A DNA stretch of 64,000 nucleotides from assembly GCF_001591385.1 (NCBI RefSeq), contig NZ_BCUU01000001.1, positions 62,001-126,000 of the forward strand. The letters are read 5' to 3'. Within the stretch, counting starts at the first letter, position 1. Each line of letters begins with the position of its first letter. Of the stretch, positions 1 through 64,000 are shown one piece after another. A model generated the notes under the pieces. The model made no database searches. It saw only the letters and a list, made by a program, of their open reading frames with translations, and was not told the DNA's origin. The stretch comes from Variovorax soli NBRC 106424. GTDB taxonomy: Bacteria > Pseudomonadota > Gammaproteobacteria > Burkholderiales > Burkholderiaceae_C. A program made the position numbers and the translations under genes.

Positions 1-133
1 ACTCAGGTCGGTGAAGCACTGTATGTAACTGTATAAAGCTCACATATTCGAGAGATTCAATGGCCACCGGCGATACCATGCGCGGGCTTGCGTCATCTCC
101 CATCGCGACCGCGCCAAGATACGGAGGAGAGGA

Positions 134-367
134 ATGAACGAAGCGGACATTGCAGCGTCGATAGAGCGGCTCATGGCACGGGTCGACTACTACCTGCACT
201 GCGAACTCGACGAGGAATACGACCACGACCGCCCGGATTCCGCCCGCAAGCAGCTCGAAGCGGCACTGCGCCAGGAATTGCTCCGGGCCAGCGCCATCGG
301 CCTGATGACGGCCACGGTCGGCACGGCTGCCGGCCAGGATCCCGCCGACGGCAAGAGCATCGCCTGA
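134..367 (+). CDS. small hypothetical protein (77 aa)
   Basis: I do not recognise this family. It is a 77-residue acidic, helix-prone protein beginning MNEADIAASIERLMAR, with no signal peptide and no obvious membrane segment. The start is supported by a strong purine-rich ribosome-binding site (ggaggagag) directly upstream of the ATG. A GC-rich intrinsic terminator follows about 60 bp after the stop, so it looks monocistronic. The 133 bp upstream hold no gene I can support. It is probably expressed as a soluble cytoplasmic protein; function is unknown. Confidence 0.6.
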   Translation: MNEADIAASIERLMARVDYYLHCELDEEYDHDRPDSARKQLEAALRQELLRASAIGLMTATVGTAAGQDPADGKSIA

Positions 368-425
368 ACGGAACCACGACACCTCGATCTGCCGCCGCTC
401 GGCGAGCACGACATTTTCAAGACCA

Positions 426-456
426 GGGGGCCGGCAATTGCCGGCCCCTTGCTTTT
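426..456 (+). terminator. intrinsic terminator after the small hypothetical gene
   Basis: A perfect GC-rich inverted repeat (ggggccggcaa/ttgccggcccc) is followed by a T-rich stretch (ttgcttttt). It lies in the gap between the small ORF and msrA and would end the upstream transcript. Confidence 0.75.
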
Positions 457-562
457 TGCGCGCCCCGGCATCACCTGCAGCAAGCTGTCGATGTCGCGTA
501 AGCTGAAACCTTCGGCCTGGCGCGCACGAACAGTGATGTGAATCAAAAAAGGAGGAAGCCGC

Positions 563-1159
563 ATGTCCCTGTCACACAGTCCCGCAAACGCCCACAACCC
601 CGGCACCACGGCGCCGCCCAACCCACACGGAGAACGCACGCAAATGAACCCGACCGAAACTTCCATCCTCGCCGGCGGCTGCTTCTGGGGCATGCAGGAA
701 CTGCTGCGCCACCACCCCGGCGTGGTCAGCACCCGCGTGGGCTACAGCGGCGGCGACGTGGCCAATGCCACCTACCGCAACCACGGCAGCCATGCCGAAG
801 CGGTTGAGATCGTGTTCGATCCGCAGAAGCTGAGCTTCAGGCAACTGCTGGAGTTCTTCTTCCAGATCCACGATCCGAGCACCGCCAACCGGCAGGGCAA
901 CGACCGCGGCACGTCGTACCGCTCGGGCATCTACTACACCAGCGAAGAACAGCGCCAGGTGGCGCTGGACACCATCGCGGACGTCAACGCCTCGGGCCTG
1001 TGGCCCGGCCAGGTGGTGACCGAAGTGAAACCCGCCGGCCCCTTCTGGGAAGCCGAGCCCGAGCATCAGGACTACCTGCAGCGCTACCCCGAGGGCTACA
1101 CCTGCCACTGGGTGCGGCCGGGCTGGACACTCCCCAGGCGCAAGAGAGAAACCGCCTGA
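563..1159 (+). CDS. msrA: peptide methionine sulfoxide reductase MsrA
   Basis: Reduces the S-epimer of methionine sulfoxide in free or protein-bound form, repairing oxidised proteins with thioredoxin as reductant. The family signature GCFWG with the catalytic Cys is present near residue 40, and a possible resolving Cys lies in GYTCHW near the C-terminus. The start at 563 is chosen because of a strong Shine-Dalgarno (aaggagg) 6-8 bases upstream. It gives 198 aa, with about 27 more N-terminal residues than typical MsrA. An internal ATG at 644 (MNPTET) would give the usual length but has a much weaker site. The extension is not clearly a signal peptide, so the enzyme is probably cytoplasmic. It is a single-gene unit ending in a hairpin terminator. 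Confidence 0.93.
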
Positions 1160-1163
1160 ACGA

Positions 1164-1193
1164 GCGCAGGGCCAGAGGGCCTTGCGCCTTTTT
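1164..1193 (+). terminator. intrinsic terminator of msrA
   Basis: Stem gcgcagggcc / ggccttgcgc (one G-T pair) with a short loop, followed by ctttttc. It begins just after the msrA stop and reaches the stop of the convergent phosphatase gene. Confidence 0.7.
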
Positions 1194-1621
1194 CAGCCCA
1201 ACTGGCGAACACGCGCCGCCCAGTCCGCGGTACCGCGCGCAATGTCTGCATAGGCGGTTTCGAAGGCGGTCCGCGGCTGCCTGAAGGGGTCCGCGATGTC
1301 GCGCTCGGCCAGCAGGCAGTACACCCGGCCCCGGGTCAACGGATAGCGCCGCTCGAGCTCCGCGCGCTGGTGCTGCTCCATGACCAGGATCAGGTCCGCG
1401 CGCTGGCACATCTGGCTGTTGACCTGCTGCGCCCGGTGGGCGCGCAGGTCCAGGCCCTGCTCGGCGGCCAGAAGAATCGATAGCGGATCGGCCGGCGCCC
1501 CCACCAATGCGCTCAAGCCTGCCGACCAGACGACCCGGTCCGGCAGTTCGCGCGCCAGCAGAGCCTCTGCGAGCGGGCTGCGGCAGATGTTGCCGATGCA
1601 CAGGGTGAGGATGCGCTGCAT
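1193..1621 (-). CDS. low-molecular-weight protein-tyrosine phosphatase
   Basis: Member of the arsenate reductase-like LMW phosphatase family (Wzb/Etp/YfkJ type), which hydrolyses phosphotyrosine. The P-loop C-x5-R-S is visible at the extreme N-terminus (CIGNICRS) and the general-acid Asp lies in the C-terminal DIADPF segment. I start it at 1621 (MQRILTLC), which places the P-loop at the position typical of the family and gives 142 aa; a longer reading frame to 1669 would add an atypical 16 residues and run into the upstream hairpin. No cognate tyrosine kinase or polysaccharide export genes are adjacent, so the substrate is unknown. Confidence 0.88.
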   Translation of the reverse strand: MQRILTLCIGNICRSPLAEALLARELPDRVVWSAGLSALVGAPADPLSILLAAEQGLDLRAHRAQQVNSQMCQRADLILVMEQHQRAELERRYPLTRGRVYCLLAERDIADPFRQPRTAFETAYADIARGTADWAARVRQLG

Positions 1622-1636
1622 GCTGGCACCAGTGTA

Positions 1637-1664
1637 GGCCCGTCCCCAAAAGGGCGGGCCTTTC
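1637..1664 (-). terminator. hairpin between the adhesin 3' end and the phosphatase
   Basis: GC-rich inverted repeat (ggcccg.. / ..cgggcc around an aaaa loop) in the short gap after the giant adhesin stop. On the minus strand it lacks a convincing T tract, so it may be a weak terminator or an mRNA-stabilising stem. Confidence 0.35.
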
Positions 1665-1678
1665 ACCATCTGGATGAA

Positions 1679-4129
1679 TCAGCGGGCCACCGACGCAGAC
1701 TGCCCAGCAGCGTGCCGCAATTGCTCGCTGAAGGCAGGAGCCGTCGTCCGCGCCTGCTTGGGCCGATTGCCGTTGCTCTTGCCATCGCCGGGCCGGCCGT
1801 CGGCCGTCTGGCGCGAACCTGCCGCAGACGCATCCAATCCAGGCCGCTGCGCCTCGCCCTTGGTCAACCCCGCATCCGTGAGCGAGAACAGCGATGGATC
1901 CGCCAGCAGGCCATCGGCATCCAGCGACACGCGGCCGTGCCGCCCCAGTAGGCGTGCCAGCTCGAGTTGCGCCGCCAGCTGGCTCTCTCGCACCACTTCG
2001 CCCACGAACTGCCCCGCGACCTGCCCCAGGCCGGCGCCGAGCGAAGGCGGCGCGACCAGGCCGCGGTCGAGCACCATGTCGAGCCGGGTGCCGTCGGACG
2101 ACGCCTGGTCCAGCCTGTCGATGAAGGCGTTCTGGCGCACCACCGGCTGCACGAAGATCCCGGGCTCGTAGCCCAGTTCGTGCTCGTGCGGTTCGGGCCG
2201 GAAGAACAGGCGCTGGAAGTACAGCGGATCGCCGTCGTCGATGCGCGGCGCCGAGATGTCCAGGTGAACGGTCAGCTGCGCCAGGTCGGTGGCGCCGGCC
2301 CGGTCCACCAGCGTGTAGGTGAACACGTCCTGCAGGATCTGCCCGAAGCCGGCCGCGGCCAGCACCTCGGGGTTGGTCATGTCGATGCTGTAGGTGTAGC
2401 TGCCGTCGGCATTGAGCACCAGCGTTCCGTAGCGGCCCGCCAGGGCCTGGCCGATCACGCCTGCCGTGCCGCTGCCCGCTTCCGCGCCGGTGCGCACCGC
2501 CCCCACGTGCAGCGCGTCGCCGCCGTCCACATCGGAATCATTGGGCAACACGTTGCCCGTCGCTTGCGGCGCCACCACCTGGTCGGTGGCGACATTGCTG
2601 TCGTCACGCGCGACCGGGTTGTCGTTGGCGCCTTGAACCACGATCACGAGGTTGGCACGGGACGTGGCCCCCGCGGTGTCGCGCATGAGGTAGCTGAAGC
2701 TCTCGGTCAGCGTCTCGCCGCGGGTACGCATGGCTTGCACCGCGGCGTTGTCGTTGTCGACCACGTAGCGCCAGCTGCCATCGGCGTTGATCACCAGCGA
2801 GCCGTAGAGGCCGGCAATGGCGCCCCCCGCATCGCCCACCACGCCGGTGCCGGCGCTGGTGTAGCTAACGACTTGCTTGGATTCGCCGTTGGCGACGCTG
2901 TCGACGTCGGTGTCGTTGTCCAGCACGTTGCCCAGCGAATCGCTGCCCGGCGTGCCGTTGTTCACCCCGCCGGCTTCCACCGCCACGCCTGCGTCGTCGC
3001 GCGCAACCGGTGTGTCGTTGGCGCCATGAACGGTAATGACGAGCATGGCGCTGTCGGTCTGGCCGCCCGGATCGCTCATCGTGTAGGTGAAGAAATCCCG
3101 CAGCACGTCGCCCGACTGCCGAAGTGCCTGCACTGCCGGGTTGTCGTTGTCCACCACGTAGGTGTAGCTGCCGTCGGCATTGAGCGTGAGCGTGCCGTAC
3201 AGGCCCACCAAGGCCTGGCCCAGGGTGCCGGCCGTGCCGCTGCCGATCTCGGGGCCCGTGCGCACGCCGATGACTCGCAGCTCGGGGCCGGGATTGTCCA
3301 CGTCGCCGTCGTTGGCCAGCACATTGCCGGAGGGGTCGACACCGGCCGTGCCGTTGTCGATGCCGCCCGCTTCCACCGCGGCAGCGGTGTCGATCACTGC
3401 AGTGGGTGCGTCGTCCGCGCCCTGGATGGTGAGTGTCAGCGTGGCGGTGCTGATGGCACCCGCCGTGTCGCGCACGGTGTAGACGAAGACTTCGGTGAGC
3501 GTCTGGCCAGGCAGCAATGCCTGCACGGTGGCGTTGTCGTCGTCCACCGTGTAGGTGTAGCTGCCGTCCGCGTTGATGACCAGGCTGCCGTAGGCGCCGG
3601 CCAGCGCATTGCCGGCCGTCGCGCTTCTGAGTCCTTGCCTGTAGCTTTGCACGGCCATGGTTTCGCCGTAGTCGACGGGGTCGCCGGCACCGCCGTCAAC
3701 GTCCGTGTCGGGGACGCCGCCGTTCGCGTCGCCGAGGAGCACGTTGCCGGTGGCCGGGCTGCCGGGCGTTCCGTTGTCGACGCCGCCCGCCTCGACGGCA
3801 GTCCCGGTGTCGTTCGTGGCCACCGGGTTGTCGTTGGCACCGCGGATGGTGATGGTCAGCGTTGAAGTGCTGGTTGCGCCCGATGCGTCGACCATGGTGT
3901 AGCTGAACACCTCGGTAAGCGTGTCGGTGGACTGGCGAAGCGCCTGCACCGCGGCGTTGGCGTTGTCCACCACGTAGGTATAGCTGCCATCGGCATTGAG
4001 CGTCAGCGAGCCATACTGCGCGGTGAACGCGTTGCCCACGGTTCCCGTGTTGGCGCCCTGGCTGAAGCCCTGCACCGCGCGCGTTTCGCCGTAGTTGGTG
4101 CCGTCCACGTCGATGTCGTTGGTCAGCAC
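1679..4129 (-). CDS. C-terminal fragment of a giant VCBS-repeat surface protein
   Basis: This 816-codon frame continues the upstream giant protein after a frameshift. It opens inside the ninth VCBS-type repeat (LTNDIDVDG...), carries four more complete repeats of about 130-145 residues (each with YGSL/YGTL, NADGSYTY and a GANDxP/GADDAP junction), and ends in a non-repetitive tail of about 190 residues starting near PRIDDGDPLYF. The tail has no RTX nonapeptides and no membrane anchor. The only possible start at the beginning of the frame is a GTG within repeat sequence without a ribosome-binding site, so I do not think it is an independent gene. It is best read together with the 4123-14133 frame as one gene. 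Confidence 0.7.
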   Translation of the reverse strand: MLTNDIDVDGTNYGETRAVQGFSQGANTGTVGNAFTAQYGSLTLNADGSYTYVVDNANAAVQALRQSTDTLTEVFSYTMVDASGATSTSTLTITIRGANDNPVATNDTGTAVEAGGVDNGTPGSPATGNVLLGDANGGVPDTDVDGGAGDPVDYGETMAVQSYRQGLRSATAGNALAGAYGSLVINADGSYTYTVDDDNATVQALLPGQTLTEVFVYTVRDTAGAISTATLTLTIQGADDAPTAVIDTAAAVEAGGIDNGTAGVDPSGNVLANDGDVDNPGPELRVIGVRTGPEIGSGTAGTLGQALVGLYGTLTLNADGSYTYVVDNDNPAVQALRQSGDVLRDFFTYTMSDPGGQTDSAMLVITVHGANDTPVARDDAGVAVEAGGVNNGTPGSDSLGNVLDNDTDVDSVANGESKQVVSYTSAGTGVVGDAGGAIAGLYGSLVINADGSWRYVVDNDNAAVQAMRTRGETLTESFSYLMRDTAGATSRANLVIVVQGANDNPVARDDSNVATDQVVAPQATGNVLPNDSDVDGGDALHVGAVRTGAEAGSGTAGVIGQALAGRYGTLVLNADGSYTYSIDMTNPEVLAAAGFGQILQDVFTYTLVDRAGATDLAQLTVHLDISAPRIDDGDPLYFQRLFFRPEPHEHELGYEPGIFVQPVVRQNAFIDRLDQASSDGTRLDMVLDRGLVAPPSLGAGLGQVAGQFVGEVVRESQLAAQLELARLLGRHGRVSLDADGLLADPSLFSLTDAGLTKGEAQRPGLDASAAGSRQTADGRPGDGKSNGNRPKQARTTAPAFSEQLRHAAGQSASVAR

Positions 4130-7100
4130 GTTGCCGACGGCGGAGCTGCGCCGTTGTTCACCCCACCCGCCTCGGCGGCGACACCGATGTCAGGCTGCGC
4201 TTCGGGCGTGTCGTTGCGGCCGCGGATGGTGAGGGTCAGGGTGGCGGTGCTAGTGGCTCCGGCCGCGTCACGCATCGTATAGGTGAAGACTTCGGTGAGC
4301 GTGTCCGTGTCTGTGCGAAGCGCCTGTACAGTGGCGTTGTTCTCGTCCACCGTGTAGGTGTAGCTGCCGTCGGCATTGATGACCACGCTGCCGTAGGCGC
4401 CCGGCAGCGCATTGCCCGCGGTGACCGTGGCCGTGCCGTGCGTGTAGTCCTGTACCGCCTTGGTTTCGCCGTAGTCGATCGGATCGCCGGCGCCGCCGTC
4501 CACGTCGTCGTCGTTGTCCAGCACATTGCCGGTCGCCGGCGTACCGGGCACGCCGTTGTCCAGGCCGCCGGCCTCGATGGCGCTGCCGGTGTCGTTGGTG
4601 GTCACCGGGGTGTCGTTGGCGCCCCGGATCGTGATGGTCAACTGGGCGGTGTCGCTCAGGTTGCCGTCGTCGCTGACCGTGTAGGTGAAGTAGTCCTGCA
4701 GCGTGTTGCCGGCCTGGCGCAGCGCCTGAACCTCGGCGTTGTTGTTGTCGATCACATAGGTATAGCTGCCGTCGCGATTGAGCGTGAGCGTGCCGTACCT
4801 GCCCACCAGCGCCACGCCCACCGTTCCGCCGGTGCCTGTGCCGGCCTCCTGGCCGGTGCGCACGCCGGTCACGTTGAGGAGGGTGGCGGGCGTGTCGATG
4901 TCGGTATCGGCCACGCCGCCATTGGCGTCGCCGAGCAACACGTTGCCGATGGCGTTCGATCCGCCCGTGCTGTTGCCGACGCCGCCCTGCTCCACCGCCG
5001 TGCCGGCATCGTCCTTCGCCACGGGCGCATCGTCGGCGCCCTGGATGGTGATGGTCAGCCTGGCAGTCGACACAGCGCCTGCGGCATCGACGATCGTGTA
5101 GGTGAAGGTCTCGGTCAGCGTCTGGCCCGGACGCAGCGCCTGCACCGTGGGATCGTTGTCGTCGATCACATAGGTGTAGTTGCCGTCCGCGCCCAGTGTG
5201 AGCGTGCCGTACTGGGCCACCAGCGCCGTGCCCGCAGCGGCGGTTGCCGTGCCCTGCGCAACGCTTTGCACCGCCATCGTCTCGCCATAGTCGATCGGGT
5301 CGCCCGTGCCGCCGTCGACATCGCTGTCGTTCGCCAGCACGTTGCCGGTCGCCGGGCTGCCGAGCGTCTGGTTGTTGGTGCCGCCGGCTTCCACCGCCGT
5401 TCCGGCGTCGTCCCGTGCAACCGGAGCGTCGTTGGCACCCACGATGGTGATGGTGAGCGTGGCGATGTCGGTCGCGCCCGCGCGGTCCGACACGGTGTAG
5501 TGGAACTGCTCCTGCAGCGTGTTGCCGCTGGTGCGCAGCGCCTCCACTGCGGGCATCGAGTTGTCGAGCCGGTAGGTGTAGCTGCCGTCGGCGTTGAGCG
5601 TGATCCAGCCGTAGGTTCCGCGCAGTTCGACGCCCACGCTGCCTGCCGTGCCCGGCGCAGCCTCGCTGCCGAGGCCGATCGCAGTCACGGTCTTGGTCTC
5701 GCCGTAGCTGGCGCCGTCGACGTCGGTATCGGCCACGCCGCCGTTGGCGTCGCCGATGAGCACATTGCCCTTGGCATCCAGGCCGGGAATGTTGTTGTTC
5801 ACGCCACCCGATTCCACGACCTGGCCGGCGTCATCGGTTGCGACGGGATTGTCGTTGCGCCCCACGATGCGGATGATGATCTCGGCCGTGTCCTGGCCGC
5901 CCTCGCCGTCATCGATGGTGTAGGTGAAGCGCTCGCTCAGTGTATTGGCTGGTGTGCGCAGCGCCTGGACCAGCGGGTTGTTGTTGTCGAGCACATACGT
6001 GAACTGACCATTGGGCTGGATGGTCAATGTGCCGTAGAGGCCTGCCAGCGGCTGCCCGACCGGGACCGTCGTGCCCGTGCCATCACCTTCTGCGCCGGTC
6101 CTGATGTTGACCACCGTCAAGGTATCGCCGTCCGGATCGGTGTCGTTGGCAGTGGCGTCGCCCGACGGATCGACGCCCGCAGTACCGTTGTTGACCCCAC
6201 CCGCCTCGACGGCGACCACGTTCACGTTGTTCGCCACCGGCGCGTCGTTGGCGCCCGAAACGTTGATGAGCAGTTGCGCCGTGTCGGTCAGGCCACCGTG
6301 GTCCGTGATCTGATAGGTGAAATAGTCCTGCAGCGGCGGCGAGCCTGCCTGCTTGGCGATCACATCAGGGTTGGTGCTGTCGACGTCGTACGTATAGGAG
6401 CCGTCGGCATTCAGCGTGAGCGTTCCGTACTGGCCCTGCAGGACGATCGAGCCGTTGGTCAGGCCGGTCAGGGTGCCGCCTGCGCTTTCCTGGCCGGTGC
6501 GCGCGCCCGTCACCGTCAGCTCGATGTTGGGCTGGTCGATCGCGTCGATGTCGGTGTCCACGCCGTTGCCCGGCGTTGGATTGCCGTCGGGGCGGCTGAT
6601 ATCGGTGATGACGTTGCCGCTCGGGTTGGTTTCATCGCCCAGGGGCGTGACGCCGTCTGGCTCGAAACCTTGCGCCTGCGCCTGCGCTACGTCGTCGGAC
6701 GCGACCGGATTGTCGAAGGCGCCCTTGATGACGATGGTCAGATTGGCAAGGCTGCTCAGACCACCCACGTCGCTCACCTCGTAGCTGAAAACGTCGCTCA
6801 GCGTTTGGCCGGTCGACAGCGCTTGCACGACAGGGTCGCTGTCGTTCACGACGTATTCGTAGCTGCCGTCGCCACGGATGGTCAGCGTGCCGTACTTGCC
6901 GACGACGACCGCGGCGCCCCCGGTCATCGGGGTCAGGCTGCCAGCCTGGTCCTTGGGCACGTTGCGCGCGCCGGTGACGCTCAGCCGTTCGCCGTAATCG
7001 ATCGGATCGGTGGCGGTTTCGCCGCCGTCGACGTCGGTGTCGGCGACGCCACCGTTGGCATCTCCCAGCAGGACATTTCCGGTAGCAGGCGCACCCGGCG

Positions 7101-7560
7101 TGTTGTTGTTGACACCGCCGGCTTCCAGCGCGGAGCCGGTGTCGTCCGCACCCACCGGCGTGTCGTTGGCGCCCTGGATGGTGACCCTCAGAATGGCGCC
7201 CGACTGCAGGCCGCCCAGGTCGGCCAGCACATAGCTGAATTGCTCCGACAGGCTCTGACTGGTGGTGCGCAGCGCCTGCACCTCGACATTGTCGTTGTCC
7301 ACTTCGTAGCGCGCCGCGCCGTTGGCCCGCACGTACAAAGTGCCGTACCTGCCGGCAACGGCGAACTCGCTGGTGCTGTCCGTCACCTGCGTGGCCGTGC
7401 CGCTGACGCCCGTCACGCTCACGAGTTGCAGCACATCGTTGTTGGTGGCAATGTCGACGTCGGTGTCGTTGGCCAGCAGGTTGAGCGAAGGGTCGATGCC
7501 CGGCATGTCGTTGTCGGTACCGCCGGCTTCCACTGCCGCAGCCTCGTCGTTGTTGCCCTG
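2260..7560 (-). repeat. tandem array of 13 VCBS-type repeats (period about 400 bp)
   Basis: Thirteen tandem coding repeats, each about 130-150 residues. Most open with a DD/NDxGxAxEAGGxxN motif, then have GNVLxND or GDANGGVxDTDVD, a YGTLTLNADGSYTY strand, (D/N)NxxVQALR, and end with xGANDxPVA. Units 2, 5, 7 and 10 carry an extra GDANGGVxDTDxD insert. The ninth unit is split by the frameshift near 4.15 kb. Repeats of this kind are common in bacterial adhesins, where they act as extending stalk domains. Confidence 0.85.
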
Positions 7561-10500
7561 CGGCGGGTCGTTGACCGGAATGACGTTGATGGCCATCGTG
7601 TCGACGTCCTGCAACTGGTCGTCGACCGGCTCGCCCGGAATGCCGTCGCCATCCGCATCACCGAAGCTGCCGCGGTCCTTGGTGGTGATGGTCAGCGTGT
7701 CCGGGCCGTTGTAGTTCGGGTTGCCCTGGTAGGTGAGCGTGCCCAGCACGGCGTTGATGTCGGCCGCGCTGCCGCTCAGGGTGATGGTGCCGGTGCCCTT
7801 GCCGGTGACGACGAGGGTGCCCGCCGGCGTGGCCGTGAAGTCGAGCACTCCGTTTTGCACCGTCAACGTCACATCCAGCACGCCCGGCGCGGGGCCCTGG
7901 TTCAGGTCGAAGTCCCTGACCGCGAAGCCGGGGATCTGCAGCAGCGTATCTTCGTCGACCGACTGCGGGCCGGGCACGTCGCTGTTGATCGGCGCATCGT
8001 TGATCTGCACGTAGGCGAAGTCGCCGCGCTGCGTTCCGCCCTCGGCCACGGTGGAAGTCACCTGGCCCAGCGTACCTGTGTCGGTATCCAGCCGCACGCG
8101 GACTTCGCCCGTGGGCTGCGCGAGGGGGATGGACCCAGGCGCCTCGACCCGGTAACTGCCGGCCGCAAGCGCGCTGAAGTGGAAGAAGCCTGCGCTGTCG
8201 GTAACGGTGGTGAAGAGCTGGTCGTCGCCGGTGTCCAGCGCCCCGTCTGCGCCTGCCCAGCGCAGGGTCACGGTCTGGCCGGCCAACGCCGGACCGTCCG
8301 GCGTCAGGTCGCCGGTGGCTGACAGCGAGTCATCCCACAGGTTGCCGTGGATCACGCCCAGGCCCGCGCCTTCGCGAAGAACATAGTCGTTCAGGGCGCC
8401 GTCGCTGCCGTTGCGCTCGCCGTCCGCCGTGGCATCCGTGCCCACGGCAGTGCCGCCCCACGTCGTGAAGGTTTCCGGCAGGCTGCTCCACTTGAGTTCG
8501 GCATCGGTGCTGGCGTAAGCGGTGTCCACGCCGACCGTGACGCTGTAGTTCACGACGACCTTGGTGCCGACGTCGACCTTGTCCACGCTCAGGTGGATAC
8601 CGGTGGCATCCGAGGTGTTGGTGATGCCGTTGGCGCCAAAGTCGGCCGGCAGCACGACGGTGGTGGTGCCGTCCGCCAGGATGATGGTGACGCTGGTCAG
8701 CGTGTAGCCGTTGGCGCCCGCGAAGATCGGATCGTCCAGCGTGACATCGTAGGCCGGGCCGGTGCCGTTCTGGGTGAAGCTCACCGACATATTGGCGGTG
8801 CTGGTGGTGCCGCTGGCATTGGGCACGAAGCTGTCCACCTGCTTGACCATGCCGGTGAAGGAGGGTTCGATGACCTGCTCGCTCACTGAATCGCGCGCGC
8901 CGAGGGTGTTGTCGGCCGCGAGAATGCCGGCCGTCATGCCCAGCACCGTGCCGTTCTGGTTGGAGGCGACGTTGTTGACGCGAGCGTTGAACTCGATGAC
9001 CACGCCTTCCAGATCCGTCGGGTCCAGGTCGGCGTCGGTGTTGGTGAGGGTGCCCAGGTCGAAGACGATGGTGCGCCCGTCGGCGGACACCGTCCACCGC
9101 CCGGTGGCCAGCGTGGCATTCGGGCCGTTGCTCAGGTCGGCCGGAATGGGCTGGGCAATGTCGCTGCTGCGGTTGCCCAGGACAACCAGCGTACCGTCGC
9201 TGTTGAGCTGGATGTTGCTCGTCACGCCGCCATCGTTGGAAGAGACGATGGCGATCTTGATCGTGCCGTCTTCCATGAACGTGAGGCCCTCATCCAGCGT
9301 CACCTGGATCCGGTAGTCGTTGGTGACGCCCTCGCCCACTGCGGCGACCACGCGGTAGCGCACGATCTCGCCCACCGCCACCTGCTCCACCGCGCCGTCG
9401 GTCGTGGTGCCGTTGTCGGCAGAAGGCGTGTCGGCCATGCCGCCGATGCGCGACACCTGAATGCCGCTGAGCACCTTCACCTGGGTGTCAGCCTTCACCT
9501 GGTAGTCGTTGAGCACGCCGCTGTTCAGGAGGCCGTCCACTCCAGTGCGCTCGCCGCCCGCGGATGTGACGGGGGCGGCGTCATTGATGCTCGTCCACTG
9601 CACGCTGGACGTGTTGTCGATGGTCTGGAAATTGACCGCAGTGGCAGTCACGGTGCCGGTCACCACGATGGTGATGCTGCCGCCGTTGCCGATGTCGATA
9701 TTGGCGCCGTTCGCGGTGCGCAGCACGCCGTCGGCCCCCAGCACGAAGTCGGTGGTCGTCCCGCCGGCGGTGGTGACGCTGCCGGTGTAGGTCACGCTGT
9801 CCAGCGAAAGCCCCGTCAGCAGATTGGTCGGGAAGGCATCGACGAAGCTGACGTCGTAGGCGTCGACACCCGAGTTGTTGCTGATGACGATGGTGTAGGT
9901 GACGGTATTGCCCTGGTCCACCCCCAGGGACGAGCCCGTCGCCACCGCCGACTGGGTGATCGTCAATGTCGGCTCCGCCACCGTCACCGACGGGTCGCCG
10001 CCCGAATTGGCCACGGTGCGGTCGATCGCCGCGCCGCCAGCCTGGTCGCCGTCCGGATCGGAGTAGGTCAACTGCACGTCGTTGTTGAGCACGCGGCCGG
10101 CCTGGTTGTCCTGCGTGTTGCTGGCCACCAGGCGCACGCGGATCACGAAGCTGTTGTTGCCGCTGACGTTGTCTGCGTTGTTGGTGCTGGCCGTGAAGCT
10201 CAGGCGTGCATCCACGCCATCCTGGCCGACGGTGCCGCCCAGCCCCGTGGGCGTATCGCCGGTGAGGGTGCCGCCGAAGTCGGCGGTCAGCGCGGCGCTG
10301 CCGGCCACCGTCTGGATGATCTCGTAGCCTTGGCCGCCGTTGAAGCTCATGTCCAGCGCCATACCGGGCGGGATCAGCTCGTCGATGCGCAGGTTGGTGG
10401 TGGTGCCTTCGGGGATGGTGACCACGATGTCGTAGTCCATGGTCTCGCCCACCACCAGGTTCGAGCCGGTGGTGCTGGGCGAGCTGGAGTCGCCGTTGTC

Positions 10501-13500
10501 CAGCGTGCCGCCGGCGTAGACCACCTTGACCGTGGGCGCGCTGACCTGCTCGCCGGCCTTCTCGATGATGTCGGCGCCGTCGGGCACAAAGTCGTCCCCG
10601 CCCTTGACGGAGGCGTAGTGCGTCAGCACGCCCTGGCTCTGCATCGTGCTGCTGGCGGCAATGGCGTCGTCCACCTTCACGTCGTAGAGCAGCACGACCA
10701 GGTTGGAACCGCTCGTGTCGGCTGCCGTGCCCGGGCGCCCGGCCGGCAGCGAGGCCTGCGCCTCGACCGGATCCAGGAAGGTGACCACGTTGCCGACCAC
10801 CGTGTAGTCGATGCCGGCCTGCAGGATGGTGCCGTCGCCGCGAATGACGCGCAGGGTCGATGCCAGGTCGCCGCCCACGAAGCTCGTGCCGGCAGGCAGG
10901 TCGATGCGCGTGCTGACGTCGAAGGCGCCGCCGCCGCCGCTGTTCTCGATGGCCGTGGCCATGCGCAGCAGGTCGCCGCCGTCGATGCCGGTGATGTCGC
11001 CGTTGACGAAGGTCGTGTCGTTGAGCGGCAGCGTGAAAGGCGGGCTGGTGGTGTCACCAGGCGGCGCCCAAGTGCCGGTCGTGCCGGTGATCACCGCGTC
11101 GGGCGAAGAGGTGGACACCACGCCATGCGTGATGGTCAGCACCGGCTCGGCGATGGAGTTGATCAGCGCCGCGTCCTGCGAGACGATGGGTTCGCCCGGG
11201 GTCGTGACCTGGTTGGACTGCGCGATGACAGTCACGTTGCGCTGGTCGCCAAAGGGCTGGTCGCCCACCACCATGGTGAAGCGCAGTTCGATTCGCGAGC
11301 CGGTTTCTCCCAGAGATGAATGGTCGCCGAAATCGAACCGGATGTAGTTGCCATTGACCACGCCGATGACGGGGCCCGTCACGTCGTTGCCGAGCGTGTG
11401 GCCCGAGCCGTAGGACCACTGGTTGACATCCGGGTCCACCCCGTTGGCGCCTTGGGTCCAGGTGATCCCGTTCACGTCGAAGAGCGGCAGCGGCAGGTAG
11501 GCGCTCAGGTTGAAGTCCTGGTAGTCGCCCGTGACCAGGTCGTAGCTGATCTGGAAGGTGACCACGTCGCCGGGGTGCAGTTCCACCGGCTGGCTCGGAT
11601 CCACGGCAGTCCCGTCCACTGTCAGGACCTCGATGTCCACCGTGCTGGTCGGCACAGTGACCGTGGTTGCGTCGCCGTCGCTCACGGTGCCGCCGGTGGT
11701 GATGCGGTCCACCAGCACCGTGCCGGTGATGACGGCGTTGTTGCCGACGGTGTCGCCTTCGTTGACGGCGTTCGTGTCCGACGGCGTGCCATAGAACTGG
11801 TCGACCTTCACCTGGTAGGTGATGATCGCCCTGGTGGCGCCGTTGATCGCATCGTCGAAGGCCAGGTCGCCCACCAGCGCGGCCAGCGCCTGCCCGTTGT
11901 CGCGCAGCGTCTGGGCGATGTCCAGCTTCATGCTGGTCGTGCCGTCGGGGTTGGTGACCACGACAGGCGTCATGACCATGTTGAACTGCTGCCCACCGAT
12001 GAAGACCGTCAAGGTGGCAGAGCCCGGAGTCATCACCACCGTCTGGCCGTTGCTGGCCAAGTCCGATATCTCCAGCACGCCTTCGTTCACCACGTCGCGG
12101 CCGAAGGCGAAGTAGTCGGAGATGTTGACGTCCAGCGTGTAGGTGAGCGTGTCGCCCGGCGTGGGGCCGGCGGTGCCCACGTCGGTGCTGACCACGGGCG
12201 TGGGCTTGTAGACCACCATCGACAGCACCTGGAAGCTGATCGGGTCGCCGGTGCCGGTGAGCGCGGCATCGGGGTCCAGCGGCACATCGCGCGTATCCAG
12301 CGGCGTCCACTGGGCCGAAGCATCGGTTCCGTCGATCGTGATGGTGCGCGGCGCGCCGGTGGTCGGGTCCAGGATCTGCTGGCCGTTCGAATCCACGTCA
12401 GGCACGTAGAAGTTGACGGTGGCGTCCTGCGAACCGGTCAGCGTGCTGTAGGTGAGCTCGAAGTGCGACAGGTAGGCACCCGCCGCCAGGGTGGAGGCGA
12501 TGGTGCCGGCATCGGTGATGACGGTGCCGTCCTGCAGGGTGATGGACGTCACCGTGCCGTTGGCGCCCGGCACGATACCCGTCACCATGATGGTGTTGGG
12601 CAGGTCCTGCTCGACCTTCACGTTGGTCAGCGTCTGGTCCGACGCCGTGCTGGCCGTGATGGTGAAGCTGCGCGGATAGTTGGGGCCGGTGACGGTCTGG
12701 CCGTCCGGGATGTTGTGCGTCATGGTCAGGTCGACCATGGTCGGATGCACGACGAAATCATGCGAGCCGGCTTCGAGCAGGCTGGGATCGATGGTCGGGT
12801 CGTCCGCCGACGTATTGCCGAACTGGAAGCCGCCGCGCGCCTTCACCGTGAGATTGGGCGCAGCATCCGTGAGGCTGGTGTCGGCCAGGCTGCTCAGCCT
12901 CATCGTCACCACGATGTCGATGGGCGGCTGGCCCGAGACGATGCTGGCGTTGGGCAGCTGCAGCACCACCATGTGGTCGCCGGCCCGCAGGCCGTAGGTG
13001 GACGCATTGATGATCAGCGGCTGGCCGTCCGGCCCTTTGGCCAGCGGATGCACGGCCTGGCCATTGGCATCGAAGACGACGTCGTAGCTCTTGATCTCCA
13101 CACCCTGGAAGGTGGCCGACACGAAAGTGATGCCGTCGTCCACCTCGGCGCCCGCGCCGTCCTTGCCGGTGGTGGGAATGTAGAGGTCGATGTAGGGCGC
13201 GAAGCCCACCTGCGACGAAGGATTGGTGAAGGACGCGGTGAAGGTGAAGGTGTCGCCCAGCAGCACATCGCTGCCGCCGGATGAAAGCGTCACGGTAGGC
13301 GATGCGTCCGCCAGCAAACCCTGGAAGGATTCGACGGTGGCGGCGCTGAGCGCGAGGGCTTTGTCGACGTCGCCAGCGCGCGTTTCCAGCGTCCAGTTGC
13401 CGCCCTCGGCGGCACTGCCGGTGGCGTCAGTGGAGGCGCCCACGTCGGCGCCCGTCAGCCGGGCGAGTTCATTCACCAGGGTCTGGCCTGCGGCGCCGGC

Positions 13501-14133
13501 ACCGATGCTGCAGCCGTACAACTGGATATCCGCATCGGCGGTGAGCTCGGCGCTCCAGCCTTGCAACTGGCCCGCCAGCTGCCCGACGTTGTCGCTGCTG
13601 ATGGTGCGATTGCCCAGGGTGAACTGGCCCGAGGCGCCATGCGACAGGATCTGGATCGAATCGACCTGACCCATGTTCGCCAGCGCAGCCGATATCGCGG
13701 CCAGGCCGTCTTCATTGCTGTTGACCACGAGCACGGTGACGCCCGGCCCGGCCTGGGCGCTGAGCATCTCCTGTTGCTCGACGCGGCTGTCGACCACCAG
13801 CAGGCTTTGCGCTGGCGCCGCAGGCGCAGCGGGTGCGCTCGCAACCGTCGCAACGGCTGCTTCGGTGCGGGTGGCGGAGGCCGTGCTGCGCTCTGCGGCT
13901 GCGGGAGCCTCGGGCGCCTTCGTGGCGTCGCCTTGATGATTGGGGTCGGTGGCGGCGGTGGCTGCCGCGCCGTCGAACATCACACGCGGTTCGAGCGCCA
14001 GCGCGTGGTGCTGCGGGCGGAGGAAATCGAGATTCGCGGGCCTGCTGCCGGCGAGCGTCTCGGGAGGTTCGTCATTGCCGACAAATCCTGCAGGACGTCG
14101 CATCGATTCAAGCAGTGCCGCGAAGAAACCCAT
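4123..14133 (-). CDS. giant surface adhesin, LEPR/DUF4347 + DUF11-type + VCBS repeats (N-terminal part)
   Basis: About 3,336 codons. The start at 14133 (MGFFAALLES) follows a purine-rich site (gggagtgaagg); the frame open further upstream runs through a terminator and a tRNA gene and is not coding. Visible order: LEPRVMFDG motif at residues 47-55, DUF4347 domain at about 111-272, then about five DUF11/isopeptide-type beta repeats to near nt 8350, an SdrD-B-like domain (GNLWDD...GFFHFSALAAGSYRV) at about 8350-8120, a cadherin-like domain at 8020-7570, then VCBS repeats. No classical Sec signal is visible. Proteins of this LEPR/DUF4347 class are thought to be secreted, probably by a type I system, but no secretion gene is in this window. 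The frame ends in the ninth repeat at a TGA (…PPSATC) where homology continues in another frame, so the gene is either a pseudogene or contains a sequence error. Together the two frames would give about 4,150 residues. Confidence 0.85.
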   Translation of the reverse strand: MGFFAALLESMRRPAGFVGNDEPPETLAGSRPANLDFLRPQHHALALEPRVMFDGAAATAATDPNHQGDATKAPEAPAAAERSTASATRTEAAVATVASAPAAPAAPAQSLLVVDSRVEQQEMLSAQAGPGVTVLVVNSNEDGLAAISAALANMGQVDSIQILSHGASGQFTLGNRTISSDNVGQLAGQLQGWSAELTADADIQLYGCSIGAGAAGQTLVNELARLTGADVGASTDATGSAAEGGNWTLETRAGDVDKALALSAATVESFQGLLADASPTVTLSSGGSDVLLGDTFTFTASFTNPSSQVGFAPYIDLYIPTTGKDGAGAEVDDGITFVSATFQGVEIKSYDVVFDANGQAVHPLAKGPDGQPLIINASTYGLRAGDHMVVLQLPNASIVSGQPPIDIVVTMRLSSLADTSLTDAAPNLTVKARGGFQFGNTSADDPTIDPSLLEAGSHDFVVHPTMVDLTMTHNIPDGQTVTGPNYPRSFTITASTASDQTLTNVKVEQDLPNTIMVTGIVPGANGTVTSITLQDGTVITDAGTIASTLAAGAYLSHFELTYSTLTGSQDATVNFYVPDVDSNGQQILDPTTGAPRTITIDGTDASAQWTPLDTRDVPLDPDAALTGTGDPISFQVLSMVVYKPTPVVSTDVGTAGPTPGDTLTYTLDVNISDYFAFGRDVVNEGVLEISDLASNGQTVVMTPGSATLTVFIGGQQFNMVMTPVVVTNPDGTTSMKLDIAQTLRDNGQALAALVGDLAFDDAINGATRAIITYQVKVDQFYGTPSDTNAVNEGDTVGNNAVITGTVLVDRITTGGTVSDGDATTVTVPTSTVDIEVLTVDGTAVDPSQPVELHPGDVVTFQISYDLVTGDYQDFNLSAYLPLPLFDVNGITWTQGANGVDPDVNQWSYGSGHTLGNDVTGPVIGVVNGNYIRFDFGDHSSLGETGSRIELRFTMVVGDQPFGDQRNVTVIAQSNQVTTPGEPIVSQDAALINSIAEPVLTITHGVVSTSSPDAVITGTTGTWAPPGDTTSPPFTLPLNDTTFVNGDITGIDGGDLLRMATAIENSGGGGAFDVSTRIDLPAGTSFVGGDLASTLRVIRGDGTILQAGIDYTVVGNVVTFLDPVEAQASLPAGRPGTAADTSGSNLVVLLYDVKVDDAIAASSTMQSQGVLTHYASVKGGDDFVPDGADIIEKAGEQVSAPTVKVVYAGGTLDNGDSSSPSTTGSNLVVGETMDYDIVVTIPEGTTTNLRIDELIPPGMALDMSFNGGQGYEIIQTVAGSAALTADFGGTLTGDTPTGLGGTVGQDGVDARLSFTASTNNADNVSGNNSFVIRVRLVASNTQDNQAGRVLNNDVQLTYSDPDGDQAGGAAIDRTVANSGGDPSVTVAEPTLTITQSAVATGSSLGVDQGNTVTYTIVISNNSGVDAYDVSFVDAFPTNLLTGLSLDSVTYTGSVTTAGGTTTDFVLGADGVLRTANGANIDIGNGGSITIVVTGTVTATAVNFQTIDNTSSVQWTSINDAAPVTSAGGERTGVDGLLNSGVLNDYQVKADTQVKVLSGIQVSRIGGMADTPSADNGTTTDGAVEQVAVGEIVRYRVVAAVGEGVTNDYRIQVTLDEGLTFMEDGTIKIAIVSSNDGGVTSNIQLNSDGTLVVLGNRSSDIAQPIPADLSNGPNATLATGRWTVSADGRTIVFDLGTLTNTDADLDPTDLEGVVIEFNARVNNVASNQNGTVLGMTAGILAADNTLGARDSVSEQVIEPSFTGMVKQVDSFVPNASGTTSTANMSVSFTQNGTGPAYDVTLDDPIFAGANGYTLTSVTIILADGTTTVVLPADFGANGITNTSDATGIHLSVDKVDVGTKVVVNYSVTVGVDTAYASTDAELKWSSLPETFTTWGGTAVGTDATADGERNGSDGALNDYVLREGAGLGVIHGNLWDDSLSATGDLTPDGPALAGQTVTLRWAGADGALDTGDDQLFTTVTDSAGFFHFSALAAGSYRVEAPGSIPLAQPTGEVRVRLDTDTGTLGQVTSTVAEGGTQRGDFAYVQINDAPINSDVPGPQSVDEDTLLQIPGFAVRDFDLNQGPAPGVLDVTLTVQNGVLDFTATPAGTLVVTGKGTGTITLSGSAADINAVLGTLTYQGNPNYNGPDTLTITTKDRGSFGDADGDGIPGEPVDDQLQDVDTMAINVIPVNDPPQGNNDEAAAVEAGGTDNDMPGIDPSLNLLANDTDVDIATNNDVLQLVSVTGVSGTATQVTDSTSEFAVAGRYGTLYVRANGAARYEVDNDNVEVQALRTTSQSLSEQFSYVLADLGGLQSGAILRVTIQGANDTPVGADDTGSALEAGGVNNNTPGAPATGNVLLGDANGGVADTDVDGGETATDPIDYGERLSVTGARNVPKDQAGSLTPMTGGAAVVVGKYGTLTIRGDGSYEYVVNDSDPVVQALSTGQTLSDVFSYEVSDVGGLSSLANLTIVIKGAFDNPVASDDVAQAQAQGFEPDGVTPLGDETNPSGNVITDISRPDGNPTPGNGVDTDIDAIDQPNIELTVTGARTGQESAGGTLTGLTNGSIVLQGQYGTLTLNADGSYTYDVDSTNPDVIAKQAGSPPLQDYFTYQITDHGGLTDTAQLLINVSGANDAPVANNVNVVAVEAGGVNNGTAGVDPSGDATANDTDPDGDTLTVVNIRTGAEGDGTGTTVPVGQPLAGLYGTLTIQPNGQFTYVLDNNNPLVQALRTPANTLSERFTYTIDDGEGGQDTAEIIIRIVGRNDNPVATDDAGQVVESGGVNNNIPGLDAKGNVLIGDANGGVADTDVDGASYGETKTVTAIGLGSEAAPGTAGSVGVELRGTYGWITLNADGSYTYRLDNSMPAVEALRTSGNTLQEQFHYTVSDRAGATDIATLTITIVGANDAPVARDDAGTAVEAGGTNNQTLGSPATGNVLANDSDVDGGTGDPIDYGETMAVQSVAQGTATAAAGTALVAQYGTLTLGADGNYTYVIDDNDPTVQALRPGQTLTETFTYTIVDAAGAVSTARLTITIQGADDAPVAKDDAGTAVEQGGVGNSTGGSNAIGNVLLGDANGGVADTDIDTPATLLNVTGVRTGQEAGTGTGGTVGVALVGRYGTLTLNRDGSYTYVIDNNNAEVQALRQAGNTLQDYFTYTVSDDGNLSDTAQLTITIRGANDTPVTTNDTGSAIEAGGLDNGVPGTPATGNVLDNDDDVDGGAGDPIDYGETKAVQDYTHGTATVTAGNALPGAYGSVVINADGSYTYTVDENNATVQALRTDTDTLTEVFTYTMRDAAGATSTATLTLTIRGRNDTPEAQPDIGVAAEAGGVNNGAAPPSATC

Positions 14134-14297
14134 ACCTTCACTCCCCTTTGATGATGACGCCCCATGGCGGTGCGTTCGCGGGCATTCTACGTACTGATTC
14201 CATTGGCGAAAAGCGAAGCTGGCGCAGACGCGAGCACATCGGCCAATCGCGTACTTTGGCGGTACGCCATTGAACGAGCGACATCGCTGGAAAGGCA

Positions 14298-14333
14298 AAA
14301 GGCCCCGGCATCGAATCGATGCCGGGGCCTTTG
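14298..14333 (-). terminator. strong bidirectional-looking terminator downstream of tRNA-Lys
   Basis: Perfect inverted repeat aaggccccggcatcga/tcgatgccggggcctt. Read on the minus strand it is followed by ttttgcctttcc, so it would end the tRNA-Lys transcript and insulate the adhesin gene, whose promoter must lie in the roughly 165 bp between this stem and position 14133. Confidence 0.85.
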
Positions 14334-14354
14334 GCCGAAGATATACAGAAAGGG

Positions 14355-14430
14355 TGGTAGGACGTACTGGATTCGAACCAGTGACCAACGGATTAAAAGT
14401 CCGCTGCTCTACCAACTGAGCTAACGTCCC
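14355..14430 (-). tRNA. tRNA-Lys(UUU)
   Basis: 76-nt cloverleaf including an encoded CCA. The acceptor stem GGGACGT/ACGTCCT pairs with one terminal G-U. The D arm is GCTC..GAGC, the anticodon stem GCGGA/TCCGT, the loop CTTTTAA with anticodon UUU, and the T arm ACTGG-TTCGAAT-CCAGT. Position 37 is A, the target of t6A/ct6A modification. It lies 80 bp downstream of tcdA on the same strand. Confidence 0.97.
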
Positions 14431-14509
14431 GTTCTTCTTGTTGTTGCTCTTCTTTTTCTTCTTGATTTTCTCGAAAGCTTGCCGAACATCACATCCGGCA
14501 AAGCCAGAG

Positions 14510-14515
14510 ATTATA
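14510..14515 (-). promoter_or_regulatory. perfect -10 box (TATAAT) upstream of tRNA-Lys
   Basis: On the minus strand a consensus TATAAT overlaps the TAA stop of tcdA and lies about 80 bp before the tRNA 5' end, at a position suited to an independent tRNA promoter. No good -35 hexamer is visible at 16-18 bp, so it remains a prediction. Confidence 0.45.
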
Positions 14516-15350
14516 GCGTGCTGTCTCGCGCTATTTCGTCGATGACCCAGCCGGCCGCGCATTGCCCGAACGTCGCGGTCACCGCCACCACCGAACCATA
14601 GCCGTGGCAATTGAGCGAGCCGTCCGTGCCCTCGATGGCACACGAGGCATCGGGCGGCGCCACGGCCTCGCGGCCGAACACGCACGCAATGCCCATCTTC
14701 TTTCCCTCTCGCGGCGCGCCGTACTGCTTGCGCAGGCGCTGGCGCAACTGTGCCAGCAGCGGGTCGTGGGTGACCTGCGACAGGTCATCGATGTCGACCT
14801 TGTGCGCAAGCCGCTTGCCGCCGGCGGCGCCCACCGTGATGAAGCGCGACCTGGTTTCGCGGGCCCACTGGGCCAGGGCCAGCTTGGCCTTGAGCTGGTC
14901 GCAGCAGTCGATGACCGCCGTGACCTCGCCGGCCTGGGCCCGCGCCGCATCCAGCAACTGATGCCAGTTGTCCGGCTCGACGAATTCATCCACAGCGAGC
15001 ACGCGACACTGCGGATTGATCTGCGCGATGCGCTCCTGCATGGCCAGCACCTTGGCCTGGCCGATGGTGGATTCCAGCGCGTGAATCTGGCGATTGATGT
15101 TCGACTCGGCCACGTGGTCCAGGTCGATGAGGGTCAGGCGCCCGACACCGCTTCGGGCCAATGCCTCGGCCGTCCAGGAGCCGACGCCGCCGATGCCGAC
15201 CACCAGCACGTGCGCCGCGCGCACCCGCGCCGCACCGGCCACGCTGTAGAGGCGCTCGAGCCCGGAAAAGCGGCGGGCCAGGTCATCCGGCGCCGTGGCC
15301 AATGCCGCGGGTGCCGGCTGCAAGACGGCTTGCGCAGAAGTCACGGACAC
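14511..15350 (-). CDS. tcdA: tRNA threonylcarbamoyladenosine dehydratase TcdA
   Basis: E1-like ATP-dependent enzyme (YgdL/CsdL family) that dehydrates t6A37 to the cyclic ct6A in ANN-decoding tRNAs. The nucleotide-binding motif GIGGVGSWTAEALARSG and the following LIDLD acidic strand are near the N-terminus, and NINRQIHAL and VIDCCDQ, typical of this family, are visible. The start is uncertain: GTG at 15350 (279 aa) or GTG at 15344, both giving roughly family length, since no ATG precedes the conserved region in frame. It follows cpoB by about 50 bp in the tolB-pal-cpoB direction and is itself followed by a tRNA-Lys(UUU) gene, one of its expected substrates. Confidence 0.88.
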   Translation of the reverse strand: MSVTSAQAVLQPAPAALATAPDDLARRFSGLERLYSVAGAARVRAAHVLVVGIGGVGSWTAEALARSGVGRLTLIDLDHVAESNINRQIHALESTIGQAKVLAMQERIAQINPQCRVLAVDEFVEPDNWHQLLDAARAQAGEVTAVIDCCDQLKAKLALAQWARETRSRFITVGAAGGKRLAHKVDIDDLSQVTHDPLLAQLRQRLRKQYGAPREGKKMGIACVFGREAVAPPDASCAIEGTDGSLNCHGYGSVVAVTATFGQCAAGWVIDEIARDSTL

Positions 15351-15400
15351 GACAGCTCTGGTTCGGTATGCAGCAGGCGCACGGCCTGCCTGCTTGCTTG

Positions 15401-16141
15401 CTACTTGATGCGCGCCAGCCGTTCCTTGCCGGCCTGCGCCGCCTCGGAACTGGGGTAGGCCTTGACCAGGTCTTCCAGGGTGCGGCGGGCGCCCTTGGTG
15501 TCCTTCAGCTCGATCTGGCAGTTGGCGATCGAGAGCACCGCCTCGGGCGCCTTGGCATGGTCCGGCGCCAGCGACAGCATGGAGCGGAAGTTGGCGATGG
15601 CCTCGGTGTAGTTGCGCGTGGCGTACTGCGCATTGCCCAGCCAGAACAGCGCCGAAGGGTTGTAGCCGCTTTGCGGATAGCGCTTGACGAAGTCGGCGAA
15701 GGCGGTTTGCGACTGCGCGAACTGGCCCGAGCGGAACACGCCCAGCGCAGCATCGAAGTCGGCCTTTTCCTTGGGGTCGGCGGTGAACTCGCGGCCGTCC
15801 ACGCTGACCTTGGCCGGCTCGTTCTTCTTCATGCGCTCGTCCACGTCCTTCTGCTTTTGCTGAAGGTCGGAAAGCGCCTTGTTGAGTTCCTCGTTGCGGC
15901 CCGTCATGCGCTGCAGCTCGCCGCGCATGGCCTCGAGCTGGTTCTGCAGCTCGAGCATGCTGCGGCGCAGCTGCGCGTTCTCTTCGGTCGAGCGCTCGCG
16001 CATGGTCTCCACGCGCTGGCGCAGGTCGAGGATGGCGCGGCGCGCCTCGTCGTCTTCGAACAAGGCGGCTTGCGCACCGCAGCTCGCGCCGATCAGGGCG
16101 GCCGCGATGGCGACGCGGCGCCAGGCAAAGACGGGGTTCAT
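15401..16141 (-). CDS. cpoB: cell division coordinator CpoB (YbgF)
   Basis: Periplasmic TolA/PBP1B-associated protein that coordinates outer-membrane constriction with septal peptidoglycan synthesis. An N-terminal signal peptide (RRVAIAAALIGASCGAQA) is followed by a coiled coil (roughly residues 30-100, rich in Glu/Arg/Gln) and TPR repeats at the C-terminus (ALFWLGNAQYATRNYTEAI). The start at 16141 (MNPVFAWRR) overlaps the pal stop as ATGA, indicating translational coupling; 246 aa is the normal size. Confidence 0.93.
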   Translation of the reverse strand: MNPVFAWRRVAIAAALIGASCGAQAALFEDDEARRAILDLRQRVETMRERSTEENAQLRRSMLELQNQLEAMRGELQRMTGRNEELNKALSDLQQKQKDVDERMKKNEPAKVSVDGREFTADPKEKADFDAALGVFRSGQFAQSQTAFADFVKRYPQSGYNPSALFWLGNAQYATRNYTEAIANFRSMLSLAPDHAKAPEAVLSIANCQIELKDTKGARRTLEDLVKAYPSSEAAQAGKERLARIK

Positions 16142-16659
16142 CGACGGTAGACGATTTCGGCGCGGCGGTTTTGCGCCCATACGTCCTCACCCGTGCCCTG
16201 CGCCGCCGGCTTTTCCTTGCCGAAGCTGACGGCTTCGATCTGCGCGTCGTTCACGCCCAGCAGCGTGAGCGCACGGCGCACGGCTTCGGAACGCTTCTGG
16301 CCCAGCGCCAGGTTGTATTCGCGGCCGCCGCGCTCGTCGGTATGGCCTTCGATCGAGATGCGGCGCTGCGCGTTGGCCTTCAGGAAGCGCGCATGGCCGT
16401 CGATCAGCGACTGGAACTCAGGCTTGATCGTGTAGCTGTCGTAGTCGAAGTACACGATGCGCGCCACGCCCACCGGACCCGCCGCGGTCTGGGCGTTCGG
16501 GTCGATGGTGACCGGGGCCACGCCGCTGGCGGCGCCGCCCGAGCCTGCACCGCCGGCACCGGCGCCGTTGGCTGCGGAATCATCCAGCTTGGTGCTGGAG
16601 CAGCCGGCAATCAGTGCCAGGACGGCCAGCGAACAAATCGTACTTTTCAACTTCAACAT
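16138..16659 (-). CDS. pal: peptidoglycan-associated lipoprotein Pal
   Basis: Outer-membrane lipoprotein of the Tol-Pal system. The lipobox LIAGC is at residues 16-20, followed by a Gly/Ala-rich linker (about 30-45) and an OmpA-like peptidoglycan-binding domain with IVYFDYDS, the binding-site segment GHTDERG, and the terminal NRRAEIVY motif. The length of 173 aa is typical. It lies 20 bp after tolB and overlaps cpoB by ATGA. Confidence 0.97.
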   Translation of the reverse strand: MLKLKSTICSLAVLALIAGCSSTKLDDSAANGAGAGGAGSGGAASGVAPVTIDPNAQTAAGPVGVARIVYFDYDSYTIKPEFQSLIDGHARFLKANAQRRISIEGHTDERGGREYNLALGQKRSEAVRRALTLLGVNDAQIEAVSFGKEKPAAQGTGEDVWAQNRRAEIVYRR

Positions 16660-16679
16660 ATCGAACTCCTCTATTCCAG

Positions 16680-17996
16680 TTATTGCTTTTGAAACGGACC
16701 CCAGTCCGGTTCGCGAATGTCTCCCGCCTGCCCCGCCAGCCTAGCTTTTATTTTTCCGTCCAGCGTGGTGGTCATCAGCGCTTCCCGACCCTGGAGCTGC
16801 GTTGCGTAGACGATCAGCTTGCTGTTGGGCGCGAAGCTCGGATTCTCATCCGCCGATGTGTCGGTGATGGCATTGGCCGTACCGCTGGACAGGTCCATCA
16901 CGTACAGCTTGAATGCGCCGCCCACGCGCGAGATATAAGCCAGCCAGCGCCCGTCTGGGCTGATGGCAGGAGAGATGTTGTAGTTGCCGGTGAAGGTGAC
17001 GCGCGTCGGGCTGCCGCCGCCGGCGCTCATCTTGTAGATCTGCGGCGCACCGCCGCGATCGCTGGTGAAGAAGATGATGCGGCCGTCGGCCGAGAAGGTC
17101 GGCTCGGTGTCGATGCTGGCGCTTTGCGTGAGCCGCCTGGGTTCGCCGCCGCCGGCCGGAATGGTGTAGATCTGCGAGCCGCCGTCGCGGCTCAGGGTGA
17201 CGGCCAGCGTGTTGCCGTCGGGCGCCCATGCCGGCGCACTGTTGTTGCCCTTGAAGTTGGCCACCAGCCGGCGCTGCCCGTTGGCCACGCTGTGCACGTA
17301 CACCACCGGCTTGCGCGACTCGAAGGACACATAGGCCAGCTGCGTGCCGCTGGACGACCAGGTGGGCGAGATGATCGGCTCGGGGCTGTTCAGCGCCGCC
17401 TGCGCGTTCTCGCCGTCGGCGTCGGCCACCCACAGGGCGTAGCGCGTGCCGGCCTTGGTCACATAGCAGATGCGGGTGGAGAAGATGCCGCGCTCGCCGG
17501 TGAGCTTCTCGTACACATAGTCGGCAATGCGGTGCGACGCCAGCCGCAGGTCGGCCTGCGGCACGGTGTAGCTCTGCCCGCCCAGGTCCTGGCCCTTGAC
17601 CACGTCCCACAGGCGGAACTGCACCAGGTAGCGGCCGTCGCCCTGGCGGGTGACGCTGCCGGCCACCAGCGAATCGGCGGTGCGCTGGCGCCACAGGTTC
17701 AGGTCGGGGCGCGAATTTTCATCGAGCTGCTCGCCCGAGGCGTCGACGCCTCGGAACTGGCCGCTGCGCTCCAGGTCGGCCTGGATGATGTTGGAGATCT
17801 TCTGCGGCGAAGCGTCCTGGCCGCGGAAAGGCGCAAGCGCAATCGGCAGCTGCGTCAGGCCGACGCCCGACACTTCGACCCGGAACTGGGCCAGTGCAGG
17901 AATGGCAGAGGAGCTTGCAAGAGCCGCAACGACGGCGCGGCGAGTGAAGAACGATGAAGAAGGAGTTGCGTAAGTCGCGTTCAACGGCTTGATCAT
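16680..17996 (-). CDS. tolB: Tol-Pal system beta-propeller protein TolB
   Basis: Periplasmic beta-propeller that binds Pal and colicins. The start at 17996 ([11 protein letters not shown]) gives 438 aa, with a signal peptide carrying twin arginines ([19 protein letters not shown]) before an N-terminal alpha/beta domain and WD40-like repeats (each with PxWSPDG-type motifs, e.g. [47 protein letters not shown]). The reading frame extends further upstream to 18074, but that part lacks secretory character. It heads the tolB-pal-cpoB-tcdA run. tolQ, tolR and tolA are not upstream; msbA is divergent 151 bp away. Confidence 0.95.
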
Positions 17997-18147
17997 GCGG
18001 TTCGGAGGGATTTGCGGACGGAAAGTTTCATCCCGCTCACGGGCCTCAATGGTACACATTGCTTCAAAGTACACGTCACAAAACGTGAACGTTGCGGTGC
18101 GGTCCTACAGAAAGCCCACCCCATGGCGCCCCGTAGAATTCGCCGCC

Positions 18148-19938
18148 ATGCAGCCCTCCCCCGCCAACGGCACCGCCGAGCGCACGCCCCTCACCCTCTC
18201 CCGCCGTCTGGCCCGACTGATCACCTGGTTCGGCAGCTCGCGCCGCTGGTGGAGCGTGGGCGTTGCCGCCGCGCTGATCGCGGCGCTGACCGAGCCGCTC
18301 ATGCCCGCCCTGGTCAAGCCGCTGCTGGACCACGGCTTCTCGGGCGGCATCGAGCTGTGGATGGTGCCGGCGGCGGCCATCTCGCTTTTCGCGGTGCGCG
18401 GCATGGCGCAGTTCGTGTCGCAGTACGCGCTGGCGCGCATCGCCAACGAAGGCATGCACCGCCTGCGGCGCCTGCTCTTTGCGCGGGTGATGGACGCCGA
18501 GCTGGCCATGTTCTCCAAGCAGTCGGCCAGTTCCCTCTCCAACACGGTGGTGTATGAGATCCAGACCGGCTCGATGCTGCTGGTGCAGGCGATGCTCGGC
18601 CTGTCGCGCGATGGCTTCACGCTGGTGGCGCTGCTGGTCTACCTGATCTACCTGAACTGGAAGCTCACGCTCATCGTGGGACTCATGGTGCCGGGCGTGG
18701 CCTGGGTCATGAAGGTGTTCTCCAAGCGGCTGTACCACCTCACGCAGCTGGGTCAGAAGACCACCGACGAGCTGGCCTACGTGGTGGAGGAAAACGTGCT
18801 GGCGTACCGCGTGGTGCGGCTGCACGGCGCCGAGACAGCGCAGCGCGACCGCTTCGAGAAGCTCAGCCACCTGCTCACCCGGCTGGCCGTGAAGTCCACC
18901 ATTGCCTCGGCCGCCATGACGCCCATCACCCAACTGCTGGCCTCCGTGGCGCTGTCGGTGGTGGTGATGATCGCCCTGTGGCAAAGCGGCGGACAGGGGC
19001 TGACGGTGGGCGGCTTCGTCGCCTACATCGCTGCCATGGCCATGCTCATCGCACCGATCCGCCGGCTGTCCGACATGGCCAACCCGATCACGCGCGGCCT
19101 CGCCGCGCTGGAGCGCGGCCTGGAGATGGTCGACGTGGTGCCGCCCGAGAAGCAGGGAACCTATGAAGCCTCGCACGCGCAAGGCCGCATCGAGCTGCGC
19201 AACGTCCGGGTCAACTACCGCGGCGAAGACGAGGCGCGGGCGCTGGACGGCGTCAACCTGCTGATCGCGCCGGGCGAAGTGGTGGCACTGGTCGGCCCCT
19301 CGGGCTCGGGCAAGACCACCCTCATCAACCTGCTGCCGCGCTTCGTGCTGCCCAGCAGCGGGCAGGTGCTGCTCGACGGCCATGACATCGCCGACTGGAA
19401 GCTTGCCAGCCTCCGCTCGCAGTTCGCCATGGTCAGCCAGGACGTGGTCATGCTCAACGACACCCTGGCCGCCAACGTGGCCCTGGGCGCCGAGATCGAC
19501 CGCGAGCGCGTCCAGCAATGCGTGGAAGCCGCCAACCTGGCCGCGCACGTGCAGGGCCTGCCCCAGGGCATCGACACCGTGCTGGGCCACAATGCGACGC
19601 AGCTGTCCGGCGGCCAGCGGCAGCGCCTGGCCATTGCCCGCGCCTTGTACAAGGACTCGCCCGTCCTGCTGCTGGACGAAGCCACCTCGGCACTGGACAC
19701 GGAATCGGAGCGCCTGGTGCAGGAAGCGCTGCAGCGCCTCATGCAGGGCCGCACCACGCTGATCGTGGCGCACCGCCTGTCGACCATCCAGCACGCGGAC
19801 CGTATCGTGGTGATGGACCACGGCCGCATCGCCGAGCAAGGCAGCCACGCCCAGCTGATGGCGCTGGACGGCCTCTACGCGCGGCTGCAGACGCTGGCCA
19901 TGCGCACGGCCGAATCGGGGCAGGAAGCGGTTCTGTAG
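18148..19938 (+). CDS. msbA: lipid A/lipid export ABC transporter, MsbA type
   Basis: Half-transporter flippase of 596 aa, homodimeric in the inner membrane, moving lipid A-core across it. There are six transmembrane helices in the first 330 residues, then the ATPase: Walker A GPSGSGKTT, signature LSGGQRQRLAIARAL, Walker B VLLLDEATSALD, and the H-loop in VAHRLST. The start at 18148 is chosen because it gives the family's usual N-terminus (MQPSPANGTAERTPLTL); the open frame before it lies within the divergent region with tolB. It is monocistronic and convergent with rng. Confidence 0.92.
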   Translation: MQPSPANGTAERTPLTLSRRLARLITWFGSSRRWWSVGVAAALIAALTEPLMPALVKPLLDHGFSGGIELWMVPAAAISLFAVRGMAQFVSQYALARIANEGMHRLRRLLFARVMDAELAMFSKQSASSLSNTVVYEIQTGSMLLVQAMLGLSRDGFTLVALLVYLIYLNWKLTLIVGLMVPGVAWVMKVFSKRLYHLTQLGQKTTDELAYVVEENVLAYRVVRLHGAETAQRDRFEKLSHLLTRLAVKSTIASAAMTPITQLLASVALSVVVMIALWQSGGQGLTVGGFVAYIAAMAMLIAPIRRLSDMANPITRGLAALERGLEMVDVVPPEKQGTYEASHAQGRIELRNVRVNYRGEDEARALDGVNLLIAPGEVVALVGPSGSGKTTLINLLPRFVLPSSGQVLLDGHDIADWKLASLRSQFAMVSQDVVMLNDTLAANVALGAEIDRERVQQCVEAANLAAHVQGLPQGIDTVLGHNATQLSGGQRQRLAIARALYKDSPVLLLDEATSALDTESERLVQEALQRLMQGRTTLIVAHRLSTIQHADRIVVMDHGRIAEQGSHAQLMALDGLYARLQTLAMRTAESGQEAVL

Positions 19939-19973
19939 GCGAGCGCGGCGCGTGCCGGCAAGCAGACCCGGCG

Positions 19974-21515
19974 CTACAGCAGCACGATGTCGTACTGTCC
20001 CTGCCCCATGGCCGGCTCGGCCTGCAGGGAGATCGGCTTGCCGATGAAATCCGACAGGCCGGCCAGGTGCTGGCTTTCCTCGTCGAGGAACAGCTCGATC
20101 ACCTGCGGCGAGGACACGATGCGGAACTCGCGCGGGGTGAACTGGCGTGCCTCGCGCAAGATCTCGCGCAGCACGTCGTAGGCCACCGTCCGCGCGGTCT
20201 TGACGATGCCCTGTCCGCTGCAGGCCAGGCACGGTTCGCACAGCATGTGGGCCAGCGATTCGCGGGTGCGCTTGCGCGTCATTTCCACCAGGCCCAGCTG
20301 CGAGAAGCCGCCGGCGGTGGTCTTCACCCGGTCGCGGGCCAGTTGCTTGCGGAACTCCGCCAGCACCTGCTCGCGATGGTCGTCGCGCGACATGTCGATG
20401 AAGTCGACGATGACGATGCCGCCCAGGTTGCGCAGGCGCAGCTGCCGTGCAATGGCCTGGGTGGCCTCCAGGTTGGTCTTGAAGACGGTGTCGTCGAAAT
20501 TGCGCGCGCCCACGTAGCCGCCGGTGTTCACGTCGATGGTGGTGAGCGCCTCGGTCTGGTCCACCACCAGGTAGCCGCCGGACTTCAGGTCGACCCGCCG
20601 CCCGAGCGCGCGCGCGATTTCCTCGTCCACGTTGAAGAGGTCGAAGATGGGCCGCTCGCCCTTGTACAGCTGCAGCTTGCCGACCGCCTTGGGCATGAAC
20701 TCGCGGCCGAACTTCTGCAGCGCCTCGAACTGCTCGCGCGAATCGATGCGGATGGACTGCGTCTCTTCGCCGGCCAGGTCGCGCAGCACGCGCTGCAGCA
20801 GGCTCAGGTCCTGGTGCAGCAGCGACATGGGCGGCAGCCGCGTCGACAGGTCGCGGATGCGCGACCAGGTCTTGCGCAGGTAGGCGATGTCCTCGGCCAG
20901 CTCGGTGTCGCTGGCGTCTTCGCCGTTGGTGCGCAGGATGAAGCCGCCGGTGTTCTCGGGCACCACGCCGTTGTTCTCGGCGGCGGCTGCGGCATCGCTG
21001 AGCGCCTGCATGCGCGAGCGCAGGGCGTCGCGCAGGTCGGAGGGTATCTTCTGCGAAACGCCGATGTGGTTGTCCTGCGGCAGGAACACCAGCAGCCGCC
21101 CGGCAATGCTGATCTGCGTCGACAGGCGCGCACCCTTGGTGCCGATGGGGTCCTTGATCACCTGCACCAGCAGCGACTGCCCCTCGAACACCAGGCGCTC
21201 GATGGGCACCGCGCCGCCCGCGCCGCGATGGTCCGGCGCGCTGCCGGCCGACACCGCGCGCGAGCCCGGCGCAAAGGGCGCGATGATGTCCGCCACATGC
21301 AGGAAGGCGGTGCGCTCCAGCCCGATGTCGATGAAGGCCGACTGCATGCCCGGCAGCACGCGCGACACCTTGCCCAGGTAGACGTTGCCCACCAGGCCGC
21401 GCTCGAGCGTGCGCTCCACGTGCAGCTCCTGCACCGCGCCGTACTCGATGAGGGCCACCCGCGTCTCCTGAGGCGACCAGTTGACGAGGATCTCTTGCAT
21501 GATGGGTGTCTTCAT
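19974..21515 (-). CDS. rng: ribonuclease G
   Basis: Endoribonuclease of the RNase E/G family that processes 16S rRNA 5' ends and degrades mRNA. The 513-residue protein has an N-terminal S1 domain ([20 protein letters not shown]), the two metal-binding Asp motifs TTIDVNTG and VIVDFIDM, and the CxxC zinc link in LCEPCLAC. The start at 21515 ([13 protein letters not shown]) overlaps the maf stop as ATGA; 21500 (MQEIL) is an alternative closer to the E. coli N-terminus. It is the last gene of the yebC-purD-hemF-nadD-rsfS-rlmH-maf-rng run. Confidence 0.95.
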
Positions 21516-22120
21516 AGGCGCAGCCCCGCCATGCGCAGCAATTGCGCGGTTTCGAACATGGGCAGGCCCATGATGCCCGAATAGCTGCCGCTGATGTGCT
21601 CGATCAAGGCGGCCGCCCTGCCCTGCACCGCATAGGCGCCGGCCTTGCCGAGCGGCTCGCCGCTTTCCACATAGGCGTCGATCTGGCGCGGCGCGAGCGC
21701 GGCAAAGCGCACCCGCGACACGCTCAATGCCGCATGCCGGTGCTTGCCATGCTGCAGCGCCACCGCAGTCAGCACCCGGTGCGTGCGGCCCGACAACAGG
21801 CGCAGCATGCGGCGCGCATCCTTGGCATCCTCGGGCTTGCCCAGGATCTGCGGGCCCAGCGCCACCGTGGTGTCGGCACACAGGATGGGCGCGTCCGCCA
21901 GGCCCAGGCGCGCATGGCGGGCGACAGCGGCATCGAGCTTGAGCCCGGTCACGCGCTGCACATAGGTCGCCGGCGCCTCGCGGCCGTGCATGGCTTCCAG
22001 CGCCTCGGCATCCTCGTCCTGGCCGGCCAGCAGCAGCTTGTGGGCCACGCCCAGTTGCTCGAGCAGCTGCGCGCGGCGCGGACTTTGCGAGGCGAGATAG
22101 ATGAATTGCGGATGACTCAT
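21512..22120 (-). CDS. Maf-family nucleotide pyrophosphatase
   Basis: House-cleaning pyrophosphatase that hydrolyses non-canonical or modified NTPs (YhdE dTTP/UTP or YceF m7GTP subfamily; I cannot decide which from motifs alone). The signature [11 protein letters not shown] at the N-terminus is characteristic, as are ADTTVAL and the conserved [18 protein letters not shown] region. The 202-aa length is typical. The start at 22120 overlaps the rlmH stop (ATGA) and the stop overlaps rng. Confidence 0.93.
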
Positions 22121-22584
22121 TCGCGGTGATAAGGATGGCCCGCATTGACCGACCAGGCCCGGTAGAGCTGCTCCACCAGCAGCACGCGCACCATGGCGTG
22201 CGGCAGCGTCAGATCGGAAAGGCGGATGCGCTCGTGGGCGGCGGCGCGCAGTGCCGGGTCCAGCCCGTCGGGCCCGCCGATCACCAGCGCCACGTCGTCG
22301 CCCTCGAGCTGCCAGGTGGCCAGCCTTGCGGCCAGCGCCTTGGTGGTGAGCGGGGTGCCGCGCTCGTCCAGCACCACCACGCGCATTCCTTTGGCAATGG
22401 CCGCCTCGATGCGTTCGCGCTCGGCGGCGTAGATGGTCTCGACCGTCTTGGAGCCGCGCGGCTCGGTCTTGACCGCGCGCAGTTCGAGCTTGAGTTCGGG
22501 CGGGAAGCGCTTGGCGTAGTCGTCCCAGGCGGTCTGGGCCCAGTCGGGCACACGCTGCCCAACCGCGACCACCAGCAGCTTCAT
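22117..22584 (-). CDS. rlmH: 23S rRNA pseudouridine-1915 N3-methyltransferase RlmH
   Basis: SPOUT-class SAM methyltransferase that modifies pseudouridine 1915 in helix 69 of 23S rRNA on the 70S ribosome. At 155 residues it is full length, with the SAM-binding GGPDGLD segment and the invariant C-terminal block [18 protein letters not shown]...GHPYHRE. The start at 22584 overlaps the rsfS stop by ATGA. The pairing with rsfS (ribosome silencing factor) is a common and functionally coherent neighbourhood. Confidence 0.97.
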
Positions 22585-23246
22585 GCGCGGCGGGCGGGCG
22601 CCTTGCGCGCGGCGGTCTTCTTGGCCGGCGCCTTCTTGGCGACGGGCTTGCCCACCACCAGCTTGACCGGACCGGCCGCGACCTTCTTGGCCGGGGCCTT
22701 TTTTGCAACGACCTTCTTGGCTGCCGTCTTGGCAGGTGCCTTCTTGGCAGCCGGCTTCTTCGCGGCCTGCTCGGCTTCGCGCTGGCCGGCCTTGGCGGCG
22801 CTGGAGCGGCGCAGCGATCCGGCCTTGCCGCCGGATGCAGGTGCCTTCTCGGCGGACGAAGCAACGGCCGGCTTGGGCGCGCCCAGCTTCAGGCGCACCG
22901 GCTTCTCGCCCCAGATCTCTTCGAGGTGGTAGTACTGGCGGATGGCCGGCTGCATGATGTGCGCCACCGCGGCGCCGCAGTCGACGATGATCCACTCGCC
23001 GTTTTCCTCGCCCTCGGTGCGCGGCTTGGCAAAGCCCGCCTCGCGCACGGCATCGCGCACGCTGGCGGCCAGCGCCTTGGTCTGGCGGTTGGAGGTGCCC
23101 GAGGCCACGATCACCCGTTCGAACAGCGGCGAGAGGTTCTCGGTGTCGAATACCTGGATGTCCTGCGCCTTGACGTCTTCGAGGCCATTGACGATGGCTC
23201 TCTGCAGTTTCTGGGTGTCTTTCTTGGCGGCGGCTTCAGAGGTCAT
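22581..23246 (-). CDS. rsfS: ribosome silencing factor RsfS with a long Lys/Ala-rich tail
   Basis: Binds ribosomal protein uL14 and blocks subunit joining in stationary phase or starvation. The conserved RsfS domain spans about residues 10-125 ([56 protein letters not shown]). It is followed by an unusual extension of about 90 residues (total 221 aa versus 105-120 in most bacteria) made of AKK, PAKK and AAKK repeats, resembling bacterial histone H1-like proteins. The tail is strongly basic and would be disordered. The start at 23246 overlaps the nadD stop (TGATG). Confidence 0.94.
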
Positions 23247-23884
23247 CAGGCGGATCGGTAAAGGTGGTGTAAGTCAATATAGCGCGCAACCGCGGGCGGA
23301 ACCAGAAGGGAAACGTCCTTTCCGTTGCCCGCCTGCGACCGGATGTCGGTCGCGCTCAGCGCCATGGCCGGCAGCTCGATGCGCGCAAAGCGTGCACCGG
23401 GCGGCAGGTTCGGCAGCGTGGCAGGGTCGAACGTGGCTTGGGACTGGTCAGGGCCGGACCGTTGCGCCAACGAAACAGTGGCAAGGGCCAGGATCTCCTG
23501 CCAGCCGTGCCAGCTCGGCAGCGCGGCGCCCTGGTCGGCGCCCAGGATGAGCAGCAACTGGGCACCCGGGTGCTCCTGCTGCAGCTCGCGCAGGGTGTCG
23601 AGTGTATAGCTTGGGCCGGCGCGCCTGATTTCCCGCGGGTCCACCACCACGCCGGGCAGCGTGCCGAAGGCCAGTTCGGCCATGGCCAGGCGATGCTCGG
23701 CCGGGCTGAGCACCCTCGCCTTGTGCCAGGCCTGCCCCGTGGGAATCACCCGGAGTTCGTCGAGCGCCAGTTGCTCCAGCGCACTGCGCGCCAGGGCGAC
23801 GTGGGCGTTGTGCGGCGGATCGAAGGCGCCGCCGAAAACGCCGATGCGTCTGGGCGCCGGCGCGCCAGCTGCCGTCAAAGCCAT
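23246..23884 (-). CDS. nadD: nicotinate-nucleotide adenylyltransferase NadD
   Basis: Converts nicotinate mononucleotide and ATP to deamido-NAD in NAD biosynthesis. The nucleotidyltransferase motif [11 protein letters not shown] is at residues 18-28 and the C-terminal SATDIRS motif (ISSTxIR type) is present; 212 residues is normal. The start at 23884 overlaps the end of hemF by 10 bp. The downstream final step, nadE, is also in this window at 59.6-61.3 kb but in a separate operon. Confidence 0.95.
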
Positions 23885-24795
23885 TCGCGGCGCACGAGAA
23901 AGTCGCTGTACAGGCGCGCTTCGGGCGTGCCTGGCTGCGGCTCGTTGCGGTAGGACCAGCTGGCCAGCGGCGGCATGGACAGCAGGATCGATTCGGTGCG
24001 CCCGCCCGACTGCAGGCCGAAGTGCGTGCCGCGGTCCCACACCAGGTTGAACTCGACGTAGCGACCCCGCCGGTAGAGCTGGAAGTCGCGCTGCGCCTCG
24101 CCGTAGGGCGTGCCGCGCCGCTTGTCGACGATGGCGAAGTACGCCGGCACGAAGGCATCGCCCACCGAGCGCAGCATCGCAAAGCTCTGTTCGAAGCCGA
24201 GTTCGGAAAAATCGTCGAAGAAGATGCCGCCCACGCCACGCTGCTCGCCCCGGTGCTTCAGGAAGAAATACTCGTCGCACCACTTCTTGAAGCGCGGGTA
24301 CTTGTCCTCACCGAAGGGTGCCAGCGCGCCCTGGCAGTGGCGGTGGAAATGCACCGCGTCTTCCTCGAAGCCGTAGTACGGCGTGAGGTCCATGCCGCCG
24401 CCGAACCAGCACACCGGCTCCTTGCCCTCCGGCAGGGCAGCCAGCATGCGCACGTTCATGTGGACGGTGGGCACATAAGGGTTGCGCGGATGAAAAACCA
24501 GCGATACGCCCATGGCTTCGAACGGCGCGCCAGCCAGTTCGGGACGGTGCTGCGTGGCCGATGGCGGGAGCTTGGGGCCGCGCACCTGCGAAAAGCCGCA
24601 GCCGGCGCGCTCGAACAGCGGCCCGCCTTCCAGGATGCAGGTCAGGCCGCTGCCTTGCAAAGGCTCATGCGGCGCCTTGGTCCAGGCGTCGCGCACGCAG
24701 GCCGTGCCGTCCGCCGCCTCCACTGCAGCCATGATGTTCTGCTGCAGGCCACGCAAGTAGCCGGCGACGGCGGCGGTGCGGTCCGGCTCGGTCAT
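23875..24795 (-). CDS. hemF: oxygen-dependent coproporphyrinogen III oxidase HemF
   Basis: Aerobic oxidative decarboxylation of coproporphyrinogen III to protoporphyrinogen IX in haem synthesis, a cytoplasmic homodimer. The family signatures are visible: [29 protein letters not shown], and the C-terminal [21 protein letters not shown] with the proposed catalytic region. At 306 aa it is full length. The start at 24795 (MTEPDRT) overlaps the purD stop as TGATG. Confidence 0.97.
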
Positions 24796-26084
24796 CAGCC
24801 GCCGCGGACATGCACGGCGCGGTGGCCGATGTCCTTGCGGTACTGCGCGCCGTCGAAGTGGATCTTCGAAGCCACCTCGTACGCCCGCTGCTGCGCCAGC
24901 TTCACGCTGTCGGCCAGCACGGTGACGCACAGCACGCGGCCGCCGCTGGTGCGCAGCTCGCCGCTATCGAGCGACGTGCCTGCGTGGAACACCACCGCGT
25001 CGGGCGCCTCGGGCGGAATGCCGCTGATGCGGTCGCCCTTGCGCGGCGACAGCGGATAGCCGTGCGCGGCCATCACCACGCCTAGCGCCGTGTGGCGGTC
25101 CCATTGCAGCTCGATCTGGTCGAGCGTGCCGTCGGTGGCGTGCCACATCACCTCGAACAGGTCGGACTTGAGCCGCATCATGATGGGCTGCGTCTCGGGG
25201 TCGCCCATGCGGCAGTTGAACTCGAGCGTCTTGGGATGGCCCTGCGCATCGATCATCAGGCCGGCATAGAGGAAGCCGGTGTACGGAATGCCGTCCTTTT
25301 CCATGCCGCGGATGGTCGGCAGGATGATTTCGCGCATGGCCCGCGCATGCACCTCGGCCGTGACCACCGGCGCCGGCGAGTAGGCGCCCATGCCGCCGGT
25401 GTTCGGCCCCTGGTCGCCGTCGAGCAGGCGCTTGTGGTCCTGGCTGGTGGCCAGGGCCGTCACGTTCTTGCCGTCGCACATGACGATGAAGCTGGCTTCC
25501 TCGCCCTGCAAGAACTCCTCGATGACCACCCGCGCGCCGCCGTCGTTGTGAGCCACGCCGAGCTTGTTGTCCAGCAGCATGAAGTCGATGGCCTCGTGCG
25601 CCTCGGCCACGGTGGTGGCGACCACGACGCCCTTGCCCGCGGCCAGGCCGTCGGCCTTGACCACGATGGGCGCGCCCTTGGTGTCGACATAGGCATGCGC
25701 TGCGGCCGCGTCGGAAAAAGTCTCGTACGCCGCCGTCGGGATCTTGTGGCGCTTCATGAAGTCCTTGGAGAAGGCCTTCGAGCTTTCCAGCTGCGCCGCC
25801 GCCTTGGTCGGTCCGAAGATGCGCATGCCGTGCGAGCGGAATTCATCCACCACGCCAGCCGCCAGCGGCCCTTCGGGGCCGACCACGGTGAGCGCGATCT
25901 TTTCCTTCTGGGCCCATTCGCGCAGGGCCGCCGGCTCGGTGATGTCGATGCAGGTGTAGCGCGAATCGGTGGCCGTGCCGCCGTTGCCGGGAGCCACATA
26001 CACGCGGCTGACCCGATTGCCCTGGGCGAGGCGCCACGCCAGGGCGTGCTCCCGTCCGCCGGAGCCGATGACGAGTACCTTCAT
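24795..26084 (-). CDS. purD: phosphoribosylamine-glycine ligase PurD
   Basis: ATP-grasp enzyme forming glycinamide ribonucleotide in de novo purine synthesis. The N-terminus [17 protein letters not shown] is diagnostic; the ATP-grasp centre ([16 protein letters not shown]), the glycine-rich [16 protein letters not shown] and the metal-binding [10 protein letters not shown] follow in order. The 429-residue length is typical. It starts 8 bp after the yebC stop and is translationally coupled to hemF. Confidence 0.98.
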
Positions 26085-26092
26085 GCGTGGCC

Positions 26093-26818
26093 TTATTCGT
26101 CCAGGGACGCGTTGTGATAGACGTCCTGGACGTCGTCCAGGTCCTCCAGCGCGTCGAGCAGCTTCTGCATCTTGGCGGCGTCTTCGCCGGCGATGTCGAT
26201 GGTGTTCTCGGCACGCATGGTCACTTCGGCCACGTCCGGCTTCAGGCCGGCGGCTTCCAGCGCGTTCTTCACGGCCTCGAAGTCGGCGGCGGCGGTGATC
26301 ACCTCGATGGCGCCGTCTTCGTCGGTGACCACGTCCTCGGCGCCGGCTTCCAGCGCCACTTCCATCACCTTGTCCTCGCTGGTGCCCGGCGCGAAGATGA
26401 GCTGGCCGCAATGCTTGAACTGGAAGGCCACCGAACCCTCGGTGCCCATGTTGCCGCCGTGCTTGGAGAACACGTGGCGCACCTCGGCCACGGTGCGCAC
26501 CCGGTTGTCGGTCATCGTGTCCACGATGATCGCGGCGCCGCCGATGCCGTAGCCTTCGTAGCGGATTTCCTCATAGGTCACGCCTTCGAGGTTGCCGGTG
26601 GCCTTGTCGATGTTGCGCTTGATGGTGTCGGCAGGCAGGTTGACCGCCTTGGCCTTGTCGACCGCCAGACGCAGCCGGGGGTTGGCGCTGAGGTCGCCGC
26701 CGCCCGCCTTGGCCGCCACCATGATTTCACGGATCGCGCGGGTCCAGAGCTTGCCGCGTTTTTCGTCCTGACGGCCTTTTCTGTGCTGGATATTCGCCCA
26801 TTTGCTGTGTCCGGCCAT
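26093..26818 (-). CDS. YebC/PmpR family regulator
   Basis: Conserved 241-aa YebC family protein beginning [18 protein letters not shown], the hallmark N-terminus. Members act as DNA-binding transcription regulators (PmpR) or as translation factors that relieve ribosome stalling at proline stretches. It is the first gene of the eight-gene minus-strand operon ending at rng; the promoter should lie in the 121-bp gap before the divergent methyltransferase gene. A purine-rich site (gagagaaagac) precedes the ATG. Confidence 0.96.
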
Positions 26819-26939
26819 AGGTCTTTCTCTCGATCTCTCTCAATAGTCAAAGCAGACCGCCATCTTACTGTCCGCAGCCCCCGGCAAGGCCGCGCGGCAC
26901 CGCGTTTTTCACCATGTGCTTTTGAGCATAATCGGGCCG

Positions 26940-27710
26940 ATGACGTCATCGCCCACCGACGCAGGTCGAAGCCCTCCGGCCCTTGCCCCGCACACGCCCC
27001 TGGCCGGCTACTACAAGGACGAGGTCGAGCACCGCGCCTACCTCCAGAAGATCTTCGACGACACCGCCCCCGACTACGAACGCATCGAGAACGTGCTGGC
27101 CTTCGGCTCCGGGCGCTGGTACCGGCGCCAGGCATTGCTGCGTGCCGGCCTGGCCGCGGGCGCCGAAGTGCTCGACGTGGGCATCGGCACCGGCATGGTG
27201 GCCACCGAGGCCCTGCGCATCATCGGCCCGGGCGGCCGCCTGGTGGGCGTGGACCCCAGCCCCGGCATGATGGGCCAGGTGCACCTGCCCGGCGTGGAGC
27301 TGGTCCAGGGCATGGCCGAAGCCCTGCCCCGGCCCGACGCCAGCTGCGATTTCCTGAGCATGGGCTATGCACTGCGCCACATCGGCGACGTGACGGCCGC
27401 CTTTGCCGAATTCCACCGCGTGCTGCGGCCCGGCGGCCGGCTGGCGGTGCTCGAGATCACCAAGCCCCGCGGCGCCCTCGGCACCGCCGCCCTCAAGGCC
27501 TACATGCGCAGCGTGGTGCCGATCATTGCCCGCTTCACCGCCCGCAAGGCGTCATCACCCGAACTCTGGCGCTACTACTGGGACACCATCGAGGCCTGTA
27601 TCGCCCCCGAGACAGTCCTGCAGGCGCTGCGCGACGCCGGCTTCGTGAACGTGCAGCAGCGGCTGGAGCTGGGCATCTTTTCCGAATTCACGGCGAGCAA
27701 GGCGCAGTGA
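26940..27710 (+). CDS. UbiE/COQ5-like SAM methyltransferase of the aryl-polyene locus
   Basis: Class I SAM-dependent methyltransferase with Rossmann motif I VLDVGIGTGMVA, motif GVDPSPGMMG, and post-motifs typical of UbiE relatives (MGYALRHIGD, HRVLRPGGRLAVLEITKP). It differs from housekeeping UbiE in its location: it opens a four-gene plus-strand unit and its stop overlaps the chorismatase start (GTGA). This points to a role in modifying the aryl head group or an intermediate of the pigment pathway rather than ubiquinone synthesis; that is inference. I start it at 26940 (MTSSPTDAG). Confidence 0.8.
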   Translation: MTSSPTDAGRSPPALAPHTPLAGYYKDEVEHRAYLQKIFDDTAPDYERIENVLAFGSGRWYRRQALLRAGLAAGAEVLDVGIGTGMVATEALRIIGPGGRLVGVDPSPGMMGQVHLPGVELVQGMAEALPRPDASCDFLSMGYALRHIGDVTAAFAEFHRVLRPGGRLAVLEITKPRGALGTAALKAYMRSVVPIIARFTARKASSPELWRYYWDTIEACIAPETVLQALRDAGFVNVQQRLELGIFSEFTASKAQ

Positions 27711-28732
27711 GGATCGGCACGCCCGTGGCTGCATCGGCGCTGACTGTCGAGCGCACGCCCCTGCAAAGTACGCTGCGCACCGGCGCGTTCGCGCATCCTC
27801 CGCTGGGCGCGTTGGCCTATGGCGAATCCAGCGAAGCAGCCTGGATGAGCGGCGTCAATGCGCCCATCCTGCTCGGGCAGGCACCCCAGGCCGACCTGCT
27901 GCTCGCCGGCGCACGCGTCGACACGGGCCGAAGCGGCGCCGTGCGCTGGCGCACCGACGGCCGCTGGGCCTTCGGCACCGTCGACCTGCCCGAAGACGGC
28001 AAGGGGCTCGAATCGACCGCCGACGCCGCCTATCGCGACCTGTTCCAGGCGCTGCAGGACACCGGATGCCCGCACCTGCTGCGCATCTGGAACTACCTGC
28101 CGCGCATCAACGAAGACGGCGGCGGGCTGGAGCGCTACCGCCAGTTCAACATGGGCCGCCAGCAAGCCTTCATCGACGCCGGGCAGGCAATCTACGAAGG
28201 CTCGCCGGCCGCCTGCGCGCTGGGTGCGCAACGCGGCGGCCTGGCGATCCGCTTCCTGGCCGGCCAGGCGGCGCCGCTGGCCATCGAGAATCCGCGCCAG
28301 GTGTCGGCCTACCGCTATCCCCGTGACTACGGGCCGCGCCCGCCCACCTTCTCCCGCGCAGCACTGGCGGACATCGGCGCCGGCCAACTGGCCCTGCTCA
28401 TCTCGGGCACGGCCAGCATCGTCGGCCATGCCACGGTGCACCTGGGCGACGTCGCCGAACAGACGCGCGAGACCTTGCGCAACCTGGACGCGGTGGTCGA
28501 GGCCGCCAACCAGCGCTGCAACGCCGGCTTCGATGTGGGCGGACTGCACGGGGTGGTCTATGTCCGCCACCCCGCAGATGCGCCACGCGTGCGGGACGTG
28601 CTTTCCGACACCCTGGGTGCCGACGCCCCGTTCCTGCGGCATGCCGTCTTCCTGCAAGCCGACATCTGCCGCCAGGACCTGCTGGTCGAGATCGAGGCCC
28701 ATGCCGTCGCCCGCGGCGCACTGAAGGCATAG
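27707..28732 (+). CDS. chorismatase family protein (XanB2/FkbO/Hyg5-like)
   Basis: 341-residue protein resembling the chorismatase family, which hydrolyses chorismate to hydroxybenzoates or dihydroxycyclohexadiene acids; XanB2-type members supply 3- and 4-hydroxybenzoate for xanthomonadin and ubiquinone. Recognisable segments are LLRIWNYLPRIN, ERYRQFNMGRQQAF and the C-terminal RidA-like half (GLHGVVYVRHPADAPRVRDVL). The start is GTG at 27707, overlapping the methyltransferase stop as GTGA. Its location in the locus suggests it makes the aryl starter unit that the AMP-ligase at 39.4-41.2 kb would activate. Product specificity (3-HBA, 4-HBA or DCDC) cannot be read from the sequence by eye. Confidence 0.8.
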   Translation: MRIGTPVAASALTVERTPLQSTLRTGAFAHPPLGALAYGESSEAAWMSGVNAPILLGQAPQADLLLAGARVDTGRSGAVRWRTDGRWAFGTVDLPEDGKGLESTADAAYRDLFQALQDTGCPHLLRIWNYLPRINEDGGGLERYRQFNMGRQQAFIDAGQAIYEGSPAACALGAQRGGLAIRFLAGQAAPLAIENPRQVSAYRYPRDYGPRPPTFSRAALADIGAGQLALLISGTASIVGHATVHLGDVAEQTRETLRNLDAVVEAANQRCNAGFDVGGLHGVVYVRHPADAPRVRDVLSDTLGADAPFLRHAVFLQADICRQDLLVEIEAHAVARGALKA

Positions 28733-28748
28733 GCACTGCACCTCGCGC

Positions 28749-29549
28749 ATGAAGCGTCTTCTTCGCAGGGCACAGCCCTTTCTCCTGGCGCCGCCGCTCT
28801 ATGCGCTGCTGATCGCGCTCGGCTTCGTGTCGCTGCTGTGGAACCTGCTGGCGCTGCCGCTGCGCGTGTTGCTGCCGCAGGCGTTGGGCCGCAGGCTCGG
28901 GCGCGCCGTCATCGCGCACTCCTACCGGCTGTTCTGGGCCGCGGCCTCCGCCAGCGGAATGATGCGGGTGGATGCGTCCTGCCTGGACGTGCTCAAGGAC
29001 GAGCGGGGCCTCATCATCGTCGCCAACCATCCCACCATGCTCGACGCCCTGCTGCTGGTGGCACGACTGCCGCGCAGCGCCTGCATCATGAAGGCCGACC
29101 TGATGCGCAACGTTTTTCTCGGCGCGGGTGCCAGGCTGGCGTGCTACATCCCCAACGATTCGGCCCGCGCCATGATCCGCCTGGCTGTGCAAGACCTGCG
29201 CCATGGCGGGCAACTGGTGATCTTCCCCGAAGGCACACGCACCGAAACGCCGCCGCTCGATCCTTTCCGGCCCGGCGTCACACTCATCGCCAAGCTGGCC
29301 AAGGCACCGATCCAGACCGTCTACATCGAGACCGACACGCCCTACCTGCGAAAAGGCTGGCCCATCTGGCGCGTGCCGCCGCTGCCCATCCGCGTCAAGC
29401 TGCGACTGGGCCGGCGTTTCGCGCCGCATGCCGACAGCGAAGCGCTGCTGCGCGAGCTTGAACAGTACTATCAGGGCCCCTTGAAAGAAGAGCGCGCCTC
29501 CGACGCGACAGCTGCATGCACGAGCCATCGCGCACCCACCTTGTCCTGA
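28749..29549 (+). CDS. PlsC-like 1-acylglycerol-phosphate acyltransferase family protein
   Basis: Membrane-bound lysophospholipid acyltransferase with a hydrophobic N-terminus (residues 10-60), the catalytic HxxxxD motif in ANHPTMLDAL and the FPEGTR motif. In aryl-polyene loci such enzymes are thought to help assemble the lipid anchor carrying the polyene. It starts 16 bp after the chorismatase stop and its 3' end overlaps the glycosyltransferase start by 34 bp, so the four plus-strand genes form one operon. Confidence 0.85.
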   Translation: MKRLLRRAQPFLLAPPLYALLIALGFVSLLWNLLALPLRVLLPQALGRRLGRAVIAHSYRLFWAAASASGMMRVDASCLDVLKDERGLIIVANHPTMLDALLLVARLPRSACIMKADLMRNVFLGAGARLACYIPNDSARAMIRLAVQDLRHGGQLVIFPEGTRTETPPLDPFRPGVTLIAKLAKAPIQTVYIETDTPYLRKGWPIWRVPPLPIRVKLRLGRRFAPHADSEALLRELEQYYQGPLKEERASDATAACTSHRAPTLS

Positions 29550-30292
29550 TTCCCAGCTACAACACCGGCGAACGCCTGTTTTCCACCGTGGCCGCGGCGC
29601 GCGCGCAGTGGAGCCCCGTGTGGGTGGTGATCGACGGCAGCACCGATGGCACCGGCGAGCGCCTGCAGGCCCTGGCCGCCACCGACCCCGGCCTGCGCGT
29701 GTTCGTGCTGCCCACCAACCAGGGCAAGGGTGCGGCCGTGCTGCACGGCCTGCGGCAGGCGCGCGCGCAAGGCTTCACGCACGCCCTCACCATGGATTCG
29801 GACGGGCAGCATCCGGCCGATCTCATCCCTTCGTTCATGGCGCGCTCGCAGGCCAGGCCCGAGGCCATGGTGCTGGGCAAGCCCGTGTTCGATGCCAGCG
29901 CACCGCTGCTGCGCGTGCGCGGCCGGCGCATTTCCAATAGCTGGACGGAACTCGAAACCCTGTTCGCCGGCATCGGCGATTCGCTCTACGGGTTTCGGGT
30001 CTACCCCATCGCGCCGCTCATCGCGGTCATGCAGGGCCAGCCCTGGATGCGCCGCTTCGACTTCGACACCGAAGCCGTGGTGCGCCTGGCCTGGCGCGGC
30101 GTCAAGCCGATCAACATCGACGCGCCGGTGAAGTACCTCAGCGCCGAGGAAGGCGGCGTCTCGCACTTCAACTATGTGCGCGACAACGTGCTGCTCACCT
30201 GGATGCACACGCGGCTGATGCTCGAGTTCGGGCTTCGGCTGCCGCTGCTGATCTCGCGTCGGCTGCGCAAGGCGCCGCCGTTCCAGCCCTGA
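29516..30292 (+). CDS. GT2 family glycosyltransferase
   Basis: Inverting glycosyltransferase of the GT-A fold. The N-terminal nucleotide-sugar region carries IDGSTDGTGERL and the metal-binding DSDGQHPAD. At 258 aa with no long C-terminal membrane segment it resembles the dolichol-phosphate-mannose synthase-like enzymes seen in aryl-polyene and xanthomonadin clusters. It probably transfers a sugar to the lipid carrier of the polyene (inference from context). It is the last gene of the plus-strand unit, convergent with the araC-type gene 26 bp away. Confidence 0.85.
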   Translation: MHEPSRTHLVLIPSYNTGERLFSTVAAARAQWSPVWVVIDGSTDGTGERLQALAATDPGLRVFVLPTNQGKGAAVLHGLRQARAQGFTHALTMDSDGQHPADLIPSFMARSQARPEAMVLGKPVFDASAPLLRVRGRRISNSWTELETLFAGIGDSLYGFRVYPIAPLIAVMQGQPWMRRFDFDTEAVVRLAWRGVKPINIDAPVKYLSAEEGGVSHFNYVRDNVLLTWMHTRLMLEFGLRLPLLISRRLRKAPPFQP

Positions 30293-30317
30293 AAAGCTGC
30301 GAACGAGGGGACTCCCT

Positions 30318-31346
30318 TCACCCAGGCGGCTTGCCGGCAGGCGCCATCGTCACTCCGGCTCGCCGACTCGCCTCCTGCCGCAGGTAGGCCGATGGCGACA
30401 AGCCCGACCAGCGGCTGAACGCCCTCGAAAATTCCTTGCCCGATTCGTAGCCTGCGTCCTCGGCGATGCGCACCAGCGGCATGGTGCCGGCCTCCATGGC
30501 CTGTGCAGCCACGGCCATGCGGTGCGCAGTGAGATAGCTGATCGGCGTGACCCCCACCAGATCCTTGAATCGCTCGGCGAAGCGCGTGCGAGACAAGCCT
30601 GCCTCGCCGGCGAGCGTGGCGACGCTCCAGGCCTGCCCCGGCGCACGGTGCATGGCCATGAGCGCGCGCGCGATGTTCGGATCGCCAAGACCGCGCAGCC
30701 AGCCTCCGCTTTCGCGGTTCCGTGCGGGCAGATGGGCCCGCAGCAGGTTCACCAGCAGCAGTTCGCCCATTCGTGCGGCGGACAGCCGCCAGCCGGCGCG
30801 GCGTTCGAGCGTTTCCTCCACCAGGCCCTGCATCGTCTGCCCGAGCACGCCGGCCATCGGCAGGTCCGCCTCGCGCATGCGAATGAACGGCGGCAGAACG
30901 CTCAGCACGACATGGCGGCAGTAGGCCGAGAACCAGATCTGCGCGGAGAACATCTCGGTCATCTCGCCGCCACCGCCGTGCTCGAAGACCAGCGGGTTCT
31001 CGTCACGGGGACCGCGCGCGTGGCGAGCGATCATGTCGGCGAACGGCGTGGTGCGGGCGCCGGGCGCGCTGACCAGGCGATGCGGCACGCCGGGCCGCAT
31101 CATGACGAGATCGCCGGGCTCGATGCGCATGGGCGGCATGCCTTCGATCTCCAGCCAATAGGAGGCGCGCCGCGCGAGCCGGATCATCGCGCCCGGCACG
31201 CCGTCCGAGGACAGGCCCCACGGCTCGCTGAGCGAGAAACGCGCCGTCACCGCATGCTCGGACCGGCAGATGGCCAGCACCTCGCTCAGGACATCCACGG
31301 CGTTGGATTCGTGCTCCTCTGATGGGGCTGGACGAATGGCGGTCAT
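30318..31346 (-). CDS. AraC family transcriptional regulator
   Basis: 342-residue regulator with an N-terminal cupin-like sensor (AraC_binding/cupin_6 type; EPGDLVMMRPGVPHRL) and a C-terminal double helix-turn-helix (WSVATLAGEAGLSRTRFAERF and IAEDAGYESGKEFSRAF). The start at 31346 (MTAIRPAP) is selected because the region upstream belongs to the divergent intergenic space. It faces a FAD monooxygenase gene across 127 bp and is the obvious candidate to control it. It interrupts what would otherwise be a continuous biosynthetic locus. Confidence 0.9.
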   Translation of the reverse strand: MTAIRPAPSEEHESNAVDVLSEVLAICRSEHAVTARFSLSEPWGLSSDGVPGAMIRLARRASYWLEIEGMPPMRIEPGDLVMMRPGVPHRLVSAPGARTTPFADMIARHARGPRDENPLVFEHGGGGEMTEMFSAQIWFSAYCRHVVLSVLPPFIRMREADLPMAGVLGQTMQGLVEETLERRAGWRLSAARMGELLLVNLLRAHLPARNRESGGWLRGLGDPNIARALMAMHRAPGQAWSVATLAGEAGLSRTRFAERFKDLVGVTPISYLTAHRMAVAAQAMEAGTMPLVRIAEDAGYESGKEFSRAFSRWSGLSPSAYLRQEASRRAGVTMAPAGKPPG

Positions 31347-31473
31347 AACGGGGGCCCCGGCGGTTGAACGCGAAGGGGCCTGCTTGAAGAATCCAGGCTC
31401 ACTCCTGCGGCGGTGAGGCGTTTCGATGATACCCACCGCCGGCCAGCCGATTGCACCTGAAGAAAGAAGCGAA
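31347..31473. promoter_or_regulatory. divergent promoter/operator region araC-type regulator / FAD monooxygenase
   Basis: A 127-bp gap between divergent starts. It holds an imperfect dyad, ctcac-N10-gtgag, and a GC palindrome (ggggcccc), either of which could be a regulator site. I see no convincing sigma-70 hexamers. Confidence 0.35.
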
Positions 31474-32628
31474 ATGAACACCAAGCCTCAAGCCGGCCGA
31501 TTGACCATCGGCATCGCAGGCGCCGGCATCGGCGGCCTGGCCGCCGCCATCGCGCTGCGCCGCGCCGGACACGACGTGATCGTGTTCGAGCAAGCCAGGC
31601 AGTTCGCGCGCGTGGGCGCCGACATCAACCTCACGCCCAACGCAGTGCGCGCGCTCGACGGCCTGGGCGTGGGCGAAGCCGCCCGGGTGACGGCCGCGCG
31701 CCCCACGCACCGCATCAGCCGCAGCTACGACAGCGGCGAAGAAACATCGCGCCTGGAAATGGCGGAAACCGCCGAGCAGAAGTACGGCGCGCCGCAGCTG
31801 ACCATCCACCGCGCCGACCTGCTCGCGGCGCTCACCGAAGCCGTGCCCGCCGAGTGCATCCAGCTGGGCCGGCGCGTGCAGGCCATCGCCCAGGATGCGC
31901 AGGGCGTCACGGTGCGATTCGAAGAAGGCGACGAGATGCGCGTGGACGCCTTGCTGGGCGCCGACGGCATCCACTCGGCCGTGCGCACCGCCATGTTCGG
32001 CGCCGAGAGCCCGCGCTTCACCGGCATCGTGGCCTACCGCGCCGTGGTGCCGGCCACCAGCGTGGCGGGGGTGCCCAACCTGGGCGCCTTCACCAAGTGG
32101 TGGGGCCCCAATCCGCAGAGCCAGATCGTCACCTTCCCGCTCAACCGCGGCAAGGACATCTTCATCTTCGCCACCACCGCACAAGACAGCTGGCACCTGG
32201 AGTCGTGGACCGCGCCGGGCAGCGTGGAGGAGCTGCGCGCCCAGTACGCCGACTACCACCCCGAGGCACGCGCCCTCCTCGATGCCTGCGACACGGTGCT
32301 CAAGACCGCCCTGTACGAGCGCGATCCGATGCCGGCGTGGACCCAGCGACGCCTCGCGCTGCTGGGCGACGCCGCCCATCCGATGCTGCCTTTCATGGCC
32401 CAAGGCGCGGGCATGGCCATCGAGGATGCGGTGGTGTTGGCGCGTCACCTGGAGGGTGCGAGCACCCTGACCGTGAGCGCTGCGCTGGAGCGCTATGCCG
32501 CGGCCCGCATGGAACGCGCCGCCAAGGTGCAACTGGGGTCGCGCGGCAACAACTGGCTGCGCGAGGGCGGCAACGCGGACTGGGTCTACGGCTACGACGC
32601 CTGGACCGTGCCCCTGGCATCGCAATAG
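31474..32628 (+). CDS. FAD-dependent aromatic monooxygenase
   Basis: Class A flavoprotein hydroxylase (salicylate hydroxylase / 3-hydroxybenzoate 6-hydroxylase / 6-hydroxynicotinate monooxygenase group). Visible are the FAD-binding GxGxxG (GIAGAGIGGLAAAIALRRAG), the DG motif (GADGIHSAVR) and the GD motif (LLGDAAHPMLPFMAQGAGMAIEDA). The start at 31474 (MNTKPQAG) is preceded by gaagaaagaagcg; the open frame begins at 31426. It would hydroxylate an NADH-fed aromatic substrate; given the nearby chorismatase, a hydroxybenzoate is a plausible but unproven substrate. It is divergent from the AraC regulator and convergent with the FabG-like gene. Confidence 0.87.
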   Translation: MNTKPQAGRLTIGIAGAGIGGLAAAIALRRAGHDVIVFEQARQFARVGADINLTPNAVRALDGLGVGEAARVTAARPTHRISRSYDSGEETSRLEMAETAEQKYGAPQLTIHRADLLAALTEAVPAECIQLGRRVQAIAQDAQGVTVRFEEGDEMRVDALLGADGIHSAVRTAMFGAESPRFTGIVAYRAVVPATSVAGVPNLGAFTKWWGPNPQSQIVTFPLNRGKDIFIFATTAQDSWHLESWTAPGSVEELRAQYADYHPEARALLDACDTVLKTALYERDPMPAWTQRRLALLGDAAHPMLPFMAQGAGMAIEDAVVLARHLEGASTLTVSAALERYAAARMERAAKVQLGSRGNNWLREGGNADWVYGYDAWTVPLASQ

Positions 32629-32647
32629 ACGCCGCGCCCGGCAGGGT

Positions 32648-33379
32648 TCAGATCATTCCGCCGTTGACCGAGATCACCTGCCCGGTGATGTAGCCCGCCT
32701 CGTCGCTGGCCAGGAAGGCGGCCAGCGCCGCCACTTCCTCGGGCGTGCCGGCGCGCTTGCTGGGCACCATCTGGTCGATCAGCGCCTTGTCGAACACCGC
32801 ATCCGCCATGGGCGAGGCGATGATGCCGGGCGCGATCGCGTTTACCGTGACGCCGCGCGCCGCCACTTCCAGCGACAGCGACTTGGTGGCGCTGTTGATC
32901 GCTCCCTTGGCCGCCGAGTAGTTCACCTGCCCCCGATTGCCGGTGAGCGAGGCCACGGACGACACGTTGATGATGCGACCCCAGCGGGTGCGCAGCATGG
33001 GCAGCAGCAGAGGCTGCGTCACGCGGAAAAAGCCGTTGAGCGAGACGTCGATCACCTTGTGCCACTGCTCGGCGCGCATGCCGGGCAGCACGGCGTCGTC
33101 GTGCACGCCGGCGTTGTTGACCAGGATCTGCACCGGCCCGCCGGCCAGGATCTTCTCGCAGGCCTGCGCGCAGGCTTCGTCGCTGCGCAGGTCGAACACA
33201 TGGCATTCGGCAGTGCCGCCCGCCTTGACGATGTCGTCGGCCAAGGCCTGCACCGACTCGGGCCTCGAGTTGGCGTGCAGCAAGACCGTGGCGCCGCCTG
33301 CCGCCAGCCGCCGTGCCATGGCCTGGCCCAGCGCGCCGCTGGCGCCGGTGATGAGTGCGCGTTTTCCGTTCCAGCTCAT
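32648..33379 (-). CDS. 3-oxoacyl-ACP reductase FabG-like (ApeQ/KR type)
   Basis: Short-chain dehydrogenase of 243 residues that would reduce the beta-keto group on the growing polyene chain. The NAD(P)-binding motif GASGALGQ, NNAG, catalytic Ser in NVSSVASL and the YxxxK motif in NYSAAKGA are all intact. The start at 33379 overlaps the upstream dehydratase stop (ATGA). It is the last gene of the minus arm; after it comes the convergent monooxygenase, where loci of this type usually encode a ketosynthase. Confidence 0.9.
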   Translation of the reverse strand: MSWNGKRALITGASGALGQAMARRLAAGGATVLLHANSRPESVQALADDIVKAGGTAECHVFDLRSDEACAQACEKILAGGPVQILVNNAGVHDDAVLPGMRAEQWHKVIDVSLNGFFRVTQPLLLPMLRTRWGRIINVSSVASLTGNRGQVNYSAAKGAINSATKSLSLEVAARGVTVNAIAPGIIASPMADAVFDKALIDQMVPSKRAGTPEEVAALAAFLASDEAGYITGQVISVNGGMI

Positions 33380-33846
33380 TGCGTGCCTTCCATGGATGCG
33401 AGGGGCGTGTTCAACACCACCACGGCCCGCCCCTGCGCCAGCGGGCGGCCGTCGGCGCCCTGCACGCTGAATTCGTAGAGGACCTGTCGTTCGTCGCCCG
33501 ACAGGCGATGGGCATGCACCTGCATCGCGCCCTCGACCTGGTCGAGCCGGTCGACGCCGAAGCGGACGGTGCGGACGCTGGCGAGGTAGCCGGCCGAAGG
33601 CGCCTGCCCCGCACTGGCCGTGAGGCCGCCGTGCAATGCCATGGCCTGCGCCGCGTACTCGATGGCATTGGGCGCCAGCAGGCCGCTGGCGGTGCGCAAG
33701 GGGTTGCCGGCGTCGCGGTGCGTCGTGGTGCTGCAATGGATGCGCTGCGCATCCCAGCTTTCGAGCTTTTCCAGCAGGCACATGCTGCCGCGATGCGGAA
33801 TGCGCTCGGCGATACCGGCGCGGTCGAGTGTCTGCACTGTGCTCAT
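33376..33846 (-). CDS. FabZ-like 3-hydroxyacyl-ACP dehydratase (ApeP type)
   Basis: 156-residue hot-dog fold protein with an N-terminal IPHRGSMCLLEKL segment (His as in FabA/FabZ dehydratases) and central ANAIEYAAQAMALH-like helix. In aryl-polyene pathways this enzyme removes water from the 3-hydroxyacyl intermediate to make the conjugated double bond. The start at 33846 overlaps the methyltransferase stop by ATGA and its own stop overlaps fabG, so the three are translationally chained. Confidence 0.82.
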   Translation of the reverse strand: MSTVQTLDRAGIAERIPHRGSMCLLEKLESWDAQRIHCSTTTHRDAGNPLRTASGLLAPNAIEYAAQAMALHGGLTASAGQAPSAGYLASVRTVRFGVDRLDQVEGAMQVHAHRLSGDERQVLYEFSVQGADGRPLAQGRAVVVLNTPLASMEGTQ

Positions 33847-34607
33847 TTCAGGTCTGCCACCAGCAGGACATTGGCAAACGGCGTGCCGCGGCTCATGGGC
33901 AGGCTGCGCACCGCGAAACCCTGGCGCTGCAGCAGCGCCATCCACTCGGCCAGCGGCCGCCCCCAGGTGGGCGCCACCCTGTGGCCGCGCACGCGCGTGA
34001 CGGTGCGGTCGACCCACTGGCTGATGCGGTAGCCGCGACGGCTTGCCGCATCGCCCACGCGCAGCAGAAGGCGCGCGGGGGTACCGGGCTCGCGCTCGCC
34101 GGCGCCCTGCTCCAGGGCCTGCCGCACGTTGGCCAGCACGCCCTCCTGCGCCTTCAGGTCGACGTAGTGCAGCACGTCGAGGATCACCACCAGGTCGCTG
34201 GGCGGCATGGCCGCATGGCGCATGTCGCCGCACACGAAGGCCGGCGCCGGCTGCAGGTGGCCGACCGCGCGCGTGGCACGGTCGATGTCGCGCGGCATCA
34301 GCTCGATGCCGGTGTAGTCCACCCTGGCAGGCGTGGCCGACCAGTCGGCAGGCCAATTCAGCCTGGCCTGCATGTCGCTCATGGAGGACAGCAGGCTGGC
34401 GAACAGGCCCTGCCCGCAACCGATGTCGAGCACGCGCCGCTGCCCCGGCGCGATCAGCCCTTCCTCGATGAGCCCACGAAAGACCGGGTCGCGCCCCAGC
34501 TTGCCGCGCGCGAAATGCCAGGCGAAGCGGCCGGCCTGCCGGTAGGGCTGCGTGGCCGCGTCGTGAAGACGCTGCCACGCAGCGTCCGGATGGTGGCGCG
34601 GGCTCAT
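33843..34607 (-). CDS. class I SAM-dependent methyltransferase
   Basis: 254-residue methyltransferase with motif I VLDIGCGQGLFASLL, an acidic ribose-binding residue in TGIELMPRD and VVILDVLHYVD. The long N-terminal helix region and C-terminal WMALLQRQGFAVRSLPM are as seen in small-molecule methyltransferases. Position in the chain (overlapping the deacetylase stop and the dehydratase start) suggests it acts on the pigment or its lipid carrier; the acceptor is unknown. It is a second methyltransferase for the locus besides the one at 26.9 kb. Confidence 0.83.
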   Translation of the reverse strand: MSPRHHPDAAWQRLHDAATQPYRQAGRFAWHFARGKLGRDPVFRGLIEEGLIAPGQRRVLDIGCGQGLFASLLSSMSDMQARLNWPADWSATPARVDYTGIELMPRDIDRATRAVGHLQPAPAFVCGDMRHAAMPPSDLVVILDVLHYVDLKAQEGVLANVRQALEQGAGEREPGTPARLLLRVGDAASRRGYRISQWVDRTVTRVRGHRVAPTWGRPLAEWMALLQRQGFAVRSLPMSRGTPFANVLLVADLK

Positions 34608-35425
34608 GGTGCCAGCCCCTGCGGCAGGGTGACCGAGCGCAGGCCCTGCGCCTGCAGGCGCGCCAGCAAGGGCGGCAGCACCTCCAGCACCACGGGCAGA
34701 CCCTCGGGCGACCGCGCCGCATTGCCGTCATGCAGCAGGATGATGTCGCCGCCGGCAAGGCCGCGCGTGAGGCGCTCCAGCACGCGCTGCGCATCGCCCT
34801 CGCGCGTGTCGAAGCCGCGCCGCGTCCAGCTCACCAGCGTGAGGCCCATGCGCTGGAGCACGGGCGCCAGGAACATGTTGCGAAAACCGGCCGGCGCGCG
34901 AAAGCAGCTGGGCGTCTGCCCCGAGACCTGCGCCAGGATGCGCTGCGCGCGCCCGAGCTCGTCGGCATAGGCCCTGGGACCCAGGAACGAGAAGTCGTGG
35001 CGATGGCGTGCCGTGTGGTTCTGGATGCTGTGGCCGCGCCGGACGATCTCGCGCGCGACGGCCGGATACTGGGCCGCCCGCTCGGCAATGCAGAAGAAGG
35101 TGGCTTTCTGGCCGGCGGCATCCAGCAGGTCGAGCACGGCCGGCGTCACGTCGGGATCGGGGCCATCGTCGATGGTGATGGCCACCTCGCCGCGCGCCGC
35201 CGCCGCGGCAGGAAGGCGCGAGACATTGCGGCCCAGCAGCGTGCTGCGCGGCGTCAGGCCCGCGGCCGTGATCACCAGGTGGTTGAGCGCCACGGCGGCC
35301 AGTGCCCAGGGCGCCGCACCGGGCACCGACACCGCGGCCGCCAGGGCCAGCAGGTGCCACGCAATGCTGGCGCCCACGAAGGGCGTCAGGAGTCGGAGAG
35401 TCGAATCGGTAGCGGTGTAGGACAT
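34604..35425 (-). CDS. polysaccharide deacetylase (NodB homology) family protein
   Basis: Carbohydrate esterase family 4 domain with the metal triad: DDGP in AITIDDGPDPDVTP (two Asp) and the His motif GHSIQNH. One or two hydrophobic segments near the N-terminus (residues 15-60) suggest membrane attachment. The start at 35425 (MSYTATDST) gives 273 aa; the longer frame to 35518 overlaps the exporter gene. In this locus it could trim an N-acetyl group from the sugar added by the glycosyltransferase, which is inference. Confidence 0.83.
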   Translation of the reverse strand: MSYTATDSTLRLLTPFVGASIAWHLLALAAAVSVPGAAPWALAAVALNHLVITAAGLTPRSTLLGRNVSRLPAAAAARGEVAITIDDGPDPDVTPAVLDLLDAAGQKATFFCIAERAAQYPAVAREIVRRGHSIQNHTARHRHDFSFLGPRAYADELGRAQRILAQVSGQTPSCFRAPAGFRNMFLAPVLQRMGLTLVSWTRRGFDTREGDAQRVLERLTRGLAGGDIILLHDGNAARSPEGLPVVLEVLPPLLARLQAQGLRSVTLPQGLAP

Positions 35426-35477
35426 GCGAGCGAAAGTGCGTCGGACAAGCGGCCCGTTCTCAGCCAGCCATTTTCCC

Positions 35478-37874
35478 TCAAGCCGACGATGCACCGGACG
35501 ATGCCCGTGCACGCGCAAAGGCGGCCGACAACAGCAAGGCGAGCAGCGCCCCGGGCGCCACGACCCGGCCGATGGCCGCCAGCGAAGGTATCTGCGAGAT
35601 GGCGATGAGCCCGAAGGACACCACCGTCGTCAAATTGGCCAGCAGGAGCGACGCCAGCGTGTCTTCGTCGGCGCGGCCGGTGACGCGCAGCTGGTCGAAG
35701 AACAGCGCATAGTTGGAGCCGACCGCCACCACCAGCAGCAGCCCGACCAGGTGCAGGATGCCCAGCGGCACCCCCAGCGCCGCCAGCCCGCCCAGCGTGA
35801 GCAGCACGGCCAGCACCAGCGGCTGGCACACCGCCAGCAGGCGCGGGCCGGAGCGCAGGTACAGGCCCAGCAGCACGACCACCGACAGCGCGCCGGCCAG
35901 CACCTGCACGAAAGCCTCGCTCAGGTAGCGGCCATAGAGGCTGTCGAGTTCCACCTTGACGTCGATCACCTGGGTCGAGGGCAGCCCGGCCAGCGCCTGG
36001 CGCAAACGCTGCGCGTCGAAGCTGGGCGCCGTGTGCAGCGAAATCACCGAACTCCAGCCACCGCCCGGGCGCTGCAGCAACATGGCGTTGACGATGGGGG
36101 CCAGCGGCCCGCTCATCAAGTCTGCATGGCGAATGGGTGGCATGGACCTGGCCTGCGTGCTTTCCTCCACGAAGGCTTCCAGGCGCGAGGGCGCCAGCGG
36201 CAGCCCGCGCAGCGCTTCGGCGAGGCGCTGCCGCAGGGTCTGCGCATCGGGCAGGCTGTGCTGCCGCGCACGCTGGGCTGCCAGGCTGGGCAACACGCGG
36301 GTGACGGCATCGAACCCGGCCAGTTGGCCGTCATCGACCAGCGGCTGCAGGCGCTGGCTGGCCGCCTCGACGGCCTGCAGCGTGGCCTCCTCATCCGCAC
36401 CCTGGACGATGACGAGGGTGCGCGCGTCGCTGGCCCCCAGGTCGGCGCGCAGCTGCGCATCGGTTTCCTGCGCGCTGGCCGGCACCGGGCTCATGGCGCC
36501 CAGCCCCGCGCTCCACAGGTCGCCGCGCTGCCAGAACAGCAAGGCAGCCGATGCCACGCACAGGGCCAGCAAGGGCCAGCGCAGGCGCGGCAGCGCATGC
36601 AGCACCCAGGCCGCAAGCTGCGCCATGTGGCGGCGCAGGCCCTTGCCGGAGGCGCCGTCGGGCGCAAACACGGGCAGCACGTAGCGCGTGGCCAGGGCCG
36701 CCGCAACCAGGCCGGCCAGCGAGAACACGCCCAGCTGCGCCAGTCCCGGGAAGCCGGAGAACACCAGGGCGGCGAAGCCGCAGACGGAGGTCAGCAGGCC
36801 CAGGCGTACCGTGGGCCAGTGCACGTCGCGCCAGTGGCGCCAGCCGCTGCCGCGCGGCGCGCCTGGCACGCCCTGGCGGGCCTGGATCAGGTAGTAGATG
36901 GCGTAGTCGATGGTCTCGCCGATCAGTGTGCTGCCGAAGGCGATGGTCAGACCGTGCACATGCCCGAAGCCCAGCGCCACCGTCGCCGTGCCTACCACCA
37001 CGCCGGTGGCCACCGGCAGCATGGCGATGACCAGCGCCCGCGGCGAGGCAAAGGCCAGCAGCAGCAGGCAACCCACCACGATGCCGCCCACTACCGCGAG
37101 GTGGAAGGCCTCGCCCTTGATCTGCGCGCGGCTTTGCACCGAGAAGACCGGCGCGCCGCTCACCAGCAGGCGCGGCGCCGCGCCCTGGCTGCCCTGCAGT
37201 GCGCGGTCGAAAGCCGCACGCACTTCGGCCAGGGCCTGTTCCTGGGCGTCCAGGTCGCTGCCGGCGGCCTTGGTGGTGGCCAGCAGGATGGCGCGCGGGG
37301 CGGTTCGCGACACCCACACGCCCTGCTCGCTGCGCGGCGAGCTGGCCGGGATGAGCCCCTCGGCGATGTGCGCCATCTCGCCAGTCGGATCCCTTTCGAG
37401 CAAGGGCTTGAAGGCATTGCCCGCCGGCGTGCCCAGCAGCGACAGCGTGTCGAGGATGGCGTCGCGCAGGCCCTGCACGGTGAAGCGCTCTTCGTTCAGG
37501 TCAGGCGCCAGCTGATAGCGGTGCGCCAGCAGCCAGCTGCCGGCCTCGGTCCAGTCGGCAGTCTCGCCGTTCTGCACTTGTTCAAAGAGGCCGCTGGCCC
37601 GCAGCGACTTGGCCATGGCGCTGGACAGCTGGGCGCGCTGCTGCGCGTCGGCCCCGCCTTCGATGCCGATCAGCAGGCTGCGCGACGCAACGCCGCTTTG
37701 CAGCTGCTCGATGAGCATCTGCTGGCGCGCATCCGGCCGGGCGGGCAGGAAGGCCGACAGGTCGGCGCTGAAACGCGCGTTCTTGATGACCAGCACGCCG
37801 GCCACGAGCACGGCCAGCCAGACCAGCAGCGCGATCCAGCGATGCGGCGGGCGGTCCGGGGCCTGGCTGCTCAT
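35478..37874 (-). CDS. MMPL/RND-family exporter
   Basis: 798-residue inner-membrane protein with two repeats of a transmembrane helix, a large periplasmic loop and five further helices, the MMPL plan. The first helix is at about 13-31, a large soluble loop at 35-240, helices at about 240-400, then the second half with a matching loop and helices to the end. Such exporters accompany aryl-polyene and xanthomonadin loci and are thought to move the lipid-linked pigment toward the outer membrane. It lies 19 bp after the LolA-like gene. Confidence 0.9.
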   Translation of the reverse strand: MSSQAPDRPPHRWIALLVWLAVLVAGVLVIKNARFSADLSAFLPARPDARQQMLIEQLQSGVASRSLLIGIEGGADAQQRAQLSSAMAKSLRASGLFEQVQNGETADWTEAGSWLLAHRYQLAPDLNEERFTVQGLRDAILDTLSLLGTPAGNAFKPLLERDPTGEMAHIAEGLIPASSPRSEQGVWVSRTAPRAILLATTKAAGSDLDAQEQALAEVRAAFDRALQGSQGAAPRLLVSGAPVFSVQSRAQIKGEAFHLAVVGGIVVGCLLLLAFASPRALVIAMLPVATGVVVGTATVALGFGHVHGLTIAFGSTLIGETIDYAIYYLIQARQGVPGAPRGSGWRHWRDVHWPTVRLGLLTSVCGFAALVFSGFPGLAQLGVFSLAGLVAAALATRYVLPVFAPDGASGKGLRRHMAQLAAWVLHALPRLRWPLLALCVASAALLFWQRGDLWSAGLGAMSPVPASAQETDAQLRADLGASDARTLVIVQGADEEATLQAVEAASQRLQPLVDDGQLAGFDAVTRVLPSLAAQRARQHSLPDAQTLRQRLAEALRGLPLAPSRLEAFVEESTQARSMPPIRHADLMSGPLAPIVNAMLLQRPGGGWSSVISLHTAPSFDAQRLRQALAGLPSTQVIDVKVELDSLYGRYLSEAFVQVLAGALSVVVLLGLYLRSGPRLLAVCQPLVLAVLLTLGGLAALGVPLGILHLVGLLLVVAVGSNYALFFDQLRVTGRADEDTLASLLLANLTTVVSFGLIAISQIPSLAAIGRVVAPGALLALLLSAAFARARASSGASSA

Positions 37875-37893
37875 GCGTTGGGGGCCCGCCGGA

Positions 37894-38484
37894 TCAGGAG
37901 GACGCCTTGGGCGTGATCGTCATCACGGAGCGGTCGCCCCCGATGAACTCCATCTCCACGCCCAGCACCTGCCCCTGGCGGCCGCTCAGGCGCACGCTCT
38001 TGACCTGCGAGGCCAGGCGCTCGTCGAGCGGCTTCAGGTCCAGCGTCCAGTTGGCGGGGCTGCCGGCCAGTTCGGTGCGAAAGTGCTGCTGCAGCAGCTT
38101 CGAATCGCCCATGAGCGTGCCGCGCAGCGCGTCCACCATGCCCTGCAGCTCGGGCATGCTGTCCAGCGTCAGGGTGCGGGTGCGGCCGGCGCGCGACAGG
38201 GTCAGGGTGTTGCCGTCCACCATCATCGATTCGGGCCGCGGCGTCACGGTCTTGCGCGCCAGCTTGTCGGGCGCGGTGAAGCTCAGCGTGCCGGCCGAAT
38301 TCAACGGGCCGTCCACGCCGCGCACGAAACGCTGTTCGACAAAGCCCGCCTCGCCGCTCTTTTGCCGCGCCAGCTGGGACATCAGCTCGGACAGGTCGAA
38401 GGCCCAGGCAGGCGATGCGGCGGACAGCAGCAGCGCCAGGCCCAGCAAGATGGCATCAAGTCGCGTCTTCAAGCCAGAAATCAT
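37894..38484 (-). CDS. LolA-like outer-membrane lipoprotein carrier protein
   Basis: Periplasmic LolA-fold protein of 196 residues with a clear signal peptide (DAILLGLALLLSAASPAWA, cleavage after AWA). LolA-like features are the QKSGEAGFVEQRFVRGVDGPL strand and repeated beta strands (GTLSFTAPDKLARKTV). The start at 38484 (MISGLK) overlaps the upstream acyltransferase by 29 bp. It likely escorts a lipidic intermediate across the periplasm together with the MMPL exporter. Confidence 0.83.
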   Translation of the reverse strand: MISGLKTRLDAILLGLALLLSAASPAWAFDLSELMSQLARQKSGEAGFVEQRFVRGVDGPLNSAGTLSFTAPDKLARKTVTPRPESMMVDGNTLTLSRAGRTRTLTLDSMPELQGMVDALRGTLMGDSKLLQQHFRTELAGSPANWTLDLKPLDERLASQVKSVRLSGRQGQVLGVEMEFIGGDRSVMTITPKASS

Positions 38485-39445
38485 GGAAGTTGAACCAGTT
38501 GTGCGGATGTTCGCGGCACAGCGCCTCCAGGCGGGCGACATAGGTCTCGAGTGCCGCGCGGATCTGCGTCTCGCGCTCGGCGCCCGGGGTGCCCCGGCTG
38601 AAATCGGCCAGCGGCTCGAAGCGCACCTCGTAGTGTGACCCGCCCAGGTACAGCCCTGCCATGAAGAAGACCTTGCGCCGCAGCAGTGCCGCCAGGCGGA
38701 AAGGCCCGTCGTTGAAGCAGGCCGCCTGCCCCAGGAACGGCAGCTCGACGCTGTCGCCGCGCTGCCCCGCGGTTTCGTCGCTCTTGGGCAGGGTGCGGTC
38801 GGCCAGCAGGCCGGCCATGCCGCCGGCGTCCAGCCAGTCGCGCAGGCGCAGCATGGCTTCGGGCCGGCCCAGCGCGATCACCTCGGGGCGAAAGCGCGGC
38901 TCGCTGATGGCTTCGAGCACCGAGTTGATCTGCTGCGCGTTGTCGGGGTACATGAGCATGGCCAGGCGCAGCTGGTCCGGTGCATCGCTGGTGTAGCGGC
39001 TCGCGCCCACCGCCTCGAAGCTGCCCACATGCGCGCCGATCAGGAAGGCGCCTCGGCCGGCGGCCACTTCGGCATCCAGGGCCGGGGCGCCCTTCACATC
39101 GAAGGTGAACAGGTCGTGGCGTCCGCGCAGGAAATACACCCGGTCGAGCACGACCGAGGCAAAGGCATGGATCAGCCGGTAGCCGTCGTGCCAGCTCATG
39201 CGCTCCTCGCCCACCGTGCGCCGCAGGTAGCGCTTGATGTGCCGCCGCTGGCTCGGCGAGAACAGCAGGAAGTAGAAGCTCACGGCCGGCAGGATCAGGC
39301 GCACGACGCGACGCCCGCAGGTCAGCGCCAGCCAGCAGAAGAAGCGCAACACCAGCATGTTGCTGCGCTCGGGCGTGCGCGCCCAGTCGCCGGCGTCCGG
39401 CGTGGCCTGGGCACCGGCGTGTGCTTGCAGCGGCGGGCGGCTCAT
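38456..39445 (-). CDS. LpxL/HtrB-like lysophospholipid acyltransferase family protein
   Basis: Membrane acyltransferase of the lipid A late-acyltransferase family (329 aa). A hydrophobic segment at about residues 30-55 precedes the catalytic HxxxxE in GAHVGSFEAVG and the conserved SPSQRRHIKRYLRRTVG region. In aryl-polyene loci an LPLAT of this type (ApeD-like) is thought to move the polyene onto its lipid scaffold. Start choice: ATG at 39445; a GTG at 39451 would make a GTGA overlap with the AMP-ligase stop and adds only two residues. Confidence 0.85.
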   Translation of the reverse strand: MSRPPLQAHAGAQATPDAGDWARTPERSNMLVLRFFCWLALTCGRRVVRLILPAVSFYFLLFSPSQRRHIKRYLRRTVGEERMSWHDGYRLIHAFASVVLDRVYFLRGRHDLFTFDVKGAPALDAEVAAGRGAFLIGAHVGSFEAVGASRYTSDAPDQLRLAMLMYPDNAQQINSVLEAISEPRFRPEVIALGRPEAMLRLRDWLDAGGMAGLLADRTLPKSDETAGQRGDSVELPFLGQAACFNDGPFRLAALLRRKVFFMAGLYLGGSHYEVRFEPLADFSRGTPGAERETQIRAALETYVARLEALCREHPHNWFNFHDFWLEDAT

Positions 39446-39447
39446 GC

Positions 39448-41163
39448 TCACTCCGCGCCGCGGACCCAGCGGCCGCTGGCGGCCACCACGTCGCCGCAGC
39501 GGACCTCGAAGCGCACGCCGCCCGCCGGCCCTGCCTCGGGCTGCAGTTCGATGGTCAAGGTGGACTGGGGGCCGACCGGCGCCAGGAACTTGGCGGCGGC
39601 CAGGGTGGGCTGGGCCCCCAGGCGTGCGACCAAGGCCGGCACGCTGCCGATGGCCTCGCGCACCTCGGACAGGATCAAGGCGCCCGGCAGCAGGGGCTGG
39701 CCGGGGAAGTGGCCCGGGAAGGCTGGATGGTCGGCAGGCACCTCGCGCGTGAGACGAACCGTGTCGCCGTCCGCCGCCAGTTGCGCCCGCGCGAATTCGT
39801 TCAAGGTGCGCACGACCAGCTTGCCGGTGGCCTCACGCGGCAAGGCCTTCACGTGCACGACGCGCCGGGGCACGAACACCGCCTCGAGCCGCTGGCGAAG
39901 CTGCGCGACGATGTCTTCGTTCGACACCTCGGGCGCCACCACCAGGGCGACGGGGCGCACCACGCCGTCGGCCACGTCGTCGGGCAGCCAGAAGGCACCG
40001 TCCTGCACCCCGGGAATGCTGTTGAGGTGGTAGTTGAGGTAGCCCAGCGAGCTGCGCCGCCCCGCCACATGGATCAGGTCGTTGGCACGGCCCAGCAAGC
40101 GGAAGCGCCGCTCGTCGATGAGTTCGAGGATGTCGGCCATGGGCGTGGGCTCCGGCACGAAATCGCCTGCGAAGATGAAGCGTTCGCCCGCCTCGCCATG
40201 CTCGGCATGCACGCGGATATCGCCGAGCGTTTCCCACACATCGGTCTGCGTGGTGCGGCGTGTCGCCACCTGGCCGGTTTCAGTGCTGCCGTAGATCTCG
40301 ATCATCGGCCCGCCCAGGGCTTCTTCGGCTTGTGCCGCCAGCTGCGGCGACAGCGGCGCGGTGGCCGAAAGAATGAAGTCGACCGGCGGCAACTCGACGC
40401 CCGACAGCAGCAGCGTCTTCAGGTGGAACGGCGTGGTGACCAGGGCCCGGGGACGCGGAACGGCCGCCAGGGCCCGGGCGATATCGGCCGGAAAGAACGG
40501 ACGCCCGCTGTCGAAAGCCGCGCCGCCCAGCATGGCGAGCAATACCGACGACTCGAGCCCATAGCTGTGCTGCACGGGCACTGTCGCCACCAGCGTCAGG
40601 CCGTCGAGCGAGGGCCTGCCCAGCAGCGACGCGAGGCGCGGAACCGCAGCCGCCACGTCGCCCACCAGGGTGTCCCAGCGCTTGGCATGGGCCTGCGGCA
40701 CGCCCGTGGAACCGGAGGTGAGCAGGCTCACCGCGTGGCACCGGCCGTCGAAAGCCGGGATGCTGGCGACGGCATCAGCCGCCACCTCGCCGGATACCGC
40801 CGTTTGATACAGCACGCGCTCCAGGCCCGGCGTCACCAGGGCCGGGTCGTCCGTCAGGGCATAGCAGCGGTCGCCCGATTCATGCAGGCGCGCCAGCGTG
40901 TCGGGCCGCGCATCCGGCGGCAACAGGCTGGCCTGGCCGCGCAGCAGCGCGGCCGCCAGGCCCACGGCGAAGGCATAGCGGTCGGTGCACAGGTTGATGG
41001 CCGGGCCACCCTCCGGCAGCGCGGATGCCAGTTGTTGCGCGTCGGCCAGGAAGCGCCGCGCGCTGACCGGCACGCCGGCCTTCCACGCCATGGGCGCGTC
41101 GAGGTCCCGGCTGGCAAGGAGCGGCAGGGCCGACTGGCCCGCCGCGGACGTCAAGGCGTTCAT
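39448..41163 (-). CDS. AMP-ligase fused to a FabA/FabZ-like dehydratase (ApeH-ApeI type)
   Basis: 571-residue fusion. Residues about 1-450 form an adenylate-forming acyl/aryl ligase with the P-loop LLTSGSTGVPQ and the C-terminal catalytic Lys motif PREATGKLVV. The last 100 residues are a hot-dog thioester dehydratase with HPAFPGHFPGQPLLPG. In known aryl-polyene systems these are two proteins that activate the aryl acid onto an ACP and dehydrate chain intermediates; here they are one polypeptide. The start at 41163 overlaps the COG4648 stop as ATGA. Confidence 0.87.
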   Translation of the reverse strand: MNALTSAAGQSALPLLASRDLDAPMAWKAGVPVSARRFLADAQQLASALPEGGPAINLCTDRYAFAVGLAAALLRGQASLLPPDARPDTLARLHESGDRCYALTDDPALVTPGLERVLYQTAVSGEVAADAVASIPAFDGRCHAVSLLTSGSTGVPQAHAKRWDTLVGDVAAAVPRLASLLGRPSLDGLTLVATVPVQHSYGLESSVLLAMLGGAAFDSGRPFFPADIARALAAVPRPRALVTTPFHLKTLLLSGVELPPVDFILSATAPLSPQLAAQAEEALGGPMIEIYGSTETGQVATRRTTQTDVWETLGDIRVHAEHGEAGERFIFAGDFVPEPTPMADILELIDERRFRLLGRANDLIHVAGRRSSLGYLNYHLNSIPGVQDGAFWLPDDVADGVVRPVALVVAPEVSNEDIVAQLRQRLEAVFVPRRVVHVKALPREATGKLVVRTLNEFARAQLAADGDTVRLTREVPADHPAFPGHFPGQPLLPGALILSEVREAIGSVPALVARLGAQPTLAAAKFLAPVGPQSTLTIELQPEAGPAGGVRFEVRCGDVVAASGRWVRGAE

Positions 41164-41798
41164 TGGTGAAAAGCTCGGTCGGAGCGGCCGCCCATGGCCA
41201 CGCGCACGACGTCGACCAGGCGCGAACGCTCGAATTCCGGATGCAGGCGGTAGCGCATGAAATGCTCGCCCACGAAGAGCGCCACCACGCAAAGGGGCGT
41301 CAGCACATTCGCCAGCAGCGACCAGGCACTGAAAGACAGGGTGAGGTAGATGGCGACGGACACCAGCGCCATCAGCGCGAAATAGCCCACCCACACGGCC
41401 GTGACCTTGGCGGAATAGGCGCGCATGTCGTCGGACAGCGGATGGACGCGCTGCGCAAATTCCCCGATGAGGGACAGGCGCCCAGGCCGCAGGGTGCTGG
41501 CAAACCAGGCACACAGCACCACGTTGATGCCCACGTGCTGCAGCACATACAGGCGATTGGGATTACCGGCCTCGCCGTGGGAAATCACATAGATCAGCAC
41601 ACCGCCCGCGAGCAGCGCCAGCAGTGCGCCGACCCAGCCGAAGCGATTGGCGCCCAGGCCCAGCACGGCCAGCCACAGCGGGGCAAACAAGGCAGCAAGC
41701 GCCCAGGGAGCGGTTGCGTGGTAGAGCATCATCCAGTGCGACAGGCCGGCATACGCCAGCCCAGCCACCAGAATCAGTACCAGGCGCCATTGCGACAT
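41160..41798 (-). CDS. COG4648-family integral membrane protein
   Basis: 212-residue membrane protein with about five or six hydrophobic helices (e.g. VLILVAGLAYAGLSHW, AALFAPLWLAVLGLG, VGALLALLAGGVLIYVI). The family is found almost only beside aryl-polyene/xanthomonadin genes and has no proven activity. It lies between the ACP (17 bp gap) and the AMP-ligase (ATGA overlap), matching the order known from enterobacterial loci. Confidence 0.82.
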   Translation of the reverse strand: MSQWRLVLILVAGLAYAGLSHWMMLYHATAPWALAALFAPLWLAVLGLGANRFGWVGALLALLAGGVLIYVISHGEAGNPNRLYVLQHVGINVVLCAWFASTLRPGRLSLIGEFAQRVHPLSDDMRAYSAKVTAVWVGYFALMALVSVAIYLTLSFSAWSLLANVLTPLCVVALFVGEHFMRYRLHPEFERSRLVDVVRVAMGGRSDRAFHQ

Positions 41799-41815
41799 GG
41801 CGGGTTGCAGCGCGC

Positions 41816-42160
41816 TCAGGGCGCGGTGCGGTTCTGTGCGACGTGCGCCGCCAGGCTGCGCAACGACGAAAAGATCTGCTGGTTGCGCTCGTCATCCGAG
41901 CGCAACTGGAAGCCGTAGCGGCGCGAAACCTCGAGCGCCACTTCCAGGATGTCGATCGAGTCCAGGCCCAGGCCCTCGCCGTACAGGGGCGCTTCGGGCG
42001 CAATGTCCGCGGCGGCCACCTCGAGATTGAGCGCCTCCACCAGCAACACGGCCAATTCGTTCTCGAGCGGCGATTGCTCGTTGGCACCGCCAGCGGAAGG
42101 CTTAGAGGACTCTGCGGTCAATGACAAAGGGAAACTCCAACAGGTTGAGCGCCGCAACAT
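41816..42160 (-). CDS. acyl carrier protein of the aryl-polyene locus
   Basis: Phosphopantetheine-binding carrier with the attachment serine in [14 protein letters not shown], around the middle of a roughly 80-residue four-helix domain. The start is unclear: ATG at 42160 gives 114 aa with an atypical Arg/Cys/Ser-rich leader, while TTG at 42121 (LTAESSKPS) would give a more usual 101 aa; neither has an ideal ribosome-binding site. It is the first gene of the ten-gene minus arm and the only ACP visible in the locus. Confidence 0.85.
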
Positions 42161-42242
42161 ACACGGCAAGAATGCAAATTATAGGGAGGGGCCATTGGAT
42201 AGACTGGGGCCCCATCGAAGCTACCATTTCCTCGGAGTCCCC

Positions 42243-43763
42243 ATGGCTGACCCTCTACTGATCGCCCGGCACGGCGACATCGAATGCGCCCTGCTGCCGG
42301 GGCTGGCCAACCGGCACGGGTTGATCACCGGCGCCACCGGCACCGGCAAGACGGTCACCCTGCAAACGCTGGCGGAACGCCTCTCGGGCATCGGGGTGCC
42401 GGTCTTCATGGCCGACGTCAAGGGCGACCTGACGGGCATCAGCCAGGCCGGCAGCATCGGCGACAAGCTGGCCGCCACCCTGAAGGAGCGCGGCATCGAG
42501 CCGCCCGCGCCGCAGGCCTGCCCGGTTACGCTCTGGGACGTGTTCGGCGAACAGGGCCATCCGGTGCGCGCCACGGTGTCCGACATGGGCCCGCTGCTGC
42601 TGGGCCGCATGCTGGACCTGAACGAAACCCAGGCGGGCGTCCTCAACCTGGTGTTCAAGATCGCGGACGACAACGGCCTGCTGCTGCTTGATCTGAAAGA
42701 CCTGCGCGCCATGCTGCAGCACGTGGGCGACAACGCCAAGGACTTCACCACCCAGTACGGCAACATCAGCGCCGCCAGCGTGGGCGCCATCCAGCGCGGA
42801 CTGCTCGCCATCGAGACCCAGGGGGGAGACAAGTTCTTCGGCGAGCCGATGCTCAACATCAGCGACTTCATGCAGACGGAGGGGGGCAAGGGGGTGGTGA
42901 ACATCCTGGCCGCCGACAAACTCATGAACTCGCCCCGGCTGTATGCCACCTTCCTTCTGTGGATGCTGTCGGAGCTGTTCGAGCAGCTGCCCGAGATCGG
43001 CGACCCCGACAAGCCCAAGCTGGTGTTCTTCTTCGACGAAGCGCACCTGCTGTTCAACGACGCGCCCAAGGCGCTGATCGAACGCATCGAGCTGGTGGTG
43101 CGCCTGGTGCGCTCCAAGGGCGTCGGCGTGTTCTTCGTCACCCAGAACCCGCTGGACATTCCCGACACCGTGCTCGCCCAGCTCGGCAACCGCGTGCAGC
43201 ACGCGCTGCGGGCCTTCACGCCCCGCGACCAGAAGGCGGTGAAGGCCACCGCCACCACCATGCGGCAGAAGCCGGGGCTGGACATCGAAGCGGCGATCAC
43301 CGAACTGGCGGTGGGCGAAGCGCTGGTGAGCTTCCTCGACCCCAAGGGCCGACCCAGCGTGACCGAGCGCGCCTATGTGCTGCCGCCCGGCAGCCAGATC
43401 GGCCCGATCACGCCGCAGCAGCGCCAGCAGCTGATGGCCGGCTCGCTTGTGGCCGGCGTCTACGAGAAGGTCGTGGACCGCGAATCCGCGTACGAAAAGC
43501 TCAAGGGCCGCGTTGAAAGCGCACCAGACGCGCCGGCTGGCGCCGCGCCGGGCAAGCCCGGCACCGCAGCCTCCCAGGAAGGCGGGCTGATGGATGGCTT
43601 GAATGACCTGCTCTTCGGTTCCACCGGCCCGCGCGGCGGCAAGCGTGACGGCCTGGTCCAGACCATGGCCAAGTCGGCCGTGCGCACCATGGGCACCACC
43701 GCGGGCCGCGAGATCCTGCGCGGCGTGCTGGGCGGCATCTTCGGCGGCAAGAAGGGGCGCTGA
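42243..43763 (+). CDS. HerA-like DUF853 ATPase (YjgR family)
   Basis: 506-residue P-loop ATPase of the HerA/FtsK superfamily. Walker A is GATGTGKT near residue 33 and Walker B is [12 protein letters not shown] near residue 263; the C-terminus ends in a Gly-rich stretch ([13 protein letters not shown] type). The family (DUF853, YjgR) is widespread in proteobacteria and its role is unknown, though HerA relatives pump or process DNA. The start at 42243 follows cggagt and gives the conserved N-terminus. It is followed 10 bp later by aat. Confidence 0.9.
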
Positions 43764-43772
43764 AGCCCTGCG

Positions 43773-44549
43773 ATGGCGGTGACGCGCCAGCCACGCCCCC
43801 GACAACTGCCCTGGCTGGCACCCGGCGAGGCGTTGCCCCCGGCCGCCCAGGCCTGGGGATCGCAGGACCCGGTGCCCGGCCTGCTGGCGGCCGGCGGCGC
43901 GCTCGACGTGGACAGCCTCCTCAGGGCCTATCGCGGCGGCGTATTTCCCTGGTTCAGCGAGGGCCAGCCCATCCTGTGGTGGAGCCCCGACCCGCGCATG
44001 GTGCTGCAGGTCGAGCGCTTCCGCCTGCACCGTTCCCTGGCCAGGACGCTGCGCCGCTTTGCCGCCGACCCGCGCTGCGAGATTCGCTTCGACCACGACT
44101 TCGAGGCGGTCATCGACGCCTGCTCCCGCGTGCCGCGCGCCGGCCAGTCGGGCACCTGGATCCTGCCCAAGATGATCGAGGCCTACACCCACATGCACCG
44201 GGCCGGCCACGCCCACAGCGTGGAAACCTGGATCGACGGCCACCTGGCGGGCGGCCTGTACTGCGTGGGCATCGGCCGCGCCGTGTTCGGCGAATCGATG
44301 TTCGCGCTGCAGCCCGACGCCTCGAAGATCGCGCTGGCCGCACTGGTGGCCTTCTGCCGCCACCACGGCATCGCGCAGATCGACTGCCAGCAGAACACCG
44401 CGCACCTGGCCAGCATGGGCGCGGCCGAAATGCCGCGCAGCGCCTTTCTTTCCAAGGTGGCGCAGGCCGCGCAACTGCCACCGCCACAGTGGGATTTCGA
44501 GCCCGTATACTGGAACACACTCCTCACGCGACCCGCTTCGACGACGTGA
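43773..44549 (+). CDS. aat: leucyl/phenylalanyl-tRNA-protein transferase Aat
   Basis: Transfers Leu or Phe from aminoacyl-tRNA to N-terminal Lys/Arg of proteins, marking them for ClpS/ClpAP (N-degron pathway). The family motif GGVFPWF is followed by [12 protein letters not shown] and later [29 protein letters not shown] segments. The length of 258 aa is slightly longer than E. coli Aat. The stop overlaps the bpt start as GTGA. Confidence 0.96.
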
Positions 44550-45295
44550 CGCACCTCAAGGATCTCCCGCTTCAGACCTTGCAGTTCTATGCAACGGCGC
44601 CCTACCCGTGCAGCTACCTGCCGGATCGCCTGGCCCGGTCGCAAGTGGCCACGCCCAGCCACCTGATTCACAGCGACGCGTACTCCGACCTGGTGCTGGG
44701 CGGCTTCCGGCGCAGCGGCATGTTCACCTATCGCCCCTACTGCGACGGCTGCCAGGCCTGCGTGCCGCTTCGGGTGAAGGTGGCCGAGTTCAAGCCCACC
44801 CGCAGCCAGCGCCGCGCGCACGCCAAGCATGCCAACCTGCAGGCGCGGGTGCTCAAGCTGTGCTTCGTGCCCGAGCACTACCAGCTCTACCTGCGCTACC
44901 AGAACGGCCGCCATGCGGGCGGCGGCATGGACCACGACAGCATCGACCAGTACACCCAGTTCCTGCTGCAAAGCCGGGTCAATTCGAGGCTGGTGGAGTT
45001 TCGCGAGACGCTGCCGGACGGCAGCGCCGGAGCGCTGAAGATGGTGTCCATCCTGGACGTGCTGAACGACGGCCTGTCAGCCGTCTATACCTTCTACGAG
45101 CCCGAGCCGGGCGCGGGCTACGGCAACTACAGCGTCCTGTGGCAGATCGAGCAGGCGCGCCAGCTGGGCCTGCCGCACGTCTACCTTGGTTACTGGATCG
45201 CCGGCAGCGCCAAGATGAGCTACAAGGCGCGCTATTCCCCCAATGAAGTACTGATTGATGGACGCTGGCAAGCGCAATCCGATTTCACCAAGTAA
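44546..45295 (+). CDS. bpt: aspartate/glutamate leucyltransferase Bpt (arginyltransferase family)
   Basis: Bacterial ATE1-like transferase that adds Leu to N-terminal Asp/Glu, widening the substrates of the same N-degron pathway as Aat. Signature segments are [33 protein letters not shown] and the C-terminal [18 protein letters not shown]. The start is GTG at 44546, embedded in the aat stop (GTGA), giving 249 aa, a normal length; the open frame upstream is aat in another frame. Confidence 0.93.
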
Positions 45296-45325
45296 AATGG
45301 CCGGCAGATTCCCAGCTGCCGAGCC

Positions 45326-46147
45326 ATGAGAAAAACACAATCAGATATCCCTGCCGCACCGGTCATCCAGGTGATCGAGCGCATGTTTGCGCTGATCGAT
45401 GTCCTGGCGTCCCGCGAGGAAGCCATTTCGCTGAAGGAAATCAGCGAAAAGACGGGCCTGCACCCCTCCACCGCCCACCGCATCCTGAACGACCTGGCGG
45501 TCGGGCGCTTTGTCGATCGCCCCGAGGCTGGCAGCTACCGCCTGGGCATGCGCCTGCTGGAGCTGGGCAATCTGGTCAAGGGCCGCCTGAACGTGCGCGA
45601 CGCTGCGCTCGCCCCCATGCGCGAGCTGCACAAGCTGACGCAGCAGCCGGTCAACTTGAGCATGCGCCAGGGCGACGAGATCGTGTACATCGAGCGCGCC
45701 TACAGCGAGCGCTCCGGCATGCAGGTGGTGCGTGCCATCGGCGGCCGTGCGCCCCTGCACCTGACCTCGACCGGCAAGCTGTTCCTGGCACTGGACGACC
45801 CCCAGCGCGTGCGCAGCTACGCCACCCGCACGGGCCTGGCTGGCCACACCAGAAACAGCATCACGCAGCTGCCGGTGCTCGAGCGCGAACTTGCCAAGGC
45901 GCGCCAGTACGGCATCGCCCGCGACAACGAAGAGCTGGAGCTGGGTGTGCGCTGCATGGCGGCCGGCATCTACGACGACCAGGGCAAGCTCGTGGCCGGC
46001 CTGTCGGTGTCGGCGCCGGCCGATCGGCTGGACGACGGCTGGCTGCCCAAGCTGCAGGCCACCGCCAACGAAATCTCGGGGGCGCTGGGCTACAAGGCCG
46101 AAGCGCCGCAGGCACCGGCCGCGCCGGCTACAGATTCCGCCGCCTGA
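45326..46147 (+). CDS. IclR family transcriptional regulator
   Basis: 273-residue regulator with an N-terminal winged helix (ISLKEISEKTGLHPSTAHRILNDL, residues about 35-58) and a C-terminal IclR effector domain (LTSTGKLFLA, AAGIYDDQGKLVAGLSVSAP). The effector is not predictable. It follows bpt by 30 bp and ends before a shared bidirectional terminator; no catabolic genes are adjacent, so targets are probably elsewhere. Confidence 0.93.
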   Translation: MRKTQSDIPAAPVIQVIERMFALIDVLASREEAISLKEISEKTGLHPSTAHRILNDLAVGRFVDRPEAGSYRLGMRLLELGNLVKGRLNVRDAALAPMRELHKLTQQPVNLSMRQGDEIVYIERAYSERSGMQVVRAIGGRAPLHLTSTGKLFLALDDPQRVRSYATRTGLAGHTRNSITQLPVLERELAKARQYGIARDNEELELGVRCMAAGIYDDQGKLVAGLSVSAPADRLDDGWLPKLQATANEISGALGYKAEAPQAPAAPATDSAA

Positions 46148-46166
46148 GGGCCTCGCCTGCTCAATG

Positions 46167-46192
46167 AAAAAGCCCGCCGATGGCGGGCTTTT
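46167..46192. terminator. bidirectional intrinsic terminator between iclR-type gene and pbpG
   Basis: Perfect stem aaaagcccgcc / ggcgggctttt with a 4-nt loop; T runs occur on both strands, so it ends both convergent transcripts. Confidence 0.88.
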
Positions 46193-46213
46193 CGTTTGCG
46201 GCTCTGGCGCGTA

Positions 46214-47380
46214 TCAGCTGGCGGCGTGCGCGCTTGCCACCGGCGTGTGGCTGGCAGCCGGCGCCATCACCTGGGTGGCCTCCACCCAGCGGCGCACACG
46301 CTCGGCGTCGCCGAGGCGGCTGAGCTTGCCGGCGGAATCCAGGAAAACCATGATCAGCTTGCGGCCGGCAATGCGGGCCTGCATCACCAGGCACTGGCCG
46401 GCCTCGGAGATGTAGCCGGTCTTCTGCAGGCCGATGTCCCAGTCGGGGTTCTTTACCAGGCGGTTGGTGGTGTTGAACTGCAGCGTCCGGCTGCCCACTT
46501 CGACCACGCGCTCGGGCGAGGTGGTGAGCTGGCGCAGCGTGGGATCGGCATAGGCGTAGTTCACCAGCAGCGCCAGATCGCGCGCGCTGGACTGGTTGCC
46601 GCTGGATAGGCCCGTGGGCTCGACATAGCGGGTGTCGTGCATGCCGATCGAACGGGCCTTGGCATTCATCATGGCCACGAAGGTATCGATGCCGCCCGGG
46701 TAGGTGCGGCCCAGCGCGTGCGCAGCACGGTTCTCGCTGGACATGAGGGCCAGGTGCAGCAGTTCGCCGCGGGGCAGCGACGTGCCCACGCGCAGGCGCG
46801 AGCTGCTGTGCTTCTCGGTGTCCACGTCATCCTGGGTGATGGTGATCATCTCCTCGGACGGCAGGTGTGCCTCGCTGATCAGCACGCCGGTCATCAGCTT
46901 GGTGATGGAGGCAATGGGCAGCACGGCCTGGTCGTTCTTGCTGAACAGCACTTCTCGCGTGTCCTGGTCGACCACCAGCGCCACGCTGGACTTCAGGTCG
47001 AGCACATCGTCGGTGCCATGAAGGCCGGCGAGCTGGCCGAAGGATTGGCGGGCCGGCTCGGCCATGCGCACCACCGAGCGGCGCTGAACCGTGACGACCG
47101 ACTTGCCACCGCGCTTGCTCAGGGTAGCGGTGACGTTGCGTCCGCCACGGGCAGTCTTCTCGACGGCAGGCGCCTTGGCGGTACGAGTGGCCTTGGCCGG
47201 GGATTTGGACGCCGGCTTGGCGGCGGATTTGGTGGAAGTCGCCTGCTTCTTGGAGGCTACTTCCTTCTTCGACGACGCTGCGTGGGCGCCGGACAACAAA
47301 AAAGCCGTCGCAAAAAACGCGGCGGCGAGTGTGCGCAGGATCCGCTGGCTTGGAACTCGGCCGGGATGGGCTTCGGGCAT
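46214..47380 (-). CDS. pbpG: D-alanyl-D-alanine endopeptidase / PBP7-type serine peptidase
   Basis: Penicillin-binding protein of the S11 family that cleaves peptidoglycan crosslinks. Active-site motifs are in order: SxxK (SITK), SxN (SSEN) and KTG (QKTGYISEAG). An N-terminal signal peptide (LAAAFFATAFLLSGAHA) is followed by an unusual Lys/Ala/Ser-rich linker of about 60 residues before the catalytic domain, making it 388 aa versus about 310 in E. coli PBP7. The start at 47380 has a clear ggagag site. It has its own upstream promoter. Confidence 0.92.
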   Translation of the reverse strand: MPEAHPGRVPSQRILRTLAAAFFATAFLLSGAHAASSKKEVASKKQATSTKSAAKPASKSPAKATRTAKAPAVEKTARGGRNVTATLSKRGGKSVVTVQRRSVVRMAEPARQSFGQLAGLHGTDDVLDLKSSVALVVDQDTREVLFSKNDQAVLPIASITKLMTGVLISEAHLPSEEMITITQDDVDTEKHSSSRLRVGTSLPRGELLHLALMSSENRAAHALGRTYPGGIDTFVAMMNAKARSIGMHDTRYVEPTGLSSGNQSSARDLALLVNYAYADPTLRQLTTSPERVVEVGSRTLQFNTTNRLVKNPDWDIGLQKTGYISEAGQCLVMQARIAGRKLIMVFLDSAGKLSRLGDAERVRRWVEATQVMAPAASHTPVASAHAAS

Positions 47381-47415
47381 TGAAAACTCTCCAGCGGGGG
47401 TGGAAATGGGACCGC

Positions 47416-47444
47416 AGTTTACCTATTAACAAAAAAACACGCAA
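47416..47444 (-). promoter_or_regulatory. predicted sigma-70 promoter of pbpG
   Basis: On the minus strand TTGCGT and TAAACT are separated by exactly 17 bp in an AT-rich patch that stands out from the GC-rich surroundings, about 35 bp upstream of the pbpG start. The hexamers match the consensus only 3/6 and 4/6. Confidence 0.45.
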
Positions 47445-47499
47445 TATCAGTTACTTGCGGCCCCTTCTTCCAGCGAATACCAAGGACTACATTTCGTAA

Positions 47500-49038
47500 C
47501 TAACCTTGAGCCGCGACTCTCTCAGCTTGGCTCTGCAACTTGTTGAGGGCACTCAGATAAGCCTTGGCCGACGCCACCACGATGTCGGGATCGGCCCCGA
47601 CGCCGTTGACGACCCGGCCCGCGTTCTGCAGGCGGACGGTGACTTCTCCCTGGCTTTCGGTCGAACCACTGATGGCGTTGACCGAATAGAGCACCATTTC
47701 CGCGCCGCTCTTCACGTGCGACTCGATGGCCTTCAAGGAGGCATCGACCGGGCCGTTTCCGTCGGATTCACCGGTCACCTCCTTGCCCTCCACCGTGAAC
47801 ACGATGCGCGCCTGGGGCCGCTCACCGGTTTCGCTGTGTTGAGACAAAGAAACAAAGCTGAATCGCTCACCAACGTGCGAACCTTCCTCGTCGCTGACAA
47901 GGGCGAGGATGTCTTCATCGAAAATTTCGCTCTTGCGATCCGCCAGTTCCTTGAAGCGGGAGAACGCGGTGTTGATGTCGGCCTCGCTCTCCATGACCAC
48001 GCCCAGTTCCTGCAGGCGCTGCTTGAAGGCATTGCGGCCGCTGAGCTTGCCCAGGACGATCTTGTTGTTGGTCCAGCCCACGTCTTCGGCGCGCATGATC
48101 TCGTAGGTGTCGCGCGCCTTGAGCACGCCGTCCTGGTGGATGCCCGAGGCATGGGCAAAGGCGTTGGCGCCCACCACGGCCTTGTTGGGCTGCACCACGA
48201 AGCCGGTGGTCTGGCTCACCATGCGGCTGGCCGCCAGGATGTGGGGCGTGTCGATGTTCAGCTCCAGCCCGAAGTAGTCCTTGCGGGTCTTCACCGCCAT
48301 CACGATTTCCTCGAGCGAGCAGTTGCCGGCGCGCTCGCCCAGGCCGTTGATGGTGCATTCCACCTGGCGCGCGCCGCCGATCTTCACGCCGGCCAGCGAG
48401 TTGGCCACCGCCATGCCCAGGTCGTTGTGGCAGTGCACGGACCACACCGCCTTGTCGCTGTTGGGAATGCGCTCGCGCAGGTTCTTGATGAAGTTGCCGT
48501 ACAGCTCCGGAATGGCATAGCCCACGGTGTCGGGCACGTTGATGGTGGTGGCGCCCTCCTGGATCACCGCCTCCAGCACGCGGCAGAGAAAGTCCACGTC
48601 GCTGCGGTAGCCGTCCTCGGGGCTGAACTCGATGTCGCCCATGAGGTTGCGTGCGAAGCGCACCGACAGGCGGGCCTGCTCCAGCACCTCTTCCGGTGTC
48701 ATGCGCAGCTTCTTCTCCATGTGCAGCGGAGAAGTCGCGATGAAGGTGTGGATGCGCCCGCGCGCCGCGCCCTTCAGGGCCTCGGCGGCACGCGAAATGT
48801 CGCGGTCGTTGGCCCGCGAGAGGCCGCACACTGTCGATTCCTTGATGACATTGGCGATGGCCTGCACGGCCTCGAAATCGCCGTTGGAGCTGGCGGGAAA
48901 GCCCGCCTCGATCACGTCGACCCGCAGGCGCTCGAGCTGGCGGGCAATGCGCAGCTTCTCGTCGCGCGTCATGGAAGCGCCTGGCGACTGCTCGCCGTCG
49001 CGCAGGGTGGTGTCGAAAATGATCAGCTTGTCGGTCAT
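47500..49038 (-). CDS. leuA: 2-isopropylmalate synthase (512-residue, LeuA type 1)
   Basis: Condenses acetyl-CoA and 2-oxoisovalerate, the committed step of leucine synthesis. The catalytic N-terminal TIM barrel has [13 protein letters not shown] and the metal HxH in [10 protein letters not shown]; the C-terminal Leu-sensing domain ([14 protein letters not shown] region) is present. At 512 aa it is the typical proteobacterial short form. It lies 76 bp after a second, longer isopropylmalate synthase gene and starts after a good aggag site. Confidence 0.95.
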
Positions 49039-49083
49039 CGTGTTCTCCTGGTGTGTGCGCCCCCGGCGGGCTGCGGCGCACGC

Positions 49084-49103
49084 CGCCCCTTTTTCGGGGC
49101 GGC
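49084..49103 (-). repeat. stem-loop between the two isopropylmalate synthase genes
   Basis: gccgcccc and ggggcggc flank a gaaaaa/ttttt-containing loop. No T tract follows on the minus strand, so I read it as an mRNA processing or partial-termination element rather than a full terminator. Confidence 0.45.
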
Positions 49104-49114
49104 TGCGCGCAAGC

Positions 49115-50818
49115 TCAAGCGGCTTCGAGGGCGGATTGTGCGCTCTTTGCGCCCTGGCCCCGGCCGCGCGTCACGCCCGAGACGATGGCCTTGAGCGAGG
49201 CCGAAATGATGTCCGCGTCGATGCCCACGCCGAACAGCGTGCGCGATTCATCCACCCGCACTTCCATATAGGCCACGGCGCGGGCGTCCGCACCCGTGCC
49301 GATGGCATGCTGGTGGTAGTCGATCACGCGGATCGCGTGCCCGGTGGCTTCGGACAGCGCCCGGATGAATGCGTCGACCGGTCCGTTGCCGCGGCCTTCG
49401 ATGGCCCGGATTTCACCGTCCCACTTCAGGTCGCCGCGCAGCACCACCTGGGCGTTGGCGCCCTCGCCCTGCTCTTCCAGCACGCGGTGCGTGAGCGCAT
49501 GCGCGGCCGCCACGCCGTACTCGCGCTGGAAGATGTCCCACAGGTCGGCCGCGGACATCTCCTTGCCGGCCACGTCCATCTCGCGCTGCACCACCTGGCT
49601 GAATTCGATCTGCAGGCGGCGCGGCATCTCGAGCCCGTATTCCGCCTCGAGCAGGTACGAGATGCCGCCCTTGCCCGACTGGCTGTTGACCCGGATCACC
49701 GCCTCGTAGCTGCGGCCGACGTCCTTCGGGTCGATCGGCAGGTAGGGCATGTCCCAGATGTCGTCGTCCTTGCGGGCGGCGAAAGCCTTCTTGATCGCGT
49801 CCTGATGCGAGCCGGAGAAAGAGGTGTAGACCAGGTCCCCGGCGTAGGGGTGGCGCGGATGCACCGGCAACTGGTTGCAGTGCTCGACGGTGGCGCGGAT
49901 CTCGTCGATGTTCGAGAAGTCCAGCTCGGGCGAAACGCCTTGGGTGTACAGATTGAGCGCGACGTTGACCAGGTCGAGGTTGCCGGTGCGCTCGCCGTTG
50001 CCGAACAGGCACCCTTCGATGCGGTCGGCGCCCGCCATCAGGGCGAACTCGCCGGCGGCCGTGCCGGTGCCGCGGTCATTGTGCGGATGCACCGACAGCA
50101 CGATGCTGTCGCGCCGCGCCAGGTTGCGATGCATCCACTCGATCATGTCGGCGAAGATGTTCGGCGTGGAATGCTCCACCGTCGAAGGCAGGTTGATGAT
50201 GCACTTGCGCGCGGGCGTCGGCGCCCAGACCTCGGTCACGGCGTCGACCACGCGCTTGGAGAAAGCCAGGTCGGTGCCCGAGAACATCTCGGGCGAATAC
50301 TGGAAGGTCCACTCGGTGCCGGGCTGCGTGGCGGCCAGTTCCTTGAACATGCGCGCATGGCTGGTGGCCAGCTCGACGATGCCGTCCTCGTCCATGCCCA
50401 GCACCACCTTGCGCATCACCGGCGCCACGGCGTTGTACAGGTGCACGATGGCGCGCGGTGCGCCCTGCAGCGACTCGAAGGTGCGCTCGATGAGGTGGTC
50501 GCGCGCCTGCGTCAGCACCTGGATCGTCACGTCGTCGGGGATGCGGTCTTCCTCGATGAGCTTGCGCACGAAATCGAACTCGACCTGCGAGGCCGAGGGG
50601 AAACCCACCTCGATCTCCTTGAAGCCGATCTTCACCAGCATCTCGAACATGCGCATCTTGCGCTCGAGATCCATGGGCTCCACCAGCGCCTGGTTGCCGT
50701 CACGCAGGTCGGTCGACAGCCAGATCGGCGCGCGGGTCAGGACGGCGTCCGGCCAGGTGCGGTCTTTGAGGCCTACGGGTGCGAAGGCGCGGTACTTGCG
50801 GCTGGGTTGCTTCAACAT
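49115..50818 (-). CDS. leuA: 2-isopropylmalate synthase (567-residue, LeuA type 2)
   Basis: Second isopropylmalate synthase, of the longer family found in Actinobacteria and many Burkholderiales. Catalytic segments are [11 protein letters not shown] and the metal-binding [11 protein letters not shown]; a C-terminal regulatory domain follows ([13 protein letters not shown]). The start at 50818 ([12 protein letters not shown]) is right for the family; the reading frame extends to 50869 through the attenuator. It is preceded by a leader peptide and terminator, so expression is probably controlled by charged tRNA-Leu. Confidence 0.94.
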
Positions 50819-50860
50819 GGCTTCTCTCTTGCTGGTGATGGTTGTCGAGCCCAGCAACCC

Positions 50861-50899
50861 CAAAAACAAACGGCCCGTTGCTGGTGCTAACGGGCCGTT
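50861..50899 (-). terminator. leucine attenuator terminator upstream of leuA
   Basis: Perfect 11-bp stem aacggcccgtt / aacgggccgtt with a 9-nt loop, followed on the minus strand by ttgttttt. It sits between the leader peptide stop (50922) and the leuA start (50818), the position of an attenuator terminator. Confidence 0.85.
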
Positions 50900-50921
50900 G
50901 GTCGAAAAAATTGCGCGTGCG

Positions 50922-50975
50922 CTACCGACTCCGCCCGAAGGGGATGAGTAGTAGGGCCAGCGAAATCTTTTGCAT
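50922..50975 (-). CDS. leuL: putative leu leader peptide (17 aa)
   Basis: A 17-codon [20 protein letters not shown], encoded on the minus strand between pssA and leuA. It holds four Leu codons in a cluster (CTG GCC CTA CTA CTC), two of them the rare CTA in this GC-rich genome, then Ile. It ends 22 bases before a strong terminator. This is the expected layout for ribosome-mediated attenuation: with scarce Leu-tRNA the ribosome stalls on the Leu cluster and prevents terminator formation. The ribosome-binding site is weak (tagag). Confidence 0.75.
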
Positions 50976-51004
50976 GGTGGCGCAACTCTAGCACAAGTTC
51001 CAGG

Positions 51005-51829
51005 CTAGTTATGCAAGCCGCGCTCGTCCGGCTCGTCGGTCGACACGCTGATCACGCTGGCCTGCTGCCCCTTGGCCTTGCGCCAGGCGTACACCACGTA
51101 CCCGCTCAGGCCATAGGCGACGAACAGGCTGAACAGCACCGTCGGCGGGTGGATGTTGATCACGGCAATGCCCAGCGCGATCAGCACGATGACCGCGAAA
51201 GGCACACTGCGCTTCATCTGCACGTCCTTGAAGCTGTAGAACGGCGCGTTGGTCACCATGCTCAGGCCCGCGTAAAGCGTGAAGCCGAAGGTGATCCAGG
51301 TGATCTGGTTCCAGCTGAGGTAGAGCACATCGCCGCCGCGCCGGCCCCACTCCGTCATGAGCCAGATGAAGCCAGCCACCAGGGCCGCCGCCGCCGGCGA
51401 CGGCAGGCCCTGGAACCAGCGCTTGTCGATCACGCCTGTGTTGACGTTGAAACGCGCCAGCCGCAGCGCCGCGCAGGCGCAATAGACGAAGGCAGCGATC
51501 CAGCCCCAGCGGCCCAGCCCCTTGAGCGACCACTCGTAGGCGATGAGCGCCGGCGCCGCGCCGAAGGACACCATGTCCGACAGCGAGTCCATCTGCTCGC
51601 CAAAGGCGCTCTGCGTGTTGGTCATGCGCGCCACACGGCCGTCGAGGCTGTCGAGGACCATGGCGGCGAACACGCCCAGCGCCGCCTGGTCGAAGCGCGC
51701 GTTCATCGCCATCACGATGGCGTAGAAGCCGCCGAAGAGCGCTCCCAATGTGAAGAGATTGGGAAGAATGTAGATGCCCTTGCGCCGCTTCTTCGGCTCG
51801 AGGGGCATCAACGGGGTGTCGTCATGCAT
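51005..51829 (-). CDS. pssA: CDP-diacylglycerol-serine O-phosphatidyltransferase
   Basis: Integral membrane enzyme of the CDP-alcohol phosphatidyltransferase family making phosphatidylserine, the precursor of phosphatidylethanolamine. The signature DG-x2-AR-x8-G-x3-D-x3-D is read as DGRVAR...GEQMDSLSD. About eight hydrophobic helices follow. The start at 51829 (MHDDTPLMP) gives 274 aa. It lies between the ilvC terminator and the leuA leader, in the same direction; its 3' end is only about 30 bp from the leader ATG, so leuA transcription may partly start inside or upstream of pssA. Confidence 0.93.
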   Translation of the reverse strand: MHDDTPLMPLEPKKRRKGIYILPNLFTLGALFGGFYAIVMAMNARFDQAALGVFAAMVLDSLDGRVARMTNTQSAFGEQMDSLSDMVSFGAAPALIAYEWSLKGLGRWGWIAAFVYCACAALRLARFNVNTGVIDKRWFQGLPSPAAAALVAGFIWLMTEWGRRGGDVLYLSWNQITWITFGFTLYAGLSMVTNAPFYSFKDVQMKRSVPFAVIVLIALGIAVINIHPPTVLFSLFVAYGLSGYVVYAWRKAKGQQASVISVSTDEPDERGLHN

Positions 51830-51879
51830 GGGGGCGAAGTGTAGTTCAGCGTTGCCAGCGCACTTGGCGCGGCGCAATG

Positions 51880-51906
51880 AAAAAGGCCGCCCGCAAGGAC
51901 GGCCTT
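51880..51906 (-). terminator. intrinsic terminator of ilvC
   Basis: Near-perfect stem aaaggccgccc / ggacggccttt with a gcaa loop; on the minus strand it is followed by tttttc. It lies between the ilvC stop and the pssA start. Confidence 0.85.
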
Positions 51907-51925
51907 TGCTTCACAAGCCGACGGC

Positions 51926-53475
<1,550 letters not shown>

Positions 53476-53607
53476 GTGTTTGCGTGACTCCTCTTTTCGC
53501 TGCCCTCCCCCGCGCACGGTAATGCGCGAGCTCGGCAAGCAATAGATTCGTCAGGTTTGGGTTGACCAAGGAGCCACCCCGCAGGTGCGAGGCGGCCCAT
53601 CTTCTGT

Positions 53608-55392
53608 TCAGAGGTCCTCGGACCCCATCAGCATTTCGGTGATGCCCTTGCCGGCCTGCACCATCGGGAACACGTTCTCGGTGGGGTCGGTGCGGAAGTC
53701 CATGAACACGGTCCGGTCCTTGAGCTTGCGCGCCTCGCGCAGCGCCGGCTCCACGTCCTGCGGCCGTTCGATCAGCATGCCGACGTGGCCATAGGCCTCG
53801 GCCAGCTTCACGAAGTTGGGCAGCGCGTCCATGTAGCTGTGGCTGTAGCGGCCGGAGTATTCGATCTCCTGCCACTGGCGCACCATGCCCAGGTAGCGGT
53901 TGTTGAGAGAGACGATCTTGATCGGCGTGTTGTACTGCAGGCAGGTGGAAAGCTCCTGGATGCACATCTGCACCGAGCCTTCGCCGGTGATGCAGAACAC
54001 TTCCGAATCGGGCTTGGCCAGCTTGATGCCCATGGCATAGGGAATGCCCACGCCCATGGTGCCCAGGCCACCGGAGTTGATCCAGCGGCGCGGCTCCTCG
54101 AAACGGTAGTACTGCGCCGCCCACATCTGGTGCTGGCCCACATCGGAAGTGATGTAGGTGTCGGCGTCCTTGGTCATGTTCCACAGCGTCTCGACCACCT
54201 GCTGCGGCTTGATGACCTCGGTGTTGCCACGGTCGTACTTGAGGCAGTCGCGGCTGCGCCAGCCTTCGATGGCCTTCCACCAGCCGGCCAGGGCTTGCTC
54301 GTCGGGACGCGTGTCGCTCTCGCGGATCATGGCGATGAGCTCGGTGAGCACGTCCTTCACGTCGCCGACGATCGGGATGTCGACCTTCACCCGCTTGGAG
54401 ATGCTCGAGGGGTCGATGTCGACGTGGATGATCTTGCGTTCGTTCTGCGCGAAATGCTTGGGGTTGCCGATCACGCGGTCGTCGAAGCGCGCGCCCACGG
54501 CCAGCAGCACGTCGCAGTTCTGCATGGCCTGATTGGCTTCCAGCGTGCCATGCATGCCCAGCATGCCCAGGAACTTGCGGTCGCTCGCCGGATAGGCACC
54601 CAGGCCCATCAGCGTGTTGGTGACCGGGTAGCCCAGCATGTCGACCAGGGTGCGAAGCTCTTGCGTGGCATTGCCCAGCAGCACGCCGCCGCCGCTGTAG
54701 ATGTAAGGGCGCTTGGCCGTCAGCAGCAGTTGCAGGGCCTTGCGGATCTGCCCGCCGTGGCCCTTGCGCACCGGGTTGTACGAGCGCATTTCCACCTTCT
54801 CCGGGTAGCCGTTGTAGGCCACCTTCTTGAAGGAGACGTCCTTGGGCACGTCCACCACCACGGGGCCGGGGCGGCCGCTGCGTGCGATGTGGAAGGCCTT
54901 CTTCATCGTCTCGGCCAGGTCCTTGACGTCCTTGACCAGGAAGTTGTGCTTGACGATGGGCCGGGTGATGCCGACGGTGTCGCACTCCTGGAAGGCATCC
55001 AGGCCGATGGCGGGCGTCGGGACCTGTCCCGAGATGATCACCATCGGTATCGAATCCATGTAGGCGGTGGCGATGCCGGTCACCGCATTGGTGAGGCCGG
55101 GGCCGGAGGTGACCAGGGCCACGCCCACGTCGCCGGTGGCGCGCGCATAGCCGTCTGCCGCATGCACCGCGGCCTGCTCGTGCCGCACCAGCACGTGCTG
55201 GATGGTGTCCTGCTTGTAGAAGGCGTCGTAGATGTAGAGGACGGCACCGCCGGGATAGCCCCAGACGAACTTGACGTCTTCCGCCTGCAGTGCCTTGACC
55301 AGCACTTCGGCGCCCATGAGTTCTTCGGTTTGGTTGCCCATCCCGGAGGACGCGGCGGCTGCGGAGGAGAGTTCCGCCTTGGAGATTTCCAT
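53608..55392 (-). CDS. ilvB: acetolactate synthase large (catalytic) subunit IlvB
   Basis: ThDP-, FAD- and Mg-dependent enzyme condensing two pyruvates or pyruvate with 2-oxobutyrate. N-terminal PYR domain (GYPGGAVLYIYDAF with activating Glu in HEQAAVHAADGYAR), central FAD-binding domain, and C-terminal ThDP motif GEGSVQMCIQELSTC...LNNRYLGM, where the usual GDG is GEG. The 594-aa length is normal. A 23-residue Ala/Ser-rich N-terminal extension precedes the conserved core. It heads the ilvB-ilvH-ilvC unit. Confidence 0.97.
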   Translation of the reverse strand: MEISKAELSSAAAASSGMGNQTEELMGAEVLVKALQAEDVKFVWGYPGGAVLYIYDAFYKQDTIQHVLVRHEQAAVHAADGYARATGDVGVALVTSGPGLTNAVTGIATAYMDSIPMVIISGQVPTPAIGLDAFQECDTVGITRPIVKHNFLVKDVKDLAETMKKAFHIARSGRPGPVVVDVPKDVSFKKVAYNGYPEKVEMRSYNPVRKGHGGQIRKALQLLLTAKRPYIYSGGGVLLGNATQELRTLVDMLGYPVTNTLMGLGAYPASDRKFLGMLGMHGTLEANQAMQNCDVLLAVGARFDDRVIGNPKHFAQNERKIIHVDIDPSSISKRVKVDIPIVGDVKDVLTELIAMIRESDTRPDEQALAGWWKAIEGWRSRDCLKYDRGNTEVIKPQQVVETLWNMTKDADTYITSDVGQHQMWAAQYYRFEEPRRWINSGGLGTMGVGIPYAMGIKLAKPDSEVFCITGEGSVQMCIQELSTCLQYNTPIKIVSLNNRYLGMVRQWQEIEYSGRYSHSYMDALPNFVKLAEAYGHVGMLIERPQDVEPALREARKLKDRTVFMDFRTDPTENVFPMVQAGKGITEMLMGSEDL

Positions 55393-55686
55393 GATGAACC
55401 TTTGTGATTTTCGGGAACGAAAAACCTTCGGTGCCTCTTTGCCAACCCTTGTGAGGCCGCAGCGAGACTTAAGACCATAGCCATGGGCGAACCAGATTTT
55501 CGCCGGGCTATGACCCGTTTGCCTTTTGACTTGCAGGCGTGATTATGACACTGTCAAGCGCAGTACTTTCCCGGCGGGCGTACGAAAGCTTGCCCGGGGC
55601 ATAATCCGCCGCTGCACGAAAAGCCTGCCGCAGAGCGGGCCAGACAAGGCAAGACATCCACGAAGCGCGCCGCGCCCACCTCTCGC
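55393..55686. promoter_or_regulatory. divergent intergenic region ilvB / ECF sigma gene, with an 11-bp palindrome
   Basis: 294 bp between divergent genes. It contains a perfect palindrome tgaca-c-tgtca at 55546-55556 and TTGACA and CATAAT words on the minus strand that are too close together (4 bp) to form one promoter. I find no convincing leader peptide: a minus-strand frame starting at 55484 (MAMVLSLAAASQGLA) has a few Leu/Val codons but runs on into ilvB and no terminator stem follows it. Confidence 0.4.
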
Positions 55687-56253
55687 TTGGCCACCGAAAA
55701 AGAACTTTCCGACTTCCTCAAGAGTGTCGAGCGACGCGCGTTCAAGCGCTCCGTCTACCACGTTCGGGACGAGGAAGCCGCCCTCGACATCGTGCAGGAC
55801 AGCATGATGAAGCTCGCCGAGCACTATGGCGACAAGCCCGCCGACGAGTTGCCGATGCTGTTTCAGCGCATCCTCTCGAACTGCACCCTGGACTGGTTCC
55901 GGCGCCAGAAGACCCGGCGCGCACTGTTTACCAACCTCAGCGACTTCGACGCGGTGGACGAGGACGGGGAATTCGACCTGCTCGAAAATCTGTCTCCTAT
56001 TGCCGACACCCGCGAGTCCGAAAGCGCCGAAGACACCACCCGGCGGGCACAGATCCTGCGGGAGATCGAGGCGGAAATCGCGGCGCTGCCGGGTCGTCAA
56101 CGCGAAGCCTTCCTGCTACGTTACTGGGAGGAACTGGACGTTGCCGAGACGGCAACCGCCATGGGCTGCTCCGAGGGCAGCGTCAAGACCCATTGTTCGC
56201 GCGCCGTTCACGCACTGAGCCGCGCGCTCAAGGCCAAGGGAATCCAACTGTGA
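55687..56253 (+). CDS. ECF-type RNA polymerase sigma factor
   Basis: 188-residue sigma-70 family factor with region 2 (FKRSVYHVRDEEAALDIVQDSMMKLAEHY) and region 4 (ALPGRQREAFLLRYWEELDVAETATAMGCSEGSVKTHCSRAV). The start appears to be TTG at 55687 (giving MATEKELSDF); no ATG lies upstream in frame and the ribosome-binding site is poor. The stop overlaps the DUF3619 gene as GTGA, the usual arrangement for a sigma factor with its membrane-bound partner, so the next gene may be an anti-sigma factor. Confidence 0.9.
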   Translation: MATEKELSDFLKSVERRAFKRSVYHVRDEEAALDIVQDSMMKLAEHYGDKPADELPMLFQRILSNCTLDWFRRQKTRRALFTNLSDFDAVDEDGEFDLLENLSPIADTRESESAEDTTRRAQILREIEAEIAALPGRQREAFLLRYWEELDVAETATAMGCSEGSVKTHCSRAVHALSRALKAKGIQL

Positions 56254-56690
56254 GCACGATTCGTACAACCATCCCCCCCGCCGGGTCCGATGGCCCGGAG
56301 GCGCGCTTTGGCGCGCGCGTCGCCCAGCGGCTTTCGGCCGGCACCCAGGATCTTCCATATGACATCGCCGAGCGCCTGCGCGCCGGGCGGGAGCAGGCGG
56401 TGGCGCGCCGCAAGTTGGTGCAGCCGCTCGTGGCACCCGCTGAAGCCTCGGTCGGCCGCGACGGCTCAATGACCCTGGGCAGCGGCTGGTGGACGCGCAT
56501 CGGCTCGGCCGTGCCCCTGGTGTTGCTCGCCGCCGGGCTGATCGCCATCAGTGTGTTCCAGGACGACAACCGCGCCAGCGAGGTGGCCGAGGTCGATGCG
56601 GCCATTCTTACCGGCGACCTCCCCCCCGCTGCCTACACCGACCCGGGTTTTGCACAGTTCCTCAAGAGTGACAACGGCCTTGCCCACTGA
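56250..56690 (+). CDS. DUF3619 family protein, possible anti-sigma factor
   Basis: 146-residue protein with one central transmembrane helix (IGSAVPLVLLAAGLIAISVF), a cytoplasmic N-terminal half (ARVAQRLSAGTQDLPYDIAERL) and a short external C-terminal half ending FAQFLKSDNGLAH. Starting at GTG 56250 it overlaps the sigma factor stop. The topology and coupling resemble single-pass anti-sigma factors, but DUF3619 has no established function, so this is inference. Confidence 0.8.
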   Translation: MSTIRTTIPPAGSDGPEARFGARVAQRLSAGTQDLPYDIAERLRAGREQAVARRKLVQPLVAPAEASVGRDGSMTLGSGWWTRIGSAVPLVLLAAGLIAISVFQDDNRASEVAEVDAAILTGDLPPAAYTDPGFAQFLKSDNGLAH

Positions 56691-57480
56691 TTACCTCAGC
56701 ACCCGCCTGCAGCAAGACACTGCCGCGAGGTCGATCCTCGGCAAGGCGATGCTGGGCGGCCTGCTGGTGCTGGGCATCGGGGCCTTCTTCCCCGCCGAGG
56801 CGCAGCAGCAGCCGGCGGCCGAACCGGCCACTGCTGCGGCCAAAGGGAAGACGCCCGTCAGCACACGTCCGCTGTGGACAGAACTGACACCGGCTCAGCA
56901 GCAGTCGCTGGCCCCCCTGTCCGCCCACTGGAACGGCCTGCATCCCGCGCAAAAGCGCAAGTGGATCGCGCTGTCGCGCAATTTCGACAGCATGAGCCCG
57001 GAAGACCAGCAGGTGCTGCACAGCCGAATGACCGAATGGGCCGCCTTGAGCGCGCAGGAACGCACGCGTGCCCGCCTGAATTTCGCCACGGTCAAGCGGC
57101 TGGCCCCCGAAGAAGAGCGCAAGGCCAAGTGGGAGGCCTACCAGGCCCTGAGCGACGAAGAAAAGCGCAAGCTGGCCGAGCGGGCCGGCAGCAGGCCGCC
57201 GAGTGCAGCGGCGCCCGTGCGTCCGGTTCCTGCGCAGAAGTTCGTTCCGGTTCCCAGCGCGGCCGTCAGCGGCCAGTACCCACCTCGCATCCAGTTGGCC
57301 CCGCCCGCGGCTCCCGCGGTGCCGGCGCCTGCTGTCGCCCCGGCAGGCGCTGCCGCGTCTTCCGCCGCAGGCGCTGCATCTGCAACCCTTGCACCGCCGA
57401 CGGCCCCGTCGGTGCCCCAGGTTGCGCCCGCCAGCCCGGCAGCGGCGCCGGCGATGATCAGGCAGCAAGAAGCACCATGA
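56668..57480 (+). CDS. DUF3106 domain protein, secreted/periplasmic
   Basis: 270-residue protein starting at GTG 56668, which overlaps the DUF3619 gene. A hydrophobic signal segment (AMLGGLLVLGIGAFFPAEA) precedes a helical DUF3106 domain of about 110 residues rich in Trp/Arg (PLWTELTPAQQQSLAPLSAHWNGL, QKRKWIALSRNFDSM) and a long Pro/Ala-rich C-terminal tail. The family is common in Betaproteobacteria beside ECF sigma genes and is uncharacterised. An ATG at 56749 is an alternative start at the signal peptide. Confidence 0.8.
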   Translation: MTTALPTDYLSTRLQQDTAARSILGKAMLGGLLVLGIGAFFPAEAQQQPAAEPATAAAKGKTPVSTRPLWTELTPAQQQSLAPLSAHWNGLHPAQKRKWIALSRNFDSMSPEDQQVLHSRMTEWAALSAQERTRARLNFATVKRLAPEEERKAKWEAYQALSDEEKRKLAERAGSRPPSAAAPVRPVPAQKFVPVPSAAVSGQYPPRIQLAPPAAPAVPAPAVAPAGAAASSAAGAASATLAPPTAPSVPQVAPASPAAAPAMIRQQEAP

Positions 57481-58076
57481 AGCGGAACGCCCTGGCATCG
57501 CCCGTGACTTCAGCACTTCCCGAATCGCCCGCCCCCTCCCATGCCCCGCCTGGCCAGCCGCTGCCTGCGGCGGCGTCCGCTGTATTGACGGCCCCCGGCC
57601 TCTGGCGACGGATGGCGTGCTGGCTCTACGAGGGCATGCTGCTGTTCGCCGTGGTCTTCATCGCGGGCTGGCTGTTCAGCACGCTCACTCAGATGCGCAA
57701 CGGCGTCGACGGCAGCAAGCATCCGCTGCTGCAGGGCTTTCTGTTTCTTGTGCTGGGTGTGTACTTCACCTGGTTCTGGTCCCGGGGCCAGACCCTCGCC
57801 ATGAAGACCTGGGGCATCCGCGTGGTCGACCGCCAGGGCCAGCCCCTGAGCCAGCCGCGCGCCCTGCTGCGCTACCTGCTGAGCTGGCTCTGGTTCCTGC
57901 CGCCGCTGGCCGGGCTGTCTTTGGTCAAGCTTGGTGCAGGCGAGGCCACCGTGATCGTCTTCGGATGGGTCGCCATCTGGGCGGTTCTTTCGCGCTTTCA
58001 CCCGCTCGGGCAGTTCTGGCACGACGCCCTCGCCGGCACGCGCCTGGTGCGGGCCGACTCGAAGCGGCATGGCTGA
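57477..58076 (+). CDS. RDD family membrane protein
   Basis: 199-residue inner-membrane protein with three to four hydrophobic helices (MLLFAVVFIAGWLF, LLQGFLFLVLGVYFTWFW, WFLPPLAGLSLVKLGAG, VIVFGWVAIWAVL) and the RDD-type segment GIRVVDRQGQPLS. The first 40 residues are Pro/Ala/Ser-rich. It overlaps DUF3106 by ATGA and dgkA by 8 bp. RDD proteins are often transport- or stress-associated; the role here is unknown. Confidence 0.83.
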   Translation: MKRNALASPVTSALPESPAPSHAPPGQPLPAAASAVLTAPGLWRRMACWLYEGMLLFAVVFIAGWLFSTLTQMRNGVDGSKHPLLQGFLFLVLGVYFTWFWSRGQTLAMKTWGIRVVDRQGQPLSQPRALLRYLLSWLWFLPPLAGLSLVKLGAGEATVIVFGWVAIWAVLSRFHPLGQFWHDALAGTRLVRADSKRHG

Positions 58077-58464
58077 GCGGGCGCCGGCAGCCAACACCCA
58101 GCAGGGTCGGCGCGGCTTGAGCCGCGTCTGGCATGCGGGCCTCATTTCTCTCAATGGCCTGCGCGCTGCCTGGGGAGAGGCCGCATTCCGGCAAGAAGCC
58201 ATCCTGGCCATGGTGCTCGTTCCACTGGCCTTCTGGCTGGGCCGCAATTGGGTCGAAACCGCTGCGCTGGTGGGCAGCGTGGTGCTGGTGATGATCGTGG
58301 AACTGCTCAACACCGCTGTCGAAGCCGCCATCGACCGCATCGGCCCGGAGTGGCACGACCTGTCCAAGCGGGCCAAGGACACGGGCAGCGCCGCCGTGCT
58401 GCTGGCGCTGCTACTGGCGGGCGGCATCTGGGCCGCGGCCCTCTGGCACCGATTCGCCATCTGA
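58069..58464 (+). CDS. dgkA: diacylglycerol kinase DgkA
   Basis: 131-residue integral membrane kinase that recycles diacylglycerol to phosphatidic acid. The family motif is in VELLNTAVEAAIDRIG, with three predicted helices (ILAMVLVPLAFWLG, AALVGSVVLVMIV, AAVLLALLLAGGIWAAA). It overlaps the RDD gene by 8 bp and ends the ECF sigma operon. Confidence 0.92.
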   Translation: MAERAPAANTQQGRRGLSRVWHAGLISLNGLRAAWGEAAFRQEAILAMVLVPLAFWLGRNWVETAALVGSVVLVMIVELLNTAVEAAIDRIGPEWHDLSKRAKDTGSAAVLLALLLAGGIWAAALWHRFAI

Positions 58465-58509
58465 AGGCCCCAGGGCCAGGCTGCCCTGAGAAGGCGGCAT
58501 GATCGGGGG

Positions 58510-59112
58510 ATGAATTCCCCCGCATCCCATCCTTTTTCCATCTGTGTCTACTGCGGCTCTCGTCCGGGCGCTCGCCCCGAATTCGCTGCTGCGGCCCAGG
58601 CCGTGGGCCAATGGATCGGCCAGCAGCGCGGCCAGTTGGTCTACGGCGGCGGCCGCACCGGGCTGATGGGCCTGGTGGCCGAAGCGACCCGCACCGCCGG
58701 CGGCCGCGTGGTCGGCGTGATTCCGAAGGCGCTGGTCGACAAGGAACTGGCCAACCCCTTGTGCGACGAACTGCATGTGGTGGACACCATGCACGAGCGC
58801 AAGGCCATGATGGCGCACCGCTCCGATGCCTTCCTGGCCCTGCCGGGCGGCATCGGCACCTTCGAGGAACTGTTCGAGATCTGGACCTGGCGCCAGCTCG
58901 GCTACCACGACAAGCCCGTAGGCCTGCTGAACGCCGCCGGCTACTACGACGCCATGCTCGGCTTCCTGGCCCACAGCGTGCGCGACGGCTTCATGGGCGA
59001 ATGGCAGATGGACCTCATCCGCACCGGCACCGAAACCACCCAGTTGCTGGAAGCCCTGCGCGCCGACGTCCCGAAACACGCCCAGGACGATCGCCTGGCC
59101 GAAAACATCTGA
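58510..59112 (+). CDS. LOG family protein (TIGR00730)
   Basis: 200-residue Rossmann-fold protein with the LOG signature PGGIGTFEELFE and the N-terminal VYCGSRPGARPEF. Members cleave cytokinin riboside monophosphates or related nucleotides (phosphoribohydrolase activity); bacterial roles are mostly open. A purine-rich cggggga precedes the start. It is transcribed alone and followed by a repetitive palindromic element. Confidence 0.9.
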   Translation: MNSPASHPFSICVYCGSRPGARPEFAAAAQAVGQWIGQQRGQLVYGGGRTGLMGLVAEATRTAGGRVVGVIPKALVDKELANPLCDELHVVDTMHERKAMMAHRSDAFLALPGGIGTFEELFEIWTWRQLGYHDKPVGLLNAAGYYDAMLGFLAHSVRDGFMGEWQMDLIRTGTETTQLLEALRADVPKHAQDDRLAENI

Positions 59113-59163
59113 CCGTCCAAAACACCAGGCGAAGCGAGCCGAGCAAACCCAGTCCCGCACCGG

Positions 59164-59248
59164 GGAACCGGCTTTGCCGGGCCCCAGGTGGGGTCTCCCC
59201 CTCGGGGGGTGGAGTTACACGACCGAAGGGAGTGAAAGCCGGGGGGCC
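59164..59248. repeat. GC-rich palindromic intergenic element, copy A
   Basis: About 85 bp between the LOG gene and glnB made of stacked short palindromes: ggaaccggctttgccgggcc, ctccccctcggggggtggag and a final gccgggggg. It resembles the element at 63574-63659 in order and sequence (shared ggaaccggcttxgccgggcc, cccccxxxgggggx and a g-run end). Such dispersed palindromes are known from Comamonadaceae genomes and may act as transcription barriers. Confidence 0.6.
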
Positions 59249-59250
59249 TT

Positions 59251-61274
<2,024 letters not shown>

Positions 61275-61381
61275 AGAACGGGGAATCGAGACTGCAACGA
61301 TTATGTCATTCGCCCCCAGACCCAAGGCTTTGCGCGGGCTTGTCCGGCGCGTTGTCGCATGGACTGCTACGCTTGCGGCCA

Positions 61382-62323
61382 ATGCCCTCCGGTCCCTCCG
61401 CCTCCCCCGGCCTCGCTCACGCCGACGCCATCCCACCGGCCAGCAAGGCCTACCTGCTCCTGGTCTTCACCACCCTCATCTGGGGCGCCAACGCGGTCGC
61501 CGCGCGGGTGGCGGTGGGCGAGGTGTCGCCCATGTTCCTCACCTTCATGCGCTGGGGCATCTCCTGCGTGGCGCTGCTGCTCTTTGCCCGCGGACCGATC
61601 CGGGCGCACTGGCATGTGCTGGTGCCGCGCTGGCGCTCCATCGCGCTGATGGGCGCGCTGGGGTTCACCGGCTTCAATGCCCTCTTCTACGCCGCGGCGC
61701 ATCACACGACGGCGATCAACATCGCGATCCTGCAAGGCGCCATTCCCGTGCTGGTGCTGATCGGCAGCGTGCTCTTCCTCTCGAACCGGGTGAGTGCCCT
61801 GCAATGGCTGGGCGTGCTGATCACGCTGGCGGGCATTGCCGTGGTCGCTTCGCACGGAAACCTGGCGCAACTGGCTGGGCTGGACTTCAACATCGGCGAC
61901 GTCTGGATGATCGTCGCCTGCCTGCTCTATGCCGGCTACATGCTGGGCCTGCGCGGGCGGCCGGAGGTACCGGCCATCGTGTTCTTCGCCGCCACGGCCC
62001 TGGTGGCCTGCCTTGTTTCGGTGCCGCTGGTGGCGGCTGAAGTGGCGGCGGGCCAGTTCTTCTGGCCGAGCGCACGCGGCTGGGTCGTTATCGCCTTCGT
62101 GGGGCTGCTGCCTTCCTTCGTGTCGCAAGTCACCTTCATCCAGGCCGTGGGAATCATCGGACCTGCCCGGGCGGGGGTGTTCCTCAACCTGGTGCCCATC
62201 TTCGGGCCGCTGCTGGCCCTTTTGGTGCTGGGCGAGCCGATCTCGCTCTACCACGGGGTCGCGCTGGCGCTGGTGCTGGGCGGCATCTATATCGCCGAGC
62301 GACTGGGAAATCGGCGAGCCTGA
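61382..62323 (+). CDS. EamA/DMT superfamily transporter
   Basis: 313-residue transporter with ten predicted helices in two EamA repeats (first: AYLLLVFTTLIWGANAVAAR; last: VALALVLGGIYIAERL). Substrate unknown; relatives export amino acids, purines or metabolites. The start at 61382 (MPSGPSASPG) is favoured, although an ATG at 61340 gives 14 more residues. It is followed 2 bp later by the DUF482 gene, so they form an operon. Confidence 0.88.
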   Translation: MPSGPSASPGLAHADAIPPASKAYLLLVFTTLIWGANAVAARVAVGEVSPMFLTFMRWGISCVALLLFARGPIRAHWHVLVPRWRSIALMGALGFTGFNALFYAAAHHTTAINIAILQGAIPVLVLIGSVLFLSNRVSALQWLGVLITLAGIAVVASHGNLAQLAGLDFNIGDVWMIVACLLYAGYMLGLRGRPEVPAIVFFAATALVACLVSVPLVAAEVAAGQFFWPSARGWVVIAFVGLLPSFVSQVTFIQAVGIIGPARAGVFLNLVPIFGPLLALLVLGEPISLYHGVALALVLGGIYIAERLGNRRA

Positions 62324-62325
62324 GC

Positions 62326-63522
62326 ATGGCCAAGGGCAACGACGAGTTCCTGGCCCGCGTGCACGCATCGCCGGCCGAGGTCGACGCGGCGGCGTGGGAT
62401 GCCTTGCTGGCCACCCAGGCCGCGCCATCGCCTTTCATGCGGCACGCCTACCTGGCCGCGTTGCACGACAGCGGCAGCGCGACCGCGGCCAGCGGCTGGA
62501 CACCGCGCTTCTTCACCTTGTGGCGCGGCAGGGCGCTGATGGCGGCCTGCCCGCTCTTCCTCAAGGACCACTCCTACGGGGAATACGTCTTCGACTGGGC
62601 CTGGGCCAACGCCTATCACGACCACGGGCTGGCGTACTATCCCAAGGGCCTTGTCGCGGTGCCCTTCACGCCGGTGCCAGGCACCCGCCTCCTGGCGCGC
62701 GATGCGGCCAGCCGGGCGCTGCTGGTCGAGGCGCTGGTGGCCTGGTGCGGAGAGGAGAAGCTTTCTTCGCTGCATCTGCTCTTTGGCGCCGACGAGGATA
62801 TTGCCGCCTGCGCGCAAGCCGGCCTCATGCTGCGCCACACCGTGCAGTTTCACTGGAAGAACGAGGCAGGCGGCGCCCCGGTCCAGCAATGGACGGACTT
62901 CGACTCCTTCCTGGCCAGCCTGTCGCACGACAAGCGCAAGAAGATCCGGCAGGAGCGGCGCAAGGTGCAGGACGCGGGCGTGCGCTTTCGCTGGGCGCGC
63001 GGCAACGACATCAGCGATGAGGACTGGGCCTTCTTCTACCGATGCTATGCCCGCACCTATCGCGAGCACGGCAACCCGCCCTATCTGACGCCGGACTTCT
63101 TCCAGCAGGTCGCCCGCACCATGCCCGAGGCGTGGCTCCTTTTCATCGCCGAACGCGAGGGCCGTCCGATGGCCAGCAGCCTCATCGCCCTGTCTCAGGA
63201 CGGAAAAAATCCTGGCGCGCCAGAGGCGGCCTATGGGCGCTACTGGGGCGCATTGGAGCGCGTCGACTGCCTGCACTTCGAGGCCTGCTACTACCAGCCC
63301 CTGCAGTGGTGCATCGAGCACGGCGTGTCCCGCTTCGAAGGCGGCGCCCAGGGCGAGCACAAGATGGCCCGCGCCCTGATGCCGGTGCGCACCACCAGCG
63401 CGCACTGGCTCGCCCACCCCGCGTTTGCCGACGCCGTCGAGCGATTCCTGGAGCGCGAAGGCGCCGGCATCGACAACTACCTCGACCACCTGGGCGAACG
63501 CAGCCCCTTCCGCCACACCTGA
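62326..63522 (+). CDS. FemAB-like / DUF482 GNAT-fold protein
   Basis: 398-residue member of the DUF482/peptidogalycan biosynthesis family, a FemAB-like GNAT fold. Visible conserved segments are PSPFMRHAYLAALHDSGS, KDHSYGEYVFDWAWANAY, LSHDKRKKIRQERRKV, YLTPDFF and EGGAQGEHKMARAL. FemAB relatives transfer amino acids from aminoacyl-tRNA; no activity is proven for this subfamily. It starts 3 bases after the transporter stop and ends before a hairpin terminator. Confidence 0.87.
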   Translation: MAKGNDEFLARVHASPAEVDAAAWDALLATQAAPSPFMRHAYLAALHDSGSATAASGWTPRFFTLWRGRALMAACPLFLKDHSYGEYVFDWAWANAYHDHGLAYYPKGLVAVPFTPVPGTRLLARDAASRALLVEALVAWCGEEKLSSLHLLFGADEDIAACAQAGLMLRHTVQFHWKNEAGGAPVQQWTDFDSFLASLSHDKRKKIRQERRKVQDAGVRFRWARGNDISDEDWAFFYRCYARTYREHGNPPYLTPDFFQQVARTMPEAWLLFIAEREGRPMASSLIALSQDGKNPGAPEAAYGRYWGALERVDCLHFEACYYQPLQWCIEHGVSRFEGGAQGEHKMARALMPVRTTSAHWLAHPAFADAVERFLEREGAGIDNYLDHLGERSPFRHT

Positions 63523-63530
63523 AACGAAAA

Positions 63531-63553
63531 AGAGCACGCAAAGTGCGTGCTCT
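63531..63553. terminator. intrinsic terminator shared by the DUF482 gene and ppa
   Basis: Perfect 10-bp stem agagcacgca / tgcgtgctct with a 3-nt loop. On the minus strand it is followed by ttttcgtttc, so it would mainly terminate ppa; on the plus strand the tail is ctcttc, weaker. Confidence 0.7.
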
Positions 63554-63573
63554 CTCTTCATCAGGGCACTCGC

Positions 63574-63659
63574 GGAACCGGCTTCGCCGGGCCGCAGAGT
63601 GCGCCCCCGTGAGGGGGTTGGCGGACCTTGCGAAGCAAGGGCAGCCTGGGGGCGGGCGA
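63574..63659. repeat. GC-rich palindromic intergenic element, copy B
   Basis: About 86 bp downstream of ppa built from short palindromes: ggaaccggcttcgccgggcc, gcgcccccgtgagggggttg and ccttgcgaagcaagg, ending in a g-rich run. It matches copy A at 59164 in its first and last parts and differs in the middle. Confidence 0.6.
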
Positions 63660-63662
63660 AGG

Positions 63663-64000
63663 TTATTTCTTGTAGTTTGCGACGCCGTCCAGGATTTCCT
63701 TCTTGGCGGCCTCGATGCCTTCCCAGCCCAGCACCTTGACCCACTTGCCCTCTTCCAGGTCCTTGTAGTGCTCGAAGAAGTGGCTGATGGCCTTCAGGCG
63801 CATCTGGTTGACGTCGTCCACCGACTTCCAGTGGCTGTAGATGGGCAGCACCTTCGTGGTGGGCACGGCCAGCACCTTGCCATCCACGCCGGCTTCGTCT
63901 TCCATCATCAGGATGCCCAGGGGGCGGCAAGGCACGACCACGCCCGGGTGCAGCGGATAAGGGGTGATGACCAGCACGTCCACCGGGTCGCCGTCGCCCG
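63663..64000 (-). CDS. ppa: inorganic pyrophosphatase, C-terminal part (cut by the window edge)
   Basis: Soluble family I pyrophosphatase fragment of about 112 residues ending [10 protein letters not shown]. The metal/substrate-binding motif DGDPVDVLV is at the window edge, followed by [24 protein letters not shown] and [11 protein letters not shown]... [17 protein letters not shown], all typical of family I. The N-terminal third lies beyond position 64000. Confidence 0.93.

Follow-up and report, generated by a model that had tools for sequence, protein, structure and literature searches.

The closest characterised system is the arcuflavin pathway of Azoarcus sp. BH72, which makes a xanthomonadin-dialkylresorcinol hybrid from two unlinked arc loci, each essential for pigment, and for which Table 1 of the paper lists a single ACP (PMC3949708). 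In the Lysobacter xanthomonadin-like cluster, a ketosynthase (KS, ORF17) and a half-size CLF (ORF16) are both needed for pigment, and a V. paradoxus ORF16-17 pair without an ORF15 neighbour already appears in the Figure 5 legend of the same paper (PMC3691225). The ApeA-R genes of E. coli CFT073, in contrast, lie together without a break in 15.5 kb; that cluster has three KSs and two ACPs, and its gene table contains no chorismatase (PMC8253772).

How does a cluster of this kind operate when it encodes no KS? The window analysed here is a 64,000 nucleotide stretch of Variovorax soli NBRC 106424. The locus at 26.9-42.2 kb, which its relatives place in Variovorax, is a predicted arcuflavin/xanthomonadin-type aryl-polyene cluster that would make a yellow pigment, with the following features:

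26940..27710, + strand, UbiE-like methyltransferase (PF01209, 112 bits)
27710..28732 (exact start uncertain), + strand, chorismatase of the FkbO/Hyg5/XanB2 kind (PF21168, 138 bits; TIGR04444, 218 bits, below its cut-off of 325)
28749..29549, + strand, PlsC-type acyltransferase (PF01553, 63 bits)
29516..30292, + strand, family 2 glycosyltransferase, GT2 (PF00535, 77 bits)
30318..31346, - strand, AraC-type regulator with a Cupin_6 domain (PF12852, PF12833)
31474..32628, + strand, flavin monooxygenase (PF01494; best NCBIfam match NF006021, 3-hydroxybenzoate 6-monooxygenase, 276 bits, below its cut-off of 459)
32648..33379, - strand, 3-oxoacyl-ACP ketoreductase, KR (NF004200, 334 bits, cut-off 273)
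33376..33846, - strand, ApeP-like dehydratase, DH (weak PF22817 match, 14 bits, below its cut-off of 27; conserved place in relatives)
33843..33846, - strand, the position of KS-CLF in in-line clusters (ATGA, in which the MT2 stop overlaps the DH start)
33843..34607, - strand, methyltransferase MT2, in an ArcM-like place (PF13649, 39 bits)
34604..35518, - strand, polysaccharide deacetylase, in an ArcN-like place (PF01522, 100 bits)
35478..37874, - strand, MMPL-type exporter (PF03176, 22 bits; HpnN-like, 82 bits, below cut-off)
37894..38541, - strand, LolA-like carrier (PF19574, 82 bits; flexirubin LolA2, 38 bits, below its cut-off of 125)
38456..39451, - strand, LpxL-type acyltransferase (PF03279, 30 bits)
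39448..41163, - strand, AMP-ligase fused to a FabA-like dehydratase (PF00501, PF13193, PF07977)
41160..41798, - strand, COG4648-like membrane protein (place and tblastn relatives)
41816..42169 (start uncertain), - strand, acyl carrier protein, ACP (PF00550, 32 bits)

The published description of the Azoarcus system shares with this gene set the chorismatase, AMP-ligase, single arc ACP, KR, dehydratases, polysaccharide deacetylase, LolA, exporter and methyltransferase, as well as a KS with an N-terminal-KS-domain protein, a dar locus and unlinked genes. The E. coli cluster shares the ligase, dehydratases, KR, LolA-like protein, RND-family exporter, acyltransferases and COG4648 protein (PMC8253772 Table 1). 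The initial annotation had measured the locus against E. coli-type loci and counted its single ACP as an anomaly; this is the wrong yardstick. The nearest characterised system is itself split, and one ACP is normal for this subtype, as the Azoarcus arc loci illustrate.

Most of the parts named in that annotation have profile matches: the chorismatase, ACP, ligase/FabA-like dehydratase, KR, two acyltransferases, LolA-like carrier, MMPL exporter, GT2 and two methyltransferases. The ligase and ACP domains (PF00501, PF13193, PF00550) score above cut-off, as do the FabA-like domain and the KR. The second dehydratase is backed by its conserved place and tblastn matches in relatives beside the sub-threshold profile score. 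The COG4648 name is that of the annotation, and the protein, which gave no Pfam or NCBIfam match in the profile search, is supported by place and tblastn relatives; the polysaccharide deacetylase had been left out of the parts list and is a member of the locus. The ligase frame is over-long: matches in relatives begin no earlier than about residue 119, and the start is probably at 41163, adjoining the COG4648 stop. The AraC regulator and flavin monooxygenase (30318-32628) separate the two arms of the locus. Among mapped loci they occupy this place only in the nearest metagenome-assembled genome (L046), and locus mapping found neither at the corresponding place in Variovorax OV329 (L048). The regulator is probably a recent insertion outside the core pathway, and the monooxygenase is probably a recent insertion too.

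The absence of a KS from 26.9-42.2 kb, as first read from the sequence, is upheld. In a whole-genome profile search, the contig that holds the window gave no match to PF00109, PF13723 or PF02801, which matched at 12, 1 and 5 places genome-wide, and three simple motif patterns for a KS, one covering the Cys and two the His residues, matched nothing in any of the six frames of 26.9-42.3 kb. On these grounds we reject the idea that the locus conceals a KS or carries a frameshifted one. Relatives having the same gene set with a KS in or near the locus, which the initial annotation had named as a refuting observation, do occur among many outgroups, and these reveal how the gap arose. Their order is polysaccharide deacetylase-MT2-KS-CLF-DH-KR; here it is polysaccharide deacetylase-MT2-DH-KR, so that the KS-CLF of relatives sits exactly between two genes that abut in the window. 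In 14 of the 58 mapped loci no KS precedes DH, in 26 an in-line KS-CLF does, and the other 18 are truncated or otherwise arranged (L054, L058 and G136 being one strain). A Xylophilus metagenome-assembled genome (L061) still has KS-CLF at the same HerA-flanked site. Loci L091, L093 and L095 contain ligase, DH, KR and GT2 and gave no KS match, and no KS follows MT2 within the sequence covered for L075-L078 and L081.

The search of the remaining genome, proposed in the initial annotation, found KSs on other contigs. Contig C38 encodes a KS (NF006618, 503 bits, cut-off 407) with the Cys, His, His residues conserved in all 70 aligned KSs, and C40 encodes a CLF-type half-size KS (PF13723, 83 bits, above cut-off); KS and CLF, missing within the cluster, are thus present elsewhere in the genome. 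The two contig ends have 27 bases in common, and the order MFS-KS-CLF-RR-HK is found in five relatives. A PAP2-ACP-KS trio on C198/C4 provides a further KS and ACP. A dialkylresorcinol (dar)-type locus lies on C138 and C107, whose ends share no bases: C138 encodes an ABC ATPase and a DarB-like protein (561 bits, above the StlD/DarB subfamily cut-off of 450; 449 bits, below the DarB-specific cut-off of 550), and C107 has ABC permease-like, ACP, KS and DarK-like frames, named from the order in Azoarcus. The assembly is a draft in which both the KS-CLF pair and the third KS span contig ends.

The unlinked KS is present in all 49 Variovorax genomes searched (one match, in G022, is partial) and the ligase in 48. 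KS and ligase share a contig in 16 of the 48 genomes with both, always at least 1.97 Mb apart, and lie on different contigs in the other 32. Four KS matches (G007, G011, G017, G045) contain an in-frame TGA. Together with the genome search, this genus-wide conservation supports the earlier suggestion that a KS and an ACP encoded elsewhere serve the cluster.

We consider it very probable that this cluster encodes the larger part of an aryl-polyene pathway whose genes are split, and in which an unlinked xanthomonadin-type KS-CLF elongates the chain, having displaced the native pair. By homology, the chorismatase would supply 3-hydroxybenzoate, which the AMP-ligase would load onto the ACP; the unlinked KS and half-size CLF would extend it in trans, with the KR and dehydratases predicted to act in each round and the trio KS and ACP probably helping. 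The acyltransferases, GT2, LolA-like carrier and MMPL exporter would, again from their homologues, attach the product and export it to the outer membrane, and the dar-type locus suggests that the polyene may be joined to a dialkylresorcinol, as in arcuflavin. In the published description, the Azoarcus KS arm includes DH, KR, GT and chorismatase, whereas here KS and CLF alone are apart and are of the xanthomonadin type, not the in-line Burkholderiales type. The xanthomonadin and Lysobacter systems likewise have a KS and half-size CLF pair. In the three Xanthomonadales loci mapped (L102, L155, L156) this pair forms a divergent unit within the cluster, adjoining a GT2-like gene; the Variovorax pair is flanked by an MFS gene and a two-component pair, at a great distance from the cluster.

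A family sample of 200 genomes contained 50 with the ligase and 57 with a KS. A KS lies 3.5-16 kb from the ligase in 39 of the 50, and in two further genomes the in-line arrangement is interrupted by a contig break. Eight genomes (G000, G031, G044, G136, G224, G152, G238, G122) have no KS-CLF before DH in the mapped ligase cluster. All eight carry a xanthomonadin-type KS (assigned for G031 and G044 from 79-80% identity, outside any tree), and seven lack the in-line type. G122, typed in a KS tree of a chosen subset plus its two KSs, has an empty slot, yet keeps an in-line-type pair, with the xanthomonadin-type pair on another contig. The xanthomonadin type occurs in 12 of the 57 KS genomes, ten at 70-100% identity (the first seven of the eight above, with G085, G161 and G247) plus G241 and G122. 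Both types coexist in five lineages (G085, G247, G161, G241, G122), which leaves room for an earlier, different role of the unlinked type.

The unlinked KS groups with those of Xanthomonas, Stenotrophomonas and Rhodanobacter, and joining it to the in-line clade is rejected (AU p 5e-37; the groups received their names with earlier trees already in view, so that p values are indicative). The first KS tree left out duplicates L060, L072 and L105, the far outgroup L103, L112 (which has a stop), rows under 340 residues and L139-L153 (15 rows). A later KS tree also clusters the unlinked KS with those of Xanthomonas, Lysobacter and Stenotrophomonas. The cluster itself falls among Burkholderiales in the MMPL tree. 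Plain relocation of the in-line KS-CLF is rejected by the KS tree and unsupported in the CLF tree, where the long-branched G588 row sits among the unlinked rows and keeps them from forming one clade; G588 lies inside the unlinked group in the later KS tree as well. A single loss for the Variovorax/Xenophilus and g105 clusters is rejected (AU p 5.5e-48, MMPL tree of 38 chosen rows). There were at least two losses of the in-line pair, each in a lineage that carries the unlinked type. Most likely a xanthomonadin-type KS-CLF replaced the native in-line pair in trans: it would have entered the family separately, making the native pair dispensable. The Variovorax/Xenophilus ancestor would then have lost the native pair from its slot between MT2 and DH, and another genus would have lost it as well. 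We infer the direction of transfer. There is perhaps an even chance of the fuller reading, that a foreign KS-CLF megabases away displaced the engine of a vertically inherited Burkholderiales cluster at least twice independently, that the module is portable and that the xanthomonadin-type pair sets chain length in Variovorax.

Could the unlinked pair instead be an ancient paralogue that predates the split of Burkholderiales and Xanthomonadales, followed by differential loss? This concerns origin only, and we regard it as possible, if rather unlikely. The trees are unrooted, and a test on a KS tree of a chosen subset plus eight named proteins does not reject a single Xanthomonadales clade that excludes the unlinked KSs (AU p 0.138), which leaves Xanthomonadales as a candidate donor; against the paralogue reading, the type's restricted occurrence in the family sample would demand many losses.

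It is improbable that the trio KS or FabF elongates the chain while the unlinked KS-CLF works in a different pathway. The trio KS is found in 48 of 49 Variovorax genomes, in five of which (G001, G006, G026, G034, G036) its distance from the ligase is about 14 kb at most, and the five lineages that keep both KS types would fit such a division. However, FabF models are its best profile matches, no CLF was seen adjoining it in this genome or in the maps of relatives, and in both cases where the in-line type was fully lost, the lineage has the unlinked type. The trio KS, or a distant relative of about 40% identity (L080, L083), also adjoins an in-line KS-CLF in L110, L164, L080 and L083, and so is no substitute for the in-line pair. 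A non-polyene product made without iterative elongation, also raised in the initial annotation, is very improbable: the missing KS and the 3-hydroxybenzoate 6-monooxygenase-like gene mid-locus would suit it, but KR, dehydratases, ACP and exporter are kept, among mapped loci the monooxygenase and AraC genes occupy this place only here and in L046, and with a conserved KS-CLF pair completing the gene set the proposal is unneeded. Decay to a productless locus, the third earlier suggestion, can be given hardly any credence, for although KS-CLF is gone from its ancestral slot, the reading frames of the window are intact, MT2 and DH are joined through the ATGA overlap, ligase and KS are conserved across the genus, and the in-frame stops in 5 of 48 ligase matches all lie in matches that take in the over-long N-terminus.

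A cluster without its core enzyme is therefore not necessarily dead, as supply may come from megabases away and be conserved genus-wide, and cluster-mining that requires a KS at the locus would overlook the larger half. If displacement did occur, Variovorax would be a natural experiment on KS-CLF exchange between aryl-polyene pathways. Split pigment pathways are already known, and the KS-CLF swap seems to be a variant of them; Table S2 of PMC3949708, which covers V. paradoxus S110, may already contain this arrangement. Clusters are split in other ways in G143, where ligase and KS are 0.92 Mb apart, in G122 and in Dechloromonas loci, and the Variovorax lineage is therefore not alone in having a split cluster.

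How might an aryl-polyene cluster of the arcuflavin/xanthomonadin type build its chain without a ketosynthase (KS)? The initial annotation had described the cluster at 26.9-42.2 kb as KS-less, and this is borne out: profile searches matched no KS anywhere on its contig (C1, of which the window is 62001-126000), and three KS motif patterns gave zero matches in the six frames of 26.9-42.3 kb. Most of the parts listed in that annotation were also recovered by profile search, with a polysaccharide deacetylase to be added. The AMP-ligase/FabA-like dehydratase (ligase) has its closest match (86%) in a MAG locus and also matches loci of Variovorax OV329, J22R133, Root318D1 and dokdonensis. The two arms of the locus are separated by:

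30318-32628, AraC regulator and flavin monooxygenase

The monooxygenase is closest to 3-hydroxybenzoate 6-monooxygenase, with a score below the cut-off; an enzyme of that kind could turn 3-HBA, the chorismatase product, into gentisate. Both genes occupy the same place in MAG locus L046 (92% and 86% identity) and are absent from Variovorax OV329 (L048). Elsewhere in the window, a minus-strand reading frame of 3520 codons (4123-14685) overlaps tRNA-Lys (14355-14430) with its 5' part, so its true start is probably further in.

Chain elongation with a KS and ACP encoded elsewhere had been one proposed explanation, and a KS with its half-size partner (CLF), a third KS and further ACPs are indeed present outside the window. 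Across the 5.6 Mb draft (239 contigs), PF00109 matched in 12 places, among them a type I PKS-size frame on contig C4, a 429-residue KS on C52 that stands beside a FabH-type match and is presumably FabF, and seven short, weak, thiolase-like matches. At the end of C38 is a KS scoring 503 bits to NF006618 (cut-off 407), with Variovorax proteins as its best named relatives; on this ground and that of the ligase matches, the genome is treated as Variovorax. After this KS a second gene begins and is cut off within its first codons; the remainder of it, a PF13723-type half KS, is on C40, and the two contig ends have 27 bases in common. They agree with the order MFS, KS, CLF, response regulator, histidine kinase found in five genomes (G026, G034, G047, G224 and G136). 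A PAP2-ACP-KS trio with a FabF-like KS lies in two pieces, on C198 and the end of C4. A dar-type locus is represented by C138 (L104), with a StlD/DarB-family KS above the subfamily cut-off and an ABC ATPase, and C107 (L014), with an ABC-permease-like frame, ACP, DarJ-like KS and DarK-like protein.

The unlinked KS, of xanthomonadin type, was found in all 49 genomes of the genus within an 81-genome sample (partial in G022, with in-frame TGA in four), and the ligase in 48, the 630-contig draft G010 having no match. KS and ligase are 1.97 to 4.01 Mb apart in the 16 genus genomes with both on one contig, and on separate contigs in the other 32. In other families of the order, the KS is 2.4-12.2 kb from the ligase in six of seven ligase genomes and on another contig in G074. 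The ligase occurs in 50 of 200 family genomes, every one of which has a KS as well: at 3.5-16 kb in 39, in line across a contig break in two (G155, G222), of unlinked type only in seven, and split otherwise in G143 and G122. In G014 the unlinked KS is present twice, once on each of two contigs (C1:339521 and C2:1268736). Of the 49 genus genomes, 48 have the trio KS; it is close to the ligase in five but not in most others, and in some Variovorax genomes the trio sits inside the cluster, in the GT2-KR slot (L025 1-3252, L027 18083-20000, L123 14650-16470). The trio thus provides a third KS and a second ACP whose position varies. DarB exceeds the subfamily cut-off in 24 of the 49, the window's genome included, and the dialkylresorcinol (DAR) half would therefore be optional and the polyene half not.

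Gene order in relatives reveals an emptied slot. In-line clusters read polysaccharide deacetylase, methyltransferase MT2 (absent in some), KS, CLF, dehydratase (DH), ketoreductase (KR); 26 of 58 ligase-match loci carry KS-CLF in line before DH. MT2 is followed directly by DH, through an ATGA overlap, in the window, and the same direct succession is seen in 14 further Variovorax/Xenophilus-group loci and in the loci fetched from the five genomes named and from G031 and G044. G152 has the same junction; in G238 both MT2 and KS-CLF are missing ahead of DH. The Xylophilus MAG locus L061, one of the 26, carries KS-CLF in line, its cluster at the same HerA-flanked site as the window's. Three other MAG loci (L091, L093, L095) hold COG4648, ligase, DH, KR and GT2, with no KS, acyltransferase or exporter match nearby.

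Phylogenetic analysis (70 KS rows) groups the 11 unlinked KSs as a clade (99/92) within a broader one (100/99) that also holds Rhodanobacter, G588, G423, G287, G593 and the second KS of G241; 22 in-line Burkholderiales KSs form a separate clade (100/99), and the in-line family rows G272, G143, G115 and L084 fall elsewhere among in-line KSs. A tree constrained to join the 11 and the 22 is worse by 205 log units (AU p 5e-37). The G423 KS is identical to a Stenotrophomonas-named protein, with Xanthomonas, Lysobacter, Luteimonas and Pseudoxanthomonas among the relatives listed for it. With six such proteins included, the division between unlinked and in-line KSs has 100/100 support, and the CLF tree has the same division, with unlinked and Xanthomonadales CLFs together (99/89). 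The unlinked type may have come from Xanthomonadales, though Xanthomonadales as one clade without it was not rejected (AU p 0.138). In the MMPL tree, the window's cluster is sister to L061 (100/100) and nested in the family's clusters, far from the three Xanthomonadales rows. Genus g105 (G152, G238) lacks in-line KS-CLF, has the unlinked type, and has a cluster that groups with in-line clusters, apart from Variovorax/Xenophilus; a single clade of the two was rejected (AU p 5.5e-48), and there were therefore at least two full losses, both in unlinked-type lineages.

Judging from homologues, the chorismatase would supply 3-HBA, the ligase would activate it, KS-CLF would elongate it iteratively with KR and the dehydratases, and the product would then be attached and exported. 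KS and half-size CLF are both reported as required in Lysobacter (PMC3691225), and in Azoarcus, whose split arcuflavin loci were already known, disrupting a gene at either one of the unlinked loci by insertion abolished the pigment (PMC3949708). By analogy, these two other organisms support function of KS-CLF in trans. Polyene and DAR clusters are described together in three V. paradoxus strains (PMC3949708), and a 2013 figure legend has a V. paradoxus KS-CLF pair without its usual neighbour (PMC3691225). Open-access literature, mostly at the level of titles and abstract openings, yielded no announcement of KS-CLF displacement in trans.

The slot is also emptied in G122, which kept an in-line-type KS on another contig with a xanthomonadin-type KS beside it, the latter sister to the second KS of G241 (100/100). 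Both KS-CLF types stand there in tandem with MMPL, LolA and ACP on one contig, and ligase, DH, KR and chorismatase are on another, a different split (loci L160 7960-12139 and L159). G241 has both types within ~7 kb (L041 1123-8329), the xanthomonadin-type pair directly past the KR of a complete in-line cluster.
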